Shown here piece by piece: positions 1-64,000 of a DNA stretch of 64,000 nucleotides (positions within the stretch are counted from its first letter, which is position 1; each line of letters opens with the position of its first letter). The stretch is taken from positions 1 to 64,000 of the IMG/VR virus record IMGVR_UViG_3300010885_081999; one strand, 5' to 3'. The stretch comes from a virus. The notes below the pieces were generated by a model. It saw only the letters and a list, made by a program, of their open reading frames with translations, had not been told where the DNA came from and searched no databases. Both the position numbers and the translations under genes were made by a program.

Positions 1-612
1 ACAGGTCCCACGGGACCGACAGGTGCGACAGGTCCCACAGGACCGACGGGGCCCACGGGACCGACAGGTGACACAGGTCCTAGAGGAACAGGAAGCACAG
101 GTCCCACGGGACCGACAGGTCCTGCAGGATCCGGCGTGGCGAAGGTCGTGTCGACCACCGCTTCCTCCTCGGTGTCGAACTCCAACACCGCTACGATCCT
201 CACGACGCTCACGATCCCCGCGAACACGTTCACCGCAGGCGACCTCCTCACGCTCGAGGCGGCCTTCCTGAAGGGCGGCACCTCGGGCGGCGTGGCGATC
301 AACCTCGCGATCAACACTTCGAACTCGATTCCCGGCAGCGGTGGTTCCCTCGCGACGAAGTCGAACGTGAGCGGCGTGTGGCAGCCTCTGACTCGAAGGG
401 CAGCGATCGTGTCGACCGGCAGCGGCGGCGCGACGACGCTCTACAGCACGTCGACTTCGACGGACAACGACCTCGGCGTGGCTGCGGCCACGACGGCGTC
501 GGTCACCATCGACTGGACAGTCACTCAGTACTTGATAGCATGGGCACAGATGAGCGTCAGGTCAACGGGAGAGACGATCTCCTGTCAGTGGCTCAAGGTC
601 TCCAACGCCTGA
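1..612 (+). CDS. Collagen-like tail fibre/virion protein, C-terminal part
   Basis: The frame is open from base 1, so the gene starts upstream. The first 44 codons are Gly-X-Y triplets, mostly G-P-T and G-A-T, which form a collagen-like triple-helical stalk in many phage fibres. They are followed by a Ser/Thr/Ala/Gly-rich domain of about 160 residues with alternating small and beta-branched residues, typical of a beta-structured trimeric fibre tip. No catalytic motif is seen. A strong terminator follows at 628-669, so this is the last gene of a plus-strand unit. Fibre is the likely role; a capsid decoration protein is the alternative. Confidence 0.75.
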
Positions 613-627
613 GTCGGTGCGAATGAT

Positions 628-669
628 GTCGGGTCGGATGCCTCGTCGGTGTCCGACCCGACTTCTTTT
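628..669 (+). terminator. Intrinsic terminator after the fibre gene
   Basis: Perfect 11-nt arms GTCGGGTCGGA (628-638) and TCCGACCCGAC (652-662) enclose a 13-nt loop and are followed by TTCTTTT. It closes the plus-strand fibre unit and faces the convergent gene ending at 668. Confidence 0.85.
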
Positions 670-1012
670 AAGCAGTTCTACCGAAGTCGTCGGAGAGACG
701 AACGACGTCGTCGAGCTCAGGAGTGGACACCTCGAGGACGTCGACGTCGCTCAACGCCGTCATTCGGTGGACCAACCCCGTCGTGATGTGAAAGCAGTCT
801 CCTGCTTCCATGTGGACCTCGTAGAGGGTGTCCTTCGTCTGACCCACTTCGAGGAGGAGGGAGCCACTCTGCACCATGATCGTCTCGTCCTTCACCTCGT
901 GATACTGCAGCGAAAGACGCTTTCCCGAGTCGATGTGCAGCACCTTTCCGACGTACTTCGGAGCCTCTGCCCAAACCAACTCATATCCCCACGGTTTTTC
1001 GATACGTCTCAT
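668..1012 (-). CDS. Cupin-fold protein, mannose-6-phosphate isomerase type II-like
   Basis: This 114-residue single cupin has the family opening R-x-E-K-P-W-G-Y-E, then L-x-Y-H-E for the first metal-binding cupin motif and an A-G-D-x-F-H-I-x-x-G-L-x-H-R second motif. It resembles the C-terminal isomerase domain of GDP-mannose pyrophosphorylase/phosphomannose isomerase, without the nucleotidyltransferase half. It may act on a sugar phosphate, fitting the other sugar-nucleotide genes, but small stand-alone cupins have many substrates. Its start overlaps the stop of the gene at 1009-1527 by 4 nt, indicating translational coupling. Confidence 0.7.
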   Translation of the reverse strand: MRRIEKPWGYELVWAEAPKYVGKVLHIDSGKRLSLQYHEVKDETIMVQSGSLLLEVGQTKDTLYEVHMEAGDCFHITTGLVHRMTALSDVDVLEVSTPELDDVVRLSDDFGRTA

Positions 1013-1527
1013 GTCGATACCAGCCTTTCAGCGACGGTCCTGAGCCATTTCAGCTCGTGCTTCTTGCGCATCTTGAAAGAGAAACCCGAACGAACGAACA
1101 TGCGAAGGGCCGCGTCGGGCAACTCCACGAGCTCTTCGAAGGTGTACTTTCGATTGGAAGAGTGCTCCGCCTTCGTGATGAGGACGGTGGAGTCGTGCTT
1201 CCGCCAGAAGTCCCACCACGTGTCGAAGTCCTGCTCCTCACCCCTGAGGATCGACAGCGTCCTGTCGTACCTGTCCATGCGGTCGCCCACGACGCCGTGG
1301 GCACGTTGGATGTTTGTGACCTGCCCCTCCACGGCCTCGAACACCGCTGCCCGCGAGATGTGCGTGGGTCTCCAGACGTCCTCACCTTGGAAACCTGCGA
1401 TCGCCTCCTCGAAGGAGCGCTGGACGCACACGTCCGGAACGATGTTGTCCTGGATGAGGCTCCTCGAAGCGAGGTAAAATCGCTGAAGCTTCTCCTTCTC
1501 GGATTTTGTGGGATTGTCTGCGGGCAT
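1009..1527 (-). CDS. Hypothetical protein, basic, 172 aa
   Basis: No family is recognised. The protein is hydrophilic and predicted helical, with many Lys/Arg, Trp-rich patches (D-x-W-W-D-F-W around residue 105) and no membrane segment. It is the middle gene of a minus-strand run and shares an ATGA overlap with the cupin gene, so the two are probably co-translated. Confidence 0.6.
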   Translation of the reverse strand: MPADNPTKSEKEKLQRFYLASRSLIQDNIVPDVCVQRSFEEAIAGFQGEDVWRPTHISRAAVFEAVEGQVTNIQRAHGVVGDRMDRYDRTLSILRGEEQDFDTWWDFWRKHDSTVLITKAEHSSNRKYTFEELVELPDAALRMFVRSGFSFKMRKKHELKWLRTVAERLVST

Positions 1528-1543
1528 CTGCGTCTCTTCCTGC

Positions 1544-1813
1544 CTACTTCAGAGGTGGGATCAACGATTCACCCATGCATGTGGGTTGTGTGGTCGGGAC
1601 GGGACACACGGCGACGACCCTGTCGGTCGACCTCCAGTTGAAGCCCCACACTTCGCAGTTGCCTACGCGGAAGAGCGGCATTGCGCCCATCATCGCCTTC
1701 GAGTCCATCGTGAGGTCGCGGTGACGCTCTTCTGCTGCGGCATACGATGCGATCGCGATGAGGCCAATGAAGGCACCCCAAGCGAAACCCCTGATCGAGT
1801 CCTTGTTGATCAC
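1544..1813 (-). CDS. Small exported or membrane-anchored protein
   Basis: 89 residues with a GTG start whose G-T-G-A overlaps the stop of the gene at 1810-2043. An N-terminal hydrophobic stretch (about residues 9-27, ending Y-A-A-A-E-E) looks like a signal peptide with an A-x-A-type cleavage site. The mature part has three Cys and may be disulphide bonded in the periplasm. Function unknown. Confidence 0.55.
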   Translation of the reverse strand: MINKDSIRGFAWGAFIGLIAIASYAAAEERHRDLTMDSKAMMGAMPLFRVGNCEVWGFNWRSTDRVVAVCPVPTTQPTCMGESLIPPLK

Positions 1814-2043
1814 AAAGTCTTCTCCTTGTCGAAGTCCGAAGTCGAAAGAACTGGTTTCGTGAATGCCGCGGCGAAATGATTCACGTCCTCGGAAAGCTCC
1901 TCGAGAGTCTCTCCGTAGGGCGCCATCGCCGATTCCGTGTACATCGACGGGCGACCCTCCTTGTCGTAGTAGACCTCGTGGATCCCGAAGTGCGTGATGC
2001 CCTCAGAATCCGTGTGTTTCACCACTCGGTAGTTCCACGTCAT
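1810..2043 (-). CDS. Small conserved protein, MTWNYRVVK type
   Basis: 77 residues beginning M-T-W-N-Y-R-V-V-K, with H-E-V-Y-Y-D and G-E-T-L-E-E-L. From memory this matches a small uncharacterised family found widely in bacteria and phages. No catalytic residues are evident. The start has no Shine-Dalgarno but carries TATGAT exactly 6 nt before ATG, so the mRNA is probably leaderless. The start lies within an inverted repeat at 2041-2060. Confidence 0.65.
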   Translation of the reverse strand: MTWNYRVVKHTDSEGITHFGIHEVYYDKEGRPSMYTESAMAPYGETLEELSEDVNHFAAAFTKPVLSTSDFDKEKTL

Positions 2044-2060
2044 GATACCATCATATCATG
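2041..2060 (-). promoter_or_regulatory. -10 hexamer inside an inverted repeat overlapping a start codon
   Basis: On the minus strand TATGAT (2055-2050) is followed by GGTATC and then ATG at 2043. The arms CATGATA and TATCATG flank the hexamer symmetrically and include the start codon. Confidence 0.5.
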
Positions 2061-2075
2061 CGCAGCGCAGACTTT

Positions 2076-2345
2076 TCACGCATGGTCGAGCTCACATTTG
2101 TCGACCCAGCCCACGACTTCGCCCGAGAAGATCTTGCAGGCGTTCATGCAGACTTCAAGCACGACTGCGAGCGTGTCCCTGTCGAGTCGTGACACGGGAA
2201 GCTCCGATCCAAATGTGAAGGGAGGATTGGGCCATACTTCCACGGTCAGGAAATTGAACGTGGGAACGATGCGCACGAGATTTCCTACTCTGAATCGAGG
2301 ACGATCATTCTTGAGGACATCCAGTGCCACGCTGCCCCTATCCAT
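2076..2345 (-). CDS. Hypothetical protein, 89 aa
   Basis: A small soluble protein that starts inside the 3' end of the SGNH hydrolase gene (60-nt overlap). A run of beta-prone residues (V-G-N-L-V-R-I-V-P and L-T-V-E-V-W) suggests a small SH3-like or beta-barrel fold. No family recognised. The long overlap with a well-supported gene is unusual, so part of the N-terminus may be over-predicted. Confidence 0.45.
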   Translation of the reverse strand: MDRGSVALDVLKNDRPRFRVGNLVRIVPTFNFLTVEVWPNPPFTFGSELPVSRLDRDTLAVVLEVCMNACKIFSGEVVGWVDKCELDHA

Positions 2346-2971
2346 CGCTTGTACTCCGCGGCGTTCGTGTGGATGCCGTCCTCCAGAGGTATGACGAGAT
2401 CTTCGGACGCGAAGTAAATAGGAGCTGCAGACTTCACGAGTCGACGAACTTCATCGATCTTTGCAACTTTCTTTGTGCTGATCGCGGGGGGTCCGATCCA
2501 CACGACGAAGGCACCGGACTCGTCGATCGTCTTCACGAATTCCTCGAAGAGCTTTGGATTCTTCGACACCGACTCGAATCCCGCTGCATCGTTCGTGCCG
2601 AGCGACACGACCACGAGCGCCGGCTTATTGACCTTGAGGTCCTGCTTGATCCATGTGAGCCACTGTGTAGTCGTCGTTCCTACCGCAGCATGGGTCACGG
2701 CACGATAACCTGCGCCGACCGCGAGCCTCTTGAACTCAGTCGACATCCCGACGGCGAGCGAATCGCCGACGAGCATCACGGTGGCACCCTTCTTCAGTGC
2801 GGGCTCAGTGAGGACTTCTGAGCAGTCTTCCGCTGTGTCGTCGTGTGAGGGAGGTGCCGAAGAGACCGGTGGAGGAGGAGGCGTCTCGGAGACGGGTGCC
2901 GAGGCATCTGTGACAGGTGTCGGCTTGTTCACGCACGAAGCCATGATGAACAGTGTGAAAAATTTGCGCAT
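2285..2971 (-). CDS. SGNH/GDSL-family hydrolase, probable lipoprotein
   Basis: The start chosen begins M-R-K-F-F-T-L-F-I-M-A-S-C, a short signal with a lipobox-like M-A-S-C, followed by a Pro/Ser/Thr-rich linker to about residue 45. The catalytic domain shows block I G-D-S-L-A with the nucleophile Ser, block III G-T-N-D, and block V D-G-I-H-T-N with the Asp/His pair. SGNH hydrolases are esterases that act on acyl or acetyl groups of lipids or polysaccharides. A lipid-anchored phage version could modify the host envelope or capsule, either during lysis or to exclude other phages. The in-frame ATG six codons upstream would spoil the signal peptide. Confidence 0.8.
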   Translation of the reverse strand: MRKFFTLFIMASCVNKPTPVTDASAPVSETPPPPPVSSAPPSHDDTAEDCSEVLTEPALKKGATVMLVGDSLAVGMSTEFKRLAVGAGYRAVTHAAVGTTTTQWLTWIKQDLKVNKPALVVVSLGTNDAAGFESVSKNPKLFEEFVKTIDESGAFVVWIGPPAISTKKVAKIDEVRRLVKSAAPIYFASEDLVIPLEDGIHTNAAEYKRWIGAAWHWMSSRMIVLDSE

Positions 2972-3024
2972 TTCGTTCCATTGTAGCATACTTCACTCTC
3001 GTTTTTCAATCCACGTCTCGCAGA

Positions 3025-3031
3025 ATAGTTA
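3025..3031 (+). promoter_or_regulatory. ATAGTTA element upstream of yeaH
   Basis: ATAGTTA ends 10 nt before the ATG at 3042. It is a member of the recurrent ATAnTTA family and the only promoter-like signal before the yeaH-spoVR-prkA unit. Confidence 0.55.
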
Positions 3032-3041
3032 TGATTGACTC

Positions 3042-4202
3042 ATGTCCATATTCAAGGAACACAGGACCAACGCGGACCGCGTGGCGTCTGACCGACGTCG
3101 TCACAAGCAGAAGATCGACAAGGCGATCCGCGAGGGGATTCATCACATCGTGGCCGACGAATCGATCATCGGAAACAACGGAAAGCAGAAGTTCCGGATC
3201 CCGGTGAGAGGAATCAAGGAGCACAGATTCGTCTACGGTGACAACGGGAAGCAGGTCGGTTCTGCACCTGGCAAGGACGTGAAGCGAGGCCAGAAGCTGG
3301 GAGGAAAAGAGCGCGGTCAGCCTGCGAGGCCTGACAAGCCCGGCTCAGAGAGCGGTGAAGAGTACTACGACGTCGAGATGTCGCTGGAGGAGCTTTCGGA
3401 GTACCTCTTCGCAGACCTGGGCCTCCCAGACCTCCAGAAGAAGCAGCTCACCAACATCTCCACGAACAAGTTGAAGCGTAGCGGCTACAGGACGGAAGGC
3501 ATCATGCCGCGGCTCGACAAGAAGAAGTCCGCGATAGCACGCATCAAGCGCATGAAGGCGGCAGGATTCGATCCCGAGAAGGCCGAGGAGGGTGAGACGT
3601 TTCCCTTCCACGAGGACGACCTCAAGTATCGTCACTACAAGCTGAAGGACGAACCCTGCACAAACGCTGTGGTCTTCTTCGTGATGGACGTGTCGGGATC
3701 GATGGACCAGGACAAGAAGTTCCTCGCTCGCTCCTTCTGCTTCCTCATGTATCAGTTCATTCGTTCGAAGTACGAGAACGTCGAGGTCGTCTTCGTGACG
3801 CACGATATGGAGGCACGCGAGGTGAACGAGAACGAGTTCTTCACGGTGGCGACGTCAGGTGGAACGTTCGCTTCGACGGGTCTCGAGAAGGTGAATAGCA
3901 TCGTCGAGGAGAGATTCCACCCCGACGCATGGAACCTCTACGCGTTTCACCTCTCGGACGGAGACAACTTCGACTCCGACAACGGCAAATACCTCCAGGA
4001 GCACTCGAAGCTCGAGTCCATGGTCCAGCTCTTCGGATATTGCGAACTCGAGCCGGAGAGGAGCTACATGGACGAGCAGAAGCTTTCTAGGATCCTCGCA
4101 CCGAGGATAAGAGAGAAGTCTCGCTGCATCACTATCAAGAAGAAGGAAGATGTCTGGCCGGCCTTCCGAGAGATGCTCGGCGCCGCGAAGGAAGGTGTGT
4201 GA
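3042..4202 (+). CDS. yeaH: YeaH/DUF444 von Willebrand A-like protein
   Basis: 386 residues. The N-terminal 110 residues are charged and carry the family opening (R-x-x-A-D-R-V-A-S-D-R-R-R-H-K). A central-to-C-terminal vWA-like domain starts at F-F-V-M-D-V-S-G-S-M-D, a MIDAS D-x-S-x-S metal-binding motif near residue 215. In bacteria YeaH is encoded with the kinase YeaG/PrkA and SpoVR/YcgB in a starvation and stationary-phase stress module. Here all three are consecutive on the same strand (yeaH-spoVR-prkA), with spoVR starting on the yeaH stop (TGATG). Length is close to cellular homologues (about 420 aa) and all key residues are present, so it should be functional. Confidence 0.88.
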   Translation: MSIFKEHRTNADRVASDRRRHKQKIDKAIREGIHHIVADESIIGNNGKQKFRIPVRGIKEHRFVYGDNGKQVGSAPGKDVKRGQKLGGKERGQPARPDKPGSESGEEYYDVEMSLEELSEYLFADLGLPDLQKKQLTNISTNKLKRSGYRTEGIMPRLDKKKSAIARIKRMKAAGFDPEKAEEGETFPFHEDDLKYRHYKLKDEPCTNAVVFFVMDVSGSMDQDKKFLARSFCFLMYQFIRSKYENVEVVFVTHDMEAREVNENEFFTVATSGGTFASTGLEKVNSIVEERFHPDAWNLYAFHLSDGDNFDSDNGKYLQEHSKLESMVQLFGYCELEPERSYMDEQKLSRILAPRIREKSRCITIKKKEDVWPAFREMLGAAKEGV

Positions 4203-5506
4203 TGGACTACAAGCTGACAGACCTCGAGGAATGGGACGAGAAGATCTGCGCGATCGCGAAAGGTCATGGGCTGGACTGGTACGAGATCGAGTACGAGTTC
4301 ATCGACTTCTTCTCGATGATCGGGGCGATGGCTTTCCACGGCCTCCCTTCGCACTTCAACCACTGGTCCTTCGGAAAGAGCTTCGAGAGGACGCACCAGA
4401 TGTACAACTTGGGCATGGAGGGTCTTCCATACGAGCTCATCATCAACTCGAATCCCTCGGTCGCCTACATGATGCGAGAGAATCCCCTCTATCTACAAAT
4501 CCTCATAATGGCACACTGTGTAGGTCATTCTGATTTTTTCAGAAATAATAGGACCTTCCAGGGTACCAGACCCGACACGATCGTGGGTCGCTGCAGGGCC
4601 GCGAAGAAGAGATTCCAAGACTACGTCGAGGATCCCTCGATAGGGATCGACAAGGTGGAGGCGGTCATCGATGCCTGCCACGCAGTCCAGTTCCAGATAC
4701 AGCGTCCGGGAATGAGACGACGGACCCGAGACGAGGTGATCGAGGAGCACAAGGCGAGGCTCAAGGCAGATCCCGAACTTCCCGACATCGACACGACGAG
4801 GAATCCCCTCGAGCCCGACTACGACATCCTGGGCTTCATCTCCGAGAACGCGAAGCTGCCCTCGTGGAAGCGCGACATCATCGACGTGTGTCGCGACGAG
4901 GGACGATACTTCTGGCCACAGATCCAGACGAAGATCATGAACGAAGGCTGGGCATCGTACTGGCACTACACTATCCTCCACGAGCTCGACCTGCCTCCTG
5001 AGCTGCACGTGGCATTCATCAAGTCACACAACCAGGTGATTCGTCCCCACATCGGTGGCATCAATCCCTACCACCTCGGCTTCCATCTCTTCCAGAGGAT
5101 CAAGGAGCGAATGGGAATGGACGAGTGCTTCATCGCTCGAGAGGTGCACAACGACGCGTCGTTCTTGAGACAGTACCTGAGGCAGGAAGACTGCGAAGAC
5201 CTCAATCTCTTCTCTTACTCTCGGAAAAGAAGCGGCGACGTGTCGGTCGACGACGTGTCCGACGAGGAAGGCTGGGAAGAGGTCAGGAGCAACCTCGTGA
5301 AGCAGGTCGGCGGCGGATCGATCCCGGTGCTGTACGTCGATGAAGCCAGACGAAACGGCAACCTAGTTCTAGGTCACGAACACGACGGAAGAGACCTAGA
5401 GCTGTCTGAGACGAAGTCCACGTTGGAGCATTTGGGCTACCTGTGGGACGACAAGGTCATTCTCAACACAATTGTTGACGGAAAGCTGCACCGAGTCGAG
5501 ACATGA
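4202..5506 (+). CDS. spoVR: SpoVR family protein
   Basis: 434 residues. The sequence is collinear with bacterial SpoVR/YcgB: D-W-Y-E-I-E-Y-E, the M-A-F-H-G-L-P-S-H-F-x-H-W segment, and the H-C-V-G-H-S-D-F-F-x-N-N block with conserved His. SpoVR acts in spore cortex formation in Bacillus and, with YeaG and YeaH, in starvation responses elsewhere; its biochemical activity is not established. The ATG at 4202 is preferred over GTG 4199 because an AAGG lies 6 nt upstream. Slightly shorter than the E. coli protein (about 510 aa). Confidence 0.88.
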   Translation: MDYKLTDLEEWDEKICAIAKGHGLDWYEIEYEFIDFFSMIGAMAFHGLPSHFNHWSFGKSFERTHQMYNLGMEGLPYELIINSNPSVAYMMRENPLYLQILIMAHCVGHSDFFRNNRTFQGTRPDTIVGRCRAAKKRFQDYVEDPSIGIDKVEAVIDACHAVQFQIQRPGMRRRTRDEVIEEHKARLKADPELPDIDTTRNPLEPDYDILGFISENAKLPSWKRDIIDVCRDEGRYFWPQIQTKIMNEGWASYWHYTILHELDLPPELHVAFIKSHNQVIRPHIGGINPYHLGFHLFQRIKERMGMDECFIAREVHNDASFLRQYLRQEDCEDLNLFSYSRKRSGDVSVDDVSDEEGWEEVRSNLVKQVGGGSIPVLYVDEARRNGNLVLGHEHDGRDLELSETKSTLEHLGYLWDDKVILNTIVDGKLHRVET

Positions 5507-5525
5507 GTGTATAATTCGGAGAGGA

Positions 5526-7469
5526 ATGCAAAAGATGAGCGTACGTAAAAACCTTCTGAGCAAGATCGCGGAAGCAAGATCCAAGTCAGAGTCTGAGAAG
5601 AAGTTCAACGGGACTTTGATGGACTACGTTGAGCTCGTGGAGAAGGACCCGACCATCGTGAAGACTGCGCATCAGCGCCTTTACGAATCGATCACAGAAC
5701 ACGGCTCGTACGCGATGCCCGATTCCGATCCGCGTAAGTTCAAGGTGTTCGACGGCGAGAACATCAAGATCCACAAGTACTTCGAGGGCGAGTTCTTCGG
5801 CATGGAGAACGTCGTCGCGAAGGTGATGTCGTTCCTCGACTCGGCAGCGCATAGAGGTGAGGAATCCCGTCAGGTCCTCCTCCTCATGGGACCCGTCGGC
5901 GCTGGTAAGTCGGCCCTCACGGAGCACATCAAGCGCGCTCTCGAAGGTAAGAAGTTCTTCCACCTGAAGGGTGATCCACACCGCGGCGAACCGCTCCAGC
6001 TCATCCCACGGTCTCTTCGACCTGAGTTCGAGAAGGAGCTCGGCGTGAAGATCGAGGGTGACATCTCACCTGTCGCTCGTCACAAGCTCCTCAACGACTT
6101 GAAGGGCAAGTACGAGGACTTCGAGGTCGAGGAGAGCTCTTTCTCTCAGCGTGCACGTCGTGGCGTGGCCGCAGTTCCTCCGATGGACGCGAACTCGCAG
6201 GACGTCTCGGTCCTCATCGGTTCGGTCGACATCTCCAAGCTCGACAAGTTTGCCGAGGACGATCCGCGTGCACTCTCTCTAAACGGTGCGTTCAACGTGG
6301 GCAACCGTGGCATCGTGGAGCTCGTCGAGGTGTTCAAGAACGAGATCGAGTTCCTCCACACCATCATCACTGCAACACAGGAGAAGAGAGTTCCTTCGCC
6401 CGGCAAGTCCGACATGTTGCACTTCGATGGTGTGATCCTCGCGCACTGCAACGAGGCCGAGTGGAACCGTTTCCAGAGTGAACACACCAACGAGGCGATC
6501 ATGGACCGCATCGTGAAGGTCGCCGTGCCGTACTGCCTGGAGCTCAACCAGGAGATCAAGATCTACGAGAAGATGCTCGGTAAGAGCGACTTCAACGTCC
6601 ACGTTGCACCCCACACCCTCAAGGTGGCATCGATGTTCTCCGTCATGTCCCGCCTCAAGCCCTCGGCCAAGTGTGATCCTCTGACCAAGCTGAAGATCTA
6701 CAACGGCGAGGACGTCCTCGAGAAGGGGCGCGTCAAGAAGGTCGACATCAAGGACCTCCGTGAGGAGGCGAAGCACGAGGGAATGGACGGAATCTCCACC
6801 CGATTCATCACGAAGGCGATAGACCATGCGCTGTCGAATTCGGACAAGGGAATGGTCACGCCCATCTCCGTCATGGACTCACTCACGAAGATGGTTCGTG
6901 AACAGATCACAGACGACGCATTCAAGAAGACGTGCCTCGAGATCCTCCAGAAGACGGTCCGCGACGAGTATCTCAAGATCCTCGAGACCGAGATCGCGAA
7001 GGCATTCGTCACCGCCTACGAGGAGCAGGCACAGAGCCTCTTCAACTCCTACCTCGACAACGCAGAGGCCTACACCACGAGGTCGAAGCTGAAGGACAAG
7101 GTCACGAAGGAGGAACGCCTCCCCGACGAGGACTTCATGAAGTCGATCGAAGAGAACATCGGCATCAGTGGCTCTGCCAAGGACGGTTTCCGAAGCGACG
7201 TCACCGCCTACATGTTTGCGAAGATGCGAAGAGGCGACAAGGTCGACTACAAGGCTTATGAGCCACTCCGCGAGGCGATCGAGGCATACCTCATCAATTC
7301 AGTGAAGTCTTTCGCTCGAATCGTGACGAAGTCCAAGTCACGTGATTCTGAACAGCAAGAGAAATACTCTGAGATGGTGAAGACGATGATCAAGGACTAC
7401 GGTTACACAGCCGAGTCTGCAGAAGAGATTCTGGCATACGCTTCGAATCACCTCTGGAGAGACGGCTGA
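5526..7469 (+). CDS. prkA: PrkA/YeaG-family serine protein kinase (AAA+ type)
   Basis: About 647 residues, near the E. coli YeaG length. The N-terminal AAA-like domain has a Walker A G-P-V-G-A-G-K-S near residue 122, and the C-terminal half matches the PrkA kinase-like domain layout. YeaG/PrkA is a stress-linked Ser/Thr kinase or AAA+ protease working with YeaH. The ATG at 5526 has GGAG 4 nt upstream; the ATG at 5535 (GAGG 10 nt upstream) is an equally possible start. It is the last gene of the three-gene module and converges on the methylase at 7480. It could push the host into a stationary-like state; this is inference. Confidence 0.88.
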   Translation: MQKMSVRKNLLSKIAEARSKSESEKKFNGTLMDYVELVEKDPTIVKTAHQRLYESITEHGSYAMPDSDPRKFKVFDGENIKIHKYFEGEFFGMENVVAKVMSFLDSAAHRGEESRQVLLLMGPVGAGKSALTEHIKRALEGKKFFHLKGDPHRGEPLQLIPRSLRPEFEKELGVKIEGDISPVARHKLLNDLKGKYEDFEVEESSFSQRARRGVAAVPPMDANSQDVSVLIGSVDISKLDKFAEDDPRALSLNGAFNVGNRGIVELVEVFKNEIEFLHTIITATQEKRVPSPGKSDMLHFDGVILAHCNEAEWNRFQSEHTNEAIMDRIVKVAVPYCLELNQEIKIYEKMLGKSDFNVHVAPHTLKVASMFSVMSRLKPSAKCDPLTKLKIYNGEDVLEKGRVKKVDIKDLREEAKHEGMDGISTRFITKAIDHALSNSDKGMVTPISVMDSLTKMVREQITDDAFKKTCLEILQKTVRDEYLKILETEIAKAFVTAYEEQAQSLFNSYLDNAEAYTTRSKLKDKVTKEERLPDEDFMKSIEENIGISGSAKDGFRSDVTAYMFAKMRRGDKVDYKAYEPLREAIEAYLINSVKSFARIVTKSKSRDSEQQEKYSEMVKTMIKDYGYTAESAEEILAYASNHLWRDG

Positions 7470-7479
7470 TGTCCGGCCT

Positions 7480-8238
7480 TCACGTCAAATTGACGTAAGC
7501 GACCCACTCTGTACGGTCGACGGTGCCGCCTCTGCGGACGTTGGGCACCTTGCGTGTCACGACGGACGTCCAGGCATAGTCAGGAAAGTGATCCTGCGCC
7601 CCGTCGCCGTACGTGAATACGACGGGATTCGACGTCTTCGAGATCAGGTCGATCGTGTCCGAAGCCTTGTAGGAAGCTTCGTGATTCTTGACGCGACTCT
7701 TCTCTACATAGCCTGCAGTCGTGCCGAGATACGGCGGATCGACGAACAGCAGGTCTCCGTCTTGGTGAACGTATTCGTTCGCCGATCCGTGGATGACTTC
7801 GATGTCCTTAAGCCTAGGCAGGCACAGCGCCGTTTGCTCGTAAGGAAGTCTGTTCTGTGGATATATCTTCCACGCAGTGAGCTGCCCCACGAGCACTCCC
7901 GTCGTGTTGATCCTCACGTAAGTCTGTTGACCGAGGCTGAGACCTAGCATGAGACGGACATCGGGCTTGGTCGGTGTGTTCGGGTCTATCTTGATCGCTT
8001 CCACAGCATCGTGAAGGTCCTTGAGTTCGGACGGAGTCGTCTGCTTGAGCCACTGCCACATCGCGACGATGTCACCGTTCGTTTCATATCCCAGGCCAGG
8101 AAGGTCTGTCGACAGGAAATAGCATCCGCTCCCGAGGTAGGGCTCCACGATTCTCTTCGTGCCCTGAGGTGGTCTCTTGTAGTACTTGAGGAGCCTCGAT
8201 TTGCTGCCGCTGTACCTAAAAAGTCTCGATTGTTTCAT
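7480..8238 (-). CDS. DNA adenine methylase, D12 class (Dam-like)
   Basis: 252 residues. Motifs in order: R-Y-S-G-S-K-S-R-L-L (N-terminal alpha-class motif), E-P-Y-L-G-S-G (AdoMet-binding motif I) and F-V-D-P-P-Y-L-G (catalytic motif IV D-P-P-Y). This is the D12 N6-adenine methyltransferase layout of Dam and T4 Dam. It probably methylates phage DNA to evade restriction or mark replication. No cognate nuclease is adjacent, so it is an orphan. A GAGG lies 12 nt before the start. The 3' end carries an ACGTCAA-A-TTGACGT palindrome over the stop. Confidence 0.9.
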   Translation of the reverse strand: MKQSRLFRYSGSKSRLLKYYKRPPQGTKRIVEPYLGSGCYFLSTDLPGLGYETNGDIVAMWQWLKQTTPSELKDLHDAVEAIKIDPNTPTKPDVRLMLGLSLGQQTYVRINTTGVLVGQLTAWKIYPQNRLPYEQTALCLPRLKDIEVIHGSANEYVHQDGDLLFVDPPYLGTTAGYVEKSRVKNHEASYKASDTIDLISKTSNPVVFTYGDGAQDHFPDYAWTSVVTRKVPNVRRGGTVDRTEWVAYVNLT

Positions 8239-8255
8239 TGATGATCTTGCCTCGT

Positions 8256-8262
8256 ATAGTTA
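8256..8262 (+). promoter_or_regulatory. ATAGTTA promoter for the serine protease gene
   Basis: ATAGTTA (part of GTATAGTTA) lies 33 nt before the ATG at 8296, with an AGGAGG between. This spacing fits a -10 element with a start site near 8268 and a conventional leader. Confidence 0.6.
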
Positions 8263-8295
8263 TTTCCATGAGCAGTCGTTCACAGGAGGCCCGGC

Positions 8296-8973
8296 ATGAA
8301 GAAGTTCGTAGCATTGATGTGTCTGGCTTTCTTTGGGTCGGTAACATGTAGTGGCCAGCATCCAACAGAAAGTCCCAAGTACGGTAAGAAGGCGATGGTC
8401 GAGAGGCTGCAGAAGACGACTGTGGCGCTCGTCTTGCCTGACGACGAAGGAGGACTTCACGCTTACTGCAGCGGCGTCTGGGTCGGACCAAACACGGTCC
8501 TCACGGCGAAGCATTGCATAGAAGACCGACCCATAGTGGGGTACGAGACGCTTGGCGACACTCATGACAAGATCCCGAAGTTGGGTGTCGTCGTCGCTGT
8601 CGAAGAAGACAACGACCTTGCTCTGCTGAAAGTCGACCCAAAGACGATGCCTGAACATCCCGTCGCATTGCTCGGTGAGGAAGTATGGACGGGAGAACAC
8701 GTCAACATCGTAGGACACACAACGGGGTACTGGTGGACATACATCGAAGGTGTCGTGTCGTCCTCCGAGCTTCATGAGATGGTCAGCAAGGGAAGACGTC
8801 CTTACGCAATGCAGGTCTCTTCACCTGCATGGTTCGGAAACAGCGGAGGAGGAGCCTTTGACGATGAGGGTAAGCTCATTGGAATCAGCTCGTGGATCTC
8901 AGTGAAGGCACCAAACGTGTCGTTCTTCGTGCATCGAAGCATGATCAAGGACTTTCTCGAGAAGTATCGCTGA
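8296..8973 (+). CDS. Secreted trypsin-like serine protease
   Basis: 225 residues with a signal peptide (M-K-K-F-V-A-L-M-C-L-A-F-F-G-S-V-T-C). All three catalytic motifs of the chymotrypsin fold are present: T-A-K-H-C (His), D-N-D-L-A-L-L (Asp) and G-N-S-G-G-G (Ser with oxyanion glycines). The Cys at the end of the signal may allow lipidation, although V-T-C is a poor lipobox. An AGGAGG Shine-Dalgarno lies 6 nt before ATG 8296. Exported proteases are rare in phages; it could cleave envelope or extracellular proteins. Its 3' end overlaps the convergent gene at 8945 by 29 nt. Confidence 0.85.
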   Translation: MKKFVALMCLAFFGSVTCSGQHPTESPKYGKKAMVERLQKTTVALVLPDDEGGLHAYCSGVWVGPNTVLTAKHCIEDRPIVGYETLGDTHDKIPKLGVVVAVEEDNDLALLKVDPKTMPEHPVALLGEEVWTGEHVNIVGHTTGYWWTYIEGVVSSSELHEMVSKGRRPYAMQVSSPAWFGNSGGGAFDDEGKLIGISSWISVKAPNVSFFVHRSMIKDFLEKYR

Positions 8974-9301
8974 CCTTCTTTTCCTTGAGGGACTTCTTCA
9001 CCACGATTCCGTACTTGTCGAGTCCCACGGGACTGAAGACGAACCACTGACCTCGAGTCTCATCGAACGTGTGGACATTTTCACCTTCGATCGAAGTCAC
9101 TGTACACAGTGATTTCTGCATCCTGCCGTCACGGAGACGGACGACCACGAGCTCGTCGCCTACGGATCCGATAAACTTTTCGTCTTGGACGGCATCAGGA
9201 AGAGCATCCAAGTTCCATTTGGAATTGACCTTCTTTGCCTTCGGCGCGTCTGACTCAGGCTTCTCTTTCTTCTTGTCTTTGAGAGGCTTTCTAGCAACCA
9301 T
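8945..9301 (-). CDS. Hypothetical protein with Lys-rich N-terminus
   Basis: 118 residues. The first 28 are almost all Lys/Glu/Ala/Pro, then a compact beta-rich domain (D-E-L-V-V-V-R-L-R-D and V-T-S-I-E-G) of SH3/KOW-like appearance that could bind nucleic acid. GGAGGAG precedes the ATG. The start lies within the 3' end of the glycosylase gene (11-nt overlap). No family assigned. Confidence 0.6.
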   Translation of the reverse strand: MVARKPLKDKKKEKPESDAPKAKKVNSKWNLDALPDAVQDEKFIGSVGDELVVVRLRDGRMQKSLCTVTSIEGENVHTFDETRGQWFVFSPVGLDKYGIVVKKSLKEKKVSDTSRESP

Positions 9302-9707
9302 GTCGTCTCCTCCACATGTAGTAAAGAGTCAAGGCGTGATCTTTGGGACATTCAGGCGGCATCGTGTTCTTCACGAAGATCTCCCAGGCTGCTGCAGCAT
9401 AGGGACCGATGCCAGGAAGCTCGGAAGCATGCTTCCACGTTGGTCTCAGAAAATGTTTCGACATCTCAATGATGTTTCTAGCACGCCTATTTCTGAAGCC
9501 TAAAGGCGCGATGATCGACGACAGGACATCAAAATCTGCCGCTGCCATCGATGAGGCGTCTGGGTACTTCGAGAAGAGCTTGGGAATCACTTTCTCCACG
9601 GCTCGACGGGTGGTGCAGTTCAACAACATGCATGTGACGAGAATCTTGAACTCGTCGGGCCAGAGGTCTTCTTGGATGAGACCGTAGGGCGACCTGGGAG
9701 GAATCAT
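9291..9707 (-). CDS. MBD4-like HhH-GPD DNA glycosylase
   Basis: 138 residues using the internal ATG at 9707; the upstream extension overlaps the neighbouring gene. The body closely follows the glycosylase domain of vertebrate MBD4: R-S-P-Y-x-L-x-Q-E near the start, L-L-N-C-T-T, P-L-G-F-R, the HhH turn E-L-P-G-I-G-P-Y, and P-K-D-H-A-L with the catalytic Asp equivalent. MBD4-type enzymes remove T or U opposite G, and some modified pyrimidines. Here the enzyme could repair deaminated bases or act on host or modified DNA. It sits immediately downstream of the UDP-sugar pyrophosphorylase gene. Confidence 0.75.
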   Translation of the reverse strand: MIPPRSPYGLIQEDLWPDEFKILVTCMLLNCTTRRAVEKVIPKLFSKYPDASSMAAADFDVLSSIIAPLGFRNRRARNIIEMSKHFLRPTWKHASELPGIGPYAAAAWEIFVKNTMPPECPKDHALTLYYMWRRRHGC

Positions 9708-9709
9708 GA

Positions 9710-10765
9710 TCAACTCCTGTTGAAGATCTTTGCGATTTTTTCGAGGTCTGCCTGGGTCTTCACGGGAACGTAGCGAGACGATCTCGGGACTGCGAGGAAG
9801 AGCGTCTTGAAATTTGACGTGAGTTCCTGGAGGAGCCGCTCGTATTGAACGAGGAGCTGGCCTGCGACGTTCTTCTTCACGCGATGCCACGACCATCTGA
9901 TCGCATTGAAATCGATGTCGGTGTTGAACACCATGGAGTTGGTACTGAGCCAGCCGAACTCGTCGACGTTGGTCTCAGGCGAGAGCCTGAATTGCTCCAC
10001 GATCTGCTCGAAACCGAGATGACTGCAGAGGACGCCTCCCGTGTCGTTCACGGTCCTCTCGACCACCTCACAAGTTACGGGCCTTCCTCCCACGATGTGC
10101 TGGCCTACGACTCCCGGATCCATCGTCGCATACACGTTGTCCACGTTGACGACGACGACTCTTTTCCCGCCTGACGAGACGAAATCGTCGTACAAGCCGC
10201 TGTTCTTCAGGGCAGGGATCACGTCACCGTGACCGCAAGGATGCAAGTCAGGCTGGCCATCGACGAAGTGGAGTCGATTGTCAGGCGTGAGCCTGAAGGA
10301 CTCGTATTGAGTGAAGACCTTGACGTGCTGTCCTCCGACTGCATTGAGGTGTGTCCGAATCTCGGCCTCGTTGCCGGGAGACGCCATGACCCACACGTTC
10401 TTCGCAGGTCCTGCCTGCAGCAGCTTCAGGCTCAAGAGGGACGTCGAAGTGCCTGGAAGTCGCAGGAAACCCTTGGATGTTCCGATTCGGGTACCACTGC
10501 CGCCCGCGAGGATGCAGTATGCCGTGGAACCGTCCTTGATGGCCTCGTTGCCTAGGCGATACGTGTCCTGGGACGCGTCCTCCAGTCTGCATGATGGCAC
10601 GGAAGGGTCTGGGATGTCGACAGAATAATCGACGGGTTTGACGAGGAGGTTCATCAGGTCGTGCGTCCCGAGGCCACCGAATCGATTTACCCTCTCAAGG
10701 GTCTCTAGAGGAAGACTCTCGAGTTGCTGCTGAAGTGTCACCAAGAAACCCGGAGTGCTTCTCAT
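9710..10765 (-). CDS. UDP-sugar pyrophosphorylase (UDPGP family)
   Basis: 351 residues. The nucleotidyltransferase signature L-A-G-G-S-G-T-R-I-G-T-S-K-G lies near residue 82, followed by the family features G-H-G-D and V-V-V-N-V-D-N. Eukaryote-like UDPGP enzymes make UDP-glucose or UDP-GlcNAc from UTP and the sugar 1-phosphate. With three epimerases elsewhere, it suggests the phage makes its own nucleotide sugar. TATAAT ends 7 nt before ATG 10765 with no Shine-Dalgarno; ATG 10771 would begin inside the -10 spacing, so 10765 is preferred. Confidence 0.8.
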   Translation of the reverse strand: MRSTPGFLVTLQQQLESLPLETLERVNRFGGLGTHDLMNLLVKPVDYSVDIPDPSVPSCRLEDASQDTYRLGNEAIKDGSTAYCILAGGSGTRIGTSKGFLRLPGTSTSLLSLKLLQAGPAKNVWVMASPGNEAEIRTHLNAVGGQHVKVFTQYESFRLTPDNRLHFVDGQPDLHPCGHGDVIPALKNSGLYDDFVSSGGKRVVVVNVDNVYATMDPGVVGQHIVGGRPVTCEVVERTVNDTGGVLCSHLGFEQIVEQFRLSPETNVDEFGWLSTNSMVFNTDIDFNAIRWSWHRVKKNVAGQLLVQYERLLQELTSNFKTLFLAVPRSSRYVPVKTQADLEKIAKIFNRS

Positions 10766-10810
10766 GACCATGATTATAGGATGCCTCTTTCGATAAGTTC
10801 AATCGTCTGT

Positions 10811-11329
10811 CTATCTTGTGATCTTGCGTGACTCAGACAGAGCCTCGCCGTGGAGCGACTCGAGCATCTCCCTGAAGTAGTCTCCGAAAGAAGACCCGAG
10901 GAGCACGTCGCGAGTTTCCCAGCTCGGAACTCCCTCGTGTGACGGCTTAAGCTTGCCGTGATAGGACGTCACCTTGAATGTCGTGACGAGCTTGCCGTTG
11001 CTCACACGGGTGAACACGGGAAACAGCTCGTCTGCCTTGATGCCCGTCTCCTCCCAGAGCTCACGAGCTGCGGCTTCGAGGGGATCCTCCCCGTGTTCGA
11101 CGCCGCCGCCGGGCATGTTGAGGTCCGTCGCGTCGCCGAAGCGGGTGACAGCGAGGACCTTGTCGCCCTTCGTCACATAGACGACTGCGGCCTTGGGAAT
11201 CGAATCGAGACGCTGCTTTTCGGCCTGCGCTTCGGCCTCGACGTCACCGAGGAGCGACGTCCTGTTGCCTCTGACTGCGGCGTCACCTCTCAGGTTGCCG
11301 GGTGCGGTTGCCCTCAGGGTGGAGGCCAT
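10811..11329 (-). CDS. Nudix hydrolase
   Basis: 172 residues from ATG 11329, which has GAGGTGAGAGG upstream; a longer frame to 11401 overlaps the previous gene. The Nudix box is G-x5-E-x5-A-A-R-E-L-x-E-E-T-G-I, seen as G-G-V-E-H-G-E-D-P through A-A-R-E-L-W-E-E-T-G-I. Nudix enzymes hydrolyse nucleoside diphosphate-linked compounds (oxidised dNTPs, NADH, nucleotide sugars, capped RNA). The 40 residues before the domain are basic and unassigned. Substrate unknown. Confidence 0.85.
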   Translation of the reverse strand: MASTLRATAPGNLRGDAAVRGNRTSLLGDVEAEAQAEKQRLDSIPKAAVVYVTKGDKVLAVTRFGDATDLNMPGGGVEHGEDPLEAAARELWEETGIKADELFPVFTRVSNGKLVTTFKVTSYHGKLKPSHEGVPSWETRDVLLGSSFGDYFREMLESLHGEALSESRKITR

Positions 11330-11360
11330 GCTGTAATCGCCTCTCACCTCTGTGACGTGT

Positions 11361-11777
11361 TCAGATCGACTTGAGGTCCTCTTCGTCTTCAGCTTCTTCA
11401 CGCTTTCGAATCTCCTTCTCGATCGTCCTGATCTCTGGCGAGAACTTTGCAGACAGTGCCTTCTTCGTCAACGACTTTGCCTTTTCGATGTCTCCCTTTG
11501 CACGGGCAGCGATCTTGGGCATCTTGATCCGTGCGAATTTGACGATCTTTTCCTTGGTTTCGTCGGGAAAGTCTATGTCGTAATACAGTTCCATGTCCTC
11601 GATCCACTCCGAAGAGAGGTCGTCTGCAGGACCCGTTCCAGTGAAGAAAGACTTCAGCTTGTCGAGGAAGCCTCGCTTCTTCGTCTTCTTCTCTTCGCTT
11701 TCTTTTTCGTTGCCACGCCAGTAGAACTCCTCGTTGAGGACGGACTTGACGTACTCTTTCAGCAGTCTGTCGTTCAT
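11361..11777 (-). CDS. Tagged hypothetical protein, charged helical
   Basis: 138 residues rich in Lys/Glu. The N-terminus M-N-D-R-L-L-K-E-Y-V-K-S-V-L-N-E-E-F is one of the recurrent amphipathic leaders, with an L-N-E site that would suit a T4-like prohead protease. The rest is predicted helical. It directly follows the metallopeptidase-like gene (1-nt gap). Probably virion-associated; no family recognised. Confidence 0.65.
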   Translation of the reverse strand: MNDRLLKEYVKSVLNEEFYWRGNEKESEEKKTKKRGFLDKLKSFFTGTGPADDLSSEWIEDMELYYDIDFPDETKEKIVKFARIKMPKIAARAKGDIEKAKSLTKKALSAKFSPEIRTIEKEIRKREEAEDEEDLKSI

Positions 11778-11778
11778 G

Positions 11779-12249
11779 TCAGGCCTTCTTCGCTTCCTTG
11801 AGCTTCTTTATGGTTCCGACGACGTCGATGACTTGACCGGCGGCTCGACGGGCATCGATCTCGAAGGGACTGTCATAATAGGGATCGCTTCCAGGGCAAC
11901 CCAGCTTTATCGCGATGTAGCTGAGAGCATACACGATGGGCTGGAACACACCGAGCCTCATGCACTGTTGGACGTGGCGTAGTTCATGGGTCACGAGGGC
12001 CGACTTCTCGTCGGGCGTCGCGTTGAGAACTACGACGTTTCCGATGGTGTGTCCTCCCCATGCCTTCCATGCGGAGTTGAGCCAAGCAGGCGACTTGTCA
12101 CGGAGGACCTGCCACACCATTGCGTCGCCTATCACACCGTGCCACCTGTACCACCCGACCAGCGTGAACAAACCTGCATAGGCAAGACCAGGAAGCGTCA
12201 CAGGAGATGCCCATGCATAACCCAAGATTTTTTTGACTTTGTCCCACAT
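11779..12249 (-). CDS. Membrane protein with an HExxH motif
   Basis: 156 residues. Residues about 13-30 form a hydrophobic segment (V-T-L-P-G-L-A-Y-A-G-L-F-T-L-V-G), followed by T-H-E-L-R-H-V-Q-Q with a zinc-metallopeptidase H-E-x-x-H, and a second hydrophobic stretch. The H-E-x-x-H-V-Q-Q context is typical of small metallopeptidase-like domains near secretion and toxin systems. A possible role is envelope processing. GGAGG lies 8 nt before the start, and an ATAGTTA promoter on the minus strand at 12303-12309 gives a transcript leader of about 50 nt. Confidence 0.6.
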   Translation of the reverse strand: MWDKVKKILGYAWASPVTLPGLAYAGLFTLVGWYRWHGVIGDAMVWQVLRDKSPAWLNSAWKAWGGHTIGNVVVLNATPDEKSALVTHELRHVQQCMRLGVFQPIVYALSYIAIKLGCPGSDPYYDSPFEIDARRAAGQVIDVVGTIKKLKEAKKA

Positions 12250-12302
12250 GACAGTGTCCTCCGCGAGGCAAATATGATCGAAGTGCCCTCAGGCGTTCTC
12301 AA

Positions 12303-12309
12303 TAACTAT
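12303..12309 (-). promoter_or_regulatory. ATAGTTA promoter for the 12249 operon
   Basis: On the minus strand ATAGTTA lies 53 nt before ATG 12249 and is back to back with the plus-strand ATATTTA at 12321, forming a divergent promoter pair. Confidence 0.5.
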
Positions 12310-12320
12310 GCAGATTCCGC

Positions 12321-12327
12321 ATATTTA
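12321..12327 (+). promoter_or_regulatory. ATATTTA element, near-leaderless start
   Basis: ATATTTA ends 5 nt before ATG 12333 and there is no Shine-Dalgarno. If this is the -10, transcription starts at or next to the start codon. Confidence 0.5.
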
Positions 12328-12332
12328 GAAGC

Positions 12333-12944
12333 ATGAAGATCACCGAGAGCAAACTCCGAGTCATCGTCAGAGAAGAGTATCTCAAGAATTCTGAGGCGGC
12401 AGGATTCACTCCCAACCTCACGGAGGGCATGAGATGGCACCTGACCGAATCAGTTCCGTTCGATAGACCAGTATACCGTGCAGGAACGGAAAAGTACTTC
12501 ACTTTGATCAGGGAGGCACGCAACCTCTACGGCTCCGGAGACTACACACCGATGAGCGACTTCGAGAGAGACCTGCTGGAATCTGACCTCGGTGAGTACG
12601 ACATGTTCGAGGGTGCGATGGTTCCTCTCGACTTTCCGTTCCGCGAAGGTGACCTCACGGAGGCGAAATACAAGGGCAAGGAAGTCGAACTCGGCAAGCC
12701 GAAGCACGGCGAGGGCGGCAAGGCCTACGTCTACGTCAGGGACCCAAAGTCAGGCAACGTGAAGAAGGTGAAGTTCGGTTCGTCGATGCCCGATGCGATG
12801 GGCGACTCAGACGCCGCGAGGAAGAGGCGCAAGTCGTTCGGTGATCGTCACGACTGTGCCAACAAGAAGGACAGGACGAAGCCGGGCTATTGGGCATGCA
12901 GGGCCACCAAGTTCTTCGGTAGGGACATACCCGGTTGGTGGTGA
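12333..12944 (+). CDS. Tagged hypothetical protein with basic Cys-containing C-terminus
   Basis: 203 residues. The leader M-K-I-T-E-S-K-L-R-V-I-V-R-E-E-Y belongs to the shared MKIT...REE tag family. The C-terminal 50 residues are strongly basic with D-C-A-N-K-K-D-R-T-K-P-G-Y-W-A-C and end in G-W-W, possibly a small nucleic-acid- or metal-binding domain. Probably a packaged or structural protein. The next gene starts at its stop. Confidence 0.65.
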   Translation: MKITESKLRVIVREEYLKNSEAAGFTPNLTEGMRWHLTESVPFDRPVYRAGTEKYFTLIREARNLYGSGDYTPMSDFERDLLESDLGEYDMFEGAMVPLDFPFREGDLTEAKYKGKEVELGKPKHGEGGKAYVYVRDPKSGNVKKVKFGSSMPDAMGDSDAARKRRKSFGDRHDCANKKDRTKPGYWACRATKFFGRDIPGWW

Positions 12945-13216
12945 AGTTTCCGTTCGACGAAGAGACTCTCGAGAGCGGTTCGAGACTCCGAACTTTCTCA
13001 AGTGACTCTGCGCTAGAAGAACTGGTTTGGCACAGGGATGCCGACGACAGACTTGTGCGAGTCATCAAGTCGCAGGGCTGGTACATTCAGTTCGAAGATG
13101 AGCTGCCGAGAGAGATGCGGCCTGGTGACGTCTTCTTCATTCCGAAGGAGACGTGGCACCGTGTGATCCGCAAGAGTGACAGCCCACTCGTCGTCGAAAT
13201 CGAAAGTCAGTCGTAA
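12941..13216 (+). CDS. Small cupin protein
   Basis: About 91 residues from the GTG at 12941, which overlaps the previous stop (GTGA). The sequence W-H-R-D-A-D-D-R, then P-G-D-V-F-F-I-P-K-E-T-W-H-R-V is a minimal cupin barrel with metal-ligand-like His. Similar tiny cupins occur in marine phages, without known function. Translationally coupled to the tagged gene upstream. Converges on the gene ending at 13207. Confidence 0.65.
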   Translation: MKFPFDEETLESGSRLRTFSSDSALEELVWHRDADDRLVRVIKSQGWYIQFEDELPREMRPGDVFFIPKETWHRVIRKSDSPLVVEIESQS

Positions 13217-13884
13217 TACGACGTCGCCGGTCGGCGCTTCTGCGGAGCGATCTTTCTCGCGCCGTGGTCGAACATCCACTGCGCGAGCTCGGGAAGGCCT
13301 GCCACGCCCGTTCCCCTGAGGTCAGTCGCCATGATGACGCCTGTGATTCCGCGACCTGCGGGGTCGTAGTTGAATGCGATGCTGTCCTTGCGGAGTCGAA
13401 TGGAGAACGCCTTCACGGAGTTGAGAGACGGCGTGCCGTAGGTGGTCACTCTGCCCAGCATCTTGAGGATCTTCTCGTCCTTCTTCGTGAGATTCTCTCC
13501 ACCGTCGACCTGCTTGATCTTCGCGAGAGCGGCCTTATGAGCCCATGCAGTGCCACCGGCACGAGAATCGTACTCAGGGACGCGGACGAGCTCGCCAGGA
13601 GCGAAGGTGGACGTCATGTCTGCGGCCCAGATCCACACTCCCGGACTACCTGGCTTGGGTCCTGCGCCGGGCTCCCACGACATGTCGTCTGGAAAGTCTG
13701 CGAGGTCTCCTGCGTCTTCGATCTCGTCGAAGAAGACTTCTTCACCGCCGTACTCGGGTTCTTCGACCGAGACGTACACGTCGCCTTCTTGAGGCATGGC
13801 ACCAGGGTTTCCCGCTGTGGCTTCGGTTACGCGAGCGACTTCTTCTTTGATGATGCGTCGAAGGTGATCGATGGAGATTCTCAT
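13207..13884 (-). CDS. Tagged hypothetical protein (MRISIDHLRRIIKEE leader)
   Basis: 225 residues. The first 16 form the classic shared leader ending in I-I-K-E-E. It is followed by an Ala/Thr linker, an acidic region (residues about 30-60), and a globular domain with no family I recognise. No Shine-Dalgarno is present; ATAGTTA ends 6 nt before the start. Probably virion-packaged and trimmed after I-K-E. Confidence 0.7.
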   Translation of the reverse strand: MRISIDHLRRIIKEEVARVTEATAGNPGAMPQEGDVYVSVEEPEYGGEEVFFDEIEDAGDLADFPDDMSWEPGAGPKPGSPGVWIWAADMTSTFAPGELVRVPEYDSRAGGTAWAHKAALAKIKQVDGGENLTKKDEKILKMLGRVTTYGTPSLNSVKAFSIRLRKDSIAFNYDPAGRGITGVIMATDLRGTGVAGLPELAQWMFDHGARKIAPQKRRPATSYYD

Positions 13885-13890
13885 GGCGTT

Positions 13891-13897
13891 TAACTAT
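13891..13897 (-). promoter_or_regulatory. ATAGTTA element before a tagged gene
   Basis: Minus-strand ATAGTTA separated by 6 nt from ATG 13884, with no Shine-Dalgarno. Confidence 0.5.
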
Positions 13898-14733
13898 CAC
13901 ACTCCCCACAGCTTGTCGAAGGTGCCCACGAACTTTTGCCATGTACCGTCCTTCACGATCGACGCGAACTCGAACTGGGAGAACCTCGACTTGACGGTGT
14001 CCCAGTCCTTGGCGGGAGTCGACGACGTCATGTCTGCGGCCTCGTCGCGAGACCACTCGACGAACTGAATGAGGTCCATGTTCCTCGTGAAGATCGCCTC
14101 GCGGTCACCTTGCAGGAGGTAGTCCTTGAACTCGTCGGTTCCCACGGCCTCCGCGAGCTTGGCGGCCGTCTTGTCACCACAGCCAGGAATGCCTGGGATG
14201 TTGTCGGTGGCGTCGCCGCGGAGGGCCTTCCACACGACGTAGGGATAGTTCTCGGGTGCCTTGACGAACTCCTTGCGGACAGGATTGTAGAGACGCATGT
14301 TGGGATTCGTCTCGAGCAGTTGGATGAAGTCTGAATCGGAGGACGCCACGACCCAGTCGATGGCCGACGACGACGAGCGGACGAGGTTTGCGATCGTGTC
14401 GTCGGCCTCGTGTCGGGGATGCCGCACGACGGAGACGGGGAAGTGATTGACCAGAAGCTCCTTGATGATGTCGACCTGTCGAAAGAATTTCGCCATCTCG
14501 GCGGCACGTGGGTCGTCCGCTGCCACCACACGGTTCGCCTTGTACTCGCCCATCAGTTCGTGACGTGCCTGTGGCCGGCCTTCGAGGGCGACGTAGACGC
14601 GTGTCGGCTTGAACTGTTCGACGAGAGCACGAAATCCGCGAAAGAAGTTGAAGACGACGGGATGATCCCCTGCGAGGAAGCCGCTGCGTGCACGATGTGC
14701 TGCGTTCATGAAGTCGAGGGCGAGGATTGTCAT
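13897..14733 (-). CDS. 5'-3' exonuclease / flap endonuclease family
   Basis: 278 residues from the internal ATG at 14733. The PIN-like FEN layout is clear: A-L-D-F-M-N with the first Asp, the arch region Y-K-A-N-R, H-E-A-D-D and S-S-D-S-D-F clusters of metal-binding acids, and the helix-hairpin G-I-P-G-C-G-D-K-T-A. Such enzymes remove RNA primers and flaps during phage replication. A second member lies at 62606-63583. TATAGT stands exactly 6 nt before the ATG, with a -35-like TTGCAA 18 nt upstream and no Shine-Dalgarno, so the mRNA is probably leaderless. Confidence 0.85.
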   Translation of the reverse strand: MTILALDFMNAAHRARSGFLAGDHPVVFNFFRGFRALVEQFKPTRVYVALEGRPQARHELMGEYKANRVVAADDPRAAEMAKFFRQVDIIKELLVNHFPVSVVRHPRHEADDTIANLVRSSSSAIDWVVASSDSDFIQLLETNPNMRLYNPVRKEFVKAPENYPYVVWKALRGDATDNIPGIPGCGDKTAAKLAEAVGTDEFKDYLLQGDREAIFTRNMDLIQFVEWSRDEAADMTSSTPAKDWDTVKSRFSQFEFASIVKDGTWQKFVGTFDKLWGV

Positions 14734-14739
14734 GAGTCT

Positions 14740-14745
14740 ACTATA
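14740..14745 (-). promoter_or_regulatory. -10 hexamer TATAGT, leaderless start
   Basis: Minus-strand TATAGT, 6 nt, then ATG 14733. A -35-like TTGCAA lies 18 nt upstream. Confidence 0.55.
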
Positions 14746-14805
14746 CCACCGATCCGGTTGACTTTGCAAAGTTGACGGTCTACTTGTCCTGCGTAGGTCC
14801 AGAGA

Positions 14806-15807
14806 TCACAGTGTTTTCGATTGATTCTGGAACCAGACGCGGGCGTGATTCATGCATGCCTTGTACGCCTCTTTGGCGTCGAGCTTCGAGGCCTCGAGTT
14901 CCGCCGAAGTCTCCTTCAGCAGGTCGGAGTTGATCCACTTGAGAAATGCTCCCATGTCGCGCACGTCGTAGAGTGCACCCGACCCGACAGCAGCGGCATG
15001 TGCAGCTCCCTGCTCAAGCCTCGGTGTGGTGACCACGAGGTCCACGAACTCCACGAGAGCCTCCACAGACGTGGCGCTCACCTGCACAGGCTTCGTGCGT
15101 GCCACGGTGTTGTGCTTCTCGCCCTTCGCCTTGAACACGAGGTTCTTGAACGTGGAATACGAGTCGCCGCGCCCCACGGGATACAGGACCAAACCCTCTC
15201 CCACACCTTCGACGCCGAATTCATCTGCAACCCACGGGTCCCTGTTCTCCACGTCGGACACCCTCACATTGATCTTGTCGACGACGTCTTGAAGACGTGA
15301 CCCGGTCGACAGCCAGTCGACGGCATACTCTTCCCCGCCGTTGAACCACGGGATGACGCGGACTTCGGGGATGCCCTCCACGAGGGCGGTGAGGAACGCA
15401 GGATCGAAGCCGATGCCGTCGATCTCAGGTGCTCGCATGCCGAACACCGCGAAAACCTTTCCCGGAATCTTGCTGACTGCGACGCCCTTCTGGATCCCGG
15501 GACCGCACCACTCCCCGAACACGACGATGGTGAAGTTACGCGCCAGACGAGCGAAGTCGGACTCGTGTCGTGCGACCCAGCGGGCGAAACCTGCGTTGTC
15601 GTTGTCTGGGGTGATCACAGACGTGCGAGAGAGTGCCGTGACGGTGCCGTCCGGATCGATCCTCACACCTGCGTTCGTGCCGTGGAGCTTCACTTTCGCA
15701 CGATACGTCACCGCGGAGGAGTCACCCAGGACGTGGGGAGACTTCTCGAGTTGACGTCTCAGCGAGTGGAAGTTCTCGATCTCGGTCCAGGAAATGTGTT
15801 CCTTCAT
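14806..15807 (-). CDS. RNA ligase, T4 Rnl2-like
   Basis: 333 residues. Nucleotidyltransferase motif I is K-L-H-G-T-N with the adenylated Lys, motif III-like V-F-G-E-W, motif IV G-E-G-L-V-L and motif V F-K-A-K-G-E-K. This order and the K-x-x-G-T-N form identify the Rnl2 family, which seals nicked double-stranded RNA, for example tRNA cleaved by host defences. The extra C-terminal helical region is ligase-specific. It follows a small Cys-rich gene and lies near the polymerase X gene. Confidence 0.88.
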   Translation of the reverse strand: MKEHISWTEIENFHSLRRQLEKSPHVLGDSSAVTYRAKVKLHGTNAGVRIDPDGTVTALSRTSVITPDNDNAGFARWVARHESDFARLARNFTIVVFGEWCGPGIQKGVAVSKIPGKVFAVFGMRAPEIDGIGFDPAFLTALVEGIPEVRVIPWFNGGEEYAVDWLSTGSRLQDVVDKINVRVSDVENRDPWVADEFGVEGVGEGLVLYPVGRGDSYSTFKNLVFKAKGEKHNTVARTKPVQVSATSVEALVEFVDLVVTTPRLEQGAAHAAAVGSGALYDVRDMGAFLKWINSDLLKETSAELEASKLDAKEAYKACMNHARVWFQNQSKTL

Positions 15808-15817
15808 GTCTCTGATC

Positions 15818-15991
15818 CTACTCCTCTGATACGACGATCTTCAGGTCTGCTTCGTCGGGCGCGCCCTTGTAGGGGCAGTTCCGACACCTGTGGTTGCAGC
15901 AATAACCCCTGCGGAGGAGGAAGTCGCGTGTGAGCACGACCTTGCCGTCCTCGAGGGTGTAGTCTATTTGGAGTTCAAGTCTTCCGCGCAT
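15818..15991 (-). CDS. Small Cys-rich protein, DUF5522-like
   Basis: 57 residues. The C-terminal half reads L-L-R-R-G-Y-C-C-N-H-R-C-R-N-C-P-Y, the four-Cys signature of a small conserved bacterial family (DUF5522 type), probably binding zinc or an iron-sulphur cluster. The match between start, stop and motif makes this a real gene despite its size. CATATT sits exactly 6 nt before ATG with no Shine-Dalgarno. The RNA ligase gene starts 11 nt after its stop. Confidence 0.75.
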   Translation of the reverse strand: MRGRLELQIDYTLEDGKVVLTRDFLLRRGYCCNHRCRNCPYKGAPDEADLKIVVSEE

Positions 15992-15997
15992 GTGTCA

Positions 15998-16003
15998 AAT
16001 ATG
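15998..16003 (-). promoter_or_regulatory. -10-like CATATT, leaderless start
   Basis: Minus-strand CATATT, 6 nt, then ATG 15991; no Shine-Dalgarno. Confidence 0.4.
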
Positions 16004-16016
16004 CGCGTCTCTCCCG

Positions 16017-16202
16017 TCACGACGTGACTTCGTCGTCGTCGAAAGTGAAGACGTCACAGACGTCACCCATGATGGCGTTGACGACTTCCACCTCGACGGC
16101 CTCGGGCGTGGGGTTGTCCACGTGCTTGTGTGCGCGGTTCCACCCGCGGCGGAATCCCTCCTCGACTGCACGCTGCAAGATCACATACGACTTTGCCTTC
16201 AT
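16017..16202 (-). CDS. Small hypothetical protein, acidic
   Basis: 61 residues from ATG 16202, which overlaps the polymerase X stop (ATGA). It opens with a basic helix (V-I-L-Q-R-A-V-E-E-G-F-R-R-G-W) and ends acidic (F-D-D-D-E). No family recognised. The longer upstream frame is not needed. Confidence 0.55.
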   Translation of the reverse strand: MKAKSYVILQRAVEEGFRRGWNRAHKHVDNPTPEAVEVEVVNAIMGDVCDVFTFDDDEVTS

Positions 16203-16786
16203 TGTGCCACCTTCACGTACTTCTTGATCACCCTGTGGTCGACACGTTCCTCGGGCGGAACGAAGTCCATCTCGAGGAGGTCGAAGAAGTCCTGCTCCTC
16301 GGGAATCCACAGCTGTTCGCCCGTGGGCATCGTCGGCATCGCGTCGGTCATGCGGCCGCCGCCCGACAGCTTCTTCCAACGCTTGAACATGCCGGGGATG
16401 AAGCCGTTGAAGGCGTTACCGTCGGGACCGACGCCGCTGCCCGTCCGCATCATGAAGAGGCCACCCCAGTTGTTGGGCGAAGCGAGGAAGAGGTCGAGGT
16501 TCATCTCCTCTGCGAGGCGGACCCGGATGTATCGGGCACCGGGCTTCGGTGACCACGGGATGACACCAGGAACGCCCGGTTTAATCGTTTGACCAACATC
16601 ACCAAGCAATTTGACGAGTTTATCCTGGTTGGCCTGGATGCCCACGATCTCGATGTCACCCACCACCGGCTTTCGACGTCGGATGGAGCCTGCGATCTCC
16701 GCACGGTCCATCGCAGGTGCGATGTGTTGCATCACCTTCGATGCGATGTCGATGGCTGAGGTGAGCTCGATCTTTCCGATTCCCAT
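16199..16786 (-). CDS. DNA polymerase X-family nucleotidyltransferase
   Basis: 195 residues. The palm motif A-G-S-I-R-R-R-K-P-V-V-G-D-I-E-I-V carries the G-S and the first two metal-binding acids (D-x-E), and L-D-L-F-L-A supplies the third. This is the polymerase-X catalytic core without N-terminal 8-kDa or PHP domains, short for a full repair polymerase. It could fill gaps in repair together with the nearby flap nuclease, or transfer nucleotides to another substrate. TAGATT stands 6 nt before the start with no Shine-Dalgarno. Confidence 0.8.
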   Translation of the reverse strand: MGIGKIELTSAIDIASKVMQHIAPAMDRAEIAGSIRRRKPVVGDIEIVGIQANQDKLVKLLGDVGQTIKPGVPGVIPWSPKPGARYIRVRLAEEMNLDLFLASPNNWGGLFMMRTGSGVGPDGNAFNGFIPGMFKRWKKLSGGGRMTDAMPTMPTGEQLWIPEEQDFFDLLEMDFVPPEERVDHRVIKKYVKVAQ

Positions 16787-16790
16787 GGTT

Positions 16791-17201
16791 CTAATCTACC
16801 ACGAGAGGGTCCTTCTTTGCACGGCGTCGCGACTTGATTTCTTCAAGTCTGTCGAGCAGTTGACGTTCTTCGCGATCGATCTCGGCGTCTTTCCATTCAT
16901 CGACGAGATCACTTGTGAACCACGTGTTTCGTGGGCCGTACTTCGACTCGTATTCCGCGATCGCCTCGTCCCAGTAGGAGATCCACGTCACTCTGTTCCG
17001 CCTGCAACGTTCAAGCCACATGACGCCGTCAAGTCTATTGCGGTCGTAGAGCTCCTGTTGGAGGTTGTCGGTGATCATGTTGATCCTTCCGGATCTCCTG
17101 ATCCACTCGACGTCCCTGACCTCCTCGAAGGAAGGTGCTGCACGCATCTTCCTGTCCCATGCCTTGATCGTCTCCTCGGTCGTGGGGATCTTCGTCTGCA
17201 T
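16791..17201 (-). CDS. Hypothetical protein, 136 aa, charged
   Basis: Two halves: a helical N-terminal region, then M-I-T-D-N-L-Q-Q-E-L-Y-D-R-N-R-L-D-G-V-M, a pattern I associate with uncharacterised phage proteins. The C-terminus is Arg/Lys/Glu-rich. GGAG lies 9 nt before the start, inside the loop of a CATGTG...CACATG inverted repeat (17199-17219). Confidence 0.55.
   Translation of the reverse strand: MQTKIPTTEETIKAWDRKMRAAPSFEEVRDVEWIRRSGRINMITDNLQQELYDRNRLDGVMWLERCRRNRVTWISYWDEAIAEYESKYGPRNTWFTSDLVDEWKDAEIDREERQLLDRLEEIKSRRRAKKDPLVVD
16793..16798 (-). promoter_or_regulatory. -10 hexamer TAGATT, leaderless start of the polymerase X gene
   Basis: Minus-strand TAGATT, 6 nt, ATG 16786; it overlaps the stop codon of the gene upstream. 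Confidence 0.45.
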
Positions 17202-17212
17202 GTGTCACTCCG

Positions 17213-17638
17213 TCACATGTCGGGGAGCTTGATCTTCGCGACTGTTCCGTCGGGAAGCATCACGGTGGTCGTGTCAGGTGCCTGCTGAGAAGGCTCCGAG
17301 CGATGTGTGAAGTCAGGAAGGTCATCGATCGTCTGGGCAGAAGCTTGGTCCGTCCCGTACCATTCCTTCGACTTCGAGACGGCAGCATCGACGATCTTGT
17401 TGACCATCGTCGTCGCCCTCTTCACGAGGACGGACCGAGCCTTCTCTGCATTGTCGAAGATCTCGCCGTCGATCTCGTCGAGCATGACGGTCGTCGCCCC
17501 GCTCGAGCCCGCCTGAAGGACGTATCGTACGTCCTCACCCTGCAGTGTCTTCTTCGTGATCACTTCGACCACCTGCATGGGATACACCTGACTCTTCTTC
17601 GCGAGGACGACGAAGATGACCTGTCCTATCGTGTACAT
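17213..17638 (-). CDS. Hypothetical protein with KOW/SH3-like N-terminus
   Basis: 141 residues. The N-terminal 45 residues (Y-T-I-G-Q-V-I-F-V-V then Y-P-M-Q-V-V-E-V-I) look like a small beta-barrel, followed by a Lys-rich helix and a flexible Ser/Thr/Pro tail that ends in a short strand (V-M-L-P-D-G-T-V). It follows its upstream neighbour by 3 nt, with GGAG before the start. No function assigned. Confidence 0.55.
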   Translation of the reverse strand: MYTIGQVIFVVLAKKSQVYPMQVVEVITKKTLQGEDVRYVLQAGSSGATTVMLDEIDGEIFDNAEKARSVLVKRATTMVNKIVDAAVSKSKEWYGTDQASAQTIDDLPDFTHRSEPSQQAPDTTTVMLPDGTVAKIKLPDM

Positions 17639-17641
17639 GTC

Positions 17642-17983
17642 CTACTCCTCCTCGACGTCGTCGGATTCGTCCTCCGAGTCGTCTCCACGTGGGTCCGTAG
17701 TGATCTGAAACACAGAAAGTGCAGGAGTCCCCGCGTGTGCCACGACGTAGTCGGGAGCATCGTCACCCACTGGAAGACCTGCAGCCTCTGCTGCCGTGTG
17801 GATCTTCTTCCAGAGCATCGATTCGACGAGGGTGCGTCCCTCGAGCTCTGCGAGGGCCTGACTCAGCGTCTTCGATGCGTCTGGTGGAAGGACGACGCTG
17901 AACATGTCCCTGAGGTGGAGAAGCTCGAACTTCGTGAGTCTGAGGTCGTACGTCTTTCGTTTCTTGATATCGTTCGTTTTCAA
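17642..17983 (-). CDS. Hypothetical protein with acidic tail, TTG start
   Basis: 113 residues beginning at TTG 17983, which has a perfect AGGAGG 6 nt upstream; no ATG is better placed. A basic N-terminus and a helical middle (L-L-H-L-R-D-M-F) precede a strongly acidic tail (D-D-S-E-D-E-S-D-D-V-E-E-E). No family recognised. Confidence 0.55.
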   Translation of the reverse strand: MKTNDIKKRKTYDLRLTKFELLHLRDMFSVVLPPDASKTLSQALAELEGRTLVESMLWKKIHTAAEAAGLPVGDDAPDYVVAHAGTPALSVFQITTDPRGDDSEDESDDVEEE

Positions 17984-18031
17984 TGTAGTCCTCCTGTGCT
18001 GGGTTCGTCCGAGCTTCTCGCACCGTTCGTG

Positions 18032-18319
18032 TCACTGCGCGGGATCTGTCAGTGCCTCGATGAAGAGGTCGAAGGTGTCGCGGTGGACGACCTCACGCTG
18101 GATCTTCACGACCTTGAGCGCCGCCTGGAGGGTCTTGTAGTCGAGCTTCTCCTCGTACTCTTCGATGATCTCCTTGCGGTCAGTCTTGAGGAGCTCGATC
18201 TCGTTGTCGACCGACTCGATCTTGCCGACGAACTCCTTCACCAGAGATCGAAGTGCATTGATCTCGTCGGGTTGCATCGTCGCCGTGTTGTAGTTCTTGG
18301 GTGCTTGCTTCTTAGGCAT
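18032..18319 (-). CDS. GapR-like (DUF2312-type) chromatin protein
   Basis: 95 residues. After a short basic N-terminus comes L-R-S-L-V-x-x-F-V-x-K-I-E, a Lys/Glu coiled-coil, L-D-Y-K-T-L-x-x-A-L-K-V-V-K-I and D-L-F-I-E-A-L, in the order and spacing of alphaproteobacterial GapR. GapR binds overtwisted DNA ahead of replication forks and guides topoisomerases. A phage copy may organise phage DNA or interfere with host chromosome topology. Similarity is moderate, and a generic coiled-coil is the alternative. TATCAT lies 6 nt before ATG; no Shine-Dalgarno. Confidence 0.55.
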   Translation of the reverse strand: MPKKQAPKNYNTATMQPDEINALRSLVKEFVGKIESVDNEIELLKTDRKEIIEEYEEKLDYKTLQAALKVVKIQREVVHRDTFDLFIEALTDPAQ

Positions 18320-18325
18320 GCATCA

Positions 18326-18331
18326 ATGATA
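18326..18331 (-). promoter_or_regulatory. -10 hexamer TATCAT, leaderless start
   Basis: Minus-strand TATCAT, 6 nt, ATG 18319, with a weak -35-like TGAACA 17 nt upstream. Confidence 0.45.
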
Positions 18332-18351
18332 CACAACGACGAGGCCTTTGT

Positions 18352-19464
18352 TCAGAGTGCCTTTATCTTTTGGATCACAGCACGATAGTCCTTGATGTAC
18401 TGCGCTTCTTCGGGTATGCCGGCCTTGAGGACCTTGTCGACGTGATCCTCGAGGCTCTTGATGTAGAACTCCTTGGAAGCCTTTCGCGAGCCGTCGACGA
18501 GCATCTTCTCCGCCTTGGTTTTCTCCTGAGGTGGGAGCTTCTTGATCTCCTCGACCTTCGCCTTCGCGTCGCCTTTCAACTTGCTTCCTGCGGCCTTCTC
18601 GATGTCCTCGATCGTCTTCACCTTCTTGAGGACGTTCTCGGCCTGTGAGAAGACGTCGGTCAGCGTCTTCCTGTAGACCTTCGTCGCATCGGCCTGCATC
18701 TTCTTGACCTGCGGTGCATCGAGGGCCTTCGCGAGGAACTTCTTGCTGGAGAGTATCTTTGCGGGAGTGAACTTCTTCTTGTCGTCTGGCTCGTCGTCTT
18801 CTCTCAGCTGTGACTCTCCCCACATGGAGCGAGGACCGTCCTTCTTCTTGGAGGGCTTGGATCCGCCTCTGCCGTCGTCGCCCAGTGCCATCCTACCGGC
18901 GGCCTCCAGCTTCGACGTGACGGAGTCGTACAGTTCATCGGAAAAACCACCCGTCACTGCGGATAGAAGCTCCTTGGACACGGCGGCGCTCTTCTTCGTG
19001 GCGACCGCACCGAGGACGAGAGCAGGCGACGCCATGAACGCGAGGAGTCCTGCGTCGGGCGACGCCAGAGCTGCGTCGGTGCGCGCATACACGTCCTTGT
19101 ACTCACCCTTGATCTTCTCGATGTCTTCCTTTTCCTTGTCGAAGACGTCTGCATAGTTGTAGCCGTATATCGGGATCAGCGTGGTGAGTACCGTCTGAAG
19201 GCCGACCCAGAGGACGGTCCTCGCCTTACGGGTGATCTCCTTGGTCTTTCCTACTGCCGTCTTGAAGACGTCGACGAACGGTCCGATGAAGGCATCGTAC
19301 ATGTCGTTGCCGCTGCCGTAATGTGCTCCGCCCATGCCCATGCCCGAATCGTACGAAGAAAATCCTCCGCCGAACATCGCGGGATTGCCGCCAGCCTCAT
19401 CCTCAACGAGGAGGGAATTCCTGACGTATTCACGCAGCAGAATCTCGTCTCTTCTATATCGCAT
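18352..19464 (-). CDS. Tagged large hypothetical protein, probable virion component
   Basis: 370 residues. The leader M-R-Y-R-R-D-E-I-L-L-R-E-Y-V-R-N-S-L-L-V-E-D is the LREYV form of the shared tag with an L-V-E site. A Gly/Met/Ser-rich segment (about 28-50) is followed by two hydrophobic stretches (V-L-W-V-G-L-Q-T-V-L-T-T-L and A-L-V-L-G-A-V-A-T) and a long Lys-rich helical C-terminus. Membrane or capsid-interior association is possible. ATATTTA lies 8 nt before the start. It is divergent from the nucleotidyltransferase gene. Confidence 0.65.
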   Translation of the reverse strand: MRYRRDEILLREYVRNSLLVEDEAGGNPAMFGGGFSSYDSGMGMGGAHYGSGNDMYDAFIGPFVDVFKTAVGKTKEITRKARTVLWVGLQTVLTTLIPIYGYNYADVFDKEKEDIEKIKGEYKDVYARTDAALASPDAGLLAFMASPALVLGAVATKKSAAVSKELLSAVTGGFSDELYDSVTSKLEAAGRMALGDDGRGGSKPSKKKDGPRSMWGESQLREDDEPDDKKKFTPAKILSSKKFLAKALDAPQVKKMQADATKVYRKTLTDVFSQAENVLKKVKTIEDIEKAAGSKLKGDAKAKVEEIKKLPPQEKTKAEKMLVDGSRKASKEFYIKSLEDHVDKVLKAGIPEEAQYIKDYRAVIQKIKAL

Positions 19465-19472
19465 CGTGCATC

Positions 19473-19479
19473 TAAATAT
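19473..19479 (-). promoter_or_regulatory. ATATTTA promoter element (minus)
   Basis: Minus-strand ATATTTA (in GTATATTTAGA) ends 8 nt before ATG 19464. It pairs divergently with the plus-strand copy at 19491. Confidence 0.55.
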
Positions 19480-19490
19480 ACTTCGATCCC

Positions 19491-19497
19491 ATATTTA
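19491..19497 (+). promoter_or_regulatory. ATATTTA promoter element (plus)
   Basis: ATATTTA ends 6 nt before ATG 19504. It sits in the inverted repeat CCCATA-TT-TATGGG; there is no Shine-Dalgarno. Confidence 0.5.
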
Positions 19498-19503
19498 TGG
19501 GTC

Positions 19504-20097
19504 ATGAGAAGCATTGGACTCGTCCCCATGGCAGCGAAGCCGTATCACGCAGGTCACGACGGTCTCGTGAGGATCGCAGCGAAGGAGAACGATGAGGTAC
19601 GTCTGTTCGTGTCGCTGCTCGACAGGGTGCGAAAGGGAGAGACTCCCGTATACGGAGTCGACATGAAGAAGGTCTGGGACCTCTTCATAGAGCCGTCTCT
19701 GCCTGGAAACGTCGAGGTCCAGTACGTCAACGTTCCCGTCCAGGAAGTGTATCGATCGATCGAGGAAGCTGAAGGAGACGAAGACGTCCTGTTCAGGATC
19801 TATTCTGACGACGAGGACATCTTGAAGTACAGCGACGCGTCGCTGTCTAAGTCTGCGCCAAAGCTGTTCGCCAACGGACAGATCGAAAGACGCGGAGTGG
19901 CGAGATCAGAGACGGTTCCCGTCAGCGGAACAGAGATGAGGGGCTACATCGGGTCAGGTGACGTAGAGAAGTTCATCGAGTTGCTTCCTCCCGCCGTGAG
20001 GAAGAACGGTCAAGAGATCTACGATCTCCTCAGCAGACGCCCGATGGGTGAGAGCCTGCTGAGGAGATATGTCGGATTGTGCTTATCAGCGTCTTGA
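19504..20097 (+). CDS. Cytidylyltransferase-like nucleotidyltransferase
   Basis: 197 residues. G-L-V-P-M-A-A-K-P-Y-H-A-G-H-D contains the H-x-G-H motif of the nucleotidylyltransferase superfamily (NMNAT, cytidylyltransferases), and R-S-E-T-V-P-V-S-G-T-E-M-R sits where the second nucleotide-binding S/T-x-x-x-R element is expected. Substrate cannot be set from sequence; NAD metabolism or activation of a small alcohol phosphate are possible. Isolated on the plus strand among minus-strand genes, it overlaps the convergent gene at 20086 by 12 nt. Confidence 0.75.
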   Translation: MRSIGLVPMAAKPYHAGHDGLVRIAAKENDEVRLFVSLLDRVRKGETPVYGVDMKKVWDLFIEPSLPGNVEVQYVNVPVQEVYRSIEEAEGDEDVLFRIYSDDEDILKYSDASLSKSAPKLFANGQIERRGVARSETVPVSGTEMRGYIGSGDVEKFIELLPPAVRKNGQEIYDLLSRRPMGESLLRRYVGLCLSAS

Positions 20098-21366
20098 CGT
20101 CTTCTTTGCAGACAGGGCGTTTGCTACTACACTCTGTACTTTCTTCAGGGTTGTTGCAGCACTTCCTCCTGGTGCTTTGGCCATGGGACCTGCATGAACT
20201 TTGTACTGTATCACCAAATTAGTGCCTTGAAGTGAAACTGCTTCTGGCATGCTGTCTTTCACTGCACTAATGCTCTTCAGCTCTGGGGGGGTCAGGCTGA
20301 TTCTTGACGTTGATCCTCCCGTACCAGGTCTAAACATCAGAATAGGCTTGTGGGAAGTGTCACTTGGGATGTTATTTTTGGCATCGCGTGCGTAAAGATG
20401 ACCATTTTCTCCAACGTCAAGCTTGTACAAGTTTCCAGCTTTCTTGAGTGTCATGCCAGCGATGTCAGAAACTATGATGAAAGCACATTCGTCAGCAGGA
20501 TCTCCCTTGGGTCCATAGATGAATACTTCTGCAATCTTTGGGTCGTCAATTTCTGCATACCAGCCAGAGACATAAGACGTCTCGCCTGCAACTAACATGT
20601 CCTTGTATGTCGCTGTGGATTCTTCGATAAACTTCTGAGTGAAGTCAATCAGTTTCTTTTCGTTCTTGTCGCCAGAACCTGATGCATTCAAATTCTGAAG
20701 CAGTCTAGTCACTGCTGAGTAAGTCTGAGGGGGCATGTTGCCTTTTTGTACCTTGTGTGATATGCCCGTGCCTTCTATTTGGTTTCCAGACGTATCGACC
20801 AGAATAAAGTCCGAGTGTGCTGCCTTGTTCTCGTTCTTTATGATTCCGCCGACGCCGGAGAAATTCTTGCCAGCAATTTGAACAGTTATCGGCTTTCTAC
20901 CGCCTTGCGTAGCTTCGTCAAATGAAGCCTGCAAGTTTTGAAGAGCTCCTGCCTCTGCATGCAATTCTTCGCCCTTAGAGACGAGCCAGCTGTATTTCGC
21001 GCCTGGCGTCACACTCATACTGTAGACGTTAGGTGATTTATCAAATTCAGCGTTTCTCTGGGGGCGCTTACCCTTAGCCAAACTATTGGCTGCACCTATC
21101 TCATCAGGTGTAAAGTCTCTGTTCAGCAAATTGATGTTGAGCTCAGAACCATCTGGTGTCAAAACACCCACCAGACGTCTGTCTAAGTCATCTGGGTTGA
21201 CCTTGACTCTCTTTTTTGTCAATGCTGCTGTGATTGCAGTCTTGACAGGGACAGGTGCGTTGGAAAACTTCACACCAAAGTAAGGTCGCTCTGGCCGAAT
21301 AGTGCCTTCTAGCAGTGGCCTAAGACCCAAAGCTAGCTTCAGATACTCTCTCAATAGTTTGCTCAT
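20086..21366 (-). CDS. Tagged hypothetical protein, AT-richer than neighbours
   Basis: 426 residues. The leader M-S-K-L-L-R-E-Y-L-K-L-A-L-G-L-R-P-L-L-E-G is a shared tag ending in L-L-E. The body has alternating strands and Gly-rich turns (A-G-K-N-F-S-G-V-G-G) and no family I recognise. Base and codon use look less GC-biased than the genes on either side, as for 54008-55180, which may mean later acquisition. ATGA overlap with the ligase-fold gene suggests co-expression. Confidence 0.65.
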   Translation of the reverse strand: MSKLLREYLKLALGLRPLLEGTIRPERPYFGVKFSNAPVPVKTAITAALTKKRVKVNPDDLDRRLVGVLTPDGSELNINLLNRDFTPDEIGAANSLAKGKRPQRNAEFDKSPNVYSMSVTPGAKYSWLVSKGEELHAEAGALQNLQASFDEATQGGRKPITVQIAGKNFSGVGGIIKNENKAAHSDFILVDTSGNQIEGTGISHKVQKGNMPPQTYSAVTRLLQNLNASGSGDKNEKKLIDFTQKFIEESTATYKDMLVAGETSYVSGWYAEIDDPKIAEVFIYGPKGDPADECAFIIVSDIAGMTLKKAGNLYKLDVGENGHLYARDAKNNIPSDTSHKPILMFRPGTGGSTSRISLTPPELKSISAVKDSMPEAVSLQGTNLVIQYKVHAGPMAKAPGGSAATTLKKVQSVVANALSAKKTSRR

Positions 21367-22628
21367 GACTTCTTCCCTTTTCTTCCGTACTTAAACAGAC
21401 CCAGTATCTGGTTCGCAGCGGCAAAACTGCCCGTGAACTTGTAGGCGTTGCCCTTGTAGATGAAGACGACGCCCTCCATGGGAGACGTGATGTTCTCCAC
21501 GGATTTGAGCTTGTCCATCTGCGCTGCGAGGACAGACATCGACATCTCGTCGCCGCTCGACTCGATCGAGTCGATTGCATTCTGCACCTCACCGCGGAGG
21601 CGCTCAACTTCGCGTGCCGTGTCGTCGATCAGCGTGGACTGCAGTCCCTTGAGTACCTCGACTGCGAAGTCGTTGACCGCCAGCTCGATGGGCCTCACGA
21701 ACGACTTCAGCAGGGCAGGAGAATTCCTCACAAATGCAGATACCTGTTCTCCTGTCGATTTGTCCAACTTTTTCTTGATGTCGTTGAGAGACGGTGCACC
21801 GTCCTCCTCGAGGCAGCGAGACATCACCATGCCCTCTATGTCGGGAGGGAGTCCCAGTTCTTCCACCTTCTCAGAGAGAAGCTCCCTGAGGTAGTCGCCC
21901 ATCGTGTCGGAGTCGGAAACTCCCGCATCGGCCATCGCAGACTCGATCTGTGAAGTCGTCGAGGAATAGACCTCTCCGTTCGACAGGTTCTTCATCCTCA
22001 CGATCGAAGGCCCTCTCACCTTCCAGCCCGTGGCCTCCACTGCGGACTGCATCCTGTCGATGTACTGCGTCAATATGTCGACTCCCCCCGCATCGTCCTG
22101 AGTCATCTGCACCGATCCGTCGGACGACCTCTTGAACACGGGCCACCCGTGGAAGACGACGTTGTTGGAGTCGTAGTTGATCACGTTGGGGTTCTTCGTG
22201 TAGATGACCTCCATCGAGTACCACCGATTCGCCGAGTCCCCGAAGACATTGCGCTTCACCTTGCCTGGTAGGGCTCCGATCGCTCCTTCGAGCACCTTGA
22301 AGGCCTTGGTGAAGGCCTCCTCCACGGATCCTCTTCCCGCGAACTTGGCGGCCAGAGCAGCAGCGTCCATGCCGCCGCCCTTGATGTCTGAGCCACGTGT
22401 CACCTTCACCTGACCCTCGGAGTCGTCGTAGGAGAAGACGAGGTTCATGCCGTCCATCTTCTCTGACACCTTCTCGAGGCGACCCGTTGAAGCCTTGCGA
22501 AGGATGGACTTGATCTCCCCGAAGGTGAGCTCCTTGTTGTCGTATAGATGCTGAAGGTGGCCGACAAGCCCTCCGCATAACAGGAGCTGCTTTCCTCCAA
22601 AGGGATAATGAAGACGTTCACGAAGCAT
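21363..22628 (-). CDS. Ligase/nucleotidyltransferase-fold protein
   Basis: 421 residues from ATG 22628 (GAGG 8 nt upstream). V-S-E-K-M-D-G-M-N-L near residue 50 is a ligase motif I (K-x-D-G) with the potential adenylated Lys, W-Y-S-M-E-V-I a motif III candidate, M-E-G-V-V-F-I motif IV and A-Y-K-F-T-G motif V. Similar ligase-like proteins of unknown substrate occur in T4-like cyanophages, there also behind short N-terminal tags. The order of motifs is right but the spacing between III and IV is long (a 200-residue insertion). It may ligate nucleic acid or adenylylate protein. Confidence 0.6.
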   Translation of the reverse strand: MLRERLHYPFGGKQLLLCGGLVGHLQHLYDNKELTFGEIKSILRKASTGRLEKVSEKMDGMNLVFSYDDSEGQVKVTRGSDIKGGGMDAAALAAKFAGRGSVEEAFTKAFKVLEGAIGALPGKVKRNVFGDSANRWYSMEVIYTKNPNVINYDSNNVVFHGWPVFKRSSDGSVQMTQDDAGGVDILTQYIDRMQSAVEATGWKVRGPSIVRMKNLSNGEVYSSTTSQIESAMADAGVSDSDTMGDYLRELLSEKVEELGLPPDIEGMVMSRCLEEDGAPSLNDIKKKLDKSTGEQVSAFVRNSPALLKSFVRPIELAVNDFAVEVLKGLQSTLIDDTAREVERLRGEVQNAIDSIESSGDEMSMSVLAAQMDKLKSVENITSPMEGVVFIYKGNAYKFTGSFAAANQILGLFKYGRKGKKS

Positions 22629-22731
22629 TATTCGCCTCAAAAAGATTAAGCAACATTTCACACGACATATGACTTTTCGACTTTTTGCTTTGTTCTCTGA
22701 AGAAGGAATGATTCTTAGATTTGAAAGACAT
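22618..22731 (-). CDS. Possible 37-aa leader ORF
   Basis: An ORF of 37 codons lies in the 130-nt leader before the ligase-fold gene and overlaps its start by 11 nt. It is basic at first (K-S-K-N-H then S-K-K-S-K-S-H). Only a weak GAAG precedes the ATG. It may be a coupled small peptide or just leader sequence. Confidence 0.25.
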   Translation of the reverse strand: MSFKSKNHSFFREQSKKSKSHMSCEMLLNLFEANNAS

Positions 22732-22757
22732 GCAGTTACTTCAACAGCTAGACCGCC

Positions 22758-22764
22758 TAACTAT
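22758..22764 (-). promoter_or_regulatory. ATAGTTA element before the ligase-fold gene
   Basis: Minus-strand ATAGTTA overlaps the stop codon of the gene at 22761 and is followed by an AT-rich leader of about 130 nt before ATG 22628. Confidence 0.5.
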
Positions 22765-23027
22765 TTCTGCTTCTCGTTGATCTGATTCTTCTTCTTCGCG
22801 GACTGAAGTTCCTTGCGGAGGTGGTTGTACACGTTGCGGTAGTGTCCCCTCTTCTCGGAGCCTTGAGGATACTTGTCGCGCCAATAGGCTGCGTCAGAGC
22901 AACGTGCCTCGAGATCGGCCACGTGGTCGTCCGAGCCCCACTCGGATGTGCGATCCCCGCTGAGAAGGGCCTGTTTCATTTTTCGCTCTATGATGAGCCT
23001 GACGTACGTCTCAATCAGCTTTTCCAT
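22761..23027 (-). CDS. Small tagged basic protein, 88 aa
   Basis: The leader M-E-K-L-I-E-T-Y-V-R-L-I-I-E-R-K fits the shared tag with an I-I-E site. The rest is hydrophilic and helical with clustered Asp/His/Trp (W-G-S-D-D-H-V-A-D-L) and a Lys-rich tail. Its start overlaps the end of 23011-23211. Function unknown; probably virion-associated. Confidence 0.55.
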   Translation of the reverse strand: MEKLIETYVRLIIERKMKQALLSGDRTSEWGSDDHVADLEARCSDAAYWRDKYPQGSEKRGHYRNVYNHLRKELQSAKKKNQINEKQK

Positions 23028-23211
23028 CTGCTTCCTCCAACGCCCTTTTCATGGCGGACGTGAGATAGTACTTGACATGTCGTTCGGTGATGTGGTTCAC
23101 CGTGTCGAGGTCGAAGGACGTCCTGATCCTCTCAAGAAGCGTCTCAGACATGTCGAGCGTGAAAACCTGTCCTGACTTCATCTGGATCTCGATTGTCTTT
23201 GCGACGTGCAT
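23011..23211 (-). CDS. Small hypothetical protein, 66 aa
   Basis: An N-terminal beta hairpin (T-I-E-I-Q-M-K-S-G-Q-V-F-T-L-D) is followed by two helices (S-E-T-L-L-E-R-I and the Lys/Arg/Ala-rich tail). It may be a small DNA-binding or assembly factor. GAGGAG before the start. It lies 7 nt downstream of the 23219 gene. Confidence 0.5.
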   Translation of the reverse strand: MHVAKTIEIQMKSGQVFTLDMSETLLERIRTSFDLDTVNHITERHVKYYLTSAMKRALEEADGKAD

Positions 23212-23218
23212 TTTCTCC

Positions 23219-23845
23219 TCACTTCTTCTTCGGTGTGATGGGAACGGGGCCCGACGTGTCCTCTGACGACGGCTTCTTCTCTGACTTCTCCTTCTCAGGA
23301 GCCTTTATCACGTTGGGCTTGATGGACTTCGTCTTCTTCTCTTCCTTGTCGCCCTTCTTCATCTCGACGTCGGGGTCAGGATCTGCGGGATTCGTCGCAT
23401 CTGCAGCCGGGATCTCTCCCGTCACGATCTGTGCGAGGCCCTTGAGGAACGCGAGGAGCGCGACCTTCTCGGCCTTGGAGAGGCTTTTGACGTACTCGTC
23501 GAGGTGTGCGGATATTGATTCGTCCTTGAAGGACTTGCCGCTACGTATCGTGTTGAGCTTGTCGACGATGTCCTTCGTCTCGATCTCACCCTTCTTGAGC
23601 TTGTCCTTCTCGGCGTCTGTCGTCTTCGACGATCCTGAGTCTGACGTCTCCTTGTCGTCCTTCTTCTCTTCCCCTTCGTCATCACCACCGAAGAGGTCGT
23701 CGTCTTCCTCGCCGAGCATCTTCTGCTGCTTCTCTTTCTCGTCCACAGCGTTCTGGTAGAGCGACTGCTTGAGGCTCTCCTTCATGATGGCCTCAATGGC
23801 CTTTGACAACGAACGACCTGACTGAATCTTAGTTTGCTTTTCCAT
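23219..23845 (-). CDS. Acidic, Lys/Glu-rich scaffold-like protein
   Basis: 208 residues, very highly charged: an acidic block (E-E-D-D-D-L-F-G-G-D-D-E-G-E-E) near residue 50 and a basic, Pro-rich tail. An N-terminal amphipathic helix (S-L-S-K-A-I-E-A-I-M-K-E-S-L) resembles the shared leaders. Charged helical proteins of this type form the prohead core in T4-like phages, so scaffold or internal protein is a reasonable guess. ATATTTA and a GGTGGAG Shine-Dalgarno precede the start. Confidence 0.55.
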   Translation of the reverse strand: MEKQTKIQSGRSLSKAIEAIMKESLKQSLYQNAVDEKEKQQKMLGEEDDDLFGGDDEGEEKKDDKETSDSGSSKTTDAEKDKLKKGEIETKDIVDKLNTIRSGKSFKDESISAHLDEYVKSLSKAEKVALLAFLKGLAQIVTGEIPAADATNPADPDPDVEMKKGDKEEKKTKSIKPNVIKAPEKEKSEKKPSSEDTSGPVPITPKKK

Positions 23846-23861
23846 TGAACTCCACCGCCTC

Positions 23862-23868
23862 TAAATAT
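23862..23868 (-). promoter_or_regulatory. ATATTTA promoter element
   Basis: Minus-strand ATATTTA (in GATATATTTAGAGG), 16 nt before ATG 23845, with a Shine-Dalgarno-like GGTGGAG between. Confidence 0.55.
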
Positions 23869-23872
23869 ATCT

Positions 23873-24277
23873 TCATGTCGGAATTAGATCCACTCCTAGC
23901 GTGCACGTCTTGCTTTGTGGATCGAAGTCGAGGACCTTGGGTGACGCGACGTCGAAGAGGCCAAAGAGCTGAATGTCGTCGTCGCCGAGCGTGACGAAGC
24001 ACGTCTTACACTTCAAGAGTCCCGTGGTGAACTTCTTCATGATGCCGTATGCGTCTGCGGTCTTGACACGCAAGTCCACCTTGATCGATCCAGACGATTC
24101 CAGGGAAAATCCCACGGCGGCGCCTGAGACGTAGGTGTCTTCTTCCTCGCCCGAATTGAAGAGCATCGATACGACGAGGAAGGCATCCTCGTACGCCTTG
24201 ACGTTCTCTTCTAGTTCAGGAACGACGCCCTTCAAGGCGTCACTCATCAGCAGTCTATCTACCAGCGCTTCGTTCAT
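23873..24277 (-). CDS. Hypothetical protein, 134 aa
   Basis: An N-terminal helix (M-N-E-A-L-V-D-R-L-L-M-S-D-A-L) may be a divergent version of the shared tag. It is followed by alternating beta strands (G-A-A-V-G-F-S-L-E-S-S-G-S-I-K-V-D-L-R-V) and C-K-T-C in the middle. No family known. TATAGT lies 7 nt before the ATG inside the 3' end of the upstream gene, so it may have its own leaderless transcript. Confidence 0.55.
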   Translation of the reverse strand: MNEALVDRLLMSDALKGVVPELEENVKAYEDAFLVVSMLFNSGEEEDTYVSGAAVGFSLESSGSIKVDLRVKTADAYGIMKKFTTGLLKCKTCFVTLGDDDIQLFGLFDVASPKVLDFDPQSKTCTLGVDLIPT

Positions 24278-24641
24278 GCGAACGACTATACACTACGTCC
24301 TTGTATAGTTCATCCGCCCACTTTGCGTACTCTTTGTCGAGTTCGGTCACTTCGCCGATGTCCTTCGTCTGGAGGTTCAGCGTGACCGCCTCCTCGGTGA
24401 CGTGGATGGACGCATGATGCCCCACTTCAGCTTCGTGGTCGAGAAGCTGCTTCACGAAGTCATTTCTTTGCTCTTGCAATCTGAACGTGTAGGTCTTCTG
24501 AAGAGAACCGTCCTTCTTCGACCACTTGTTCACTGCGATGAGTGGAACGTCGGTCGCTTGCGGAATGACAGGCAGGCCGCCGAACGACATGGGTCGACGT
24601 GCCTTATCGAGAAATTCTTCGTGAAGACGTGTCAGCTTCAT
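24255..24641 (-). CDS. Pterin-4a-carbinolamine dehydratase-like protein
   Basis: 128 residues. The region from about residue 38 fits the PCD/DCoH family: W-x-K-K-x-G-S-L-Q-K-T-Y-T-F, V-G-H-H-A-S-I-H-V (the catalytic His pair), V-T-L-N-L-Q-T-K-D-I-G-E-V-T-E-L-D (the T-x-x-x-G-x-T-x-x-D end motif) and A-K-W-A-D-E-L. PCD recycles oxidised pterin cofactors. Marine T4-like phages are known to carry PCD genes. The N-terminal E-E-F-L-D-K-A resembles a T4 capsid-targeting peptide. Its 3' end overlaps the next gene by 23 nt. Confidence 0.7.
   Translation of the reverse strand: MKLTRLHEEFLDKARRPMSFGGLPVIPQATDVPLIAVNKWSKKDGSLQKTYTFRLQEQRNDFVKQLLDHEAEVGHHASIHVTEEAVTLNLQTKDIGEVTELDKEYAKWADELYKDVVYSRSHERSAGR
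24285..24290 (-). promoter_or_regulatory. -10 hexamer TATAGT within the PCD-like gene
   Basis: Minus-strand TATAGT, 7 nt, ATG 24277; intragenic. Confidence 0.4.
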
Positions 24642-24653
24642 TCGATGTCCTTG

Positions 24654-25406
24654 TCACAGTATGACTGCCCCGCCGACGACGGCCGCCTCAGTGAAAGACG
24701 AACCGTGAGTCCAGACCTTCTTGTTCCTGTCGACGACGCATGAGCCGCCCTTGAAACTGAGGTCTCTCTCCTTGCCTACTCTGTTGGACACTACGACGTT
24801 CGCAGAAGTCTCTTCTGCGAGTTCGACCCACGACGAATCAGGATAACCGTAATCGGAACCCCAATTGGTGAGAAGTGCTATCGTGTCGACAGACCCCTGC
24901 TTGTAGAAGCGTTGCTCCGATTTGTAGAATTTATACGTGTCCCTGTAGTTGTTCATCACGTCGCGGCAAATGAGCACGCCGAGGCGCCCAGCACGTGTGG
25001 TGACCACGGGATGCATCGATTCAGATGCCACGGACCAGAGGTTATCGGACCCCCACAAGTTGTGCTTCTGGCAGTTGGCGACGAGACCCGAGGGTCCGAC
25101 GACAGCAGCAGAGTTGTACAGCTTGCCTTCGCAGACTTCAACGTAGCCGAAGACGATGTGCGTGTTGAAGCGACGTGCGATGGGAAGGAAGGCTTCGGTC
25201 TGAAATCCTCCCTTCTGTTGTGCACAGTCGGCAGCCTCCCGCGAGTTCTCGAGGACGTAGCCGCTGGTGCACAGCTCTGGGAGGACCACCAGAGCTGCAC
25301 CTTTGCCTGCCGCCTCGAAAGCCATCTGTTGTGCAGTCTTCAAGTTGGCATACACGTCGTGTATCACCGGCTTGAACTGCACTGCTGCTACGATGGGTGT
25401 CTGCAT
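24654..25406 (-). CDS. Carbon-nitrogen hydrolase (nitrilase superfamily)
   Basis: 250 residues. The Glu-Lys-Cys triad is visible: V-V-L-P-E-L-C-T-S-G-Y (Glu), C-Q-K-H-N-L (Lys) and G-V-L-I-C-R-D (Cys). Members hydrolyse amides or nitriles (amidase, omega-amidase, N-carbamoyl hydrolase, NAD synthetase ammonia domain). Full length for the family. It is an auxiliary metabolic gene in a run of tagged proteins; the substrate is unknown. GGAG before the start gives coupling to the gene at 25410. Confidence 0.85.
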   Translation of the reverse strand: MQTPIVAAVQFKPVIHDVYANLKTAQQMAFEAAGKGAALVVLPELCTSGYVLENSREAADCAQQKGGFQTEAFLPIARRFNTHIVFGYVEVCEGKLYNSAAVVGPSGLVANCQKHNLWGSDNLWSVASESMHPVVTTRAGRLGVLICRDVMNNYRDTYKFYKSEQRFYKQGSVDTIALLTNWGSDYGYPDSSWVELAEETSANVVVSNRVGKERDLSFKGGSCVVDRNKKVWTHGSSFTEAAVVGGAVIL

Positions 25407-25409
25407 GAC

Positions 25410-26282
25410 TTACTCCAGGGGATCGATGACCTTTTGACCCGACTTGCGCGCCTTTGAGAGCGACTTGTCGAGGAACTCTCGGAAGCCGTCGAGGCCTGCG
25501 ACGATGTTCGGGTGGTCCTTCATCAACTGGACGTCCGCGGACGTGAGCTCACCGGACTTGCGAAGAAAGTCGATGTAGTCGTTCATCGCGGTGAGGGTGA
25601 GGATCTCTGCCTCGTCGGAATCCATCGTCATCACGAACTTCGCCTTCTCGAGTGCCCTCTGGACTGCCTGGCGGGCGCCTGGCACTCCTGCATATCCGAG
25701 CTCCTTTGCGATCTCTTCGAATGTCGCTTCCTCGTCGCTTGCCATCGTATAGCCGCGCTTCGTCGACTTGATCGCGCCTGTGCCCTTGCATGCCTTGCAG
25801 TCCTTGCCGTCAGGCATGATTCCTTCGCCCTCGCAGGCCTCACACTCTTGATAACCTGCACGAACGCCAGACCCGATGGATCCAGCGAGGCCTGCAGAAG
25901 CGAGGTCGTTGTAGGAAGCCTCTCGAAGCATCTTTCTCACAGCGAGACGGATCGTCTCTTCAACCTTCTTGTCCTTGTTCATCTCTTTGTCCTCTTCTTT
26001 CATGTCTTCGACGACGTCTGTGACGGCAGAGTAGAAAGATTCTGCGTCGTCGTCCGAAATGCTATCTATGAGGGTCGATAAAGCCGAACGAAGTTCCATT
26101 CGGTTTTTCGGCCTGAAGTTGGGATTGCCCGGATCTGTCTCTGCAGCAGAGGGATCCACGACAGGCGACACACCTACGGGAGCCGTCGATAGGTCTCCGG
26201 TCGACTGCCAACCCATGCCCGGCGTCGTGATCATCTCGCGGATGTATTCGCGGACGGCGATGTCGCTGACGACGAGCTTCAT
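25410..26282 (-). CDS. Tagged protein with DnaJ-type zinc finger and HTH-like segment
   Basis: 290 residues from ATG 26282. The leader M-K-L-V-V-S-D-I-A-V-R-E-Y-I-R-E-M is of the shared type. Around residue 160 two C-x-x-C-x-G-x-G repeats (C-E-A-C-E-G-E-G and C-K-A-C-K-G-T-G) form half of a DnaJ zinc-binding domain, used in chaperones for substrate binding. Then T-F-E-E-I-A-K-E-L-G-Y-A-G-V-P-G-A-R-Q is sigma-region-4/HTH-like. This combination, with a virion-type leader, is unusual; role unknown. Shares an ATGA overlap with the holin-like gene. Confidence 0.65.
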   Translation of the reverse strand: MKLVVSDIAVREYIREMITTPGMGWQSTGDLSTAPVGVSPVVDPSAAETDPGNPNFRPKNRMELRSALSTLIDSISDDDAESFYSAVTDVVEDMKEEDKEMNKDKKVEETIRLAVRKMLREASYNDLASAGLAGSIGSGVRAGYQECEACEGEGIMPDGKDCKACKGTGAIKSTKRGYTMASDEEATFEEIAKELGYAGVPGARQAVQRALEKAKFVMTMDSDEAEILTLTAMNDYIDFLRKSGELTSADVQLMKDHPNIVAGLDGFREFLDKSLSKARKSGQKVIDPLE

Positions 26283-26581
26283 TGACCTGCCGGTGCCTCG
26301 GGTGTCGGTGTCGATGCCTGAGGCGCATGTGCATCCGTGTGCTTGCGACCGAAGTAGAGCGCAAGGACGGGTGTGAGATAGGCCGCACAGACCGACGGGT
26401 CGAAGGGTCTGATTGAGAACGGACCGATCTTCTCGAAGATCGATGCGATATAGACGACCGTCGTCGTGACGAACGCCACCGTGGCGAAGGTCGCCGACAT
26501 CGAAGGCTTGCCATTCGTGCCTATGATCCATCCTCGCGAAGGCTCCTGCGACTTGATCGTTTTCTTGGACGATTCTGACAT
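26279..26581 (-). CDS. Two-TM small membrane protein, holin candidate
   Basis: 100 residues. Two hydrophobic segments, about 28-50 (S-A-T-F-A-T-V-A-F-V-T-T-T-V-V-Y-I) and 63-78 (A-A-Y-L-T-P-V-L-A-L-Y-F), then a charged Pro-rich tail. Size and two-TM topology suit a class II holin, and the two genes upstream also encode exported or membrane coiled-coil proteins. No endolysin is adjacent, so the lysis role is inferred only. Confidence 0.5.
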   Translation of the reverse strand: MSESSKKTIKSQEPSRGWIIGTNGKPSMSATFATVAFVTTTVVYIASIFEKIGPFSIRPFDPSVCAAYLTPVLALYFGRKHTDAHAPQASTPTPEAPAGQ

Positions 26582-26600
26582 GACTGTCCCCTTACCCAGC

Positions 26601-26607
26601 TAAATAG
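26601..26607 (-). promoter_or_regulatory. CTATTTA element before the holin-like gene
   Basis: A variant of the ATAnTTA motif on the minus strand, 19 nt before ATG 26581, with AAGGGG between. Confidence 0.35.
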
Positions 26608-26617
26608 GCAGTTGACT

Positions 26618-27148
26618 TCATTTAGTCGCTTGTGTTACCGCAAAAACGGTGAGCACGGTAACGATGACACCGGCTCCTGCACCGATTCCGAACCACAGAG
26701 TCCTGTCAGGTGCGCTGTCTTGCGCCTTCTTGAGTTCCGTCTCGAGCAGTTGAATCCTCTTCAAGTTGGCTTCGTTCGTCGCCTCCGCCCTTGACTTGTC
26801 AGAAGCATAGAGGATGTTGAGCTCGTTGTACTTGAAGTCCTTCTTCGCTTCCGAGCTCCTGACAGCTACTTCGACTTCGATCTGAGTCCTCTCCTTTGCA
26901 GTCGAGAGGTCCGTCGCGACGGAGGCCGCGGCCCTGGGAGAGAAGAGTATGCCAGGAAACGGAGCAGGCTGACCCTGCTTCAGTGGTGCGATCACGGCAG
27001 GGTCTTGAGGCGTCGTGGGAGCCTGTGGGTCGGGGCTCGCCGGAGTAGCTGTCGTCTCAGCGGGAGGCTTTGGAGGATCTGCCCACGAGATCGTTGACAG
27101 GGTCATTGAGGTCACGAGGATCGATGCTATTAGTCTTTTCATGGTCAT
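26618..27148 (-). CDS. Exported Pro-rich coiled-coil protein with C-terminal TM
   Basis: 176 residues. A signal peptide (M-T-M-K-R-L-I-A-S-I-L-V-T-S) ends at W-A-D, followed by a Pro/Thr/Ala linker (about 25-65), a charged coiled-coil (90-145) and a C-terminal hydrophobic segment (I-G-A-G-A-G-V-I-V-T-V-L-T-V-F). Its ATG overlaps the stop of the upstream spanin-like gene. Together they may bridge the envelope during lysis, in the manner of a spanin pair, although there is no lipobox. Confidence 0.5.
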   Translation of the reverse strand: MTMKRLIASILVTSMTLSTISWADPPKPPAETTATPASPDPQAPTTPQDPAVIAPLKQGQPAPFPGILFSPRAAASVATDLSTAKERTQIEVEVAVRSSEAKKDFKYNELNILYASDKSRAEATNEANLKRIQLLETELKKAQDSAPDRTLWFGIGAGAGVIVTVLTVFAVTQATK

Positions 27149-27549
27149 TTCTCCGGAACCACTAGGGGGAAACCCGTGACGTCGCTGAGCTGCTTCGCCA
27201 TGCCCACGGGATCGTCCTTGTACTTCTTGACGAGCTGATTCACCTGTTCGGTCTTCCTGTCCTCCAGCTTCTTGATCTTCTCGTCGTAGTTCTTCTTTGC
27301 GTTGTTGAGGTCCGTCTCGAGCTTCTGGTAGTTCTCCTCGTGCGCCTTGCGCTCCTTGTCCTGGGCGTCCTTGAGCTTCTTCATCTCTTCGTCGTTGATG
27401 GTTTGTTGTTTCTGAAGCTGCGTGACGAGGTCGGACTTCTGACGAGACAGGAGGACATAGCCTGCGACGCAGGCGGCGAGGACGAGAAGCATGGGCACGA
27501 CGTGGGGTTTCACGTAGCCCCACAGTTTATTCAGGAATAGCAGAATCAT
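27145..27549 (-). CDS. Rz-like (i-spanin type) membrane coiled-coil protein
   Basis: 134 residues. One N-terminal TM (V-V-P-M-L-L-V-L-A-A-C-V-A-G-Y-V-L-L) and then a Lys/Glu coiled-coil to about residue 110. Length and layout match inner-membrane spanins (lambda Rz). It is coupled to an exported coiled-coil gene and close to a holin-like gene. Structure supports this; sequence homology cannot be shown here. Confidence 0.5.
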   Translation of the reverse strand: MILLFLNKLWGYVKPHVVPMLLVLAACVAGYVLLSRQKSDLVTQLQKQQTINDEEMKKLKDAQDKERKAHEENYQKLETDLNNAKKNYDEKIKKLEDRKTEQVNQLVKKYKDDPVGMAKQLSDVTGFPLVVPEK

Positions 27550-27556
27550 GATAACC

Positions 27557-27859
27557 TCAGTTTGGTTTCTCTGATTTTTCTCTTCGCATCCCAGGAAGGT
27601 CCACGTCAGATTCTGAAGACTTCAGGTGACGCAGTATGACTTCCTGCGCTGCGAAGAGCTCGTTGATGGCCGTGTTGTGGCTGTACACGGTCACGGTGAG
27701 GAGCGACACTGTCTTTGCGAGGTTCTTGAACTCGTCTGCGAGGAGCTTCACCGATCCTGCAAGCATGTTGACGTCGTCAGGAAGCTCGACGCTTTTCTTG
27801 ACGATCGAGGTCAAGAGCGCGAACATGCCGCTTTCATTCTTCGGTGTTGTCTTTTCCAT
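27557..27859 (-). CDS. Hypothetical protein, 100 aa, helical
   Basis: The ATG at 27859 is used; a longer frame overlaps the previous gene further. A mostly helical sequence with heptad-like hydrophobics (M-L-A-G-S-V-K-L-L-A-D-E-F, V-S-L-L-T-V-T-V) suggests an oligomeric coiled-coil. Basic tail. No family recognised. Overlaps the 3' end of the RHH-like gene by 26 nt. Confidence 0.5.
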   Translation of the reverse strand: MEKTTPKNESGMFALLTSIVKKSVELPDDVNMLAGSVKLLADEFKNLAKTVSLLTVTVYSHNTAINELFAAQEVILRHLKSSESDVDLPGMRREKSEKPN

Positions 27860-28148
27860 CTTCGGTGCCTTCCAACAGATTGTACAACGTCTCGCTGTCG
27901 AGTTCACCGATGTGAAGGTGACGATTCCTGTTCGTCTTCTCTAGCGTGGCGATCAGCTTCTTCTTTGCCACTCTCTGGAGGAGACGCTCTGCCTTTGGAC
28001 TCTCAGACAACACCATGTCGGCAGCCTCCTGAAAGAGATCCTGCATGGTAATGCCGTACCTGAAGAGCTTCTCTCTGAGGGCGGCATGAGACTCCTTCGT
28101 CAATTTCACGTGAACACTCTTCCTTCCGAAGAAGAGGTCGTGTCTCAT
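27834..28148 (-). CDS. RHH-like DNA-binding protein
   Basis: 104 residues. After a basic start, S-V-H-V-K-L-T-K-E-S-H-A-A-L-R-E-K-L (strand then helix) followed by a second helix resembles a ribbon-helix-helix repressor fold. The remaining Lys/Arg-rich region could also contact nucleic acid. GGAGGCGG lies before the start. It may be a regulator or a DNA-condensing protein. Confidence 0.5.
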   Translation of the reverse strand: MRHDLFFGRKSVHVKLTKESHAALREKLFRYGITMQDLFQEAADMVLSESPKAERLLQRVAKKKLIATLEKTNRNRHLHIGELDSETLYNLLEGTEDGKDNTEE

Positions 28149-28720
28149 GCACCGCCTCCGCCGGCTGGGCCTGCGGCCGCGGCCTTCGGTGCCTGGAACT
28201 CCGTCTCGTCTTCCTTCTCAGACTGCGAGACTCCGATCTCGACGCCGTAGGACTCGAGTAGTTCCTCCTTGAACGTCTCCACTGCAGACTTGTCGTAGTT
28301 CTTTGCGAGGTAATTGGACGCCCTGCGGAGGATCGTGTTGCGGATCTCGAGGAGGTTGTCGTAGTTGTCGACGAGGCGCATCACGTCAGTGACGAAAGAT
28401 CCGACGTCGATGTCGTCGGAGGAGAGCTTCTCTGGCTCTGCGTCCTCCTTCTCCTCGTCTCCCTTCTCTTCGTCTTTGTCGTCCTCTTTCTCGTCTTCTT
28501 CCTCGTCAGCCTCGACGAGGAATCTCCTCGTCATCATACGAAAGTTGAGGCCTTCGTTCTTCGCATTCTTTGCCTCTGCCTCGTACTCCGACAGATACTT
28601 GTCGATCTGAGCATCGAGAGAGTCCTCACCCTTCTCTTTCTCAGGCTCAGCAGCCTCGACGATTCTTGAGGTGCTTCCTCTTCGAAGGGATCGAGCCAGC
28701 TCCTTCAGCAGGGAAGTCAT
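28145..28720 (-). CDS. Acidic scaffold-like tagged protein
   Basis: 191 residues from ATG 28720, which overlaps the superoxide dismutase stop. The N-terminus has S-L-L-K-E-L-A-R-S-L-R-R, then S-R-I-V-E-A, and later R-F-L-V-E-A: two (I/L)-V-E-A sites that match T4 prohead protease specificity. A long Glu/Asp/Lys block (residues 72-100) and an Ala/Gly tail complete it. Prohead core or internal protein is the best guess. Confidence 0.55.
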   Translation of the reverse strand: MTSLLKELARSLRRGSTSRIVEAAEPEKEKGEDSLDAQIDKYLSEYEAEAKNAKNEGLNFRMMTRRFLVEADEEEDEKEDDKDEEKGDEEKEDAEPEKLSSDDIDVGSFVTDVMRLVDNYDNLLEIRNTILRRASNYLAKNYDKSAVETFKEELLESYGVEIGVSQSEKEDETEFQAPKAAAAGPAGGGGA

Positions 28721-29457
28721 CACTTCACCACCTGGGCCATCGCTTCTGCCTTCTTGAAGCGGTCCTCAATGACCGACCAGTTGAACTCTCTCATCTGCGA
28801 AATGAGGTAGGACTTGGGATCATTGAGATAGTCCTTGTAGTACGCGTGCTCCCACATGTCGACGACGACGAGGGGATAGAAGCCCATCGGGACGCTGCCT
28901 GCATGGTCGTCTATCATGAAGTTGACGTACTTCTTCAGGAAGAGGTGGTAGCCACAGACTGCCCAACCGCCACGTGATGCGAGGGCACACGCCATGAAAT
29001 CCCTCTGCCAGTCGTCGAACGTCCCGAAGTCACGCTGTAGCCTGAGGAAGGCGAGAGAATCCATCACCACCTCGCTGTGCGGATCGAAGCAGTTTGCGAA
29101 GTACAGCTCGTGGAGCCACACGGCGTTGAGGTTCCACGTCTCGTCGAGCTTCAGCGTCCTAAACTGAGAGTGGCGATGATTGACGTCCGATCTCTCTGCA
29201 GTGTCGAGCTCCGCCGACACCTTGTTGAGGGACTCGACGTAGTTCTTGTACTTCTCGATGTGCGCTGACTTCGTCTTCTGGGAGACGAATTCCGAGACCT
29301 GCTTGAACTGCTTCGGCTCGGCAACGTATGACTCGTTCAAAGACTCGTCGGAGGGTAGCTTCGCAGTCTCCTTGACGAGATGTGACTGGATGGTTCTCTT
29401 GATGATACCGTCGACGTCGATGCCGGCGAGAGGATGCTTCTTGTCAATCGATTTCAT
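28720..29457 (-). CDS. Fe/Mn superoxide dismutase family protein
   Basis: 245 residues. C-terminal hallmark D-M-W-E-H-A-Y-Y-K-D-Y supplies the Asp and His metal ligands, W-L-H-E-L-Y-F-A-N-C supplies the second His, and A-H-I-E-K-Y-K-N-Y-V-E-S-L-N resembles the first-helix His region, although the spacing is one residue short. An extra N-terminal region of about 55 residues is not found in cellular enzymes. It may be a true dismutase or a structural protein with this fold. Shine-Dalgarno GGAG before the start. It lies among virion-type genes. Confidence 0.75.
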   Translation of the reverse strand: MKSIDKKHPLAGIDVDGIIKRTIQSHLVKETAKLPSDESLNESYVAEPKQFKQVSEFVSQKTKSAHIEKYKNYVESLNKVSAELDTAERSDVNHRHSQFRTLKLDETWNLNAVWLHELYFANCFDPHSEVVMDSLAFLRLQRDFGTFDDWQRDFMACALASRGGWAVCGYHLFLKKYVNFMIDDHAGSVPMGFYPLVVVDMWEHAYYKDYLNDPKSYLISQMREFNWSVIEDRFKKAEAMAQVVK

Positions 29458-29725
29458 AGTTCTTCTCCAGGTCTTCTTTGTTCACGAGAAACTGCTTTCC
29501 TTCGGGCGTCTTCAGGATCACGTCGCGAGGGCCGACAGACATGACGGTGTAGAGAAACTGCGTTTTCTTGTGGCGCAGCTTCAGGTCTGTATCGATCAGC
29601 GTCTTTTCCTCGCCGTCGACCTTGCCCTTCATGACAGCGTCAACTGTTTCCGAGAGGGCAGCAACCTTTGCGTTCCATTCCTCTCTCATGATTCGTATGA
29701 TGTCGGCCTCTTCGAGTTTTTTCAT
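29444..29725 (-). CDS. Small tagged protein with SH3-like C-terminus
   Basis: 93 residues. N-terminus M-K-K-L-E-E-A-D-I-I-R-I-M-R-E-E-W resembles the shared leader (I-M-R-E). The C-terminal part (F-L-Y-T-V-M-S-V-G-P-R-D-V-I-L-K) is a small beta-barrel. Overlaps the start of the dismutase gene by 14 nt. Function unknown. Confidence 0.55.
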   Translation of the reverse strand: MKKLEEADIIRIMREEWNAKVAALSETVDAVMKGKVDGEEKTLIDTDLKLRHKKTQFLYTVMSVGPRDVILKTPEGKQFLVNKEDLEKNYEID

Positions 29726-29727
29726 GG

Positions 29728-30153
29728 CTAACCTGTAAATATCACGTCGGCGTATCTATTGACGACTACGTCACAAGATTGGAGGATCTTGATGCCGTTG
29801 AGATCCCTGTACTCTTCGTCATAGACGACCTCTGAGATGTCGGCATTCACGATAAGCTTTGCGCACTGCACGCAAGGTGAGTGCGTGAGGTACATGATCT
29901 TCTTGCGATTGAAGTTGTAGTCACACTTGACGAGTGCATTCACTTCAGCATGTATGAAACCACTCTGTCCTGGGTCCGCCGAATCGGGAACGTTAGGTCC
30001 TCCCCTGTAGTTTCCGTTGTATCCCAGTGAGAGGAGACGAGTGTTGTCGTCTGAGACGACGATCGCTCCCACCTTGAGACGAGGATCGTAGGACCTCTCG
30101 GCCACGGTTCGAGCGATCGACATCCAGGATTCGTGCCAGGACGGTCTACGCAT
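29728..30153 (-). CDS. dCMP deaminase
   Basis: 141 residues from ATG 30153. The zinc-binding cytidine deaminase motifs are H-A-E-V-N-A with the catalytic Glu and S-P-C-V-Q-C with two Cys ligands. G-Y-N-G near the start of the domain and the length match phage dCMP deaminases, which turn dCMP into dUMP for thymidylate synthesis. The gene is directly downstream of thymidine kinase (1-nt gap), forming a pyrimidine pair. Confidence 0.88.
   Translation of the reverse strand: MRRPSWHESWMSIARTVAERSYDPRLKVGAIVVSDDNTRLLSLGYNGNYRGGPNVPDSADPGQSGFIHAEVNALVKCDYNFNRKKIMYLTHSPCVQCAKLIVNADISEVVYDEEYRDLNGIKILQSCDVVVNRYADVIFTG
29736..29742 (-). promoter_or_regulatory. ATATTTA element before 29725
   Basis: Minus-strand ATATTTA in the last codons of the dCMP deaminase gene, 10 nt before ATG 29725. 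Confidence 0.45.
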
Positions 30154-30154
30154 G

Positions 30155-30733
30155 TCAGTTCTCGTGGATCTTAGGACGCAGGTCGATCGAGATGTGATGC
30201 GAGTAGCATCTCGGCTCATAGAGCTCTGCACCTCCCACCTCGATCTCTTCGCCGTTTGTCTGCTTCTTGTGTGTGTAGTGGGCGTCCCTGCCGCAGACTG
30301 TGCACACAGCAGTGCATTTCTCGACGTGAGTCGACCACACGAGCATCTTCTCGATCTCGTGAAAAGGCTTGCCCGAGTAAGACATTTCGAGCGAGGAGAC
30401 GACGATGGTGAAACCGCTCTTGTAGAGCCAGATGAGGGACTCTGCGATGCCTGGAATCATGAAGGCCTCGTCGACCGCGATGACGTGAGGATTCTCGTCG
30501 AGGTTCGTGAGATGCTCGAGGATGTCCGCACCCGACTTGATGCACACAGCGGGAACCTTCCAGCCACCGTGGGTGACGACCTCACTAGGACTGTATCTGT
30601 CGTCGATCAGCGGCTTGAAGACGACGACTTTCTTGTGTTGATACTTGTATTTCTCGAGAGTTGAAAGGAGTCGCGACGTCTTCGACCCAAACATCGGCCC
30701 AGTGTAAACGATGAACTCAGGATTGCTCAACAT
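30155..30733 (-). CDS. tdk: Thymidine kinase
   Basis: 192 residues. P-loop G-P-M-F-G-S-K-T, Walker B-like V-D-E-A-F-M, and the C-terminal zinc site with C-x-x-C (C-T-V-C-G-R) and C-Y-S-H identify the type II thymidine kinase family. It phosphorylates thymidine or deoxyuridine to the monophosphate. GAGG lies 9 nt before the start. Full family length. Confidence 0.92.
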   Translation of the reverse strand: MLSNPEFIVYTGPMFGSKTSRLLSTLEKYKYQHKKVVVFKPLIDDRYSPSEVVTHGGWKVPAVCIKSGADILEHLTNLDENPHVIAVDEAFMIPGIAESLIWLYKSGFTIVVSSLEMSYSGKPFHEIEKMLVWSTHVEKCTAVCTVCGRDAHYTHKKQTNGEEIEVGGAELYEPRCYSHHISIDLRPKIHEN

Positions 30734-30742
30734 TCTCTTACC

Positions 30743-31699
30743 TCACATGTCCTTGATCTTGTCCCAAGACTTCTCATACCACTCGATGGTTCGATCGAGT
30801 CCGTCCCAAAACCGAACAAGCGGAACGTAACCGAGAACCGCTGTGGTCTTCGATATGTCTGCCTGTGTGTGCATCACGTCTCCAGCACGCCACGGAGCTG
30901 TGTGGTGCTGGGCATAAGGATAGACTTCCTGGAGTTTTCCGAGCACCTCTGCGTTTGATGTCCTGTCGCCGCAGGCCACGTTGAGAGGTTCTGCGGCCAA
31001 TGGACCGACGTGCTCGACTGCTCTCATGCAAGCATCGACGACGTTGTCGACGTAGCACATGTCCCGTGTCTGCGAGCCGTCTCCGTCCGATCGCATGGAG
31101 TCGCCCTTCTTGATCGCAGTCAACCATGCCGAGACCGCGGTCGAATAAGGCGAATTTCCTAGCTGATTGGGTCCGAAGACGTTGAAGAAGCGAAGGGCGA
31201 CGGAATCAAGACCGTAGAGGTTGTAGTAGACCTTCATGTAGTCTTCGATGATCGACTTCTGGAGTGCGTAAGGTGACTTTGGATCCTTGGGATACGTCGT
31301 CGGAGTCGGCATGAAGTCTGCACCGCCATATACAGAACTCGATGATGCGAAGACGAACCGTCTCGCGTTGCCGCGGCAGGCCTGCATGAGGCGCAACGTC
31401 TTCGTCACATTCGTCTCGTGTGTCTCAAGAGGAAACTCCACGGAATAGCTCACACGAGGCACAGCGGCCAAGTGAACGACGGCGTCGAATTGCCCTGAGA
31501 CGACAGCATGAAGCACGTTCGGTGCCGAGAAGTCGCTTACCAGGAAGTTGTCTGATTCGACGAATCGAGAGTCGAGAAACTCTTCGTGGCCGTTGCTCAT
31601 GTCGTCCACGCCGAAGACATCCCAGCCTGATTCGAGGCATTTCTTCGTCAGGTTGCTGCCGATGAATCCCGCAGCACCTGTGATGAGAACCTTAGTCAT
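30743..31699 (-). CDS. NAD-dependent sugar epimerase/dehydratase
   Basis: 318 residues. Rossmann G-A-A-G-F-I-G at the N-terminus, A-S-S-S-V-Y and catalytic S-P-Y-A-L-Q-K (Y-x-x-x-K), then F-F-N-V-F-G-P, all typical of GalE/WbpP-like extended short-chain dehydrogenases acting on UDP-sugars. One of three such genes in the window. TATAAT is exactly 6 nt before ATG, centred in a perfect 9-nt inverted repeat, with no Shine-Dalgarno. Confidence 0.85.
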   Translation of the reverse strand: MTKVLITGAAGFIGSNLTKKCLESGWDVFGVDDMSNGHEEFLDSRFVESDNFLVSDFSAPNVLHAVVSGQFDAVVHLAAVPRVSYSVEFPLETHETNVTKTLRLMQACRGNARRFVFASSSSVYGGADFMPTPTTYPKDPKSPYALQKSIIEDYMKVYYNLYGLDSVALRFFNVFGPNQLGNSPYSTAVSAWLTAIKKGDSMRSDGDGSQTRDMCYVDNVVDACMRAVEHVGPLAAEPLNVACGDRTSNAEVLGKLQEVYPYAQHHTAPWRAGDVMHTQADISKTTAVLGYVPLVRFWDGLDRTIEWYEKSWDKIKDM

Positions 31700-31720
31700 G
31701 CGTCCATTATAGGACGCATG
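31697..31720 (-). promoter_or_regulatory. TATAAT centred in a perfect inverted repeat over a start codon
   Basis: CATGCGTCC (31697-31705), six bases, GGACGCATG (31712-31720). On the minus strand the centre is TATAAT and the start codon ATG 31699 lies in the distal arm. It could be a leaderless promoter under an operator, or an RNA hairpin in readthrough transcripts. Confidence 0.55.
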
Positions 31721-31731
31721 CCTTCAAGAGT

Positions 31732-32502
31732 TCACCTCGTCTTGATCACGATTTCGACACCTTTGGGATCGGTGGTCAAAAAAGCCTTGAGGCGGTCGCC
31801 CTCGTAATCGATCATGACACCCTCATCTTCACTAGTGAGTTCTCCCTTGAGTGAGGACTCGAATCCCAGCTTCTTCATCACCTCGTCGCAGTACAAGGCA
31901 ATCTGATCCAGCATGGCGAGCTGTTTCGATGGCACCAGGACCCTGACGTTGACAGAAGTCTTGCTCAGCTCTTCGATGGTGACCTTTGATCCCTCAGACT
32001 CAAGGTCTTTCTTGATCGCGGAAGCGACGGCCATCTTGTCGGTGGGTGAAGGAGGTGCCGCAGTGACCTCCCCGCCCTTCATGACGGCGACGACCTTCTT
32101 TGCGAGAGCGCCCGCGTCGATCTTCTTCACTCTGCGGCCGGGTTCATAGTTCATCGGATTGAGGAATCCACCTACCATGTCAAGGACGGCATCGTGGACG
32201 TAGTACTCGACCATGCTGAGCCATTCGTCCCTTCTGTCGACGGGGTCCTTGATGCCCCTCATCTCTGACTCGATGTTTGACCAAGCGTCCCACATCGCTC
32301 CGAAAACCGGACCGCCCTCGTAAGAAGTATCTGAAGCCTCGTCGACGAGGTCTTCCGGGGCCCCTGCGGCCGTGAGTGCTGCAGAGAACACATTACGAAA
32401 CTTCATGAAGCTGTCGGGCGGGGAGGCAGCAGCCTTCGCGGCTTCGGCGATTTGCCTCTTGACAGAGGCACGAATCATTCGACGGAGTTCGTTGAGAGTC
32501 AT
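31732..32502 (-). CDS. Tagged hypothetical protein (MTLNELRRMIR leader)
   Basis: 256 residues. The leader M-T-L-N-E-L-R-R-M-I-R-A-S-V-K-R-Q-I-A-E-A contains the LRRMI core and an I-A-E-A cleavage-like site. A helical middle and a beta-rich C-terminal domain (V-R-V-L-V-P, G-V-M-I-D-Y-E-G-D-R-L-K-A-F) follow, unlike any family I know. No Shine-Dalgarno; ATACTTA ends 5 nt before the start. Confidence 0.65.
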   Translation of the reverse strand: MTLNELRRMIRASVKRQIAEAAKAAASPPDSFMKFRNVFSAALTAAGAPEDLVDEASDTSYEGGPVFGAMWDAWSNIESEMRGIKDPVDRRDEWLSMVEYYVHDAVLDMVGGFLNPMNYEPGRRVKKIDAGALAKKVVAVMKGGEVTAAPPSPTDKMAVASAIKKDLESEGSKVTIEELSKTSVNVRVLVPSKQLAMLDQIALYCDEVMKKLGFESSLKGELTSEDEGVMIDYEGDRLKAFLTTDPKGVEIVIKTR

Positions 32503-32507
32503 GCGTC

Positions 32508-32514
32508 TAAGTAT
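32508..32514 (-). promoter_or_regulatory. ATACTTA element before a tagged gene
   Basis: Minus-strand ATACTTA, 5 nt, ATG 32502; no Shine-Dalgarno. Confidence 0.5.
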
Positions 32515-32517
32515 TCT

Positions 32518-33513
32518 TCACTTCTTCCAGAAGTCATACATTCCCTTGGCGACCTCGTATTTCATCATCTTGACGGGACGTGGCGGCTGCTCCTTCGCCC
32601 AGACGAACATCTTCTCGACGAGGTCCTCAAAGTCTGTGTCGTCTACGAATCCCAGGTCTCTCTTCGCCTTTGTGTGGTCGCAGTAGGCGTGCTGCACCTC
32701 GTCACGAGGCTCGAGGTGGACTATCGCCACGTCGTGTCCCAATTTGGCCGCGACGCGTCGGAATCGAGAAGCCGCATCGGCGATCGTCATGTGTGAATCG
32801 GCACCCATGTTGTACGTCTCACCGTCGCCGGCATTCATCAAGGTCTCAAAGGGCGCCATGTAGTACTTGATGTCTGAGAACGACCGCGTCTGTGAGCCAT
32901 CACCGAAGACTGTGATGGGCTGACCCGACAATGTCTGTCTAATCCAGATGCCTAACACATTCCTGTATTTGTCCCAGATATTCTGGTGTACTCCAAAGAC
33001 GTTGTGCGGACGCACGACAGTGTAGTTGAGACCGAAGAGCCTGTGGGCCTGCTTCAGGTCCAACTCCACAGCATACTTTGCGATGCCGTAGGGATCTTCA
33101 GGCATCGGCACAAAGTCCTCGACGTAGGGCGGGTGATGATGGCTTCCGTAGACGTCCATGGACGACGTGAAGACAATCTTCTTCGAGTCGTGATTGACGC
33201 ACGCATTGATCACGTTTGCAGACCCCACCACGTTGTTCGAGTAGTTGAAGCTCCTGATGAAGGGACTGAGCCCCACCGCAGCATAGGCAGCGAAGTGATA
33301 GACGTACTGGGGTCTTCGTGTCCGAAATGCCTCGTCGACCGCGGACGAATCGACGAGGTTCACCTCCAAGAAATCGAGTCGTTCGTCGAGGTTCTCTCTA
33401 TAACCACCACTCAAGTCGTCGATGCCCGTCACCGTGTGACCGCGGTCGAGAAGGTGTCTCGAGAAATGACTTCCTAGTAGGCCTGCCACGCCTGTGATCA
33501 ATACACTCGCCAT
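32518..33513 (-). CDS. NAD-dependent sugar epimerase/dehydratase
   Basis: 331 residues. N-terminal G-V-A-G-L-L-G-S-H, T-S-S-M-D-V-Y-G and D-P-Y-G-I-A-K (Y-x-x-x-K), plus R-P-H-N-V-F-G. Similar to UDP-glucose 4-epimerase or dTDP-glucose dehydratase-like enzymes. It lies two genes from the first epimerase with a tagged gene between. TATAAT lies 8 nt before ATG; no clear Shine-Dalgarno. Confidence 0.85.
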   Translation of the reverse strand: MASVLITGVAGLLGSHFSRHLLDRGHTVTGIDDLSGGYRENLDERLDFLEVNLVDSSAVDEAFRTRRPQYVYHFAAYAAVGLSPFIRSFNYSNNVVGSANVINACVNHDSKKIVFTSSMDVYGSHHHPPYVEDFVPMPEDPYGIAKYAVELDLKQAHRLFGLNYTVVRPHNVFGVHQNIWDKYRNVLGIWIRQTLSGQPITVFGDGSQTRSFSDIKYYMAPFETLMNAGDGETYNMGADSHMTIADAASRFRRVAAKLGHDVAIVHLEPRDEVQHAYCDHTKAKRDLGFVDDTDFEDLVEKMFVWAKEQPPRPVKMMKYEVAKGMYDFWKK

Positions 33514-33522
33514 GATCCAGCA

Positions 33523-34428
33523 TTATACAGCATCACGACGCACGTGGAGGCTGTCGAACTGAACGACGAGTCTCACTGAGTTGACAGCCCAGCCGAAGGT
33601 CCGAGGAATTTCGGTGGAAAGGTGGGCAAGGAATCGAAGGTCGAGTGTACCGTTCTTCACGGAGTCCGTGCTCCTCAGAAGACTGATGACCTTGAGGTCG
33701 CCATCACGAGGCAAGAAGTGTATCGAAGAGATGCACGTGTCGCTGTGGTAGTAGAACCGCCTCGAGTCGAGTCCTTGTGGCGCTCCATAGGGATTTTTCC
33801 CTGACATCTCGTCGTGGATCACTTCCTCGCACGACTTGAGGATGTCCAAGAAGTACTCGCCTTCGTGGGGATCGTTGAGGATGGAGGGATCCGTGTACTG
33901 AGGTGGGACGTCGAACTCCACGCGTGCCTGCACCTCTTGGTCCTTTGACAGGAAAGTACAGTGTCTAATCGTGTGACCAAACACCCCCGGAGATTGTTCC
34001 GAATATTCCTGGATGTCCCTGCTGACTTCTCGTGCCTGGTCCGACAGGGAAGCGTCCCTCGAGAGGACGAGGACGTTGGGAAGTGCGATGATCTTCGAGA
34101 CCTCTTCCTGGAAGATCCTGTAGAGTTTCAAGAGCGAAGCGTCGTCCTGGAACTCGTCGCCTCGTGAGCGTAGTCTCTCGAGGACGACGTTGACAGGAGG
34201 CATCAGGACGACGAGGAAGTTGTTGAGATCACAGAGCTCTTCGCGGAGGGCAGCTCGATGCTCCGCCTCAGGCCGTCCGTAGAGACGCGCATAGCACAGC
34301 ATCGAGAGGAAGGACCGGTCTTGAATGTTGTACTTGAACTTCGTTTCCTTGTGCAGGGCTGAATAGAGCGAAGTCTTGCCGCTGCAGTCCGGTCCCTCTA
34401 GAATGACGTATTTGATCGGAATGTTCAT
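33523..34428 (-). CDS. Nucleotide kinase fused to a dCMP hydroxymethylase-like (TS fold) domain
   Basis: 301 residues from ATG 34428. The N-terminal half is a P-loop dNMP kinase (E-G-P-D-C-S-G-K-T-S, residues 11-20). The C-terminal part (about 225-300) matches the catalytic core of thymidylate synthase: Cys232, then R-S-T-D at 252-255 and Asp263. Distances Cys to Arg (20) and Cys to Asp (31) equal those of E. coli ThyA C146-R166-N177, but Asn177 is Asp. This change marks dCMP hydroxymethylase in T4. The domain is shorter than full TS. Overlaps the polymerase C-half stop (ATGA). The activity is inferred. Confidence 0.7.
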   Translation of the reverse strand: MNIPIKYVILEGPDCSGKTSLYSALHKETKFKYNIQDRSFLSMLCYARLYGRPEAEHRAALREELCDLNNFLVVLMPPVNVVLERLRSRGDEFQDDASLLKLYRIFQEEVSKIIALPNVLVLSRDASLSDQAREVSRDIQEYSEQSPGVFGHTIRHCTFLSKDQEVQARVEFDVPPQYTDPSILNDPHEGEYFLDILKSCEEVIHDEMSGKNPYGAPQGLDSRRFYYHSDTCISSIHFLPRDGDLKVISLLRSTDSVKNGTLDLRFLAHLSTEIPRTFGWAVNSVRLVVQFDSLHVRRDAV

Positions 34429-36749
34429 GCCATCTGCCTCATCTTGAAGATCGAAGTCGAGAAGCCCCACTGAGGATCGTGTTGTGCCTTGCCTACCCAC
34501 AGGGTGTAGGGTTTGATCTCCTCCTGCGGCGTGCCCCATACTCGAATCCACGCGATCCTAAACTCGTCGTCCATCGCTTTACAACGATAGAACGACTTTC
34601 CGTTCTTCGTCTTCTTCAGCTCGGCGGACGCCATGCAGAACCAGCCGATGCCCTCCGTGCCCGGCGGGATGTCGTGGAGGCGAGGCACTTCCTTCGACGC
34701 GACCTTCTCCATGATCTCGGGTGGAAAGAGGAGGTCTGCGTCGATCGTGGACGTGAGGTCGAAGCGTAGGTTGATCTTCTCGTCACGAGTCCAGTCCTCC
34801 GTTTCTGCGAGCTCCTCGAGGAGGAAGTCGACGATGGGAATCACGGGTTCACCGGCCTTCGCCTTCTTCTTCAGTTGCGATGCAGTGAGACCGTAGAGGC
34901 CCTTTCGGAGGGTCTCGTAGTTCTTTTCCTCGGTGAGTGCGAGGAGGAGCTGCCGATGATTCGCGATGCGGCCGTACTGGAAGTCCTCGAGGGACTCTAG
35001 GCCTTCGATCTGACACAGGGCGGAGAGCACCGTCTTGTTCACCTTGCTGTGTCTCCATTCGCCGGCGTCGTCGTACAGCATCCCCTTGAGGTCCTTATAC
35101 GGTCGGTTGACCATGATCTCCTCGACGGCGGCGTTTCCGATGCCCTTCACCGAACCGAGGGGCGGAACGAAGGCGTTGGCCTCGTCGGAGAAGTCCCACT
35201 GCTTGCCCGAGTAGTTGACGTCGTGCTTCGAGAAGCTGTATCCCAATGCCTTCACCTCGGAGATCACCTTGGAGAGCTCCTTGGGATTGGACGAGGCAGA
35301 CTGCAGGATCGTGGCGAGCCAGTCCTTCTCGTAGTGGGTGTGGAGCCATGCCGCGTAGTAGGAGTCGATGGCATAGGACACGGAGTGGGACTTGTTGAAG
35401 CCGTAGAGCGAGAAGAACTCGATCTTGTCGAACAGCGCATTGGTGATGTCTTCCGAGATTCCGTGGATTTCTTTGGCGCCCTTCACGAACTTCTCGCGGA
35501 GCATCACCTTCTCGCCCGACTTCTTGTCGAGTGTGTCGAGTGACTTCTTCACGAGCGTCTTCCTCATCTGGTCGGACTCGCCCGGTGAGAAACCGCCGAG
35601 CTCCACGGCGAGGCTCATGAACTGTTCCTGGAAGGCGATGAAGCCGCGGGTCACACCGAGCACCTTCTCGATGAGCGGATGGTCGTACTTGATGCCCTCG
35701 ATGTTCTTACCGGCGTCGACGTACATATTGTGGACGTTCGCCTTGAGGGGACCGGGTCGGTAGATGGCAGTGATCGCCGCGAGCTCGTCGATCGTGTTGG
35801 GCTTCGCCTGCATGCAGAACTTCCGGGCTCCGCTGGCAGTGAACTGGAAGACGCCGACGAAGCGACCTTCCTGGTACACGTGCTTCCACACCGCGGGGTC
35901 GTCCTGCTTCACGTATCGACAGTTGAGGTGCTTGTCGAAGAACGCCTTGACGTCGAGGAACGTCGGATCGGGATTGCCCTGCTTCACGAGGATGCGTCGG
36001 ATGCAGTTCTCGACGTCCTTGAGGAGGGTGAGTCCCAGGAAGTCGAACTTGAGGAAGCCGTTGTCCTCGAGGTTGCGGAAGTTCATGCCCTCGGTCCACG
36101 GAGTCTGAAGCTCGCCGCGGACGCCGATGATGGGCATCGTGGCGGACAACTCCTCGGGATCGGCGACGAGGACGCCGCCGGCGTGACGGCCCACGGATCG
36201 GTTCTGCATGAAGAGCGTGCTGATGTGGTCCTCGACCTCCGGGTACTTCTCCATGAAGGCCTTGTACTTCGGAGAGAACCTCATACAGTCCTCGTGCTTC
36301 AGGACGAAGACGGACTTCTCCTGGTCCTCGTCCCGGGCGAGAGGCTCGACCTCCGCTTGGAGCGGGCCTGTCACCTCATTCACCTCCTCGAACGGAATGC
36401 CGTAGATTTTTGAGATGTCCTTGACGAGGGACTTCAGCTTCAGGGTGTTGAAGTTGGACACGGGAATGACCGCGTCCTCACCGAAGAGATTTCGAGCTTC
36501 CTCGATCAACACGTCTCGATCTGCAGCATCAGAGTCGATATCGGGCCACGAAGTATTGTGTGTCAGTGCAAAGTCCTTGCCTACTGTTGACACAAAAAAC
36601 GTATGATCATTAGCAACCTCGATGTCGACGTATTCTTCAGCTTTGTCGCTAAAGATGACTTCTTCGATCTCTACTTCTTCAAACTCGAGAGTTGACAACA
36701 AGATTTTTTGTTCCTTTGTAGTTTCTGAATTCGAGATTTGGAATGACAT
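34425..36749 (-). CDS. dnaE: DNA polymerase III alpha, C-terminal half, with C-intein
   Basis: 774 residues from ATG 36749 (AGGAG 8 nt upstream). The first 65 residues are a C-terminal intein fragment: block F Y-V-D-I-E-V-A-N-D-H-T-F-F-V-S and block G A-L-T-H-N. The extein then begins T-S-W-P-D-I-D-S-D, the palm motif whose two Asp bind catalytic metal. The remaining 709 residues cover palm, fingers, HhH (G-S-V-K-G-I-G) and OB-type domains of DnaE. Trans-splicing with the half at 37639 would give about 1201 residues, the normal DnaE length. Its start overlaps the endonuclease gene by 71 nt. Confidence 0.9.
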   Translation of the reverse strand: MSFQISNSETTKEQKILLSTLEFEEVEIEEVIFSDKAEEYVDIEVANDHTFFVSTVGKDFALTHNTSWPDIDSDAADRDVLIEEARNLFGEDAVIPVSNFNTLKLKSLVKDISKIYGIPFEEVNEVTGPLQAEVEPLARDEDQEKSVFVLKHEDCMRFSPKYKAFMEKYPEVEDHISTLFMQNRSVGRHAGGVLVADPEELSATMPIIGVRGELQTPWTEGMNFRNLEDNGFLKFDFLGLTLLKDVENCIRRILVKQGNPDPTFLDVKAFFDKHLNCRYVKQDDPAVWKHVYQEGRFVGVFQFTASGARKFCMQAKPNTIDELAAITAIYRPGPLKANVHNMYVDAGKNIEGIKYDHPLIEKVLGVTRGFIAFQEQFMSLAVELGGFSPGESDQMRKTLVKKSLDTLDKKSGEKVMLREKFVKGAKEIHGISEDITNALFDKIEFFSLYGFNKSHSVSYAIDSYYAAWLHTHYEKDWLATILQSASSNPKELSKVISEVKALGYSFSKHDVNYSGKQWDFSDEANAFVPPLGSVKGIGNAAVEEIMVNRPYKDLKGMLYDDAGEWRHSKVNKTVLSALCQIEGLESLEDFQYGRIANHRQLLLALTEEKNYETLRKGLYGLTASQLKKKAKAGEPVIPIVDFLLEELAETEDWTRDEKINLRFDLTSTIDADLLFPPEIMEKVASKEVPRLHDIPPGTEGIGWFCMASAELKKTKNGKSFYRCKAMDDEFRIAWIRVWGTPQEEIKPYTLWVGKAQHDPQWGFSTSIFKMRQMA

Positions 36750-37599
36750 CAAACAACTCCTGAGTCTTTAGGCTGTTATAGAAATCTTTCATATAGAGCA
36801 CACGAATGTTCAATCCGTCTGCCTTTAGCACTTCGAGAGCAAGCAAATTCTTCTCAAAGGCATGATCTCTTCTTCCTGCTTTCAGCTCTACATACTCGTT
36901 AGTATCTGGATGAAAGAAGTCCGGTGTGTAGCTTACTTCTGTTTCAGCGACTTTTACGGAGAAGGTCTTGTGTTCGTAATGAACTTCAATTCCTACATGA
37001 TTGCAGTAACGAAAGTAGTCAGCCTCGAGCGAACTTCTGAAGTAGATTCCTAAGTCAGAACGAACGCCAGATCGACCCCTAGAATAGAGTTTGATCTCTC
37101 CGCTTGATTGAGCTGCATACTGACACTTGCGTCCACAAAATCTTACCACAGACGTAGTGTACTTTTCAAAATTACTACCGCAGACTTTACATGGGACTAT
37201 CACTCTTGTTGCAGTTCGACTTGCATCCCTGGCACATGGGAGTGAACAGTATTTACGGTTGCTGCCTTCGATTACTTCGAAATTTGCGCCACATGAACTG
37301 CAAATCAGAGTGACGCGCTCTTTTTCGCTTGACTTAGCATACGACCGATTTTGGCATGCTCTCGAGCAATACTTCGATTGTTTCGCTAAACTGGGCGGTA
37401 ACGTGTAGTCTCTTTCACAGTAGTTGCACTTGAGCGTCATTGATGAAATTGACTTTTCTCTCCTTTTTGCACCTTTGCATTCTTTCGAGCAGTACTTCTT
37501 GTTGCAAGAACTGAAGCCTCCCTGTGTATGGGTGAAGGTGACAACGAAGTCCTTGTTGCAATGTTTGCATGTGAGAGATTTCGTGCTTGTGTTTCCCAT
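36679..37599 (-). CDS. Free-standing homing endonuclease with zinc fingers and PD-(D/E)xK (Vsr-like) domain
   Basis: 306 residues. Four N-terminal zinc-ribbon units (C-K-H-C, C-N-Y-C, C-S-S-C, C-K-V-C, each with a downstream Cys pair) precede a nuclease domain with R-S-S-L-E-A-D-Y-F, Y-T-P-D-F-F and V-E-L-K-A-G, the acidic and E-x-K residues of a Vsr-like fold. It lies between the two halves of a split-intein polymerase, the arrangement described for metagenomic fractured genes. The sequence is clearly AT-richer than its neighbours. CGGAGA precedes the start within a stem-loop (37599-37621). Confidence 0.8.
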   Translation of the reverse strand: MGNTSTKSLTCKHCNKDFVVTFTHTQGGFSSCNKKYCSKECKGAKRREKSISSMTLKCNYCERDYTLPPSLAKQSKYCSRACQNRSYAKSSEKERVTLICSSCGANFEVIEGSNRKYCSLPCARDASRTATRVIVPCKVCGSNFEKYTTSVVRFCGRKCQYAAQSSGEIKLYSRGRSGVRSDLGIYFRSSLEADYFRYCNHVGIEVHYEHKTFSVKVAETEVSYTPDFFHPDTNEYVELKAGRRDHAFEKNLLALEVLKADGLNIRVLYMKDFYNSLKTQELFDVIPNLEFRNYKGTKNLVVNSRV

Positions 37600-37638
37600 G
37601 AATCTTCTCCGTTATGATTCACTGGGATACGTATCATG

Positions 37639-39405
37639 TCACGGAGACTTCTTCTTGACGAAGAGCAGCTTGTCGCCCTTCTTGAGGTCGGTCGTCATAA
37701 CTTCTTTCACTTCGCCAGCGCGACGGACGAGCCAGCGATGGTTTGGCGAGCATGAGAAATTCTCTCTCGAAGTCTTGATGACAGCATTGATGTCATGTCC
37801 TACATCATCTTCCTTGTCGATGACAGACTCATAAGTACCGCCATGCGTGAGGACCTTCTCTCCAAGGCCGAGGTCTTTGATGGGCTTGACTCCATTTTCT
37901 GTCAAGACAAGTGAGTCTTTCTGAAGACAACGGTGCCGACCGAGGAATCGGCTCCACAGGAGACCGTACGGAATCGGATCGATCTGGGTGATGCCGAGGA
38001 GGTAGTTGACGAGAGAACCGGGACCGCTGCCACGTCCGGGTCCGAAGAGGGTCCGCGTCTCGGCACGCTTGAAGATCTTGTACATTGTCACGAAGTACGA
38101 GGCATGACCCAGGTACTTGATGTCGGACAGCTCGGACTTCGCTCGTTCGACGTACTCGGGCTTGTCCACCATTCCCTCGCGGACGAGTCCCTCCTTGACG
38201 AGGTCGGTGAGCTGCTGGAATGCGGTCCTCTCAGGAGTGTCGAGCTTCGGGAGCTTCGCCTTGACATCGACCCAGGTGTCCTCGCAGTTCTGCCAAGCGA
38301 GGTCGTGGGTCCGCTCGATCGCGTCGCGGACCTCCTCCTCAGCACCTCGGTAGAAGTCGTAGGAGTCGTACGACGACTTGAACTCGTCCCACATCTGGGT
38401 GGCGTTCTTGGGATACAGCTCGCACTTCAGGTCCTCGAACTTGGGCAGCGCCGTCTGATCCAGCTTCGCACCCATCCAGCCGAGCTTCTTGTAGAGCTCG
38501 CGGGCCTGCCATTTGGAGGGATCGGGATAGTGGGCATCGCAGGTGGCGATCAGCTTCACGCCGCTTCGTCGAGACAGGTCGATGAGGTACTTGTTCACCA
38601 CGTGCTGCTTCGGCAGCTTGTTGAACTGTAGCTCGAGGAAGAAGTTGTCACGACCGACCGCGTCGGTGAACCTGTCGGTGAGGTTCTGCAGCTCACTGAT
38701 GATCTGATCGGATGTCTTACCGTACGCCTCGCCGCGGAGGATCGTGCCGCTGTAGATGCCGCCGAGGCACGCCGTCGACCAGATGATGCCCTTACCCCAC
38801 TTTCGGAGGAGGTCGAAGTCGATGCGAGGATAGCGGTAGAAGCCGTCCTTGAAAGACGCCTTCACGAGGCGGTTGATGTTCGCGAGACCCTCGGCTGTCT
38901 GGGCGACCGCGACGAGGTGGTATCGACGCTGCCAGTCGGGCTTCTCCTTGTAGTCGTCCGACTTGGTCTCTGCCTCGTCCTCGACGACGTGGCCTCCCGC
39001 CTCCTCTTCCTCTGCGACCTCGTCTGCGTCGACGTCCGTCCGGACCTTCGCCTTCTTCTCAGCTTCGGCCGCGGTCTTCGCGTCCTTGATCGACTGCTTG
39101 TGTGCTTCGTAGTCGAGCTTCCACTGTGCGAGCGAAGTAACAAAGTAGAACTCCACGCCGTAGAGCTGTCTGTACTTCACGCCCTTCTTCTGCAGCTTCT
39201 TTGCCGCAGAATGTGCATGGGCGAGACCGTTGCCGTTGCCGTGGTCGGTGAGGGCCCACGCGTCCTGCCCTTGCGACTCGGAGGTCACGAACTTCACGTG
39301 ATCCTCGGGATACCCGAGGCCGTCGAATGTCGAAAATCCGCTGTGATTGTGGAAGGAAACGAACTTCTGGGGAGGGCGAATCAGATCGACGGGACGATTT
39401 GACAT
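37639..39405 (-). CDS. dnaE: DNA polymerase III alpha, N-terminal half, with N-intein
   Basis: 588 residues. N-terminal PHP domain with F-H-N-H-S near residue 18 and L-T-D-H-G-N, then an acidic insert (E-E-E-E-A-G-G) and the palm region ending W-S-R-F-L-G-R-H-R at residue 492. Cys493 begins a 96-residue N-intein: block A C-L-Q-K-D-S-L-V-L and block B F-S-C-S-P-N-H-R-W (Ser in place of the usual Thr before N-H). The gene stops 40 nt before the endonuclease. The break point falls just before the catalytic P-D-I-D motif, so neither half can polymerise alone. Confidence 0.9.
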   Translation of the reverse strand: MSNRPVDLIRPPQKFVSFHNHSGFSTFDGLGYPEDHVKFVTSESQGQDAWALTDHGNGNGLAHAHSAAKKLQKKGVKYRQLYGVEFYFVTSLAQWKLDYEAHKQSIKDAKTAAEAEKKAKVRTDVDADEVAEEEEAGGHVVEDEAETKSDDYKEKPDWQRRYHLVAVAQTAEGLANINRLVKASFKDGFYRYPRIDFDLLRKWGKGIIWSTACLGGIYSGTILRGEAYGKTSDQIISELQNLTDRFTDAVGRDNFFLELQFNKLPKQHVVNKYLIDLSRRSGVKLIATCDAHYPDPSKWQARELYKKLGWMGAKLDQTALPKFEDLKCELYPKNATQMWDEFKSSYDSYDFYRGAEEEVRDAIERTHDLAWQNCEDTWVDVKAKLPKLDTPERTAFQQLTDLVKEGLVREGMVDKPEYVERAKSELSDIKYLGHASYFVTMYKIFKRAETRTLFGPGRGSGPGSLVNYLLGITQIDPIPYGLLWSRFLGRHRCLQKDSLVLTENGVKPIKDLGLGEKVLTHGGTYESVIDKEDDVGHDINAVIKTSRENFSCSPNHRWLVRRAGEVKEVMTTDLKKGDKLLFVKKKSP

Positions 39406-39451
39406 GTTACACCAACCATAACACGTGAGGAAGCCCGTTTACACTCGGATT

Positions 39452-39487
39452 TTCGAAAACGATTCGGGCTCCACAGAGGAGCCCGAA
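39452..39487 (-). terminator. Intrinsic terminator after the tagged gene at 39515
   Basis: On the minus strand TTCGGGCTCC, TCTGT loop, GGAGCCCGAA, then TCGTTTTCG. It isolates the polymerase unit from the upstream gene. Confidence 0.8.
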
Positions 39488-39514
39488 GTCGCAACGATCT
39501 GTCAGAGGTCTATT

Positions 39515-40117
39515 TCAGACCCGGTAGCCCTTGTCCACAGCCAGCGTCTCTGCCTCTATGCCAGCAGCTTCGAGCTGATCGACGATGGCTTGTGCCTCCT
39601 CCTCTGAAGCGAAGGCACGAGACGAATTGTAGCCGGGGTTGGCGCTCGAAGCACCCACGAGCTTGAACTTGATGCCATTTTTCGCAGCAATTGCATCGAA
39701 GGTCTTCTTGGTCTTGTCCCACTCCTTCGCAGAAAGGCCAGAATAAGACGGCGGAAGTATGTGTCCGCTGAGGGCAACAACCCACTCTCTCGGGGCCGAA
39801 GAGAAAGAGTCTATGTATTCGAGGACCGCGGAGGTCATGTTGGCCTCGGTCGCTCCCTGGGAGATCCAGTCCGCCATCCTGTCGACGATTGGATCGGTCT
39901 CTTTAGGGGGATACATGACGCCTGGGAGACCACGAAGATACGACCAGGCTTCAACGGCAGCGCCGTATGCATTGCCTGTCTTAAAGGCCTTGACGAACCC
40001 TGCGTTGGCCAATACCCTCTTGACGATCTGTGCACTGACGTCGGTTCCTTCGCGGAGGGCGACCTTCTGCACTTCTTCCTTGATGATTCTGCGAAGCTGA
40101 CTGACTGTGATCTTCAT
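39515..40117 (-). CDS. Tagged hypothetical protein (MKITVSQLRRIIKEE leader)
   Basis: 200 residues. One of the best examples of the shared leader, followed by V-Q-K-V-A-L-R-E-G. The body is helical, with a possible signal for a small alpha/beta C-terminal domain (A-I-V-D-Q-L-E-A-A-G-I-E-A-E-T). ATATTTA lies 32 nt upstream, with AAAAGGAAAAA before the ATG. It is closed by a terminator, so it forms a single-gene unit. Probably packaged in the virion. Confidence 0.7.
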   Translation of the reverse strand: MKITVSQLRRIIKEEVQKVALREGTDVSAQIVKRVLANAGFVKAFKTGNAYGAAVEAWSYLRGLPGVMYPPKETDPIVDRMADWISQGATEANMTSAVLEYIDSFSSAPREWVVALSGHILPPSYSGLSAKEWDKTKKTFDAIAAKNGIKFKLVGASSANPGYNSSRAFASEEEAQAIVDQLEAAGIEAETLAVDKGYRV

Positions 40118-40149
40118 GCGTTTTTCCTTTTGATCGAAAGAAATGCAAA

Positions 40150-40156
40150 TAAATAT
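40150..40156 (-). promoter_or_regulatory. ATATTTA promoter for a single tagged gene
   Basis: Minus-strand ATATTTA, 32 nt before ATG 40117, with AAGGA between. Confidence 0.55.
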
Positions 40157-40160
40157 TCCG

Positions 40161-41153
40161 TCAGGCCGGAAAGTGCTGCAGCAGGTCCACTTTCTTTGCG
40201 GCTGCCTCGTCGAGGTACTTCAGCGGGTTGTAGTCCTCGGATCCCCTGATCCACTCCAGGGTCTCTCGAATACCCTGCGACAAATCAAGTTCTGGTTTCC
40301 ACCCAAGCTTTTCCCTGATTTTCTGAGAGGACAATCGGTGGTTACCGAGGTAGTCCGTCTTGGGATGCCACACCAGCCGTCCGCTCGTGCCAGGGAGGTG
40401 GGCATCGACTTCGGACACGACCTCGGACGCGGGACGGGCAGTCTCCGCCGCAACGTTCCAGTCGGTTCCCCATCCCTGACCCATGGGATCTCGGCACACG
40501 ACCTCGATCGCCTTGCAGAAGTCCGACACGTGGAGGTAGTCCTTCACCTTGGTGGGATCGAGGAACATGTCGATCGAAGGTCGACCTTTCAGGGAGGCAT
40601 AGATCGACTTCGCGATGAGGGAGTTCATGTCACCGAGACCTCCGAAGGCGAAGAGGGGACGCACGATCGTCCATCGATTCGCCATCGCGGTGACGATCTG
40701 CTCGGCCGCGAGCTTCTGGACGCCGTAATATGTCCGCGGGCACTTGTCAGAGGCTTCCGTGATCCACTCGTCCTGGTATTTCGGAGTATCGTAGATCACC
40801 GTCGTGCCGAGGTAGCAGACAGCCGCCTTGGCCCTGTTCGCAGCCCGGACGATGTTGTAGGTGCCTTGCACGTTGGAAAGCACAGCTTCCTGAGGATCGA
40901 GCGCGACGACGTCTGTACCTACGACGGCCGCATTGTGCACGACGACGTCGATGTCGTTACCGTAGAGAACGTTGTACCATGCATCTTCTGAGTTCTGCCA
41001 GATGCATGCCTCCCCCGTCTTCGGAACCTTCTTGGGTTCTGCTGCGTCGGAGAAGAGCTCACCGTCAGTGACGACCTCGTGCTTACGAGACTCGAGGACG
41101 ACCTTGAGGTTGCGTGAGATCAGCCCGTTTTGGCCCGTGATGTAGAACTTCAT
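40161..41153 (-). CDS. NAD-dependent epimerase/dehydratase
   Basis: 330 residues from ATG 41153 (GATGGAGG 5 nt upstream). N-terminal F-Y-I-T-G-Q-N-G-L-I-S, later T-Y-Y-G-V-Q-K (Y-x-x-x-K) and I-V-R-P-L-F-A-F-G-G place it in the extended short-chain dehydrogenase family acting on nucleotide sugars. It is the third such gene. A strong hairpin at 41172-41205 sits between it and the upstream gene. Confidence 0.8.
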   Translation of the reverse strand: MKFYITGQNGLISRNLKVVLESRKHEVVTDGELFSDAAEPKKVPKTGEACIWQNSEDAWYNVLYGNDIDVVVHNAAVVGTDVVALDPQEAVLSNVQGTYNIVRAANRAKAAVCYLGTTVIYDTPKYQDEWITEASDKCPRTYYGVQKLAAEQIVTAMANRWTIVRPLFAFGGLGDMNSLIAKSIYASLKGRPSIDMFLDPTKVKDYLHVSDFCKAIEVVCRDPMGQGWGTDWNVAAETARPASEVVSEVDAHLPGTSGRLVWHPKTDYLGNHRLSSQKIREKLGWKPELDLSQGIRETLEWIRGSEDYNPLKYLDEAAAKKVDLLQHFPA

Positions 41154-41165
41154 TGTACCTCCATC

Positions 41166-41205
41166 ATAAACGGCTCGGGCGGCCATTTTCACAGCCGCCC
41201 GAGCC
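41166..41205 (-). terminator. Intrinsic terminator after the deoxyribosyltransferase gene
   Basis: GGCTCGGGCGGC (41172-41183) and GCCGCCCGAGCC (41194-41205) form a perfect 12-bp stem with a 10-nt loop; on the minus strand GTTTAT follows. The weak T-run makes partial termination likely. Confidence 0.65.
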
Positions 41206-41214
41206 GAAGCTATC

Positions 41215-41670
41215 TCACTCAATTTCCTTGTCGTACGGTTCGTAGAGCATCTTTCCTGCGGCCTTGCTGCGATCGAGATAATCCTCGAGCTCTTCGAATG
41301 AAGTACACACGCGTGCACCTGATCTACTCAACATGAGGTTGAATTTTGCTCCAGCTGGGAGTCCGGCGCAGAAGTAGATGATGTGCTTGTCGAAGGCTGT
41401 TGCATATCCGCACTCCATGATAGTGCCCAAGTCCTTATCGCGAGTGTTGACGACAAGGAAGTCAGATTCGCGGATGTGTTTCAAATTACCCTGATAAGTC
41501 GCATCCTGAACCTCACGGGAAGCATTTGGTGGGCAAATGAAGATTCGTCGTGGAGACGCCATGTCAATCCAGTCCTTACGTGCCTCCATGATTTGTTCGA
41601 GTCTGGTGAGCTCGGCGTCTTGAACGGGGTTGAACCAGCCTGCGGCGAGGTACATCTTTTTGCGATTCAT
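41215..41670 (-). CDS. Nucleoside 2-deoxyribosyltransferase-like protein
   Basis: 151 residues. Y-L-A-A-G-W-F-N-P-V-Q at the N-terminus and D-F-L-V-V-N-T-R-D-K-D-L-G-T-I-M-E-C-G-Y-A match the NDT family, including the D-x-G-T-x-x-E motif with the catalytic Glu. Such enzymes exchange or hydrolyse bases of deoxynucleosides. It fits a salvage role or production of modified nucleosides. Overlaps the endonuclease stop by 4 nt. Confidence 0.75.
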   Translation of the reverse strand: MNRKKMYLAAGWFNPVQDAELTRLEQIMEARKDWIDMASPRRIFICPPNASREVQDATYQGNLKHIRESDFLVVNTRDKDLGTIMECGYATAFDKHIIYFCAGLPAGAKFNLMLSRSGARVCTSFEELEDYLDRSKAAGKMLYEPYDKEIE

Positions 41671-42560
41671 CTTTGATTTGCCTTTCTAGTTGTGTATTCC
41701 AATAGTAGCATGTCTTTATCAATTGAACAACGTGACTGTTTACGCACGTTGTCAACTGCAGGAATGAATTCTAAGTTAGAAATGTCACCAATGACTTCTG
41801 GTGGCAGGCCTTGCCTAAAGCCTTCGGCAACAGAGAACTTGTGATCTAGGTGATACTCACCTCGCTTATCGTGGTTGTCGAGTTGATCTATCGGTTGCAT
41901 ACGAGTGAAATGATCAACTCTTCTTCTATAGTCCTGAAATTCAGGTAGATCATCGACGTACTGTTGCCAAGTTTTTCCATGCGTCTTGAGCAGCTTCTTG
42001 TCCATAGAAGAAGAGATAAACGCTGGCGATAAGACGATGTTGTGCACTCCAAACTTTTCGACACAAGTTTCTTCTGCTCGAGATCGTAGAATAGGAGATT
42101 CGAAAGTCGATGGGCCACCCCATCTATCAGTCATCGTTTGGCGCCGCCGGGCAAGCACTTCGGGATTTTCAATCGGAGACTTATAGCCGTATCTCTTCAA
42201 ATTTGTCTCTTCGATCTTGGCCCTAAACTCTTCCGTCTGAGAGTAAACATCGACTCCATAACGCTCGCGAGTAGTCTTCTTCGACTTCTCTTTGGTTGAG
42301 TCAAGCTCAAATGTGCTAGCAACACCATACTTTCTAATGTTGTTATTTTTGCGTTTTTCTTTTATCTCATCGCAAGACATTGGAAAGTCTGTCCCGTGCT
42401 TCTCTAAACTCTTCTTTCGACGAAGCTCGTATGTGATACCGCCTTTCTTCTGGGCAAGGTAGATGCACTCTTTCGAGCAAAAGAAGAAGCCAGATTTGTT
42501 GCTAAGCGGATTCTTTGGCACGAATATCGTCTTGCACTGCGAGCAGATTTTCTCTTTCAT
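41667..42560 (-). CDS. HNH homing endonuclease
   Basis: 297 residues from ATG 42560 (GAGAGG upstream). An N-terminal zinc ribbon (C-S-Q-C and C-S-K-E-C), several K-Y-G-V/T-F repeats typical of DNA-binding NUMOD-like modules, and a C-terminal HNH core Y-H-L-D-H-K-F-S-V-x-x-x-F then N-L-E-F-I-P-A-V-D-N. AT-richer than its surroundings, as expected for a recent mobile insertion. It starts inside the RHH gene (overlap 59 nt). No intron is evident, so it is free-standing. Confidence 0.75.
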   Translation of the reverse strand: MKEKICSQCKTIFVPKNPLSNKSGFFFCSKECIYLAQKKGGITYELRRKKSLEKHGTDFPMSCDEIKEKRKNNNIRKYGVASTFELDSTKEKSKKTTRERYGVDVYSQTEEFRAKIEETNLKRYGYKSPIENPEVLARRRQTMTDRWGGPSTFESPILRSRAEETCVEKFGVHNIVLSPAFISSSMDKKLLKTHGKTWQQYVDDLPEFQDYRRRVDHFTRMQPIDQLDNHDKRGEYHLDHKFSVAEGFRQGLPPEVIGDISNLEFIPAVDNVRKQSRCSIDKDMLLLEYTTRKANQR

Positions 42561-42681
42561 CGCCAATCCTCTCTCGAATGATCTCGGCGACGAATTGACT
42601 CATCAGTAATCCATGTTGAGCACAATACACCTTCAGCGCTTTGTGAGTCTCTTCGTCCACCGAGATCTTCGATTGTTTCAT
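42502..42681 (-). CDS. Ribbon-helix-helix regulator, 59 aa
   Basis: The 59-codon protein begins M-K-Q-S-K-I-S-V-D-E-E-T-H-K-A-L-K-V-Y, the strand and first helix of an Arc/CopG-type repressor, then G-L-L-M-S-Q-F-V-A-E-I-I-R-E-R for the second helix. The last 16 residues overlap the endonuclease gene. A perfect 7-nt inverted repeat (42700-42715) lies 18 nt upstream of the ATG and may be its operator, giving autoregulation. Confidence 0.7.
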   Translation of the reverse strand: MKQSKISVDEETHKALKVYCAQHGLLMSQFVAEIIRERIGDERENLLAVQDDIRAKESA

Positions 42682-42699
42682 GGCTATACGTATCTAAGC

Positions 42700-42715
42700 A
42701 AGTACTAAAGTACTT
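42700..42715. promoter_or_regulatory. Palindromic operator candidate AAGTACT-AA-AGTACTT
   Basis: A perfect inverted repeat (7-nt arms, 2-nt centre) lies between the ThyX-like gene's stop and the RHH gene's start. Short palindromes of this size are typical RHH operators. Confidence 0.55.
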
Positions 42716-42717
42716 AG

Positions 42718-43701
42718 TTACTTACCTACCTTCCAATCGTTGTGCTGCCTCTTGATGGCATTCCAGTCTGTCATGTCTGCGTTCCACAGCTCGGTGAATC
42801 GCTTCTGTGGTCCGTTGCCGTGGGTGCCGTTGATGTCCTCGCGGGTCGACTGATAGATCGTGTCCTGTGGATGGAACTCGAACGTGTCGTTCTTCGGGAT
42901 GGGCCAGTAGAGGTTCGTGCCTCGCGACACGAACTTGTCACCTTCCTTGACGCGGAAGGTCTTGATGTAGTGCATGTCGGGCTTGTTGAAGTCGATCACG
43001 GACGTGAACTCGGGGATCACCTTCGCCACCTCGACTGCCATGCGAGACGCGAGGAGGTTGTCGGCAGCCGGCTGGATCTGGGTGTCCATTCGCTGGTAGA
43101 TGAAGCCGATGAGCTCCTTGAGTGGGAGGCGCATGTAGTAGAACGACGTCATGCACTTCGGGAGGATGAGTCGGGCATCCATCATCGACACGACCTTCGA
43201 ATCCGTCATGTCGGCATAGAGCTGCTTCGAGTCCTCGACGAGCTTCTTCCATCGAGCGTGGAACTCAGGAGAGTTCTGGACGGGCTCGGGAATCACAGCG
43301 TCGTCGTCTCGGAGGTCACGGTCGCCCGTGCACTGGGCGGCGAAGGTGCCGGCACGATGGCGGATGATGTGTGTCACCTCCTGAAACGAGAGGCCGCTGA
43401 GACGGAAAGTGAAGCCGAGGCACTCCATGGGAGCGGGAAGCGTGCGGCCGCCGAACACGTCCTCGAGGTTCTTCGACAGCTCACGCTGGGTGACGCCGCT
43501 GGTGGGATCGATGTCCGGGCGGTCTGCCCACGTCGCCTTGACGTAGTGCCACGCGACGTTCCAGGCCTGCTGACGCGTGGGAGCGTCGACTAGCTCCACC
43601 TTGAGGGCATCGAGGTTGTTGTGGAACTGGGTCTTCGGTTCTTGACCGAACTTGAGGACCATGGGAAGCTCAATGGGTTGAAGATCACGATTGATGGGCA
43701 T
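42718..43701 (-). CDS. Divergent ThyX-like flavoenzyme
   Basis: 327 residues, longer than usual ThyX (about 220-250). The RHR motif I-I-R-H-R is at 114-116, but the following residues A-G-T-F-A-A-Q-C put Cys124 where the canonical ThyX motif RHR-x7-S has Ser. Later L-P-L-K-E-L-I-G-F-I-Y-Q-R-M resembles the ThyX helix N-L-R-x-L-x-H-F-x-x-x-R. A canonical ThyX is encoded at 56714. This paralogue may methylate or hydroxymethylate another nucleotide, or have lost activity. AGAGG before the start. Confidence 0.7.
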   Translation of the reverse strand: MPINRDLQPIELPMVLKFGQEPKTQFHNNLDALKVELVDAPTRQQAWNVAWHYVKATWADRPDIDPTSGVTQRELSKNLEDVFGGRTLPAPMECLGFTFRLSGLSFQEVTHIIRHRAGTFAAQCTGDRDLRDDDAVIPEPVQNSPEFHARWKKLVEDSKQLYADMTDSKVVSMMDARLILPKCMTSFYYMRLPLKELIGFIYQRMDTQIQPAADNLLASRMAVEVAKVIPEFTSVIDFNKPDMHYIKTFRVKEGDKFVSRGTNLYWPIPKNDTFEFHPQDTIYQSTREDINGTHGNGPQKRFTELWNADMTDWNAIKRQHNDWKVGK

Positions 43702-43777
43702 TCTTACCTCTGTGTTTGAATTGATGCAGACTCTTGTATCCTAAACAGACAAGTCGTTTCTTTGCATCGTCGGGACG

Positions 43778-44719
43778 TCAAATGACGTAATCGACGAAAC
43801 TGATGGGGTCGCTGCCCTCTGGGACATACACGACGTTCTTCATTCCCTCGACCTCGGCGTTGTAAGTCTTTTCGGGAACGATCACAGGCACTCCGTGTTT
43901 CGCGTATTCCGCTGCGTGCTTCGCAGAATCATCGACGGCGAAATACTTGCCGGTGGAGTAGTAGGGTTGGTCGGTGAGCCACACGTATTTCTCAGGCGTG
44001 AATGTCACGCCGTCGGCCGCGATGTCGTGCCTCGAAAGCCAGGAGTACGTGTCGTAGAAGGCGGTGAGATTGGAGGCAGGACGTGCAGTGACGATCTGGA
44101 TCCAGTATCCTCTGTCCTTGAGGTGCCTCAGGAGACCCGTGTACTTTTCGTTGCGTTCGAGCAGGAGAAATCCGTGTGTGTCGATGAAGGTCTTGAAGAG
44201 GACCTCGTTGTTGAGTCCGCTCTTCTTCAGTTCTTCTGTGGCATAATACTGTTTGCTCTTGGGATCGAGAAAGCAACCCGTCGTTTCGGTCACCCATCCA
44301 CAGAATGAAGACCTGAACTCGGCGAGGACGTCGTCCATGTCGAACAGGGCGACAGGCTGTCCGGCCCACTTCTTTGTGGAAAGCTCGTGCCTGTAGTGGA
44401 GGAAGTCGTCCTTCTGCGACAAGGCGGCCTCGAAAGTGGAGGCGCCGATTCCCCAGAGGTTCAACATCGCGAGGATGTAACGGTATGCGTCGACGGACTT
44501 GTAGAGTATCTTCTGCACGTCGACGGGATGCTTGACACCTCGATGATCCTTGTAGTTGACGCCCTCAACGATTCCGCTTGCTTCGGCGTGAAGTGCAAGA
44601 ACGAACGTCTTGAGAAGCTCTTGCTTCTGCCAGTCGTCCAGCTTCTCAGGATCGAAGAAGATGTCTGAGAAGGCCTTCTGACGCCCTAGGGCTTCGTGCA
44701 GCTTCGACCAGTCGTTCAT
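43778..44719 (-). CDS. Degenerate dUTPase-like domain fused to a 5'(3')-deoxyribonucleotidase
   Basis: 313 residues from ATG 44719. Residues 1-115 resemble all-alpha dUTPase/MazG proteins (A-L-H-A-E-A-S-G-I-V-E, V-D-A-Y-R-Y-I-L-A-M), but the E-x-x-E/E-x-x-D metal ligands are partly lost (K-S-V-D). Residues from about 125 form a HAD phosphatase: F-D-M-D-D-V-L-A (D-x-D motif I), V-T-A-R-P (motif II), and F-A-V-D-D-S (motif IV). The nucleotidase would dephosphorylate dNMPs. Coupled to the dUTPase gene upstream by an ATGA overlap. The 3' end has an ACGTCA-AA-TGACGT palindrome. Confidence 0.75.
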   Translation of the reverse strand: MNDWSKLHEALGRQKAFSDIFFDPEKLDDWQKQELLKTFVLALHAEASGIVEGVNYKDHRGVKHPVDVQKILYKSVDAYRYILAMLNLWGIGASTFEAALSQKDDFLHYRHELSTKKWAGQPVALFDMDDVLAEFRSSFCGWVTETTGCFLDPKSKQYYATEELKKSGLNNEVLFKTFIDTHGFLLLERNEKYTGLLRHLKDRGYWIQIVTARPASNLTAFYDTYSWLSRHDIAADGVTFTPEKYVWLTDQPYYSTGKYFAVDDSAKHAAEYAKHGVPVIVPEKTYNAEVEGMKNVVYVPEGSDPISFVDYVI

Positions 44720-45117
44720 CAATAGTCCTTCTTGATTCGATCGTTGATGATCTTGTCCTTCTTGAGATAGGCTTCGAACAGCTCATCCGCCGTGATTCCC
44801 AGCATGATGGGCACCGCGAGAAAGAAGTTGAACGCATCCACGTACTCCTCGAGGAATGCCTCCTGATCGAAGTCTTTCACCTCTGTCGCACGATGCGGCT
44901 TCCAGTTCTTCAGGTGCTGAAGCGCCTCGAACATCTCCTCGACGCCCTTCAGGACGTTGTCGCGCACTGCGATCTGACCCTCCTTCGAGGTGATGTCGAC
45001 GGGCCACTTCTGCAACACGGCGGGCCTCGCAGCAGCGAGGTCTTTCATGAACTTCTCTCGAAGCTCCAGCATTTTCGATAGACGGTCTTCTTGCATGACT
45101 AAGTTCATCATACACAT
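44719..45117 (-). CDS. All-alpha dUTPase (dimeric type)
   Basis: 132 residues. E-E-M-F-E-A-L-x-x-L-K-x-W-K followed by E-E-Y-V-D-A-F-N-F-F-L-A-V are the two metal-binding helices of the dimeric dUTPase/dCTPase family; A-Y-L-K-K-D-K-I-I-N-D-R is the usual C-terminal substrate helix. It hydrolyses dUTP to dUMP, feeding ThyX. The start is uncertain among several ATGs between 45096 and 45117. Confidence 0.8.
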   Translation of the reverse strand: MCMMNLVMQEDRLSKMLELREKFMKDLAAARPAVLQKWPVDITSKEGQIAVRDNVLKGVEEMFEALQHLKNWKPHRATEVKDFDQEAFLEEYVDAFNFFLAVPIMLGITADELFEAYLKKDKIINDRIKKDY

Positions 45118-45139
45118 GGGTCAAACTGCAGTACAATCG

Positions 45140-45146
45140 ATATTTA
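45140..45146 (+). promoter_or_regulatory. ATATTTA element before 45153
   Basis: ATATTTA ends 6 nt before ATG 45153; no Shine-Dalgarno. Confidence 0.5.
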
Positions 45147-45152
45147 CGGTAC

Positions 45153-45458
45153 ATGAGAAACGTCCGAAACATCGCGAAGATCCTTCAGGAGAGATTCGGT
45201 GACCCGATAGGAAGCTATGCAGGAGACGCACCCGTCGGTGTGAGAGACGAAGTTTCCGTCTGTCCACACTGCGGAATGATGCCGGTCGGCGGTCGATGTG
45301 GATGTTCTGAGGACTGTGGATGCGGAGCACCTTCGGGCGAATGCAGCTGCGGCATGAAGACAGAGGGCGCCGACGTGACGGACGAGGGCCTCTCGACGTG
45401 CGACGAATGCGGAATGCTCGAGGTCGAAGGCGGGTGCGGATGCACCCACGAGATGTGA
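45153..45458 (+). CDS. Cys-rich zinc-binding protein with tag-like leader
   Basis: 101 residues with 14 Cys. N-terminus M-R-N-V-R-N-I-A-K-I-L-Q-E-R-F is tag-like, with an L-Q-E site. Then C-P-H-C-G-M, a C-x-C-x4-C-x-C cluster (residues 50-56), C-S-C and a second C-x-x-C-G-M with C-G-C. It probably folds around several metal ions. Role unknown; a virion zinc or metal carrier is possible. Starts a two-gene plus-strand unit with 45468. Confidence 0.6.
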   Translation: MRNVRNIAKILQERFGDPIGSYAGDAPVGVRDEVSVCPHCGMMPVGGRCGCSEDCGCGAPSGECSCGMKTEGADVTDEGLSTCDECGMLEVEGGCGCTHEM

Positions 45459-45467
45459 GAGGACCAC

Positions 45468-46100
45468 GTGAAGTTCTCTGTCGGCGTCGTGAAGTACGGT
45501 GACATGCCATCGAAGCAGTGGTACATGTCGCCACAACACAAGGCGTGGTACTACCACACTCCCAGGACATCGCCTTCGGAGGAGCTGACGCCAAAGTTCC
45601 TCGAGGCGACGCTCGATGCTCCGCTGCGTCTCTTGGCACTGGGACTCAACTCCCTAGGATACACGACACTGCCTTCTTGCAGCGGACACTACAAGTCAGC
45701 CGACGAACTGAACGAGGCGTACGACGCCCTGGTTGACGACGCAAGAAAGATCAGAAAATCGGGCTTAGAACTAATCGACGTTGAGACGGGGAATATTCTG
45801 ACCCATCACGACGAGTCCTGGCACCTTCCCTGGGACCGACGGGAGTTCGCTGCAGCAGCGAGCGGTACCGATGGACGTCCTGAAGGCTACCTCGGATTCT
45901 GCGTTCCGAAGAACGACGGCTACAAGGTGGGCAAGGCAGTGGACGACGCCGTCTCCTCAACGATGGGTACCCGTTATGAGACGAAGAGGTCCCCGACGGG
46001 CTACGTGTTCGAGCTGAGGGTCCACACCGGAAAACAGAAATCCCAGGACGACGCATGGCGTGACCTGGGAGATTCCGTGATGTTGGGACTGTTGAAGTAG
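45468..46100 (+). CDS. Hypothetical protein, 210 aa
   Basis: Soluble, with L-P-S-C-S-G-H-Y near residue 70, which looks like a metal or thiol centre, and many Trp/Tyr in the N-terminal 40 residues. The C-terminus ends on a helix (G-D-S-V-M-L-G-L-L-K). AGGACCACGTG precedes the ATG. It converges on the tagged gene at 46102 with a 1-nt gap and no terminator. No family recognised. Confidence 0.6.
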   Translation: MKFSVGVVKYGDMPSKQWYMSPQHKAWYYHTPRTSPSEELTPKFLEATLDAPLRLLALGLNSLGYTTLPSCSGHYKSADELNEAYDALVDDARKIRKSGLELIDVETGNILTHHDESWHLPWDRREFAAAASGTDGRPEGYLGFCVPKNDGYKVGKAVDDAVSSTMGTRYETKRSPTGYVFELRVHTGKQKSQDDAWRDLGDSVMLGLLK

Positions 46101-46101
46101 A

Positions 46102-46764
46102 TCAGAGCATCGCGAGAGCAGACTGTAGAGTGGTTCTGTCCACCTTTCCAGCAAGCTGGTCGCCGACGTACTCCTTGAACACCGGATCGCTCACGTCATC
46201 GCATCCCAAATCGGGGCAATGTCCTTCGTAGTTGCGAATGATGTAGTCAACAAGCTTGACTGGGTCGGCAGGTATAACGTCCATCGACCGTCTACGAGGA
46301 CCGCCGCCGTCGTGTTCGGCAACGAAGCCCCAATCGCCGCTCTTCCATGCCGCGAACTCCTCTTGGGTGATGCGAGCGTGGCCCTCTTTCAACGACTTCG
46401 CCTTGCGCTTGCGAGACTCGCCCATTGGTGCAGCGGGCATCGAAACCGACGGCTTGTCGTAAGCACGAAGCTTCTCGTCACCCTCAAGGTAATCCTTGAC
46501 GTGCTCCAGGTCGGTGTGAGCAGAGGCCACGAGGTCCTGCACCCAAGCAGGAAGCTGGTCTCCCATCTCGATGAGACCGCAGATGGTCTCGGCCATGTCC
46601 TTGACGTCTGACATGCGAGACTTCACCATGTAACCCTCGTCGTCCATCGGGTGACCGGACTCAAAACCGTGGAGGAAGCGCTGGGGATCCTTGCCTCCGG
46701 CAGGCATCATGGACTCGACTTCTTCCTTGATGATCTTGCGTAGTTGTGTTGCTGTGAGCTTCAT
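46102..46764 (-). CDS. Tagged hypothetical protein (MKLTATQLRKIIKEE leader)
   Basis: 220 residues. Shared leader with an I-I-K-E-E end, then a Met/Gly/Lys-rich linker. A second segment K-S-L-K-E-G-H-A-R-I-T-Q-E-E-F-A-A-W-K-S-G-D-W precedes a C-terminal domain with C-P-D-L-G-C-D-D. Last gene of a five-gene unit beginning at 49182. AAAGGA before the start. Confidence 0.65.
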   Translation of the reverse strand: MKLTATQLRKIIKEEVESMMPAGGKDPQRFLHGFESGHPMDDEGYMVKSRMSDVKDMAETICGLIEMGDQLPAWVQDLVASAHTDLEHVKDYLEGDEKLRAYDKPSVSMPAAPMGESRKRKAKSLKEGHARITQEEFAAWKSGDWGFVAEHDGGGPRRRSMDVIPADPVKLVDYIIRNYEGHCPDLGCDDVSDPVFKEYVGDQLAGKVDRTTLQSALAML

Positions 46765-46776
46765 TGTAGTCGTCCT

Positions 46777-47235
46777 TTACTTCTTCCTTGTTGCCTTGAA
46801 ATCCGCAGTCGCCTTGCCTGTGGGTTGGAATTTCTGACCGAAGCCGGCCTTCCACAGCATGCCTGTGGCCGTCTCGGCGTAGTAGAAGTCGCCGTCCCTG
46901 AAGAACTTCACGAGCTTGTTCTTCTTTGCCTCTGCAGGAGTCGTCCTCGTCGCACCGAATGCCTGCTCCGCGGGCACCGGTTGGAGCCTCTGACCCAGAG
47001 GAGTCGTCGCGACGTACTCATCGCGACGATTCTTGCGTAGCGTCTCGGCAGCTCGGGCTGCGGCCACGACGAGGTCAAGTTGCTCGTCGTCGATATCATC
47101 GAGAGAAGATACACCAAAGAGGCTGAGAAGCGGCGTCTCGTCGACTCTCGCGCCGTATTTGTCCTTGATGACCTCAGTGATAGAAGTCATTTCTTCTTTG
47201 ATGATCCTGCGAAGTTGTGTTGCTGTGAGTTTCAT
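46777..47235 (-). CDS. Tagged hypothetical protein (MKLTATQLRRIIKEE leader)
   Basis: 152 residues from ATG 47235, 2 nt after the previous stop. The first 15 residues are nearly identical to those of the next gene. The C-terminal part (D-G-D-F-Y-Y-A-E-T-A-T-G-M-L-W) is a small beta domain, and the extreme tail is basic. Function unknown, probably packaged. Confidence 0.65.
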   Translation of the reverse strand: MKLTATQLRRIIKEEMTSITEVIKDKYGARVDETPLLSLFGVSSLDDIDDEQLDLVVAAARAAETLRKNRRDEYVATTPLGQRLQPVPAEQAFGATRTTPAEAKKNKLVKFFRDGDFYYAETATGMLWKAGFGQKFQPTGKATADFKATRKK

Positions 47236-47237
47236 CG

Positions 47238-47483
47238 TCACCACCGGCTCCCTCTACGGCCGTAACTTCCGCCTGAGCTTCCGCCCTCAAAGGGAGTCGC
47301 CTCCCCGTCCTCGAGCCACGAGTATTCGGGGCTCTCAGCAGAGTCGAAGTACTCCTCATTGCCCTCGTCGTCCACGAGGTATAGCTCAGTGCCGCGGCGC
47401 ACGATCGACTGTTCGTGCTCGAGCAGCACCTTCTGCAGTTCTTCTTTGATGATACGGCGGAGTTGTGTCGTTGTGATCTTCAT
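47238..47483 (-). CDS. Small tagged acidic protein (MKITTTQLRRIIKEE leader)
   Basis: 81 residues from ATG 47483, overlapping the Dps stop. After the leader come an acidic strip (D-D-E-G-N-E-E-Y-F-D) and a Gly/Ser/Arg tail. The leader makes up a fifth of the protein. It might be a packaged peptide released by cleavage after I-K-E. Confidence 0.65.
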   Translation of the reverse strand: MKITTTQLRRIIKEELQKVLLEHEQSIVRRGTELYLVDDEGNEEYFDSAESPEYSWLEDGEATPFEGGSSGGSYGRRGSRW

Positions 47484-48034
47484 TGCGGTAGCACCCTTTG
47501 CTTCAGTAGATATACGTGTCCTTCGTGCTTGTCCTCGATGCCCTGTAGCATGTTGTCGAGGCCACGCGTCATCGTGCCGCACTCCTTAAGGAGCTCGGCG
47601 AGGTGGGACATCACCTTCAAGAAGTTCATCTCGGCGAGATACGACCGCTTCGCGAGCTCGGTGGGCTGCGGGATGGTCGACGTCATGCCGTATCCCTGGA
47701 CGAGTTTCATGAGCTGTGAAGTGACGAGGACGAGGTCCACACACGCGGTGGAGCCGAGACCGATCGACTTCTCGGCGACTGTGTCGACGTCCTCGACTGT
47801 CGCCTCGTGGATGCGCTGAAAGAGGAGGTGATCACCGTAGAAAGGATCACCCTTCGTGATCCAGTGGTGGTTCTGGTGCACCGCCGCGAGGAACTTGAGG
47901 TGGACGAGAGCCACCGAGAGCTGTGCATAGGGCGTGGATCCCCACTGTGCGACCATGTTGTCGGTCATGATGTCGAGGTTCGGCTCGACGACGATCGCCA
48001 TCTCGAGAGTCTCTGAAAGCCTTCTCTTTGTCAT
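47480..48034 (-). CDS. Dps/ferritin-like protein
   Basis: 184 residues. H-H-W-I-T-K-G-D-P-F-Y-G-D-H-L-L-F near residue 58 and the following H-E-A-T-V-E-D-V-D-T-V-A-E-K match the Dps ferroxidase region (H-x11-D-x14-E type). Dps shells bind DNA and store iron, protecting DNA from peroxide. In a phage it could shield or condense DNA. The downstream gene is tagged but Dps itself is not. TGATG overlap with 48034-49182. Confidence 0.75.
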   Translation of the reverse strand: MTKRRLSETLEMAIVVEPNLDIMTDNMVAQWGSTPYAQLSVALVHLKFLAAVHQNHHWITKGDPFYGDHLLFQRIHEATVEDVDTVAEKSIGLGSTACVDLVLVTSQLMKLVQGYGMTSTIPQPTELAKRSYLAEMNFLKVMSHLAELLKECGTMTRGLDNMLQGIEDKHEGHVYLLKQRVLPQ

Positions 48035-49182
48035 CACTTCAGCTCCAAGTTAAAGCCAACGAGGTCCACGCCAAGGGGATGAGGTCCCCACGTGATCCTG
48101 TACGGTTCGCCACGCAGCGACTGCTGGTTGTTCCAATGCGACACATAAGCGTCGAGAGCCTTCTCGGCTTTCGCATCGAAGCCACCCGGAACGGATGCCT
48201 TGACGGGCACGAGAGTCTCGGAGTTTCGGCCCTCGCCGATCCGATACTTCTTGATGCCTGCTGGAACCGTCGACTTGCGGACGGAGAATATCTTCTCCGC
48301 CTTCTCGATGTACTCTGAGGACGAGAGCGACGCCTCGAGGAGGTCTGCGACGGGATTCGCTGGTACTTCGATGACGGGCATCACGGCCTCGTCGAGGTGT
48401 GCCTCGGACCGAAGCCGGCGGACGATCGACATCAGCGATCCTTCACCGAGGACCTCCTTGTCGCGGTCCTCGATGCACTTGTATATCGCCTTGAGAAGCT
48501 TCTCTCTGTCCACCTTCACGCCTGAAGTGGCGTAGTGCGAGGCGGAGACCCGAGTCGCGAGGATCTCTTCCCACTGTCCCTCCAGGTTGGTGCCGTATTC
48601 CTTGCACAGCTTGTGTGCGAGCCTCTCGTACCAAGTGTCGGGCAGGTCCTTCAGGGGATCGGGAGACTTGACTGCGTCGCCGAGCGGGCCGTCGCCGTAC
48701 ATGTCGAAGGGCTCGTCCTGGGTCTTCGGCGTCGGAAGTCCTCCTTCTGCGAGGCGCTTCTCACGGGCGATCGAACGAAGCTGATCGTCACCGGGATTCA
48801 TCTTGACGGCCTCCTTCACGAGGGAGAGGGGGAGGCGGCGTGCAGCGGCACATCTCACGGAAGACGCTGCGTCTTCGAGGAGCCTGGCTGCGTGTCTCTC
48901 TGGAAGGAGACGGGCTGCGACCTTGCGGAGGACGACGGACTTGCTCGATGCCGCCTCGATGAGGACGGTGGTCTTTATCGCGGTGCGGTTGACTCCTCGT
49001 CCCGTGGACTCGAGGAGGTCGAGTTGTTCGATGGCGGCCTCTGCGACTTTCTCGCAGTTGCTTGAGACCATCACCGGAGGCCCAAATACTCTGAAAAGCT
49101 CGTCGCGAAGTGCGGTTCTGCTCTTCTCTTCTCTAATTGTGTTCTTCGCTACTCGCTGCAGCTCTTGAAGCTTCAGATGCAT
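48034..49182 (-). CDS. Tagged protein with HEAT-like repeats
   Basis: 382 residues. Leader M-H-L-K-L-Q-E-L-Q-R-V-A-K-N-T-I-R-E-E-K has the I-R-E-E end. Residues about 75-110 have repeated V-L-R-K-V-A-A-R-L-L / V-R-C-A-A-A-R-R-L-P units like HEAT/leucine-rich variant repeats, then an extended hydrophilic region. First gene of the unit that includes Dps; AAAGGAG and an upstream ATACTTA lie before the start. Confidence 0.65.
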   Translation of the reverse strand: MHLKLQELQRVAKNTIREEKSRTALRDELFRVFGPPVMVSSNCEKVAEAAIEQLDLLESTGRGVNRTAIKTTVLIEAASSKSVVLRKVAARLLPERHAARLLEDAASSVRCAAARRLPLSLVKEAVKMNPGDDQLRSIAREKRLAEGGLPTPKTQDEPFDMYGDGPLGDAVKSPDPLKDLPDTWYERLAHKLCKEYGTNLEGQWEEILATRVSASHYATSGVKVDREKLLKAIYKCIEDRDKEVLGEGSLMSIVRRLRSEAHLDEAVMPVIEVPANPVADLLEASLSSSEYIEKAEKIFSVRKSTVPAGIKKYRIGEGRNSETLVPVKASVPGGFDAKAEKALDAYVSHWNNQQSLRGEPYRITWGPHPLGVDLVGFNLELK

Positions 49183-49202
49183 GTTGAATAGACTCCTTTG
49201 CG

Positions 49203-49209
49203 TAAGTAT
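49203..49209 (-). promoter_or_regulatory. ATACTTA promoter of the Dps unit
   Basis: Minus-strand ATACTTA 20 nt before ATG 49182, with AAAGGAG between. Confidence 0.55.
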
Positions 49210-49230
49210 CCGACAAGGAGTAAATCATAA

Positions 49231-49419
49231 TCACTTAGAGGACAATTTCATGTCCTTTGCCCATGCCCTGATCTTCTTCTTCGCCCAGTTGGGGACATAG
49301 ACGCTGTCCTCTTCGAAGGCAGGATCGTCCATGAGCTCCATGGTATAGGTCTCGTCAGGCTGTGATCCTCCGAAGACCTTCCTCACTGTCTCGCGTAGTT
49401 GTCCTATCGTCATCCTCAT
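49231..49419 (-). CDS. Small tagged protein (MRMTIGQLRETVRK leader)
   Basis: 62 residues. The leader M-R-M-T-I-G-Q-L-R-E-T-V-R-K-V-F is followed by an acidic centre and a basic end (W-A-K-K-K-I-R-A-W-A-K). No Shine-Dalgarno; ATACTTA ends 6 nt before ATG 49419, within the end of the HNH gene. The ATG also overlaps the HNH stop, so two modes of expression are possible. Confidence 0.6.
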   Translation of the reverse strand: MRMTIGQLRETVRKVFGGSQPDETYTMELMDDPAFEEDSVYVPNWAKKKIRAWAKDMKLSSK

Positions 49420-49952
49420 GACTGGTAAGTATCGCTTCCGAAGAAAGCAGTCCAGTCGGGATGCCACGTGTGGTGAGGATTGTACTCCCAGAAGTGGAGT
49501 ACGCTAGGATCTGTCGGGTTCTTTCGAAGCTGCATTCCGACCTCCGACAGCGTCCGAGACCCCTTCTTCCAGTTGCACCGCTTGCACGACGCGACGCAGT
49601 TCTTCCAGTTAGTCGGTCCGCCTCTGGATCGCGGCATGACGTGGTCGATCGTGATCGTCTTCTGGTCGAGCTTGATGCCGCAGTACTGACACTGCCAGTT
49701 GTCACGATTGAACAACACCCACTTCCTGAAGCGAGGCGCGGTGTACTTCCTGTTGACTCTCTCGAGGAGTCGAAGAGTCGCAGGCATCTCGAACGACCTC
49801 GAGGGTGAGGACACCCTCTCGTTCCACAGACTTGGCCTCTCGCTCATCGAGATGACCTCGGCACGTCCCTTGAAGATGAGGTTGAGGGCTCTGAAGCCCG
49901 ACACGAAGTTGAGAGGCGACCAATCTGCGTTGAGGAGGAGTACTCTGTTCAT
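49416..49952 (-). CDS. HNH endonuclease family protein
   Basis: 178 residues from ATG 49952. R-D-N-W-Q-C-Q-Y-C-G is the first zinc pair, T-I-D-H-V-M-P-R-S-R-G-G the catalytic His motif, and N-C-V-A-S-C-K-R-C-N the second Cys pair: a standard HNH fold. The N-terminal M-N-R-V-L-L-L-N-A-D-W-S-P-L is a family-specific domain seen in widespread cellular and phage HNH proteins. It may nick DNA in replication or packaging rather than act as a homing enzyme. Coupled to the peptidase gene (ATGA). Confidence 0.8.
   Translation of the reverse strand: MNRVLLLNADWSPLNFVSGFRALNLIFKGRAEVISMSERPSLWNERVSSPSRSFEMPATLRLLERVNRKYTAPRFRKWVLFNRDNWQCQYCGIKLDQKTITIDHVMPRSRGGPTNWKNCVASCKRCNWKKGSRTLSEVGMQLRKNPTDPSVLHFWEYNPHHTWHPDWTAFFGSDTYQS
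49426..49432 (-). promoter_or_regulatory. ATACTTA element inside the HNH gene end
   Basis: Minus-strand ATACTTA, 6 nt, ATG 49419; no Shine-Dalgarno. Confidence 0.45.
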
Positions 49953-50905
49953 GACATCATCTTGAAGTCGAAGAAGACCTCGCCGGTATCCGCGTCTACG
50001 TGAGTGATGGCACCGATGGGAATCGGGCTCGTGTGAGGACCATGTGAGAAGCTGTAGCCGTACGTGCAAGGAACACCTGCACCGAAGTATTCGAGTATGA
50101 CGTCCTCCACGGAGGGCACCTTGGGATCTGTCCTGCAGTCGACGTCCTCGAACTCTCCGATCACGACGGCGGAGAGGCACGTGTAGAAGCCTGCGAGGCG
50201 AAGATGGAGAAGCTCACGTGAGATCTCTTCGCCGCCCTTGTGGACGTCCTCGATGAACAAGACCTTCCCACCGGGATCTGGCATGTATGGGGTTCCGATG
50301 AGATGCACGAAGGTGTCCATGTTGCCTCCCACGGCGATGCCGACCGCGGAGCCCGGCGACACCACCCTGGGAAAGTGAGGATTGAAGTCGAAGGGACGAG
50401 AGCCCCACACCTGATCGGACTTCAGCAGCTCCAGCGTCAGCTTGAAGGACTCAGAGTCTGCCTCGCGGATCTTCCGCCCCTTGTCGAGCCTTATCGACGG
50501 TGTCTGGGCATTGAAGCTGATGAGACCCGATTTCGAGAGGATGCCCGTGTTGATGGCGGTGAGGTCGGACATCCCGACGAAGGCCTTGCGAGATGCACGA
50601 ATCGTGTCGTAGTCGAGGTAGGGAAGGAGCGCCGCACTTCCCTCGCCGCCCACCGCGCCGATCACACCTGCGACGCTGGGATTCGAGAAGGCCCAGTTGA
50701 GCTCGTCGACCCTGTCCTTGACGGAGGCAGCATGGGCTGCCGTGGTCTTCAACGACTTGACGCAAGGACCGAGAACGGGTTCGAGTCCGCACTCTCTGAT
50801 GATGTCTATGCCTGCCTGAACCTCATCTGTGATGATAGGACCGGAAGGTGCCACGATCGCGACTCTTGAACCCGAACGCAATCGCTTAGGTGAGATGATG
50901 TTCAT
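49949..50905 (-). CDS. S66-family LD-carboxypeptidase / MccF-like peptidase
   Basis: 318 residues from ATG 50905. Family blocks in order: V-A-I-V-A-P-S-G-P, G-V-I-G-A-V-G-G-E-G-S, V-G-M-S-D-L-T-A-I with the nucleophile Ser, L-F-I-E-D-V with the catalytic Glu, and G-Y-S-F-S-H-G-P-H with the His. S66 enzymes trim tetrapeptides in murein recycling or inactivate microcin C. A phage copy might weaken murein or counter an antibacterial peptide. ATAGTTA ends 5 nt before the start; no Shine-Dalgarno. Confidence 0.85.
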   Translation of the reverse strand: MNIISPKRLRSGSRVAIVAPSGPIITDEVQAGIDIIRECGLEPVLGPCVKSLKTTAAHAASVKDRVDELNWAFSNPSVAGVIGAVGGEGSAALLPYLDYDTIRASRKAFVGMSDLTAINTGILSKSGLISFNAQTPSIRLDKGRKIREADSESFKLTLELLKSDQVWGSRPFDFNPHFPRVVSPGSAVGIAVGGNMDTFVHLIGTPYMPDPGGKVLFIEDVHKGGEEISRELLHLRLAGFYTCLSAVVIGEFEDVDCRTDPKVPSVEDVILEYFGAGVPCTYGYSFSHGPHTSPIPIGAITHVDADTGEVFFDFKMMS

Positions 50906-50910
50906 GTCGT

Positions 50911-50917
50911 TAACTAT
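50911..50917 (-). promoter_or_regulatory. ATAGTTA element before the S66 peptidase gene
   Basis: Minus-strand ATAGTTA, 5 nt, ATG 50905, no Shine-Dalgarno. Confidence 0.5.
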
Positions 50918-51720
50918 CCTTGGATCTCGACCTTTTCGTTCGAGCCGAAGCGGGTCCTCATCACGTCGATTGCATGCTGACTTTCGTCGCACACGATGAA
51001 ATTTCGACCTGTCTGTAGGGCGGCGTCGGCCGTCGTGCCGCTGCCTGCGAAAGGATCCACGACGAGCTCGCCGGCGTTCGAGGATGCGAGCACTGCCCTC
51101 TTCACGAGTTTCACGGGTTTCTGATTGGGATATCCCAAGCGTTCCTTCGAGGCGGTACCGACGATAGACATCGACCAGACATCGGTAGGTACCTGACCCT
51201 CCATTATCCTCTTCTCGGCTTCCTCACGAGTCCGGCCGACGTACTGTAGTTCCGGGGCTGCATAGGGCACCCTATCGATGTCGCCCCAGTTGAAGGTGTG
51301 TCGACCCTTCTTCTTGACGTAGACGAGGATGTTGTCATGCTTCGTGGGCCACTTGTCCTTTCCGCGACCGCCGAAGTTATACGACCACACGACGTCGTTG
51401 AGGAAGTTCTCCATTCCGAAGATCTCGTCGCACATCACCTTCGCATAGTGGACCCAGCGCCAGTCCAGGTGAAGGTAGAGAGTTCCTGTCTCCTTGAGGA
51501 CCCTGTGCATGTCTCTCAGGTGAGGCTCCAAGAAATCGAGATAATCTTCGTACTTATCACAGTATTGTATTTTGGAGACTATGTTGCCGAGTTTGCGGCG
51601 AGCCATTGTCTGCATGTCACCCGTCCCAAACGGTGGGTCGGTATAGATCATGTCGACAGAGTCGGTCTGGAGCGACTCGAGAAGCTCCGACGCCCTGCAC
51701 CGACGTATCGTGCCGCTCAT
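50914..51720 (-). CDS. DNA methyltransferase, beta class (N4/N6)
   Basis: 268 residues from ATG 51720, overlapping the previous stop. Catalytic motif IV is Y-T-D-P-P-F-G-T-G near the N-terminus, and AdoMet motif I is V-D-P-F-A-G-S-G near the C-terminus: beta-class order. The D-P-P-F form occurs in N6-adenine and N4-cytosine enzymes. It sits next to a second enzyme of the same class, so two specificities may be written together. No restriction nuclease lies beside them. Confidence 0.85.
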   Translation of the reverse strand: MSGTIRRCRASELLESLQTDSVDMIYTDPPFGTGDMQTMARRKLGNIVSKIQYCDKYEDYLDFLEPHLRDMHRVLKETGTLYLHLDWRWVHYAKVMCDEIFGMENFLNDVVWSYNFGGRGKDKWPTKHDNILVYVKKKGRHTFNWGDIDRVPYAAPELQYVGRTREEAEKRIMEGQVPTDVWSMSIVGTASKERLGYPNQKPVKLVKRAVLASSNAGELVVDPFAGSGTTADAALQTGRNFIVCDESQHAIDVMRTRFGSNEKVEIQG

Positions 51721-52502
51721 CGCTTCCTCTTGCCGTTTCTCAGTGCCTCGACGGCCTCGTCGAACATCTTCGTGTCTCGCTCGACGCAGATCCAGCGCCT
51801 GTCCAGCTTCCTCGCGGCGAAGGCAGCAGTCATGGATCCTGCGAAGGGATCGAGGACCCAGTCGCCCGGGTTCGTGTTCGCCTCGATGGGAATCTCGTAC
51901 ACCTTCAGCGGCTTCTGTGTCGGATGGACCTTGCCGCTGAAGATCTCCGTGGTGTCCATCCACACGTTGGTTCGACGGTAGAACTCGCTCTTCGCCGGGT
52001 ATTTGGCGTTGTAGCCGGCGTAGCCTCTCTTCGTCTCGAGGTACGGCACGTTAAAGACTGCAGGCTTCTTGACGTTTCCCTTCACGAGGTAGAGTACGTC
52101 CTCCCGCGTTGCGAGGTAGTTGTGTTGAACTCCGTACGCCCTCTTCTTCGACCACGTGATGATGTTCGCCATGCGGAGAGGTGTCTCACCCTCGAGACGT
52201 GCAGCATATTCGAAAAACGGCCTGAATCCCGGCACGCCGTAGCCACCCCAGACATAGAACGCCCCTCCGTCCACGAGAAGGTCCGTGTAGGAATTGGTCC
52301 AGCCCATCATCCAGTCGACGAAGGCCTTCTGACCCTTGTTCCACTTGTCCCATTCTTCATCGATGATGTTTCCGTAGGGAGGGTCGGTGACGACGAGGTG
52401 GGAAAGCTTGTCGCCCATTCTGGACTTCACCTCATCGAGGACGTCCTGTTGTGTACAGTCACCGTTGATGGCGACGCCATCGTTGAAAACTTCGACTCTC
52501 AT
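51717..52502 (-). CDS. DNA methyltransferase, beta class (N4/N6)
   Basis: 261 residues from ATG 52502 (GAGAGG 3 nt upstream); a TTG start at 52556 would extend it. Motif IV is V-V-T-D-P-P-Y-G-N near residue 40, motif I D-P-F-A-G-S-M near residue 225. Beta class like its neighbour but with D-P-P-Y. TATAAT lies 15 nt upstream. Together with the Dam-like gene at 7480 this makes three methyltransferases. Confidence 0.85.
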   Translation of the reverse strand: MRVEVFNDGVAINGDCTQQDVLDEVKSRMGDKLSHLVVTDPPYGNIIDEEWDKWNKGQKAFVDWMMGWTNSYTDLLVDGGAFYVWGGYGVPGFRPFFEYAARLEGETPLRMANIITWSKKRAYGVQHNYLATREDVLYLVKGNVKKPAVFNVPYLETKRGYAGYNAKYPAKSEFYRRTNVWMDTTEIFSGKVHPTQKPLKVYEIPIEANTNPGDWVLDPFAGSMTAAFAARKLDRRWICVERDTKMFDEAVEALRNGKRKR

Positions 52503-52552
52503 GTGCCTCTCATCGTCATTATAGTCAACGCGGCTTCGATGTTCAGATCCTG

Positions 52553-53416
52553 TCAAGGCAGCTGGATCGTGCCAATCATGCGAGGATTTCCGTACTCCGC
52601 CCCGCCGACGTGACAGAACAAGTTCTCCTCGATCTGATCGTCGAACTGTCCGTGGGTGTGGCCACAGAACACCTCGAACCTCGTCTGAGGGTTTGCTGCA
52701 GCGACATCAGTCAATGCGTCGCCCATCAGCTTCGAAGTGTACCACGGCATCGCCGCGGCGGAACCCGATTTCCCGTTGTGACGATGCACTTGTGGAAAAG
52801 GCGGGACATGCGTGAGGACGATCACTATCCGATGATCGCGAGCAGCAGCAGATGCGACTTCTCTCACGTGCTCTGCGGCCTCGAACGAGGCCTTCCTGGA
52901 GATCGAGACGATGTTTCCAATGGAGAAGTTCGCTAGCGGTAGAAGACGGGCCCAGGGAAGTCCCGTGGAACCCGCATTGACGTAGTCCTCGATCTTGTGC
53001 CAGTCCGTCATGACGATGTTGGAACGGGCGACATCTCCCCAGTAAGCATCGTACCAACCGTCGTGGCCCACCACGGCAGTGTTCTCCGTGAGCGAAACGT
53101 GTCTTTCGTTGGTGAGATACCGAAGGTTCTTGGAGTCCTTGCAAAGGGAAACGACTTCACCCCTCACTCTCTCGAAAGATCCACCGTAGAAATCGTGGTT
53201 GCCGAGGACGAAATAGATGGGTTTGTCCACGACCGAATCGAGTATCCTGAGATGGCGAACGATGTCGTTTGCCAAGGAGATGTCACCTGTCAAGAAGACG
53301 CCGTCCACGCCAGAATTCGACAGAGGACGTGCGAATTCCTCGTGGACCCGCCCGGTTTCGTTGGGACCGTCGATGAAATCGAGATGGATGTCGGTGCACC
53401 ATGCGAATTTCTTCAC
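52553..53416 (-). CDS. Metallophosphoesterase (calcineurin-like)
   Basis: 287 residues. All five metal-binding blocks are visible: T-D-I-H-L, G-D-I-S (with Asp), V-L-G-N-H-D-F, L-T-H-V-P and C-G-H-T-H-G. Could act on nucleotides, RNA ends or as a phosphatase; phages use related enzymes for repair (2',3'-cyclic ends). Overlaps the previous stop (ATGA). Confidence 0.85.
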   Translation of the reverse strand: MKKFAWCTDIHLDFIDGPNETGRVHEEFARPLSNSGVDGVFLTGDISLANDIVRHLRILDSVVDKPIYFVLGNHDFYGGSFERVRGEVVSLCKDSKNLRYLTNERHVSLTENTAVVGHDGWYDAYWGDVARSNIVMTDWHKIEDYVNAGSTGLPWARLLPLANFSIGNIVSISRKASFEAAEHVREVASAAARDHRIVIVLTHVPPFPQVHRHNGKSGSAAAMPWYTSKLMGDALTDVAAANPQTRFEVFCGHTHGQFDDQIEENLFCHVGGAEYGNPRMIGTIQLP

Positions 53417-53898
53417 TTCGTGGTTCCTGTAGTCCAGCGTTGAGCCCGCTTCTTTTCATACTCCTCACGGCAAGGAGCACAGAGGGTTCTGATCCAGCCG
53501 TCGTTGGACGACTTTCCTGGGTTGCCGCATTCCTCACAGAGCTTGTATGACATCGCCTCAGTCATTCGAATCATGCCGTGCACCTCTTCGTCAGCATATC
53601 CGACGTAGAAGCGAAGGCCTCCGAACTTCTCCTTCACCTGTGCGGCGACGACCTGAAGGTCTTCCTCGGGCACGAGGTCTTCTTCTTTGACCTCGCCCCG
53701 GGCGTGAGCATACTTTTGTCTGCTGATCTTTTGATCGACGTGTTGCTGGATCTGGTAACAAAGGGTGTCGATCAGGTCGTACCAGCCGTCGGCGCATGAA
53801 AATCCCCAGCACATGCAGGTCGCTTGTGGAGAACCGTTTCGGTCACGAAAGATCTTGGGATACTTCTCGCAGAGCTGTGCGTCTTTCTCGGGAGTCAT
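53413..53898 (-). CDS. Hypothetical protein with paired Cys motifs
   Basis: 161 residues from ATG 53898. C-M-C-W-G-F-S-C lies near residue 30 and C-E-E-C-G with C-A-P-C in the C-terminal 40 residues, forming a C-terminal zinc ribbon. The middle is K-F-G-G-L-R-F-Y-V, a pattern I recall from small conserved phage and bacterial proteins. TATCAT is 6 nt before ATG; no Shine-Dalgarno. Confidence 0.6.
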   Translation of the reverse strand: MTPEKDAQLCEKYPKIFRDRNGSPQATCMCWGFSCADGWYDLIDTLCYQIQQHVDQKISRQKYAHARGEVKEEDLVPEEDLQVVAAQVKEKFGGLRFYVGYADEEVHGMIRMTEAMSYKLCEECGNPGKSSNDGWIRTLCAPCREEYEKKRAQRWTTGTTK

Positions 53899-53904
53899 AG
53901 AATC

Positions 53905-53910
53905 ATGATA
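53905..53910 (-). promoter_or_regulatory. -10 hexamer TATCAT, leaderless start
   Basis: Minus-strand TATCAT, 6 nt, ATG 53898. A second TATAAC lies further upstream in TCAGT...ACTGA. Confidence 0.4.
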
Positions 53911-53960
53911 TACCAAACAGTGTCAGTTATACACTGAGTGAAGAAATATCGAGATCGTTG

Positions 53961-54002
53961 CGGCAAAACAAGAGTGCCTCTGAGCGGGGTACTCAGAGGC
54001 AC
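53961..54002 (-). terminator. Intrinsic terminator after the 54008 gene
   Basis: GTGCCTCTGAG and CTCAGAGGCAC arms (53974-53984, 53992-54002) with a 7-nt loop, followed on the minus strand by TCTTGTTTTG. Confidence 0.85.
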
Positions 54003-54007
54003 ATCTG

Positions 54008-55180
54008 TCAGGCAGCGATCTTAATCGCGTCCAGATCGTCAAGTGCTGCAAGAATCTTGGCGATGGATCCCTCGTCTGCCTCGGGTCCAACTGCCTTCTT
54101 GACGTCTTCTAGCGCTGCGCCGTATTTTTTCTTGGCTTCTTCGGCAGCTTCTTTGGCCTTTTCGTCGCTCTTGCCTATGTTCTTGAGGTCTACGCCTGCA
54201 TCTTTAGCTGCCTTCTCGATAGCCTCGGGCTTCTTCTCGCCGATCTTCGCAATGACTCCTTCGAGTCCTATGTCGCCGATCTGCTTCTCGAGCTCATCCA
54301 CATTTATCTTCAAGGCTTTGGCAAGGTTTTCTCTGAAGCCGTCGTACATCGCTGTCTTCTGCTGAAGACCCTTGGCAAGGTCTTCTGCCTCTTCTTTCCA
54401 ATTGTGATCGTCTTCTGTCAACAAGCCTCTTCTGCCGCCGAAGCCTGCAAGCTGCTGCCACCTCTCAATGATTCTTTTCCCTCTTTCTTGAGAGGCACCG
54501 ACTTCTTTCGCCGCCTTGAGCAAGTCTTTGGCGTTAGGTCTGAAGATGCCTTCCGCCACAAGATGTCCAGACTTCATCAGCGCTTGGATGACTTGCGAAG
54601 TCAACTTGACATCCGTCCCTGTTTGCTTTGAGATGGATTTAGCAAGAACTTCTGTGGCTTTTTCGGGAGTGACCTTCTTTTCTTCAGCATCAGCAAGTGC
54701 TTTGTCGGGATCTATGTTCGCTGCCTGCGCAGCGCTTCTGACAAGAGCAGGAGTCGCCTGTTCTGGCTTGCCAGGATCGATTGCTGTGCCTGGCTTTGGC
54801 CCGCCAGATTCACCCTTGTCTCCGCCCTCGCCGCCTGTGGGCTTCGCAGAAGCGACTGCGGCGGGATCCACGCCGGCACCATCCAGGACTCCTTTGAGGA
54901 ATTCATTCACGACTCCTTCGTCAACGCCTGCTTTTGACGCAACGTCCTTGAGATCCTTCACCGCCTTGGTGATGTTGTCCTTGGCAGTGGCGAAGAGCTT
55001 CTGGTTCGCTTTGTCCTTGAAGAGCTTACCAAGATCAGCACCTACTTCCATGCCGCCTCCGAGAAATGCCTTGACCTTGTCAAGGAATCCCAGCTCGAGG
55101 AGCATGTCGTACTGCCTGTTGCTGATATTGCCTTCAAGAAGTTGCGTGTAAAGCTTGTACTTCAGTGCAGCGTTATTCAT
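54008..55180 (-). CDS. Tagged large helical protein, probable virion component
   Basis: 390 residues from ATG 55180 (GAGGA 8 nt upstream). The leader M-N-N-A-A-L-K-Y-K-L-Y-T-Q-L-L-E-G has an L-L-E-G site. Most of the body is helical, Ala/Lys-rich, with a Gly/Pro-rich centre (P-T-G-G-E-G-G-D-K-G-E-S-G-G-P). AT-richer than its neighbours, as for 20086-21366. It is a single-gene unit with its own ATACTTA promoter and terminator, so it is probably made in high amount late. No family recognised. Confidence 0.65.
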   Translation of the reverse strand: MNNAALKYKLYTQLLEGNISNRQYDMLLELGFLDKVKAFLGGGMEVGADLGKLFKDKANQKLFATAKDNITKAVKDLKDVASKAGVDEGVVNEFLKGVLDGAGVDPAAVASAKPTGGEGGDKGESGGPKPGTAIDPGKPEQATPALVRSAAQAANIDPDKALADAEEKKVTPEKATEVLAKSISKQTGTDVKLTSQVIQALMKSGHLVAEGIFRPNAKDLLKAAKEVGASQERGKRIIERWQQLAGFGGRRGLLTEDDHNWKEEAEDLAKGLQQKTAMYDGFRENLAKALKINVDELEKQIGDIGLEGVIAKIGEKKPEAIEKAAKDAGVDLKNIGKSDEKAKEAAEEAKKKYGAALEDVKKAVGPEADEGSIAKILAALDDLDAIKIAA

Positions 55181-55201
55181 TGCGTGTTTCCTCATCAGAA
55201 C

Positions 55202-55208
55202 TAAGTAT
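55202..55208 (-). promoter_or_regulatory. ATACTTA promoter of the 54008 gene
   Basis: Minus-strand ATACTTA directly downstream of the Hsp20 terminator and 21 nt before ATG 55180, with GAGGA between. The terminator-then-promoter order supports the motif being a promoter. Confidence 0.65.
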
Positions 55209-55216
55209 CTTGCAAT

Positions 55217-55260
55217 CAAAAAAAGAAAGCGACAGGAGTACAGAAGAGCCCCTGTCGCTT
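55217..55260 (-). terminator. Intrinsic terminator after hsp20
   Basis: On the minus strand AAGCGACAGG, 14-nt loop, CCTGTCGCTT then TCTTTTTTTG. Confidence 0.9.
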
Positions 55261-55280
55261 CGGTATCGTATCTGTGATTT

Positions 55281-55664
55281 CTACTTCAGTTTGATCTCAA
55301 TGTTCTTGACTGACGCAGCTGCCGTCTTCTTGAACGATAGGGTCAGGACTCCGTCCTCAAGCGAGGCATCAGCAGTGTCAGCGTCGTATTCTCTAGAGAG
55401 TCGATAGGTGTGCTTGAAGTCTTCTCCTCGAAGCTTGCCGGTCACCTTCACGTCCCTCCCCGTGACCTGCACGGAAAGGTCAGTCGATTTGACGCCGGGA
55501 AGATCGATCGACAGTCTGAGTCCTGAGTCAGTGGCTTCTGTGCGATATGCCGACGACGTCCATTTCTTCGATCTCGACGCTGTCCCATAGTAGTCGTCGA
55601 AGAGGCGAAAAGTGTCGAAGAGGTCGGGTGTCTTCAGCATCGAATCGTAGTAATTGACAAGCAT
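55281..55664 (-). CDS. Small heat shock protein Hsp20
   Basis: 127 residues. The alpha-crystallin domain runs from about residue 40: L-S-I-D-L-P-G-V near the start and the A-x-x-x-x-G-V-L-T-L core seen as A-S-L-E-D-G-V-L-T-L. The N-terminal D-L-F-D-T-F-R-L-F-D-D matches Hsp20 openings. Such chaperones, also found in cyanophages, hold unfolded proteins during assembly. AAAGGAG upstream and a strong terminator downstream. Confidence 0.9.
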   Translation of the reverse strand: MLVNYYDSMLKTPDLFDTFRLFDDYYGTASRSKKWTSSAYRTEATDSGLRLSIDLPGVKSTDLSVQVTGRDVKVTGKLRGEDFKHTYRLSREYDADTADASLEDGVLTLSFKKTAAASVKNIEIKLK

Positions 55665-55761
55665 GACGTTTCTTTCTCCTTTGTTCTGACGAGGTTGTCT
55701 CCTCGTTGGAATGCAAGATAATCACCTCGCGGAAGGAGGTAACCCCTCGAGAGAAAACTTT

Positions 55762-55842
55762 TTACTCGTCGTCGTCCATTACGAAGAATCTTACGTAGAA
55801 CAACACGGAAAACATGCACACGAGAACGATGAAGGAGATCAC
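55762..55842 (-). CDS. Possible 26-aa membrane peptide
   Basis: The GTG at 55842 overlaps the previous stop (GTGA), the same coupling seen elsewhere in this genome. The peptide is a single hydrophobic span (I-V-L-V-C-M-F-S-V-L-F-Y-V) ending in D-D-D-E. Weak start signal, so tentative. Confidence 0.3.
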   Translation of the reverse strand: MISFIVLVCMFSVLFYVRFFVMDDDE

Positions 55843-56078
55843 ACGAAGAACTTGCCTCTCAGGTCCTTCTTCTCGGCGGCCTCTGATTCGTACTTCTTGT
55901 GCATGTCCTCGACCGACTTGACGTACTCGGGATCCAGAGTGAGACAGTTCTCTTCTGTCTTGTCCTCTACGAGGCGAACTTGACGAAAGAGGTCAGCGCC
56001 ATCGATCCCAAAGATGACGGCTTCTTGAAAGATCTGGATCATGCGCATCGCGACGGCGTCTGAAATCTTGTAGCTCAT
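55839..56078 (-). CDS. Hypothetical protein, 79 aa
   Basis: N-terminal half is helical with hydrophobic Met/Ile/Phe (A-V-A-M-R-M-I-Q-I-F-Q-E-A-V), the C-terminal half a charged helix (D-M-H-K-K-Y-E-S-E-A). Similar small helical proteins are common in phages. CAGGAG 8 nt before ATG. No function assigned. Confidence 0.55.
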   Translation of the reverse strand: MSYKISDAVAMRMIQIFQEAVIFGIDGADLFRQVRLVEDKTEENCLTLDPEYVKSVEDMHKKYESEAAEKKDLRGKFFV

Positions 56079-56123
56079 TGGTAAACTCCTGTGTGTCGAT
56101 ACTACACTGTTGACGATTTTCGG

Positions 56124-56717
56124 TCAAGCTGGGATGCAACGGACAGTTGCGAGGATCGTCCTAATCTCCTGTGCGACTTTCTCCTTCGACTTCTCACAGT
56201 CTACGACGTGGACCTTCTCCTCTTGAGCGTCCACCCACTTCGCGTAGAGATCCCTCACTTTTTGCTGCAGGACGGTGTCTTTCTCGTAGGCGTCCTCGGC
56301 CTCGTGGGCATGTGCCTTGCCGAGAAGGACGAGCGTGAAATCGGGACAACGTAGAAGTCGATACATCTTGTCGATCGTGGCCTCATCGATCCCCTCGGCC
56401 ATTCCGTACACAGAAGTCGAAGGACTCCACCTGTCGAAGATGATGTAGTCGTACTCGTGCTCGAGTTTGACGAGCTGGAAGCTCTGAAAAATCCATCTAT
56501 TCAAGACCTGTAACCACTGGAAAGTTTTTGGAAACTTTTTCGCAGACCCATTCCGCAACATCCAGTAGATCAATCGATAGGTGACGTTGTCGTGGATCGG
56601 CACCTCGACGACGCATGCCCTCTTCTTGAGGGCTCCCGTGATGTGATCGCAGAGCATTTGGCTCTGTGTCGCCTTTCCGACACGGTCCGGTCCCTCGATG
56701 ACGATGATCCTGCTCAT
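56124..56717 (-). CDS. tmk: Thymidylate kinase
   Basis: 197 residues. P-loop I-E-G-P-D-R-V-G-K-A-T-Q and a D-R-W-S motif in the middle (F-D-R-W-S-P-S) are characteristic of TMP kinase. Overall length and order match the family. It phosphorylates dTMP (or a modified dNMP) to the diphosphate. Directly coupled to ThyX (ATGA), a logical pair. Confidence 0.88.
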   Translation of the reverse strand: MSRIIVIEGPDRVGKATQSQMLCDHITGALKKRACVVEVPIHDNVTYRLIYWMLRNGSAKKFPKTFQWLQVLNRWIFQSFQLVKLEHEYDYIIFDRWSPSTSVYGMAEGIDEATIDKMYRLLRCPDFTLVLLGKAHAHEAEDAYEKDTVLQQKVRDLYAKWVDAQEEKVHVVDCEKSKEKVAQEIRTILATVRCIPA

Positions 56718-57400
56718 TCGAACGGCTCCCTGAGAGTGCTCACATACTGTCCGTGTGGAACCATTTCCTCGAAAGTCAACTTGAACGCCTCCAGCGTGGC
56801 ATCGAACACGCCGAGGTCGGACACCTGTGCGAGCATCTCGTGTGCAAGCTCCCTGACTTCGAGTTGTGCGTGCTTAGAATAGCGCAGCTTGAGAAAGTGA
56901 TAGAAGCTGCGGAAGTTGAACATGACGTCTGCTGTGATCTGGTTTCCGTAGGGGAGGTAGAATCGGGCAGATTCCTTTGCCCTCTTGCGAGGCATTCCTT
57001 TCGAGACGAGTCGTTCTAGCGTCTCGTGATACTTGTGGAGAGAATACTCGAGGTGTGTGATGTACTTCTCTCGTTCCTCGGTGTCCCAATCGACAGGAAC
57101 ATAGTACTTGTCGTCTTTCAACTCCTTGTATCGGGCCGACTCCGCATTGACGGAGACGCCGATTCGATGCTTCAAGATGTGAATGTGTGTCGCTACGTCC
57201 GTGGTGACGAGGAAGTGCAACGCACTCTTCTCGAAGGGCGTCTCGTGACTGTTCTCAGCCAGCATCTGCAAGAGAGAAGGAATTCGGGCTCTCTTCTCTT
57301 CTGTCAAGTCTCTCGACGTCGACGTCCAAGCAGAGAGCCCGTGTGTTTCGTCGGAACCATAATGTCCGACAAGCTCTACTTTGTTTTCTTGTGCAGGCAT
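56714..57400 (-). CDS. thyX: Flavin-dependent thymidylate synthase ThyX
   Basis: 228 residues. The signature is L-K-H-R-I-G-V-S-V-N-A-E-S-A-R-Y, in which the first Arg of RHR is Lys and one residue is added before S-A-R-Y. N-F-R-S-F-Y-H-F-L-K-L-R and Q-L-E-V-R-E-L-A supply the FAD/dUMP-binding helices. Makes dTMP from dUMP with FAD and NADPH. TAAGAT is 6 nt before ATG with a -35-like TTGAAC 17 nt upstream. Confidence 0.9.
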   Translation of the reverse strand: MPAQENKVELVGHYGSDETHGLSAWTSTSRDLTEEKRARIPSLLQMLAENSHETPFEKSALHFLVTTDVATHIHILKHRIGVSVNAESARYKELKDDKYYVPVDWDTEEREKYITHLEYSLHKYHETLERLVSKGMPRKRAKESARFYLPYGNQITADVMFNFRSFYHFLKLRYSKHAQLEVRELAHEMLAQVSDLGVFDATLEAFKLTFEEMVPHGQYVSTLREPFE

Positions 57401-57406
57401 GTTCCG

Positions 57407-57412
57407 ATCTTA
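57407..57412 (-). promoter_or_regulatory. sigma70-like promoter of thyX-tmk, leaderless
   Basis: Minus-strand TTGAAC, 17 nt, TAAGAT, 6 nt, ATG 57400. Arms TTCCG and CGGAA flank the -10. Confidence 0.55.
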
Positions 57413-57456
57413 CACCGGAATGCGCCAAAGTTCAAACGTGAGGTGTCTTCTCAGTC

Positions 57457-57738
57457 TCAGAGAACGGCGTCGATCGCATGCATCATGATGCTGAAAATTG
57501 CCTCTGAGCGGACGTCGCCTCGTTCTGCCTTCTCAGCGTATGCCTGCATGAAGGCTTCTTCGAGACCCGGAAGCGAAAATACCTTGGGAGCATCCGTCGT
57601 CGTCGTGTAGAGGTCCCAGTAGTGTTTCGCCTCACGTGAGATTCGAGGATCAACGGGAGGTGCCACGTCGGCTTCGCCTAGAGCCTTCTGAGCTTCTTCT
57701 CTGATTATCCTGCGGAGTTGTGTCGTAGTGATCTTCAT
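57457..57738 (-). CDS. Small tagged protein (MKITTTQLRRIIREE leader)
   Basis: 93 residues. The first 15 residues are almost identical to those of 47238-47483. The rest is helical with an Ala-rich C-terminus (A-Y-A-E-K-A-E-R-G-D). GGAG lies just before the start, with ATAGTTA 11 nt upstream of the ATG. A packaged small protein is likely. Confidence 0.65.
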   Translation of the reverse strand: MKITTTQLRRIIREEAQKALGEADVAPPVDPRISREAKHYWDLYTTTTDAPKVFSLPGLEEAFMQAYAEKAERGDVRSEAIFSIMMHAIDAVL

Positions 57739-57749
57739 GACGCTTCTCC

Positions 57750-57756
57750 TAACTAT
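57750..57756 (-). promoter_or_regulatory. ATAGTTA element before a tagged gene
   Basis: Minus-strand ATAGTTA, 11 nt before ATG 57738; overlaps the end of the gene at 57753. Confidence 0.5.
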
Positions 57757-58046
57757 GTGCTCCTGATGAATTGTAGCATCTTGTCCTCGAGAACTTTCTT
57801 GATGTCTTCTTCAATCTCTTCGAGGACTTCGTTCGCTGCAGCGAGCATCTCTCTCTGACGTACCGAATCCGATGCTGTTATCTGTATGTGACGTTTGAGG
57901 TGACGCTTGAGTCCCTCGGCTGCGTCGGATGCCACCTGCGACAGAGCGAAGTCAGGTATGCCACGAGCATAGTCTTCCGCAAGGACAGTTCGAATTTCTT
58001 CGACGACCAAACGCCTCAGTCCTGCCCTCGCGTCTTTCAAGGTCAC
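57753..58046 (-). CDS. Small tagged helical protein
   Basis: 97 residues. Leader M-T-L-K-D-A-R-A-G-L-R-R-L-V-V-E-E-I has the V-V-E-E end. The body is a long helix with a heptad-like E-V-L-E-E-I-E-E-D-I-K-K-V-L. Coupled to 58043-58492 by an ATGA overlap. No function assigned. Confidence 0.6.
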   Translation of the reverse strand: MTLKDARAGLRRLVVEEIRTVLAEDYARGIPDFALSQVASDAAEGLKRHLKRHIQITASDSVRQREMLAAANEVLEEIEEDIKKVLEDKMLQFIRST

Positions 58047-58492
58047 ACCTCTTCAGTGTAGGCGAGCTTGGAGTTGTGGACGAGCAAAGCTATCTGATCG
58101 ACGTATCTCTCAGCAGCTGCCGTGATGTCAGAGACGAGTTCCTGTTGGACTTCCATGACTCCGTCCTGGTCGAAATCCTCCAGGTCGTTGCTGAGGGTCG
58201 TCGGAGACATCTTCTCGACTCCGTACTTCTTCAGGGTGTCGGCAAGGACCTTGTACATGGCCTTGTCGAGGTCCTTCAAGAAGGCCTGCGCCATCTCGAC
58301 AGACTTCTCGCTGACGATCCCCGAGACTTCCATCTCAAAGTTGTCAGGATTCTCTGCTTCGAACATGAGCGTCTCGACGAGACGTGACTGAGACTGCATG
58401 CGATTTCTGGCATGATAGGCAGCAGAGATTTCTTCACGACCCTCGTTGAGGATGTCGGAGATGCTCAAAGCCTGACGTCTTCCTAGTTTCAT
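58043..58492 (-). CDS. Tagged helical protein
   Basis: 149 residues. Leader M-K-L-G-R-R-Q-A-L-S-I-S-D-I-L-N-E-G-R-E-E has an L-N-E-G site. The remainder is acidic and helical. GAAGGAG before the start and ATACTTA 18 nt upstream. First gene of a unit of two or three tagged genes. Confidence 0.6.
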   Translation of the reverse strand: MKLGRRQALSISDILNEGREEISAAYHARNRMQSQSRLVETLMFEAENPDNFEMEVSGIVSEKSVEMAQAFLKDLDKAMYKVLADTLKKYGVEKMSPTTLSNDLEDFDQDGVMEVQQELVSDITAAAERYVDQIALLVHNSKLAYTEEV

Positions 58493-58510
58493 TTCTGTGA
58501 CTCCTTCGTC

Positions 58511-58517
58511 TAAGTAT
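58511..58517 (-). promoter_or_regulatory. ATACTTA promoter of the 58492 unit
   Basis: Minus-strand ATACTTA 18 nt before ATG 58492, with GAAGGAG between. Confidence 0.55.
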
Positions 58518-58557
58518 CGTCTCCATCGTGATTTGGTGATCTAAGATTCCACTTGGA

Positions 58558-61155
58558 TCAGCCGCATTTGCTCGCGCCGCAGTTGACGCAGGTCACGCAG
58601 CCCTCCTTGTAGACGAGGCCATCGACTCCACAATTGCTGCAGTTCTTGTCGGAAGCCGACTTTGTTCCGTCCGGGATGTATCCCTTCAGGACTCGGGCGA
58701 GGACCCGCGAGAAGCTCTGCATGTCACTGTGTTTGTCCTTCTGCAGCTGCTCCACGACGTAACTGACGGGAACACCATGACGAAGCGCCAGTGAAAGCGT
58801 GCGAGTGAAAGCACCGTGATTCGGATTCGCGAAGAGCTCCACGACGTCCTTGAAGAGGAGGTGGTCGTCGTCGCCCAGAGGAATGGAGAGATTGTACGTC
58901 GCGACGCCGTCCTTCTTTCCGTTCTTGACGAGGACTCCGCTCTTCACCTTCTTGGGCACTTCGACGTGTGAAGAGAGACCACAGAACACCTCGTAAGGAG
59001 CTCCATCGAGCTTACCCACGAGCACGAGATAGCTCTCAGGTCCCCCAGAACCCTTCACGTTAATGCGGTGAATATCACACGGTAATTCCTTCGGACGTTT
59101 TGGTGCATGATTCTCTGTGACCTTCGACGGCTGCTCGTCGGTCGGGGCGGCCTCAGCCTTCTTTGGCTCGTCGGCAACGAGTACTCCAGTCCTGCAACCG
59201 TCGCGATAGATCGTGACGCCCTTGCAACCCGTCTCCCAACCGCGCATGTAGATCTCCTTGACAACGTCGACCGACGTGGAGTTGGGAATGTTCGTAGTGT
59301 TGGAGATCGAGTGGCAGATCCATTTCTGCGCTGCCGCCTGGAGGTCGACCTTCTTGACCCAGTCGATGTCGTTGGCGGTACCACCGAAGTACGGTGACTC
59401 CTTGACGTCCGTCTCGGTCTTGTGGTTGGCATCCATCCACTTCTTGAAAGCGTGGTGATAGACGGTGTACTCCTGCCACTTGTCGCCCATGGGATCCACG
59501 AAGTCGACACGAGCTGTAGGGTCTGCAGACGTCACCTTCTTCCGACGCTTGTAGAAGAGCATGAAGGCAGGCTCGATTCCCGAGGTCGTCTGCGTGAGGC
59601 ACGAGACGGAACCGGCCGGAGCCGTTGTGGTCAGAGCGATGTTTCTGCGACCGAACTTGTCGTAGTTCGCTGCAAGCTCTGGGTCGGCCTCGAGCACCTG
59701 GAGGATGAACGGGTGCTTCGACTCGAAGTTGTGCGAGTACACCGGGAACGCTCCGCGTTCCTCTGCCATCTTGACGGAAGAACGGTAGGCGTTGAGGCAC
59801 AGTCCCTTATAGAGAGTCTCTGTCATCGTGATAGAGATGTCGCTACCGTACACGAAGTTCATGGCAGCGAGTGCGTCTCCGAGGCCCGTCACGCCAAGTC
59901 CGGTCCTACGACCACCGAGAGCCGCCGACTTGATCTTGTTCCACAACTCGAGCTCGGACCTCTTCACATCCATCGGCTCTGGATCCGCCTCGATCTTTGC
60001 GATGATCCTGTCTACCGCCTCGATCTCCAGGTCGATGAGGTCGTCCATGAGCCGCTGGGCCTTCTGAACTGTTGCGTGGAAGCGAGGCATGTCGTAAGCT
60101 GCCTCGGATGTGAACGACTTCTTGACAAACTTGTAGAGGTTGACGAGAAGAAGACGACAAGAATCGTACGGAGAAAGGACGATCTCCCCACAAGGATTGG
60201 TCGACACCGACTTGTAACCGTCGTAGCACTCGGTGGGTGTGCGCTTCTTGACCGTGTCCCAGAAGAGGAGTCCAGGCTCAGCCGAAGCCCATGCTGCCTC
60301 GATGATCTCGTGCCATAGTTCCTTGGCGTCTACCCAGCTCTCCACGGTGTGGACCGCATCCGCTTGAACAGGGAAGCGTAGATGGACCTTGCCACCGTCC
60401 TTCACCGCCTGCATGAACTCGTCAGTGAGACGGATGGAGATGTTTGCGCCAGTCACCTTCTTGAGGTCGCGCTTGATGTTGATGAAGGTGCGAATCTCGG
60501 GGTGGTGGACATCGATCGTGAGCATCAGGGCTCCTCGACGACCACCCTGCGCAACCTCACGGCAGGTGTTGGAGAACCTCTCCATGAAGACGCTGATGCC
60601 GTCGGTGGTACGTGCAGCGTTGGCAGTGACCAAGCCCTTGGGTCGAATCGTAGAGATGTCGAAGCCGACGCCGCCTCTACGCTTCATGATCTGCGCCTGC
60701 TCCTGGTCGGCCTTGAGGATGCCGGCATAGGAGTCGTAAGGTGACTCCACGACGAAGCAGTTGGAGAGTGACTGGTACTGATAGGGATTCCCGACCGCAG
60801 ACATGGGAGAACCCTGCGGGACGACAGGTCCCAGACCGCGAGACTCCGCAGCCAGCTCATCCAAGGTCATGACTTCACGTCGAGAAGCATCGATGTGCTC
60901 AACGTCGGCGAGGAGACAGAAGATCTCCTTCTCCGACATCGGGTTGGGATACTTTGCCTCGATTCGTGCGAACTCTCGTGCGAGTCGTCGGTGCATGTCC
61001 GACGGCGTCTTCTCGAGAATGTTGCCTGAGTTGTCCCTCAGCGCGTACTTGGACACGAAGACAGAGGCGGCGAGTTCGTCACCGCCAAAGTATTCCAACG
61101 TCGCGCTGTAAGCCTCGTCCTGTGTGTACTTGGTCATGATTTGCGATTGCTCCAT
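58558..61155 (-). CDS. nrdJ: Class II (B12-dependent) ribonucleotide reductase
   Basis: 865 residues. N-P-C-G-E with the catalytic Cys, C-L-T-Q-T-T-S-G-I-E-P and F-G-R-R-N-I-A-L are typical of the adenosylcobalamin-dependent class. The C-terminal C-S-N-C-G-x6-G-C-V-T-C-V-N-C-G is the zinc-ribbon redox tail of class II enzymes. It reduces ribonucleotides without oxygen or an iron partner, and no NrdB is needed. ATAGTTA ends 12 nt before ATG. Confidence 0.93.
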   Translation of the reverse strand: MEQSQIMTKYTQDEAYSATLEYFGGDELAASVFVSKYALRDNSGNILEKTPSDMHRRLAREFARIEAKYPNPMSEKEIFCLLADVEHIDASRREVMTLDELAAESRGLGPVVPQGSPMSAVGNPYQYQSLSNCFVVESPYDSYAGILKADQEQAQIMKRRGGVGFDISTIRPKGLVTANAARTTDGISVFMERFSNTCREVAQGGRRGALMLTIDVHHPEIRTFINIKRDLKKVTGANISIRLTDEFMQAVKDGGKVHLRFPVQADAVHTVESWVDAKELWHEIIEAAWASAEPGLLFWDTVKKRTPTECYDGYKSVSTNPCGEIVLSPYDSCRLLLVNLYKFVKKSFTSEAAYDMPRFHATVQKAQRLMDDLIDLEIEAVDRIIAKIEADPEPMDVKRSELELWNKIKSAALGGRRTGLGVTGLGDALAAMNFVYGSDISITMTETLYKGLCLNAYRSSVKMAEERGAFPVYSHNFESKHPFILQVLEADPELAANYDKFGRRNIALTTTAPAGSVSCLTQTTSGIEPAFMLFYKRRKKVTSADPTARVDFVDPMGDKWQEYTVYHHAFKKWMDANHKTETDVKESPYFGGTANDIDWVKKVDLQAAAQKWICHSISNTTNIPNSTSVDVVKEIYMRGWETGCKGVTIYRDGCRTGVLVADEPKKAEAAPTDEQPSKVTENHAPKRPKELPCDIHRINVKGSGGPESYLVLVGKLDGAPYEVFCGLSSHVEVPKKVKSGVLVKNGKKDGVATYNLSIPLGDDDHLLFKDVVELFANPNHGAFTRTLSLALRHGVPVSYVVEQLQKDKHSDMQSFSRVLARVLKGYIPDGTKSASDKNCSNCGVDGLVYKEGCVTCVNCGASKCG

Positions 61156-61167
61156 GATGTGGATCCT

Positions 61168-61174
61168 TAACTAT
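61168..61174 (-). promoter_or_regulatory. ATAGTTA element before nrdJ
   Basis: Minus-strand ATAGTTA (in GTATAGTTAAGG), 12 nt before ATG 61155. Confidence 0.5.
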
Positions 61175-61175
61175 A

Positions 61176-62612
61176 CTACAATGCTCGTGCTTCTTCAGCG
61201 ACGTTCGGGCTGGTTTTCTGAGGAGGGAATTCGTTCTTCATTTCCTTCCACTTCGCGCGAAGAGCTTGACGTTGGGCCTCTTCTTCGGACACCACCGCCG
61301 TGTCAGGAGCGTCTGACTCTCCTGTGATCTCAAACTTACTACGTGCCGTGTTCATCTTCAGAGGAAAGACAAGGCCGTCTCGGCCTGCACGATTCTTAGC
61401 CACATAGAGGCGACCCCAGCCGCTTGCTTTCTCGTGTGGTCGCCTCGAGACCGAGACGATGAGGTCGCAAATCATCGCCTTGCCGTAGGCCTCTGACATG
61501 TTCGTCATGTCGATCACCTCGGCATTCGCACCCTCTTTGTTCGACTGTGATGCAGTCCAGATGGGTACGCCAAGCTCCATCGCGAGGCCTCGTAGCTCCT
61601 CGTAGACGAGCTTGAGCTCGTGTCGTAGAGAGTCGAACTGTCGAGTCGACCTCATGATGTCAGCGTAGTCGATGATGATGATGTCTGGCTTGAATCCCTT
61701 TAGGTCGAGACGTTCGATGTGCGACTTGATCGTGTAGATGGATGCTGTATTTGTGGGATATTCTTTGATGAACAACCGACCAAGTCGATTGTCCTCGTAG
61801 AACTTCTTGACCTCCTCCTTACGGTCCATCACCTCGTTCGAGTCGATGTCACAGAGATTGGAGTCGTACCTGATACCGACTGCCGTCTCGGACAGCTCGA
61901 AGGTGTAGTGGAGGACGTTCTTGCCTTCACGAAGGGCGTTGGCTCCAATCATGGTGAGCCAGTGAGACTTGCCGCTGCCGGAGGCACCGACGACGCAGAG
62001 GAGTTCACCCTTGCCGCTGCCGCCGTTGAGGATCTCTTTCTTGTCGAGCTCCGGGATTCGAGTCGGAATGGTGTCACGCTTCAACTTCGTGAAACGTGCG
62101 TCCATCTCGTTGAAGAAGTCGTGTCCCACAGAGGGAGCAGTACCGACTTGGACGGCCTTCTTGATCGTCTCCACGATGGACTCATATTTGTTCGCCTGCA
62201 TCTGGTCGACTGCAGACTCGAGAGCCTTCTTGAGTGCCTGCTTCCTGCAGAACTCGAGCGACTTCTCCTTGACGTACTGAAGGTCGCCAGGATCTGGGTT
62301 CGCCTTCATTCTCTGGAGGTAGTCGATGATCTGGTCCCGCAGGATGACGTCCGTTCCCGTCTTCAGATCGTCACGAATGATCGTGACGAGAAGCTGTAGC
62401 GTCGGAAACACCTTGTATTTCTTCGAATACGCAAAGTAACGATCCGCCAAGAACTTGAGATAATTCACCTCGAAGTAGGAGATGTCGACCACCTCCGTCA
62501 TCTGTTCGGCCCATTTGTGATCGGTCAGAAGAGCTTGTCCGAGTTTCTCCTGGAAGGACTTGCCGAACTGACCGAAAGTTACGCCTGAGTGCTTATTGTC
62601 GTTTTCTAGCAT
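61176..62612 (-). CDS. Replicative DNA helicase (DnaB/gp41-like)
   Basis: 478 residues. Walker A G-A-S-G-S-G-K-S near residue 210, Walker B-like I-I-I-D-Y-A-D, and W-T-A-S-Q-S-N-K with R-P-H-E-K near the arginine finger region. RecA-fold helicase domain after an N-terminal helical primase-interacting domain, as in T4 gp41. Its start overlaps the nuclease stop by 7 nt. It unwinds DNA for the DnaE-type polymerase of this phage. Confidence 0.9.
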   Translation of the reverse strand: MLENDNKHSGVTFGQFGKSFQEKLGQALLTDHKWAEQMTEVVDISYFEVNYLKFLADRYFAYSKKYKVFPTLQLLVTIIRDDLKTGTDVILRDQIIDYLQRMKANPDPGDLQYVKEKSLEFCRKQALKKALESAVDQMQANKYESIVETIKKAVQVGTAPSVGHDFFNEMDARFTKLKRDTIPTRIPELDKKEILNGGSGKGELLCVVGASGSGKSHWLTMIGANALREGKNVLHYTFELSETAVGIRYDSNLCDIDSNEVMDRKEEVKKFYEDNRLGRLFIKEYPTNTASIYTIKSHIERLDLKGFKPDIIIIDYADIMRSTRQFDSLRHELKLVYEELRGLAMELGVPIWTASQSNKEGANAEVIDMTNMSEAYGKAMICDLIVSVSRRPHEKASGWGRLYVAKNRAGRDGLVFPLKMNTARSKFEITGESDAPDTAVVSEEEAQRQALRAKWKEMKNEFPPQKTSPNVAEEARAL

Positions 62613-63583
62613 TGACTCTCCGAAGTATATCTCAGCTTCTCAATGCACTTGAGGTCATAGAAGAACCCCTCAGCATCAAAGTCGTTGATTCCTTCCTTTA
62701 CAAGGATCTTTAGTAGGCCCATCTTATTGATCACGGGAGCAAATGTATCGACCACATAATCCACCTTCTTCATCTGGTCAGGCGACATCATGTTTCCGTC
62801 GAGGTGGACGAGTTGCCAGTTCCTCTTCACGTCACCTGAGGACTCGTCGACCCTCTTGTATGCCACGCTGTCGTCCCTGTGACTCGTCGCATAGTCGAGG
62901 AGGTCTTGAAGCACGATCGTGTCGTCGCTTCCCAGCATGGGAAACTTCTTCGCGATGCTCTTGAAGCCCAAGCCTTTGACACCGGGAATGTTGTCGGAGT
63001 CGTCGCCGCAGAGGCACTTGGCGAGGGCAAAGTTGTGCGACTTGATGCGAAATTCTCCGAAGAGGTCATCGTTAGTGATGAACTTCTTCCTGTAGAGCGA
63101 GTAGATCTTCGTCCTTTCGTCCAGCAGCTGATACATGTCTTTGTCGGCAGAGACGATGACCTTGTCTACTTCCCGAAAAGTCGACCTGCAGAGATATGCG
63201 ACGACGTCGTCACCCTCGCAGTCAGACACGTAGATCTGGCACACGGGAACGTTCTTGAGAACGTTGAGGAGAGTGATGAGCTGGTGTTGCTTGTTCTCCT
63301 CAGAGTCTGGGATGTCGTCCTCGTAGAATCGATTGAGTCTTCCGGGCTTTCGATTCATCTTGTATTCTGAGTAGATCTTTCTTCGTCTCTGGGATCCTCC
63401 GCCTTCCCAAGTGACGTAGACCTGCGACGGCTGATATTCCCTACAGAGGCGTTGAAGCGTCTTGAGAAAACCGATGCATCCTCCCATCTGATAGCCATGG
63501 GAGGACATCTGTGGAAACGCACTGTATGCCCTGAGGTATGCGTTCATTCCGTCAATGATGAAGATGGGTCGCTCACTCGACAT
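62606..63583 (-). CDS. 5'-3' exonuclease, T4 RNase H-like
   Basis: 325 residues. F-I-I-D-G-M-N-A-Y, Y-K-M-N-R-K-P-G, S-A-D-K-D-M-Y and G-D-D-S-D-N-I-P-G-V-K-G-L-G match the phage FEN/RNase H family, including metal-binding Asp clusters and an HhH turn. Removes primers at the fork beside the helicase. TAAGTT is 6 nt before ATG with TTGTAC 18 nt upstream; the start sits in an 11-bp inverted repeat (63571-63612). Confidence 0.88.
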   Translation of the reverse strand: MSSERPIFIIDGMNAYLRAYSAFPQMSSHGYQMGGCIGFLKTLQRLCREYQPSQVYVTWEGGGSQRRRKIYSEYKMNRKPGRLNRFYEDDIPDSEENKQHQLITLLNVLKNVPVCQIYVSDCEGDDVVAYLCRSTFREVDKVIVSADKDMYQLLDERTKIYSLYRKKFITNDDLFGEFRIKSHNFALAKCLCGDDSDNIPGVKGLGFKSIAKKFPMLGSDDTIVLQDLLDYATSHRDDSVAYKRVDESSGDVKRNWQLVHLDGNMMSPDQMKKVDYVVDTFAPVINKMGLLKILVKEGINDFDAEGFFYDLKCIEKLRYTSESQC

Positions 63584-63612
63584 GGGTAGAACTTACCACA
63601 CGTCGAGTGAGC
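63571..63612 (-). promoter_or_regulatory. 11-bp inverted repeat around the start codon and -10 of the exonuclease gene
   Basis: GCTCACTCGAC and GTCGAGTGAGC flank a 20-nt centre holding TAAGTT (63590-63595) and an inner GGTA/TACC pair. ATG 63583 borders the arm. Either a promoter under an operator or an RNA stem that masks the start. Confidence 0.55.
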
Positions 63613-63628
63613 AGTACAAAGGATCGTC

Positions 63629-64000
63629 TCAAAGGATTTGCGATGCGATGAGACAGCCTCTTGCCACCGCGTGGAGAGGATCGGCGGCGTGGCGGACTTC
63701 CTTTACGGGAAGTGGGAATCCGTTTGCGATCAGCTTCTTCTCGAAGTGTGCCACGAATCCTTTCGCCTTCGACGTTCCTCCTGCCACGATCACGGGCAGG
63801 GGATCCTTGAAATTGGGGAGCGACTTGTGACCTTCCATCGAGGCAGCAAGCTGCTTCGTGGTGTAGTCGATGAGACGGTCGTAGTAGGACGACACGGCTG
63901 CGAGCACCTGGTTTTCGTTTGGTTCTGCGACAGTAAAGTCGCCCTGTTCTTTCTCGGCCTGAACGACGGAGTCAGACTCTCCCGTCGCGACGGCGGACAT
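63629..64000 (-). CDS. Actin-like ATPase, C-terminal part
   Basis: The frame is open to the window edge (123 residues seen). P-V-I-V-A-G-G-T-S-K-A-K-G-F is the adenosine motif of the actin/ParM/Hsp70 superfamily, followed by V-R-H-A-A-D-P-L-H-A-V-A-R-G, as in ParM and archaeal-type actin homologues. A filament-forming ParM-like protein, for positioning phage DNA, or an Hsp70-like chaperone are the two readings. The N-terminal phosphate motifs lie outside the window. Confidence 0.7.
   Translation of the reverse strand: MSAVATGESDSVVQAEKEQGDFTVAEPNENQVLAAVSSYYDRLIDYTTKQLAASMEGHKSLPNFKDPLPVIVAGGTSKAKGFVAHFEKKLIANGFPLPVKEVRHAADPLHAVARGCLIASQIL

Follow-up and report, generated by a model that had tools for sequence, protein, structure and literature searches.

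A recurrent N-terminal leader on unrelated proteins of uncultured T4-related phages, a probable capsid-targeting signal

The internal proteins IPI, IPII and IPIII of phage T4, as well as Alt, have in common a short N-terminal capsid-targeting sequence (CTS), which is processed by gp21 at (L/I)-x-E, and the cargo behind it varies between phages (PMC9026906). Giant phages of the phiKZ/SPN3US type carry N-terminal propeptides on their head proteins, which are cut by a gp21-related protease, and eject a massive load of internal proteins (PMC5694885). Here we analyse the first 64,000 nucleotides (the window) of the 103.7-kb IMG/VR contig IMGVR_UViG_3300010885_081999, for which a first-pass annotation had proposed more than 20 otherwise unrelated proteins with a recurrent N-terminal peptide of two main forms, MK[IL]TxxQLRRIIKEE (form 1) and LLREYV-x-x-x-LLE (form 2), besides looser cases. 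Each of the 21 starts named there is a true start codon, GTG at 58046 and ATG elsewhere, and the open reading frames that follow have the N-termini as quoted. The genes are referred to by their start positions; a slash marks a known, proposed or predicted cut, and PSSM is the score on the form-1 profile.

12333..12944, plus strand: form-1 gene, 203 aa; leader MKITESKLRVIVREEYLKNSEA; PSSM 25.4 bits; ATATTTA at 12321-12327
13207..13884, minus strand: form-1 gene, 225 aa; MRISIDHLRRIIKEEVARVTE/A; PSSM 22.0 bits; ATAGTTA at 13891-13897
39515..40117, minus strand: form-1 gene, 200 aa; MKITVSQLRRIIKEEVQKVALRE/G; PSSM 39.7 bits; ATATTTA at 40150-40156
46102..46764, minus strand: form-1 gene, 220 aa; MKLTATQLRKIIKEEVESMMPAGG; PSSM 36.2 bits
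46777..47235, minus strand: form-1 gene, 152 aa; MKLTATQLRRIIKEEMTSITE/V; PSSM 37.0 bits
47238..47483, minus strand: form-1 gene, 81 aa; MKITTTQLRRIIKEELQKVLLE/H; PSSM 41.9 bits, the contig maximum
57457..57738, minus strand: form-1 gene, 93 aa; MKITTTQLRRIIREEAQKALGE/A; PSSM 36.3 bits; ATAGTTA at 57750-57756
57753..58046, minus strand: form-1-like gene, 97 aa, GTG start; DARAGLRRLVVEEIRTVLAE/D; PSSM 7.9 bits; relative L038_1 with canonical MKLKAKDLRRIIKEE
11361..11777, minus strand: form-2 gene, 138 aa; MNDRLLKEYVKSVLNE/E; form-2 regex matched
18352..19464, minus strand: form-2 gene, 370 aa; MRYRRDEILLREYVRNSLLVE/D; form-2 regex matched; ATATTTA at 19473-19479
20086..21366, minus strand: form-2 gene, 426 aa; MSKLLREYLKLALGLRPLLE/G; form-2 regex matched
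22761..23027, minus strand: possible form-2 gene, 88 aa; MEKLIETYVRLIIE/R; N-terminus seen, form-2 regex not matched
25410..26282, minus strand: loose case, 290 aa; weak DnaJ-type zinc-finger match; no LxE site or late-promoter motif
28145..28720, minus strand: loose case, 191 aa; MTSLLKELARSLRRGSTSRIVE/A; 3' of the SOD gene within the 29725 group
29444..29725, minus strand: loose case, 93 aa; MKKLEEADIIRIMREE; ATATTTA at 29736-29742
31732..32502, minus strand: loose case, 256 aa; MTLNELRRMIRASVKRQIAE/A; ATACTTA at 32508-32514
45153..45458, plus strand: loose case, Cys-rich, 101 aa; MRNVRNIAKILQE/R; ATATTTA at 45140-45146
48034..49182, minus strand: loose case, 382 aa; MHLKLQELQRVAKNTIREE; ATACTTA at 49203-49209
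49231..49419, minus strand: loose case, 62 aa; MRMTIGQLRETVRKVF; PSSM 3.0 bits; ATACTTA at 49426-49432; heads the gene run 49419 to 46102
54008..55180, minus strand: loose case, 390 aa; MNNAALKYKLYTQLLE/G; ATACTTA at 55202-55208
58043..58492, minus strand: loose case, 149 aa; MKLGRRQALSISDILNE/G; ATACTTA at 58511-58517

The form-1 leader is real. A position-specific profile trained only on leaders from other viral contigs recovered, at a cut-off of 8 bits, all seven form-1 starts named in the window (12333, 13884, 40117, 46764, 47235, 47483 and 57738), and further tagged genes were found past the window in the same contig at 69957, 87926 (GTG), 103032 and 103399, which brings the contig total to 11, where 0.0 would be expected from shuffled N-termini. 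Start 58046 falls just under the cut-off, and the relative of its body, in contig L038, has a canonical leader. Whole-contig counts of the leader pattern range from 1 to 29 copies in 33 leader contigs of IMG/VR; they were 0 in 14 large random contigs, and the reversed pattern also gave 0. The leader DNA pattern was counted 0 times in T4 and in seven T4-like isolates, the peptides being too short to settle homology with the CTS. A tblastn search of phage records with the leader returned a single weak match, to an uncultured 484-kb phage, which contains eight leader-pattern genes and an S77 protease, and the leader string appeared in no paper of the literature searched.

Form 2 was likewise borne out at 11777, 19464 and 21366: its regex matches 31 of 2,782 N-termini from the leader clade and none of 1,357 control N-termini, and it is about 37 times rarer inside proteins than at N-termini. 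The LLREYV form is also the N-terminus of the S77 protease itself. About half of the more than 20 proteins first listed, the loose cases, depend mainly on the promoter and not on the peptide. Taken by themselves, the N-termini of these cases are indistinguishable from chance, [LI]xE within the first 30 residues being expected in roughly a third of any proteins (an estimate from residue frequencies), and 49419 reaches only 3.0 bits. Seven of the nine (29725, 32502, 45153, 49182, 49419, 55180 and 58492) are nevertheless preceded by the putative late-promoter motif, which played no part in their selection; 26282 has neither this motif nor an LxE site. The motif, ATA[CTG]TTA, lies upstream of 14 of the 26 tagged or candidate genes in the contig, is also found there upstream of both sheath genes, the tube gene and the neck gene, and precedes structural genes in relatives too; it is a putative late promoter common to tagged, tail and neck genes.

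The end of the leader was analysed in 387 non-redundant leaders. [LIVM]xE with P1 at residues 18-23 is present in 263 of them, against 146 ± 6.7 after column shuffling, and the same motif with A, G or S at P1' in 114, against 40 shuffled; 32% of the leaders have no such motif at these residues. It shifts register between proteins, pairs P3 with P1 and shows no excess past residue 26, and the information in the leader profile is down to background at residue 23. Of the 193 sites with P1 at 21 or 22, 140 have Leu at P3 and the others I, V or M, only [LIVM] having been searched at this position. The first-pass annotation had placed the cut at the invariant I-K-E/E; the coupled residues indicate instead an L-x-E of variable register at residues 18-22, four to eight residues downstream. 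The first-pass statement that nearly all leaders end in (I/L/V)-x-E holds for most of form 1, with the site at residues 18-23, but not for 12333, 46764 and 87926, which are without it. All 27 major capsid proteins examined contain L-[KR]-E/[ASTQ] where the alignment puts LTE/A, the known site in gp23 of T4, and the leader end matches this independently predicted protease site.

The bodies behind the leader avoid the site. Among 1,561 combinations of residue pair and spacing, L-x-E shows the strongest depletion in these bodies when other proteins of the same loci serve as reference (observed/expected 0.92 versus 1.39), and L-x-Q and L-x-D are enriched; for T4 it has been reported that Asp at P1 stops processing (PMC9026906). 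Scaffold-like gp22 proteins are rich in LxE (observed/expected 1.80, versus 0.95 for tagged bodies), as expected of a protein that is cut to pieces. Mature major capsid proteins show no LxE depletion although they are exposed to the same protease, and the avoidance is therefore no universal effect of such exposure, a limit to the argument drawn from it.

A gp21-type protease (Peptidase_S77) was detected in 29 of 42 leader contigs of at least 50 kb as compared to 2 of 21 random contigs of at least 50 kb, a co-occurrence which is partly shared ancestry, so that the contigs are not independent. All 13 leader contigs above 120 kb encode it, and the 13 without it are at most 112 kb long and possibly fragments. 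The search of the window's own contig gave no Peptidase_S77, but this contig ends before the head genes, and absence from the genome is not implied. The refuting outcome named by the first-pass annotation, a genome without prohead protease, does not apply: the protease was found in 8 of 9 tested relatives of the window above 60 kb, one of them with an 84%-identical neck protein. Within the T4-like head cluster the positions of leader genes are fixed, as in contig G070, where the order is TerL, leader gene, portal, HNKKRN protein, gp21, two leader genes, a further gene, scaffold-like gene and gp23; many marine contigs have leader genes immediately 5' of gp21, in the slot of T4 gp67/gp68.

That the bodies differ, as first proposed, was confirmed: 20 of the 26 have no relative among 5,479 genes compared, and the 387 leader proteins fall into 305 families. 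The IMG/VR search gave no body relatives for 32502 or 19464, while relatives of the 40117 protein align, with one exception, mainly over the leader (residues 1-19 to 1-29), and the relative of the 46764 body, in contig L116, likewise bears a leader. Pfam gave essentially no matches to the window's tagged bodies; an L,D-transpeptidase and P-loop kinase-like domains do occur among tagged bodies.

The protease of the clade, the head-cluster slots, the LxE end, its avoidance and the promoter motif all support the capsid-targeting reading of the first-pass annotation, and we are largely confident that the leader is a propeptide for recruitment to the prohead, which is cut by the S77 protease. Core binding, cleavage, presence in the virion, injection and the function of each cargo are what we infer. 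In this lineage of uncultured T4-related myophages, the charged, helix-like N-terminal MKIT-x-x-QL(K/R)-x-IIKEE-L-x-x-V-L-x-E would draw late-made proteins into the core of the assembling prohead; the gp21-type S77 protease would then cut behind L-x-E, around residue 21-22, freeing the body inside the head, and the freed body would travel with the DNA and, by analogy with the T4 internal proteins, probably be ejected into the host. Form 2 (LLREYV...LLxE), which resembles the protease N-terminus, probably takes the same route. A wider proposal, to which we lean only slightly, is a cargo code valid for the whole lineage: in uncultured T4-related phages a single virion would carry dozens of tagged effectors for injection, among them L,D-transpeptidase, kinase-like and possibly superoxide dismutase and Dps-like proteins, with tags moving between genes by recombination and bodies evolving off the protease site.

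A charged, helix-like sequence would also suit an uncut helix docking to another phage structure (replication compartment, host RNA polymerase or membrane), with LxE as the end of an amphipathic helix. Large genomes place most leader genes in accessory clusters, distant from the head genes, which agrees with docking, as does the helix that AlphaFold places at residues 5-22 in the 103032 protein, though at very low confidence and in an unusable model (pLDDT 38). We nevertheless hold docking to be improbable, since the LxE coupling changes register among proteins and is followed by A/G, the bodies avoid LxE, leader genes sit in conserved head-cluster slots and the late-promoter-like motif is in common with tail and neck genes. 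The small conserved leader genes on either side of gp21, compared with T4 gp67/gp68, suggest another explanation, in which the leader marks scaffold-type prohead core proteins that give the head its shape and end up digested or expelled, not retained and injected; the core proteins of T4 are fragmented in this way (PMC9026906). Such a role may apply to the conserved genes adjoining gp21. For the leader at large it is very improbable, given LxE-poor tagged bodies as opposed to LxE-rich scaffold-like gp22 and a body diversity that includes the L,D-transpeptidase and kinase-like domains.

Codon identity of leader pairs within one locus is 0.61 versus 0.43 predicted from codon usage, and recent spread of DNA may therefore explain part of the leader similarity. 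To this extent the idea of a DNA cassette that was duplicated recently, either a translation enhancer or a recombination module, is retained, but that the leader has no role at protein level is hardly credible, because its amino-acid sequence persists through synonymous changes in very divergent contigs, and its conserved LxE end shifts register with P3 coupled to P1.

To our knowledge, phage-injected proteins are known for a few isolates only. The leader set points to a large hidden group of packaged, probably injected proteins, and if the tag works as suggested, hundreds of these, nearly all of unknown function, could be identified directly in metagenomic sequence of uncultured phages. It would be a natural protein-packaging signal different from that of T4, and its cargo a clear example of proteins that have evolved to escape the protease of the virus encoding them. 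Should the cargo code hold, the set of proteins injected by each of hundreds of uncultured phages could be read from sequence.

Among isolates, Flavobacterium phage immuto and the cyanophages S-RSM4 and S-PM2 resemble the leader contigs in the T4-like order gp20, gp21, gp23, and their S77 proteases are 40-43% identical to that of one marine leader contig; their whole genomes contain no MKIT-type leader genes, and the N-termini of the nearest isolates tested differ from the leader. The propeptides of phiKZ/SPN3US-like phages are mostly longer than 100 residues and end in A-x-E or S-x-E, in contrast to about 22 residues and L-x-E here; a propeptide of that type does not fit a P3 that is mostly Leu within the [LIVM] searched, nor information ending at residue 23. 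The likeness to the T4 CTS lies in a short, predicted N-terminal propeptide on unrelated proteins with an (L/I)-x-E site, and extends to S77 protease, portal and gp23 in the same gene order. Leader genes adjoining gp21 fill the gp67/gp68 slot in many contigs, with no phmmer match to gp67 or gp68 at E <= 1e-3 among the matches listed. The leader differs from the T4 CTS in sequence and in length (about 22 residues versus 10), up to 29 tagged genes per contig are detected by pattern versus three IPs and Alt, and, other than in T4, the leader is strongly conserved through a wide lineage and its genes are also found in fixed slots of the head cluster.

All start codons listed in the first-pass annotation, which had proposed a recurrent N-terminal peptide on otherwise unrelated proteins as a possible capsid-targeting signal, are present, with N-termini as quoted. 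The window forms the first 64 kb of a 103,725-bp IMG/VR virus record; a profile of the main leader form (MK[IL]TxxQLRRIIKEE), trained on other viruses only and run on all starts of this contig, gave 11 starts above 8 bits (0.0 expected from shuffles), including four further tagged genes beyond the window (69957, 87926, 103032 and 103399). A degenerate DNA pattern of the leader yielded at least 188 matches in at least 120 IMG/VR stretches, and among the stretches listed many hold two to six copies, each opening an open frame. Tolerating up to three mismatches, the pattern occurs 8 times in the window's contig, 1 to 29 times in each of the other 33 viral contigs bearing it (leader contigs), and not at all in 14 large random contigs or in T4; the reversed pattern gave no match. 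Among 84,980 bacterial and archaeal genomes it was found on five contigs only, all from metagenome bins; L376/L380/L381 (NHDW01000006.1; Methylococcaceae bin) and L377/L379 (PBIO01000025.1; Halobacteriovorax bin), both with many leader genes, are probably misbinned phage contigs. An S77 protease is present somewhere in two of the four leader-bearing bins, a count made at bin level. The leader is N-terminal in 468 cases versus 32 internal ones, many of which join two tagged units in frame.

Fused pairs of tagged units: open frames with a second, internal leader, which mostly has a Met of its own (contig and positions)
L053, 365-955
L085, 484-1611
L016, 10904-11524
L065, 3522-4709

The leader consensus is MKITKxQL(K/R)(Q/R)IIKEELxxVLxE, with per-residue information dropping from several bits to about 0.3 bit at residue 23. 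Gp21 of T4 cleaves after L/I-x-E (PMC9026906). Following the invariant IIKEE, [LIVM]xE ends the leader in a varying register, with P1 at 18, 19, 21 or 22 and almost never at 20. Such a site with P1 at 18-23 occurs in 263 of 387 non-redundant leader proteins versus 146 ± 6.7 after column permutation (maximum 168 in 2,000), and with A, G or S following in 114 versus 40 ± 5; in windows past residue 26 no excess was found. A site-specific protease would enforce just this kind of register-tolerant P3-P1 pairing.

Portal, prohead protease and capsid genes were not recognised in the window's contig, which stops at 103.7 kb. In its clade, gathered via neck protein similarity, the prohead protease envisaged by the first-pass annotation did turn up: Peptidase_S77 was found in 8 of 9 tested contigs >60 kb, among them G070, with a neck protein 84% identical to that of the window's contig. 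Among leader contigs ≥50 kb, 29 of 42 encode the domain (E 9e-25 to 2e-37; every one of the 13 >120 kb included), versus 2 of 21 random contigs of that size; the 29 cases are not independent events, as leader contigs are related to each other. All 27 major capsid proteins collected carry L-[KR]-E↓[ASTQ] at residues 58-61, aligning, after a gap in shorter proteins, with the known T4 gp23 site LTE↓A 65/66, so the specificity that the capsid protein predicts agrees with the end of the leader. In LR756508.1 (uncultured huge phage), a single open frame of 576 codons (156480-158198) matches the S77 protease in two separate segments, which suggests an in-frame insertion, perhaps an intein.

Of 1,561 residue-pair/spacing combinations scored in the bodies (residues 28 onward), none is more depleted relative to the other proteins encoded at those loci than L-x-E (observed/expected 0.92 versus 1.39; z = -6.4), with an LxE/ExL odds ratio of 0.66 (99.9% bootstrap interval 0.54-0.81); L-x-Q and L-x-D are commoner in bodies than in same-locus proteins, and an Asp at P1 prevents processing in T4 (PMC9026906). 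LxE is frequent (1.80) in scaffold-like proteins, for which digestion is expected. As an argument that the bodies avoid the protease site, this is supportive, not decisive, because mature capsid proteins show no LxE depletion (1.53).

The second leader form, of LLREYV type, opens 31 of 2,782 proteins in the leader clade versus 0 of 1,357 in controls, and the segment is about 37 times rarer internally than N-terminally. The S77 protease itself accounts for 16 of the 31 (for example, MSKVLLREYYALCEGG), and the MNLLREYIRELLTE type for nine, on different proteins of contigs L039, L074 and L111. T4 gp21 and gp23 possess similar LL-rich N-terminal segments (QLLIETW, ELLNKWKPLLEG). Since the protease N-terminus and these T4 starts resemble it, this form is plausibly a second head-core signal.

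Many marine contigs have leader genes immediately upstream of gp21, in the slot of T4 gp67 and gp68. In G070 and L368, both of the window's clade, the order is TerL, leader gene, portal, a conserved 284-aa protein, gp21, two leader genes (141 and 81 aa), one gene, scaffold-like protein and gp23. The majority of leader genes in the largest contigs stand in accessory clusters distant from head genes, as expected for variable cargo. The 387 bodies represent 305 families (270 singletons), recognisable ones including an L,D-transpeptidase, an AAA_33 kinase-like protein starting directly behind the leader and a Zeta-toxin-like P-loop protein. The leader is kept in orthologues of 103032, 103399 and 87926 and in body relatives of 46764 and 58046. 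Two window genes lie in tagged or promoter-sharing runs, and packaging of their products is speculation:

28720-29457, minus strand: iron/manganese superoxide dismutase, long N-terminal extension with LNE↓S, flanked by two loosely tagged genes
47480-48037, minus strand: Dps/ferritin-like protein (weak Pfam match, best PDB E 1e-4), within the tagged run 46102-49419

Gene calls and PHROG scans of the contig gave a DNA polymerase, DnaB-like helicase, ribonucleotide reductase, baseplate-hub-like protein and head-tail-adaptor-like neck protein; by N-termini and position, two large proteins at 88.0-94.6 kb are read as putative tail sheaths and, likewise, one at 87.0-87.5 kb as putative tail tube. 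Its extreme start (window 1-100, plus strand) is collagen-like Gly-Pro-Thr repeat DNA. Further window genes are:

3042-7469, plus strand: yeaH(DUF444)-like gene, a third gene and a PrkA-like AAA gene in a row, the last matching Thermus phage serine kinases
37639-39405 and 34425-36752 (span 34425-39405), minus strand: two separate genes of the PHROG DNA polymerase family
30743-31699 and 32518-33513, minus strand: two neighbours assigned to one PHROG nucleotide-sugar epimerase family, a loosely tagged gene in between

With its third gene, which we take to be SpoVR-like, the first row resembles the bacterial prkA-yeaH-spoVR operon. Between the polymerase pieces sits a 306-aa gene with HNH/endonuclease-like matches, possibly a homing endonuclease inserted into the polymerase gene.

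ATA[CTG]TTA is read as a putative late promoter. ATACTTA, ATATTTA and ATAGTTA occur 31 times on both strands of the contig; 23 gene starts have the motif ≤50 nt upstream (about 0.8 expected), and it precedes both putative sheath genes, the putative tube gene and the neck gene. It stands upstream of 14 of 26 tagged or candidate genes versus 9 of 93 others (Fisher p = 5e-6), by class 7/9 loose cases (p = 1e-4), 5/12 of the main form (p = 0.05) and 2/5 of the LLREYV type, p-values that are somewhat optimistic, as the motif, third letter included, was chosen after inspecting this very contig. The association rests mostly on the loose cases of the first-pass annotation. In relatives, a two-letter version is enriched upstream of genes (105 versus 5 expected), scaffold, sheath, tube and neck genes among them. 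The motif often stops just 5-6 nt ahead of the start codon (window 12321-12327, 13891-13897, 32508-32514, 49426-49432, others); if it is a -10 element, mRNAs from those starts would be leaderless.

The leader string is absent from papers in the literature searched, and T4 and seven T4-like isolates yielded no leader genes; the uncultured 484-kb phage LR756508 has eight leader-pattern genes and an S77 protease. Judged from sequence, the leader system, with predicted cleavage, packaging and ejection, would operate in the manner of the T4 CTS system, of which it is most likely a greatly enlarged version.

What the first reader, a model, noticed from the sequence alone, without database searches (positions are those of the whole stretch)
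34425..39405. Replicative polymerase gene broken by a split intein with a homing endonuclease between the halves
The N-half (37639-39405) ends in a 96-residue N-intein with block A and B; the C-half (34425-36749) begins with a C-intein of at most 65 residues ending in H-N followed by T. Between them lies an AT-rich gene for a zinc-finger, Vsr-like PD-(D/E)xK endonuclease. Joining the exteins restores about 1201 residues and the P-D-I-D-x-D metal site, which the break separates from the upstream palm. Known: fractured genes with split inteins and Vsr-like homing endonucleases were described from metagenomes. Here the essential polymerase would depend on trans-splicing.
Basis: partly seen in the sequence, partly recalled or inferred. 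Interest (0 to 1): 0.8.

Follow-up and report, generated by a model that had tools for sequence, protein, structure and literature searches.

The report
Phage DNA polymerase split by an intein
This phage's DNA-copying enzyme is encoded in two pieces that should be stitched together by a split self-splicing intein, with a DNA-cutting gene between them, and relatives show the same site empty, split, re-fused or carrying other genes, so one can see how such broken genes come and go.

Summary
A phage dnaE (PHP-type Pol III alpha) is broken between TIGR00594 model positions 395 and 396, just before the catalytic PDIDxD. The N-half ends in a 96-residue N-intein. The C-half starts with a C-intein of at most 65 residues ending HN|T. 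Joined exteins give 1201 residues. The record (103.7 kb, possibly a fragment) has one dnaE. A continuous relative of this intein (L076, 78-80% identical) is predicted (pLDDT 95) to have the intein fold. Both halves are under purifying selection: a split and an intact relative (L007/L008) differ at 11 of about 1,170 residues.

One correction: the endonuclease between the halves is not Vsr-like. It has four CxxC...CxxxC units plus a T7-endonuclease-I-type nuclease. Vsr-like enzymes sit at other sites of related dnaE genes.

The arrangement is the known 'fractured gene', with polymerase precedents. New is the comparative series: 15 of 86 readable sites are occupied, and the one site is seen empty, split with endonuclease, split without it, continuous, or with other genes between the halves. 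Related dnaE genes are broken into up to five pieces. Trans-splicing and homing are inferred, not shown.

The parts
37930..39405 (-). N-extein of DnaE: PHP domain + start of Pol III alpha palm, ends ...FLGRHR
   Evidence: PF02811 1.6e-23, PF07733 1.5e-21; TIGR00594 to position 395
37642..37929 (-). N-intein, 96 aa: Cys1 (block A), FSCSPNHRWLV (block B); TGA stop 37639-37641
   Evidence: same segment in 14 more contigs; weak PF13403 0.0094; tblastn finds phage proteins annotated as RNR or DNA methylase, starting at residue 1
37600..37611 (-). Shine-Dalgarno-like CGGAGAAGATTC before the endonuclease start
   Evidence: best duplex -6.6 kcal/mol, spacer 6
36679..37599 (-). Endonuclease gene, 306 aa
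   Evidence: homologues in the same place in L007, L017, L059, L075, L079, L080, L094, L127
37123..37569 (-). Four CxxC...CxxxC finger-like units (residues 11-159)
   Evidence: 15 cysteines checked are invariant in 9 homologues; a sixteenth (C118) was not checked; AF2 model of whole protein, pLDDT 77
36787..37050 (-). T7-endonuclease-I-type nuclease domain (residues 184-271): E192, D227, E238, K240
   Evidence: hmmsearch of A3 against PDB: 1m0d 2.8e-4; residues invariant in 9 homologues
36555..36749 (-). C-intein, at most 65 aa (ATG 36749; alternative TTG starts 36701/36698); conserved part 36555-36689; DIEV..DHTFF (block F), LTHN (block G). Its 5' part overlaps the endonuclease gene in another frame
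34425..36554 (-). C-extein of DnaE, begins at +1 Thr (36552-36554), to the stop
   Evidence: TIGR00594 from 396; PF17657 1.9e-35, PF07733 96-260
36528..36545 (-). PDIDSD codons (catalytic Asp pair of the C-family palm)
   Evidence: sequence; PDID invariant in alignment A1; role from general knowledge of DnaE

Best explanation
A mobile 'fractured gene' element sits in a phage replicative DNA polymerase gene. Steps: (1) [shown in sequence] three separate reading frames encode N-half+N-intein, endonuclease, and C-intein+C-half. (2) [inferred, strong] the two intein pieces meet, fold into one Hint domain and trans-splice (Cys1 acyl shift, transfer to Thr+1, Asn cyclisation), giving a 1201-residue DnaE whose metal site is joined to the rest of the palm only after splicing. 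(3) [inferred, moderate] the finger-bearing T7-endonuclease-I-type enzyme cuts intein-free dnaE alleles of co-infecting phages at this site, and break repair copies the cassette in. (4) [inferred] the endonuclease is later lost or replaced while the split intein must stay, because the polymerase needs it; occasionally the halves re-fuse.
For: Exact break in the family model. Intein residues conserved in 15 contigs whose N-inteins diverge to about 32-40% identity. The continuous relative L076 folds at pLDDT 95.2, pTM 0.88 and matches the gp41-1 intein (E 2.1e-8, TM 0.80/0.89) and PolB1, NrdJ-1, NpuDnaE inteins. Exteins under purifying selection: L007 (split) against L008 (intact) dN/dS 0.025 (N) and 0.003 (C); window against L002 0.12 and 0.06, the latter near saturation. 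Inteins and endonuclease mostly dN/dS 0.04-0.14 where dS is not saturated; the very close pairs L017/L076 and L130/L131 give 0.3-0.8 on few changes. All 15 occupied sites have T/S at +1, against 29 of 71 empty ones; window, L007 and L039 have T/S where an empty sister has V, with all three bases of the codon different. Patchy distribution: at least 11 state changes, 9 forced by supported branches. Inteins of window and L017/L076 are more alike (77-80%) than their exteins (65-71%). Foreign base composition of the cassette.
Against: No expression, splicing or cutting data. The record may be a fragment, so a second polymerase cannot be excluded. Curated intein profiles miss the split pieces (PF14890 no match; Hint_2 below cutoff). 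The endonuclease tree agrees with the intein tree, so recent horizontal spread rests on the patchy distribution and one group of sequences. T at +1 also occurs in 29 of 71 empty alleles, so T alone does not prove transfer of the flanking codon.
Confidence: 0.85

Rival explanations
1. The two halves work as a non-covalent complex without splicing, as reported for Aeh1 NrdA-a/b and gene 43A/B of Aeromonas phage 25; the intein tails are relics.
For: Precedents of split, unspliced, active phage enzymes (PMC2988022; PMC3653736).
Against: Splicing residues are kept in 15 diverged contigs, intein pN is well below pS, Thr/Ser is always at +1, and the tails would sit next to the catalytic Asp pair.
Confidence: 0.06
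2. The middle gene is a recombination or Holliday-junction nuclease that happens to lie there (T7-endo-I-like), not a homing enzyme.
For: Its nuclease domain resembles T7 endonuclease I and phage Holliday junction resolvases.
Against: Orthologues lie in the same slot of the same intein in nine contigs, with four finger-like units of the kind used for site recognition; it is absent or replaced in others; no other copy in the record.
Confidence: 0.12
3. The split state has been kept because it regulates polymerase activation, not merely because it is a scar of a selfish element.
For: Split inteins without endonuclease persist (L039, L130, L131, and most sites of L089).
Against: 71 of 86 relatives do without it; a continuous form exists (L076); nothing in the sequence points to a signal.
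Confidence: 0.05
4. Assembly or frameshift artefact, or a dead gene.
For: The data come from metagenome assemblies.
Against: Same arrangement in many contigs from many samples; low dN/dS; two in-frame stops and own ribosome-binding site.
Confidence: 0.01

Closest known systems
Fractured genes (Dassa et al. 2009, doi 10.1093/nar/gkp095; not held here, content from memory)
   Same: Conserved DNA-metabolism enzyme broken by a split intein, free-standing endonuclease between the halves, mainly phage
   Different: Here the endonuclease is T7-endonuclease-I-type, not Vsr-like; a same-site series of empty, endonuclease-free, continuous and cargo-bearing alleles is seen. Whether dnaE at this site was among the enzymes of 2009 could not be checked
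PolB of Pseudomonas jumbo phage MIJ3 (PMC6892783); also the Aes123 PolB1 split intein (PDB 9hth)
   Same: Replicative polymerase split by a split intein, with an endonuclease gene between the halves (MIJ3)
   Different: B-family polymerase, HNH endonuclease, different site; here C-family DnaE just before the catalytic Asp pair
Cyanobacterial split DnaE inteins (Ssp/Npu DnaE)
   Same: DnaE split and trans-spliced
   Different: From general knowledge: chromosomal, halves far apart, no endonuclease, different insertion site
gp41-1 intein
   Same: Nearest solved fold to the continuous relative L076 (TM 0.80/0.89)
   Different: 27% identity, helicase host gene
T7 endonuclease I
   Same: E-D-ExK catalytic pattern and similar spacing
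   Different: Here joined to four finger-like units and lying inside a split intein
Aeh1 nrdA/mobE
   Same: Endonuclease gene splits an essential phage gene
   Different: No intein; halves are not spliced

Membership tests
Intein (class 1) | Cys/Ser at position 1 after the N-extein | tested here: met
   Cys1 in all 15 occupied loci plus L094
Intein (class 1) | Block B His (TxxH-like) | tested here: met
   CSPNH(R/K)W in all but L094 (CSTNHRW); His always kept
Intein (class 1) | C-terminal His-Asn followed by Cys/Ser/Thr | tested here: met
   THN|T or THN|S in 15 of 15
Intein (class 1) | Hint fold | tested here: met
   Model of the continuous homologue L076, pLDDT 95, Foldseek to inteins with prob 1.00; the window's own split pair was not folded as a complex
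Intein (class 1) | Curated profile score (Pfam Intein_splicing PF14890) | tested here: inconclusive
   No match in the record; L076 17.4 bits against a cutoff of 35.8; split pieces and short inteins can escape this profile, so it is read as a sensitivity limit and not as a defining failure
Intein (class 1) | Protein splicing activity | not testable with these tools
   needs co-expression
Fractured gene | Conserved enzyme ORF broken in two by a split intein | tested here: met
Fractured gene | Free-standing endonuclease gene between the halves | tested here: met
   own start, Shine-Dalgarno and stop; two in-frame stops upstream
Vsr-like / EDxHD homing endonuclease | E..G...H type motif in place of ExK | tested here: not met
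   Enzymes of this site have Y-E-K (ExK) without the His; the motif is present in enzymes at other sites; profile comparison weak, probability 36%
PD-(D/E)xK nuclease, T7 endonuclease I type | E...D...ExK with T7 endonuclease I spacing | tested here: met
   E192-D227-E238-K240, spacing 35/11/2, invariant in 9 homologues; 1m0d E 2.8e-4; Pfam below cutoff; fold search with the whole enzyme not significant
Homing endonuclease (functional) | Cuts the intein-free allele and promotes its own inheritance | not testable with these tools
   only indirect: patchy distribution
DnaE (C-family Pol III alpha) | PHP, palm with PDIDxD, fingers, HHH domains | tested here: met

The most novel reading that the evidence does not exclude
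One intein site in a phage replicative polymerase passes through a full cycle in nature: empty; split with an endonuclease; split and endonuclease-free; re-fused to a continuous mini-intein (L076); or split with its endonuclease replaced by unrelated cargo (L126: a DNA adenine methyltransferase plus a possible nuclease; L057, L125). Split inteins would then be reversible docking sites for genes, and whole dnaE genes can accumulate them (five pieces in L089).
Probability: 0.45. Interest if true: 0.78.

Novelty: new variant of a known kind. Interest (0 to 1): 0.62.

Why it matters
It bears on three questions that usually lack data: how split inteins arise, whether they can heal, and what happens once the endonuclease is lost. 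One site in one clade offers near-isogenic occupied and empty alleles (L007/L008, 99% identical exteins), a continuous form, bare split forms and cargo-bearing forms. It also suggests a homing-type enzyme with a finger array and a T7-endonuclease-I-type nuclease; the 2018 list of homing endonuclease families (PMC6083498) has PD-(D/E)xK as a class, and I found no paper describing this subtype. The split inteins are candidates for orthogonal protein-ligation tools.

Tried and rejected
Vsr-like assignment: rejected for this enzyme. Foldseek with the endonuclease model: no significant hit, only general PD-(D/E)xK folds (Bax1, TnsA, I-Bth0305I), so not used. My first impression that empty alleles never carry T at +1 came from a handful of loci and was wrong: 29 of 71 do. 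Single-sequence search with the endonuclease found nothing in viral contigs; the alignment found 32 loci. The genome collection gave only one distant finger-region relative, so no cellular home was found. Nucleotide search of isolate phages: no match; the nearest isolate DnaE proteins are about 25-28% identical over the C-half. The label 'R-M system' for L126 was not adopted: the methyltransferase is clear, its 192-aa neighbour has only a weak endonuclease match. A co-conversion tract around the site in L007/L008 was looked for and not seen. Dassa 2009 could not be read.

Full report
OBSERVATION. The N-half (37639-39405) carries PHP and the start of the Pol III alpha domain; the C-half (34425-36749) carries the rest, fingers and HHH. 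TIGR00594 aligns to model position 395 in the N-half and resumes at 396 in the C-half, so the break is exact. Joined exteins measure 1201 residues. The record is a 103,725-bp virus sequence with a single dnaE and a single copy of the endonuclease; it may be incomplete. Other window genes (DnaB-type helicase, exonuclease, RNR large subunit, thymidylate kinase-like, RNA ligase, DNA methyltransferase) fit a phage replication region.

INTEIN. The N-intein starts CLQKDSLVL and has FSCSPNHRWLV; the C-intein has VDIEVANDHTFFV and ends LTHN before Thr. The start of the C-half is uncertain: ATG 36749 (65 intein residues) and TTG 36701 (49 residues) both have Shine-Dalgarno-like sequence upstream; relatives conserve only about the last 45 residues. 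The N-half stop is followed by a second in-frame stop before the endonuclease start. The window's own pair could not be folded together, but the continuous relative L076 (78% and 80% identical in the two pieces) gave a model of pLDDT 95.2 and pTM 0.88 whose best solved matches are gp41-1, NrdHF, DnaB, PolB1, NrdJ-1 and NpuDnaE inteins. By sequence it also finds the PolB1 intein 9hth (9e-5) and gp41-1 (0.004).

RELATIVES. Scans of IMG/VR with the C-half, an extein alignment, the endonuclease alignment and a C-intein alignment give 86 records (window included) with a readable site; 15 are occupied and 71 empty. The set was partly gathered by searching for occupied sites, so 15/86 is not an unbiased frequency. 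On a quick tree of a 215-residue palm/finger segment the occupied state needs at least 11 changes, 9 forced by supported branches. Closest pairs mix states: window with empty L002, L039 with empty L003, L007 with empty L008, supports 100/99 or better. L007 and L008 differ at 11 of about 1,170 extein positions, one of them the +1 residue (Ser against Val), with dN/dS 0.025 and 0.003 in the two halves. That is strong evidence that split copies still make a working polymerase.

STATES OF THE SITE. With the endonuclease between the halves: window, L007, L017, L059, L075, L079, L080, L127, and L094 at a contig end. Split but no endonuclease, halves nearly touching: L039 (start and stop overlap...GATGCTTAA...), L130, L131. 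Continuous mini-intein: L076, where the DNA reads ...TCTCCGTG|TGAGTTCGAAGAG..., that is, the N-intein up to the place of its relatives' stop joined in frame to the C-intein. Other genes between the halves: L057 (an opposite-strand gene matching homing endonuclease PHROG 3339, 7e-51), L125 (opposite-strand gene of unknown type), L126 (D12-class adenine methyltransferase, 1.3e-33, plus a 192-aa gene). In the intein tree L076 sits with L017 (93/93) inside a group with the window (98/99), and L039 and L126 join next (96/95). Parsimony then favours re-fusion of a split intein in L076, but the tree is short and unrooted, so the direction is inference. L079/L080 and L130/L131 are near-duplicates.

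ENDONUCLEASE. Residues 11-159 form four CxxC...CxxxC units; residues 184-271 hold the nuclease. Its catalytic pattern E192, D227, E238, K240 is invariant in nine homologues; the spacing (35, 11, 2) is close to that of T7 endonuclease I (E20, D55, E65, K67, from general knowledge). The alignment profile finds T7 endonuclease I in the PDB (1m0d 2.8e-4); Pfam Phage_endo_I (5e-5) is below its cutoff; PHROG hits include endonuclease 945 and Holliday junction resolvase 9019. The endonucleases at other sites of related dnaE genes instead carry a Vsr/EDxHD-like E..G...H motif. A fold search with its own model was inconclusive.

PLUS-ONE RESIDUE. All 15 occupied alleles have Thr or Ser after the HN; empty alleles have Val 33, Thr 29, Ala 9 (Fisher 1.5e-5, not corrected for relatedness). 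In the three sister pairs the codon differs at all three bases (window ACT against L002 GTG; L007 TCA against L008 GTC; L039 ACA against L003 GTG). This fits transfer of the cassette together with its flanking codon, or entry first into Thr alleles followed by spread; the data do not separate these.

OTHER SITES. Related dnaE genes are split elsewhere: after STA (L010, L026, L038, L089, L126, L130), before the SAPG of GRGSAPG (L039), inside PDID (L009, L089), after FTS (L089), before CFQEQ (L009, L089, L091), after MQNRS (L125, L130) and at GFNK|S (L009, L010, L078, L080, L083, L084, L087, L127). L089 encodes DnaE in five pieces with four split inteins, only one of which holds an endonuclease.

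KNOWN AND NEW. The arrangement is the 'fractured gene' of Dassa et al. 2009 (not readable here; content from memory). Polymerase precedents exist: PolB of phage MIJ3 with an HNH enzyme between the halves (PMC6892783) and the Aes123 PolB1 split intein (PDB 9hth). Endonuclease insertion without an intein, with non-covalent function, is known from Aeh1 nrdA and phage 25 gene 43 (PMC2988022) and is the main rival for the mechanism. No isolate phage or sequenced cell genome in the collections searched carries this element. I rate it a new variant of a known kind.

Noticed in passing
L089 3312-10094: dnaE encoded in five pieces with four split inteins (STA|C, PDVD|C, FTS and CFQEQ sites); only the PDVD site has an endonuclease gene between its halves.
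   Followed up: partly
L009 1041-8707: dnaE in four pieces with three split inteins, each with its own endonuclease gene between the halves.
   Followed up: partly
L009 2484-4075 and L089 5405-7001: Intein splitting the PDID|S metal motif itself; the N-piece appears to hold blocks A, B and F, and the C-piece only about 20 residues with block G, an unusual natural split point.
   Followed up: no
L126 3546-4963: Between the intein halves lie a D12-class DNA adenine methyltransferase and a 192-aa gene with a PDG...EVK stretch (possible restriction endonuclease, unproven).
   Followed up: partly
L076 6596-7018: Continuous endonuclease-free intein at the window's site, 93% identical to the split intein of L017; candidate healed split intein.
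   Followed up: partly
L096 4076-6714: A very distant dnaE with an N-intein at the same position (FLSPGR|C) followed by a frame-broken relative of the same endonuclease; the contig ends before the C-half.
   Followed up: partly
L007 834-1541, L089 2444-3388, L125 1124-2059: Free-standing genes with a similar nuclease pattern (e.g. YTPDF...YEIKG, PDF...FEIKG) lie directly upstream of dnaE.
   Followed up: no
L057 5184-6758: Opposite-strand 524-aa gene (PHROG 3339 homing endonuclease) within 3.7 kb lying between the intein halves.
   Followed up: partly
window 34422-34428: The dnaE C-half stop overlaps the likely start of a thymidylate-kinase-like gene (ATGA), suggesting translational coupling.
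   Followed up: no
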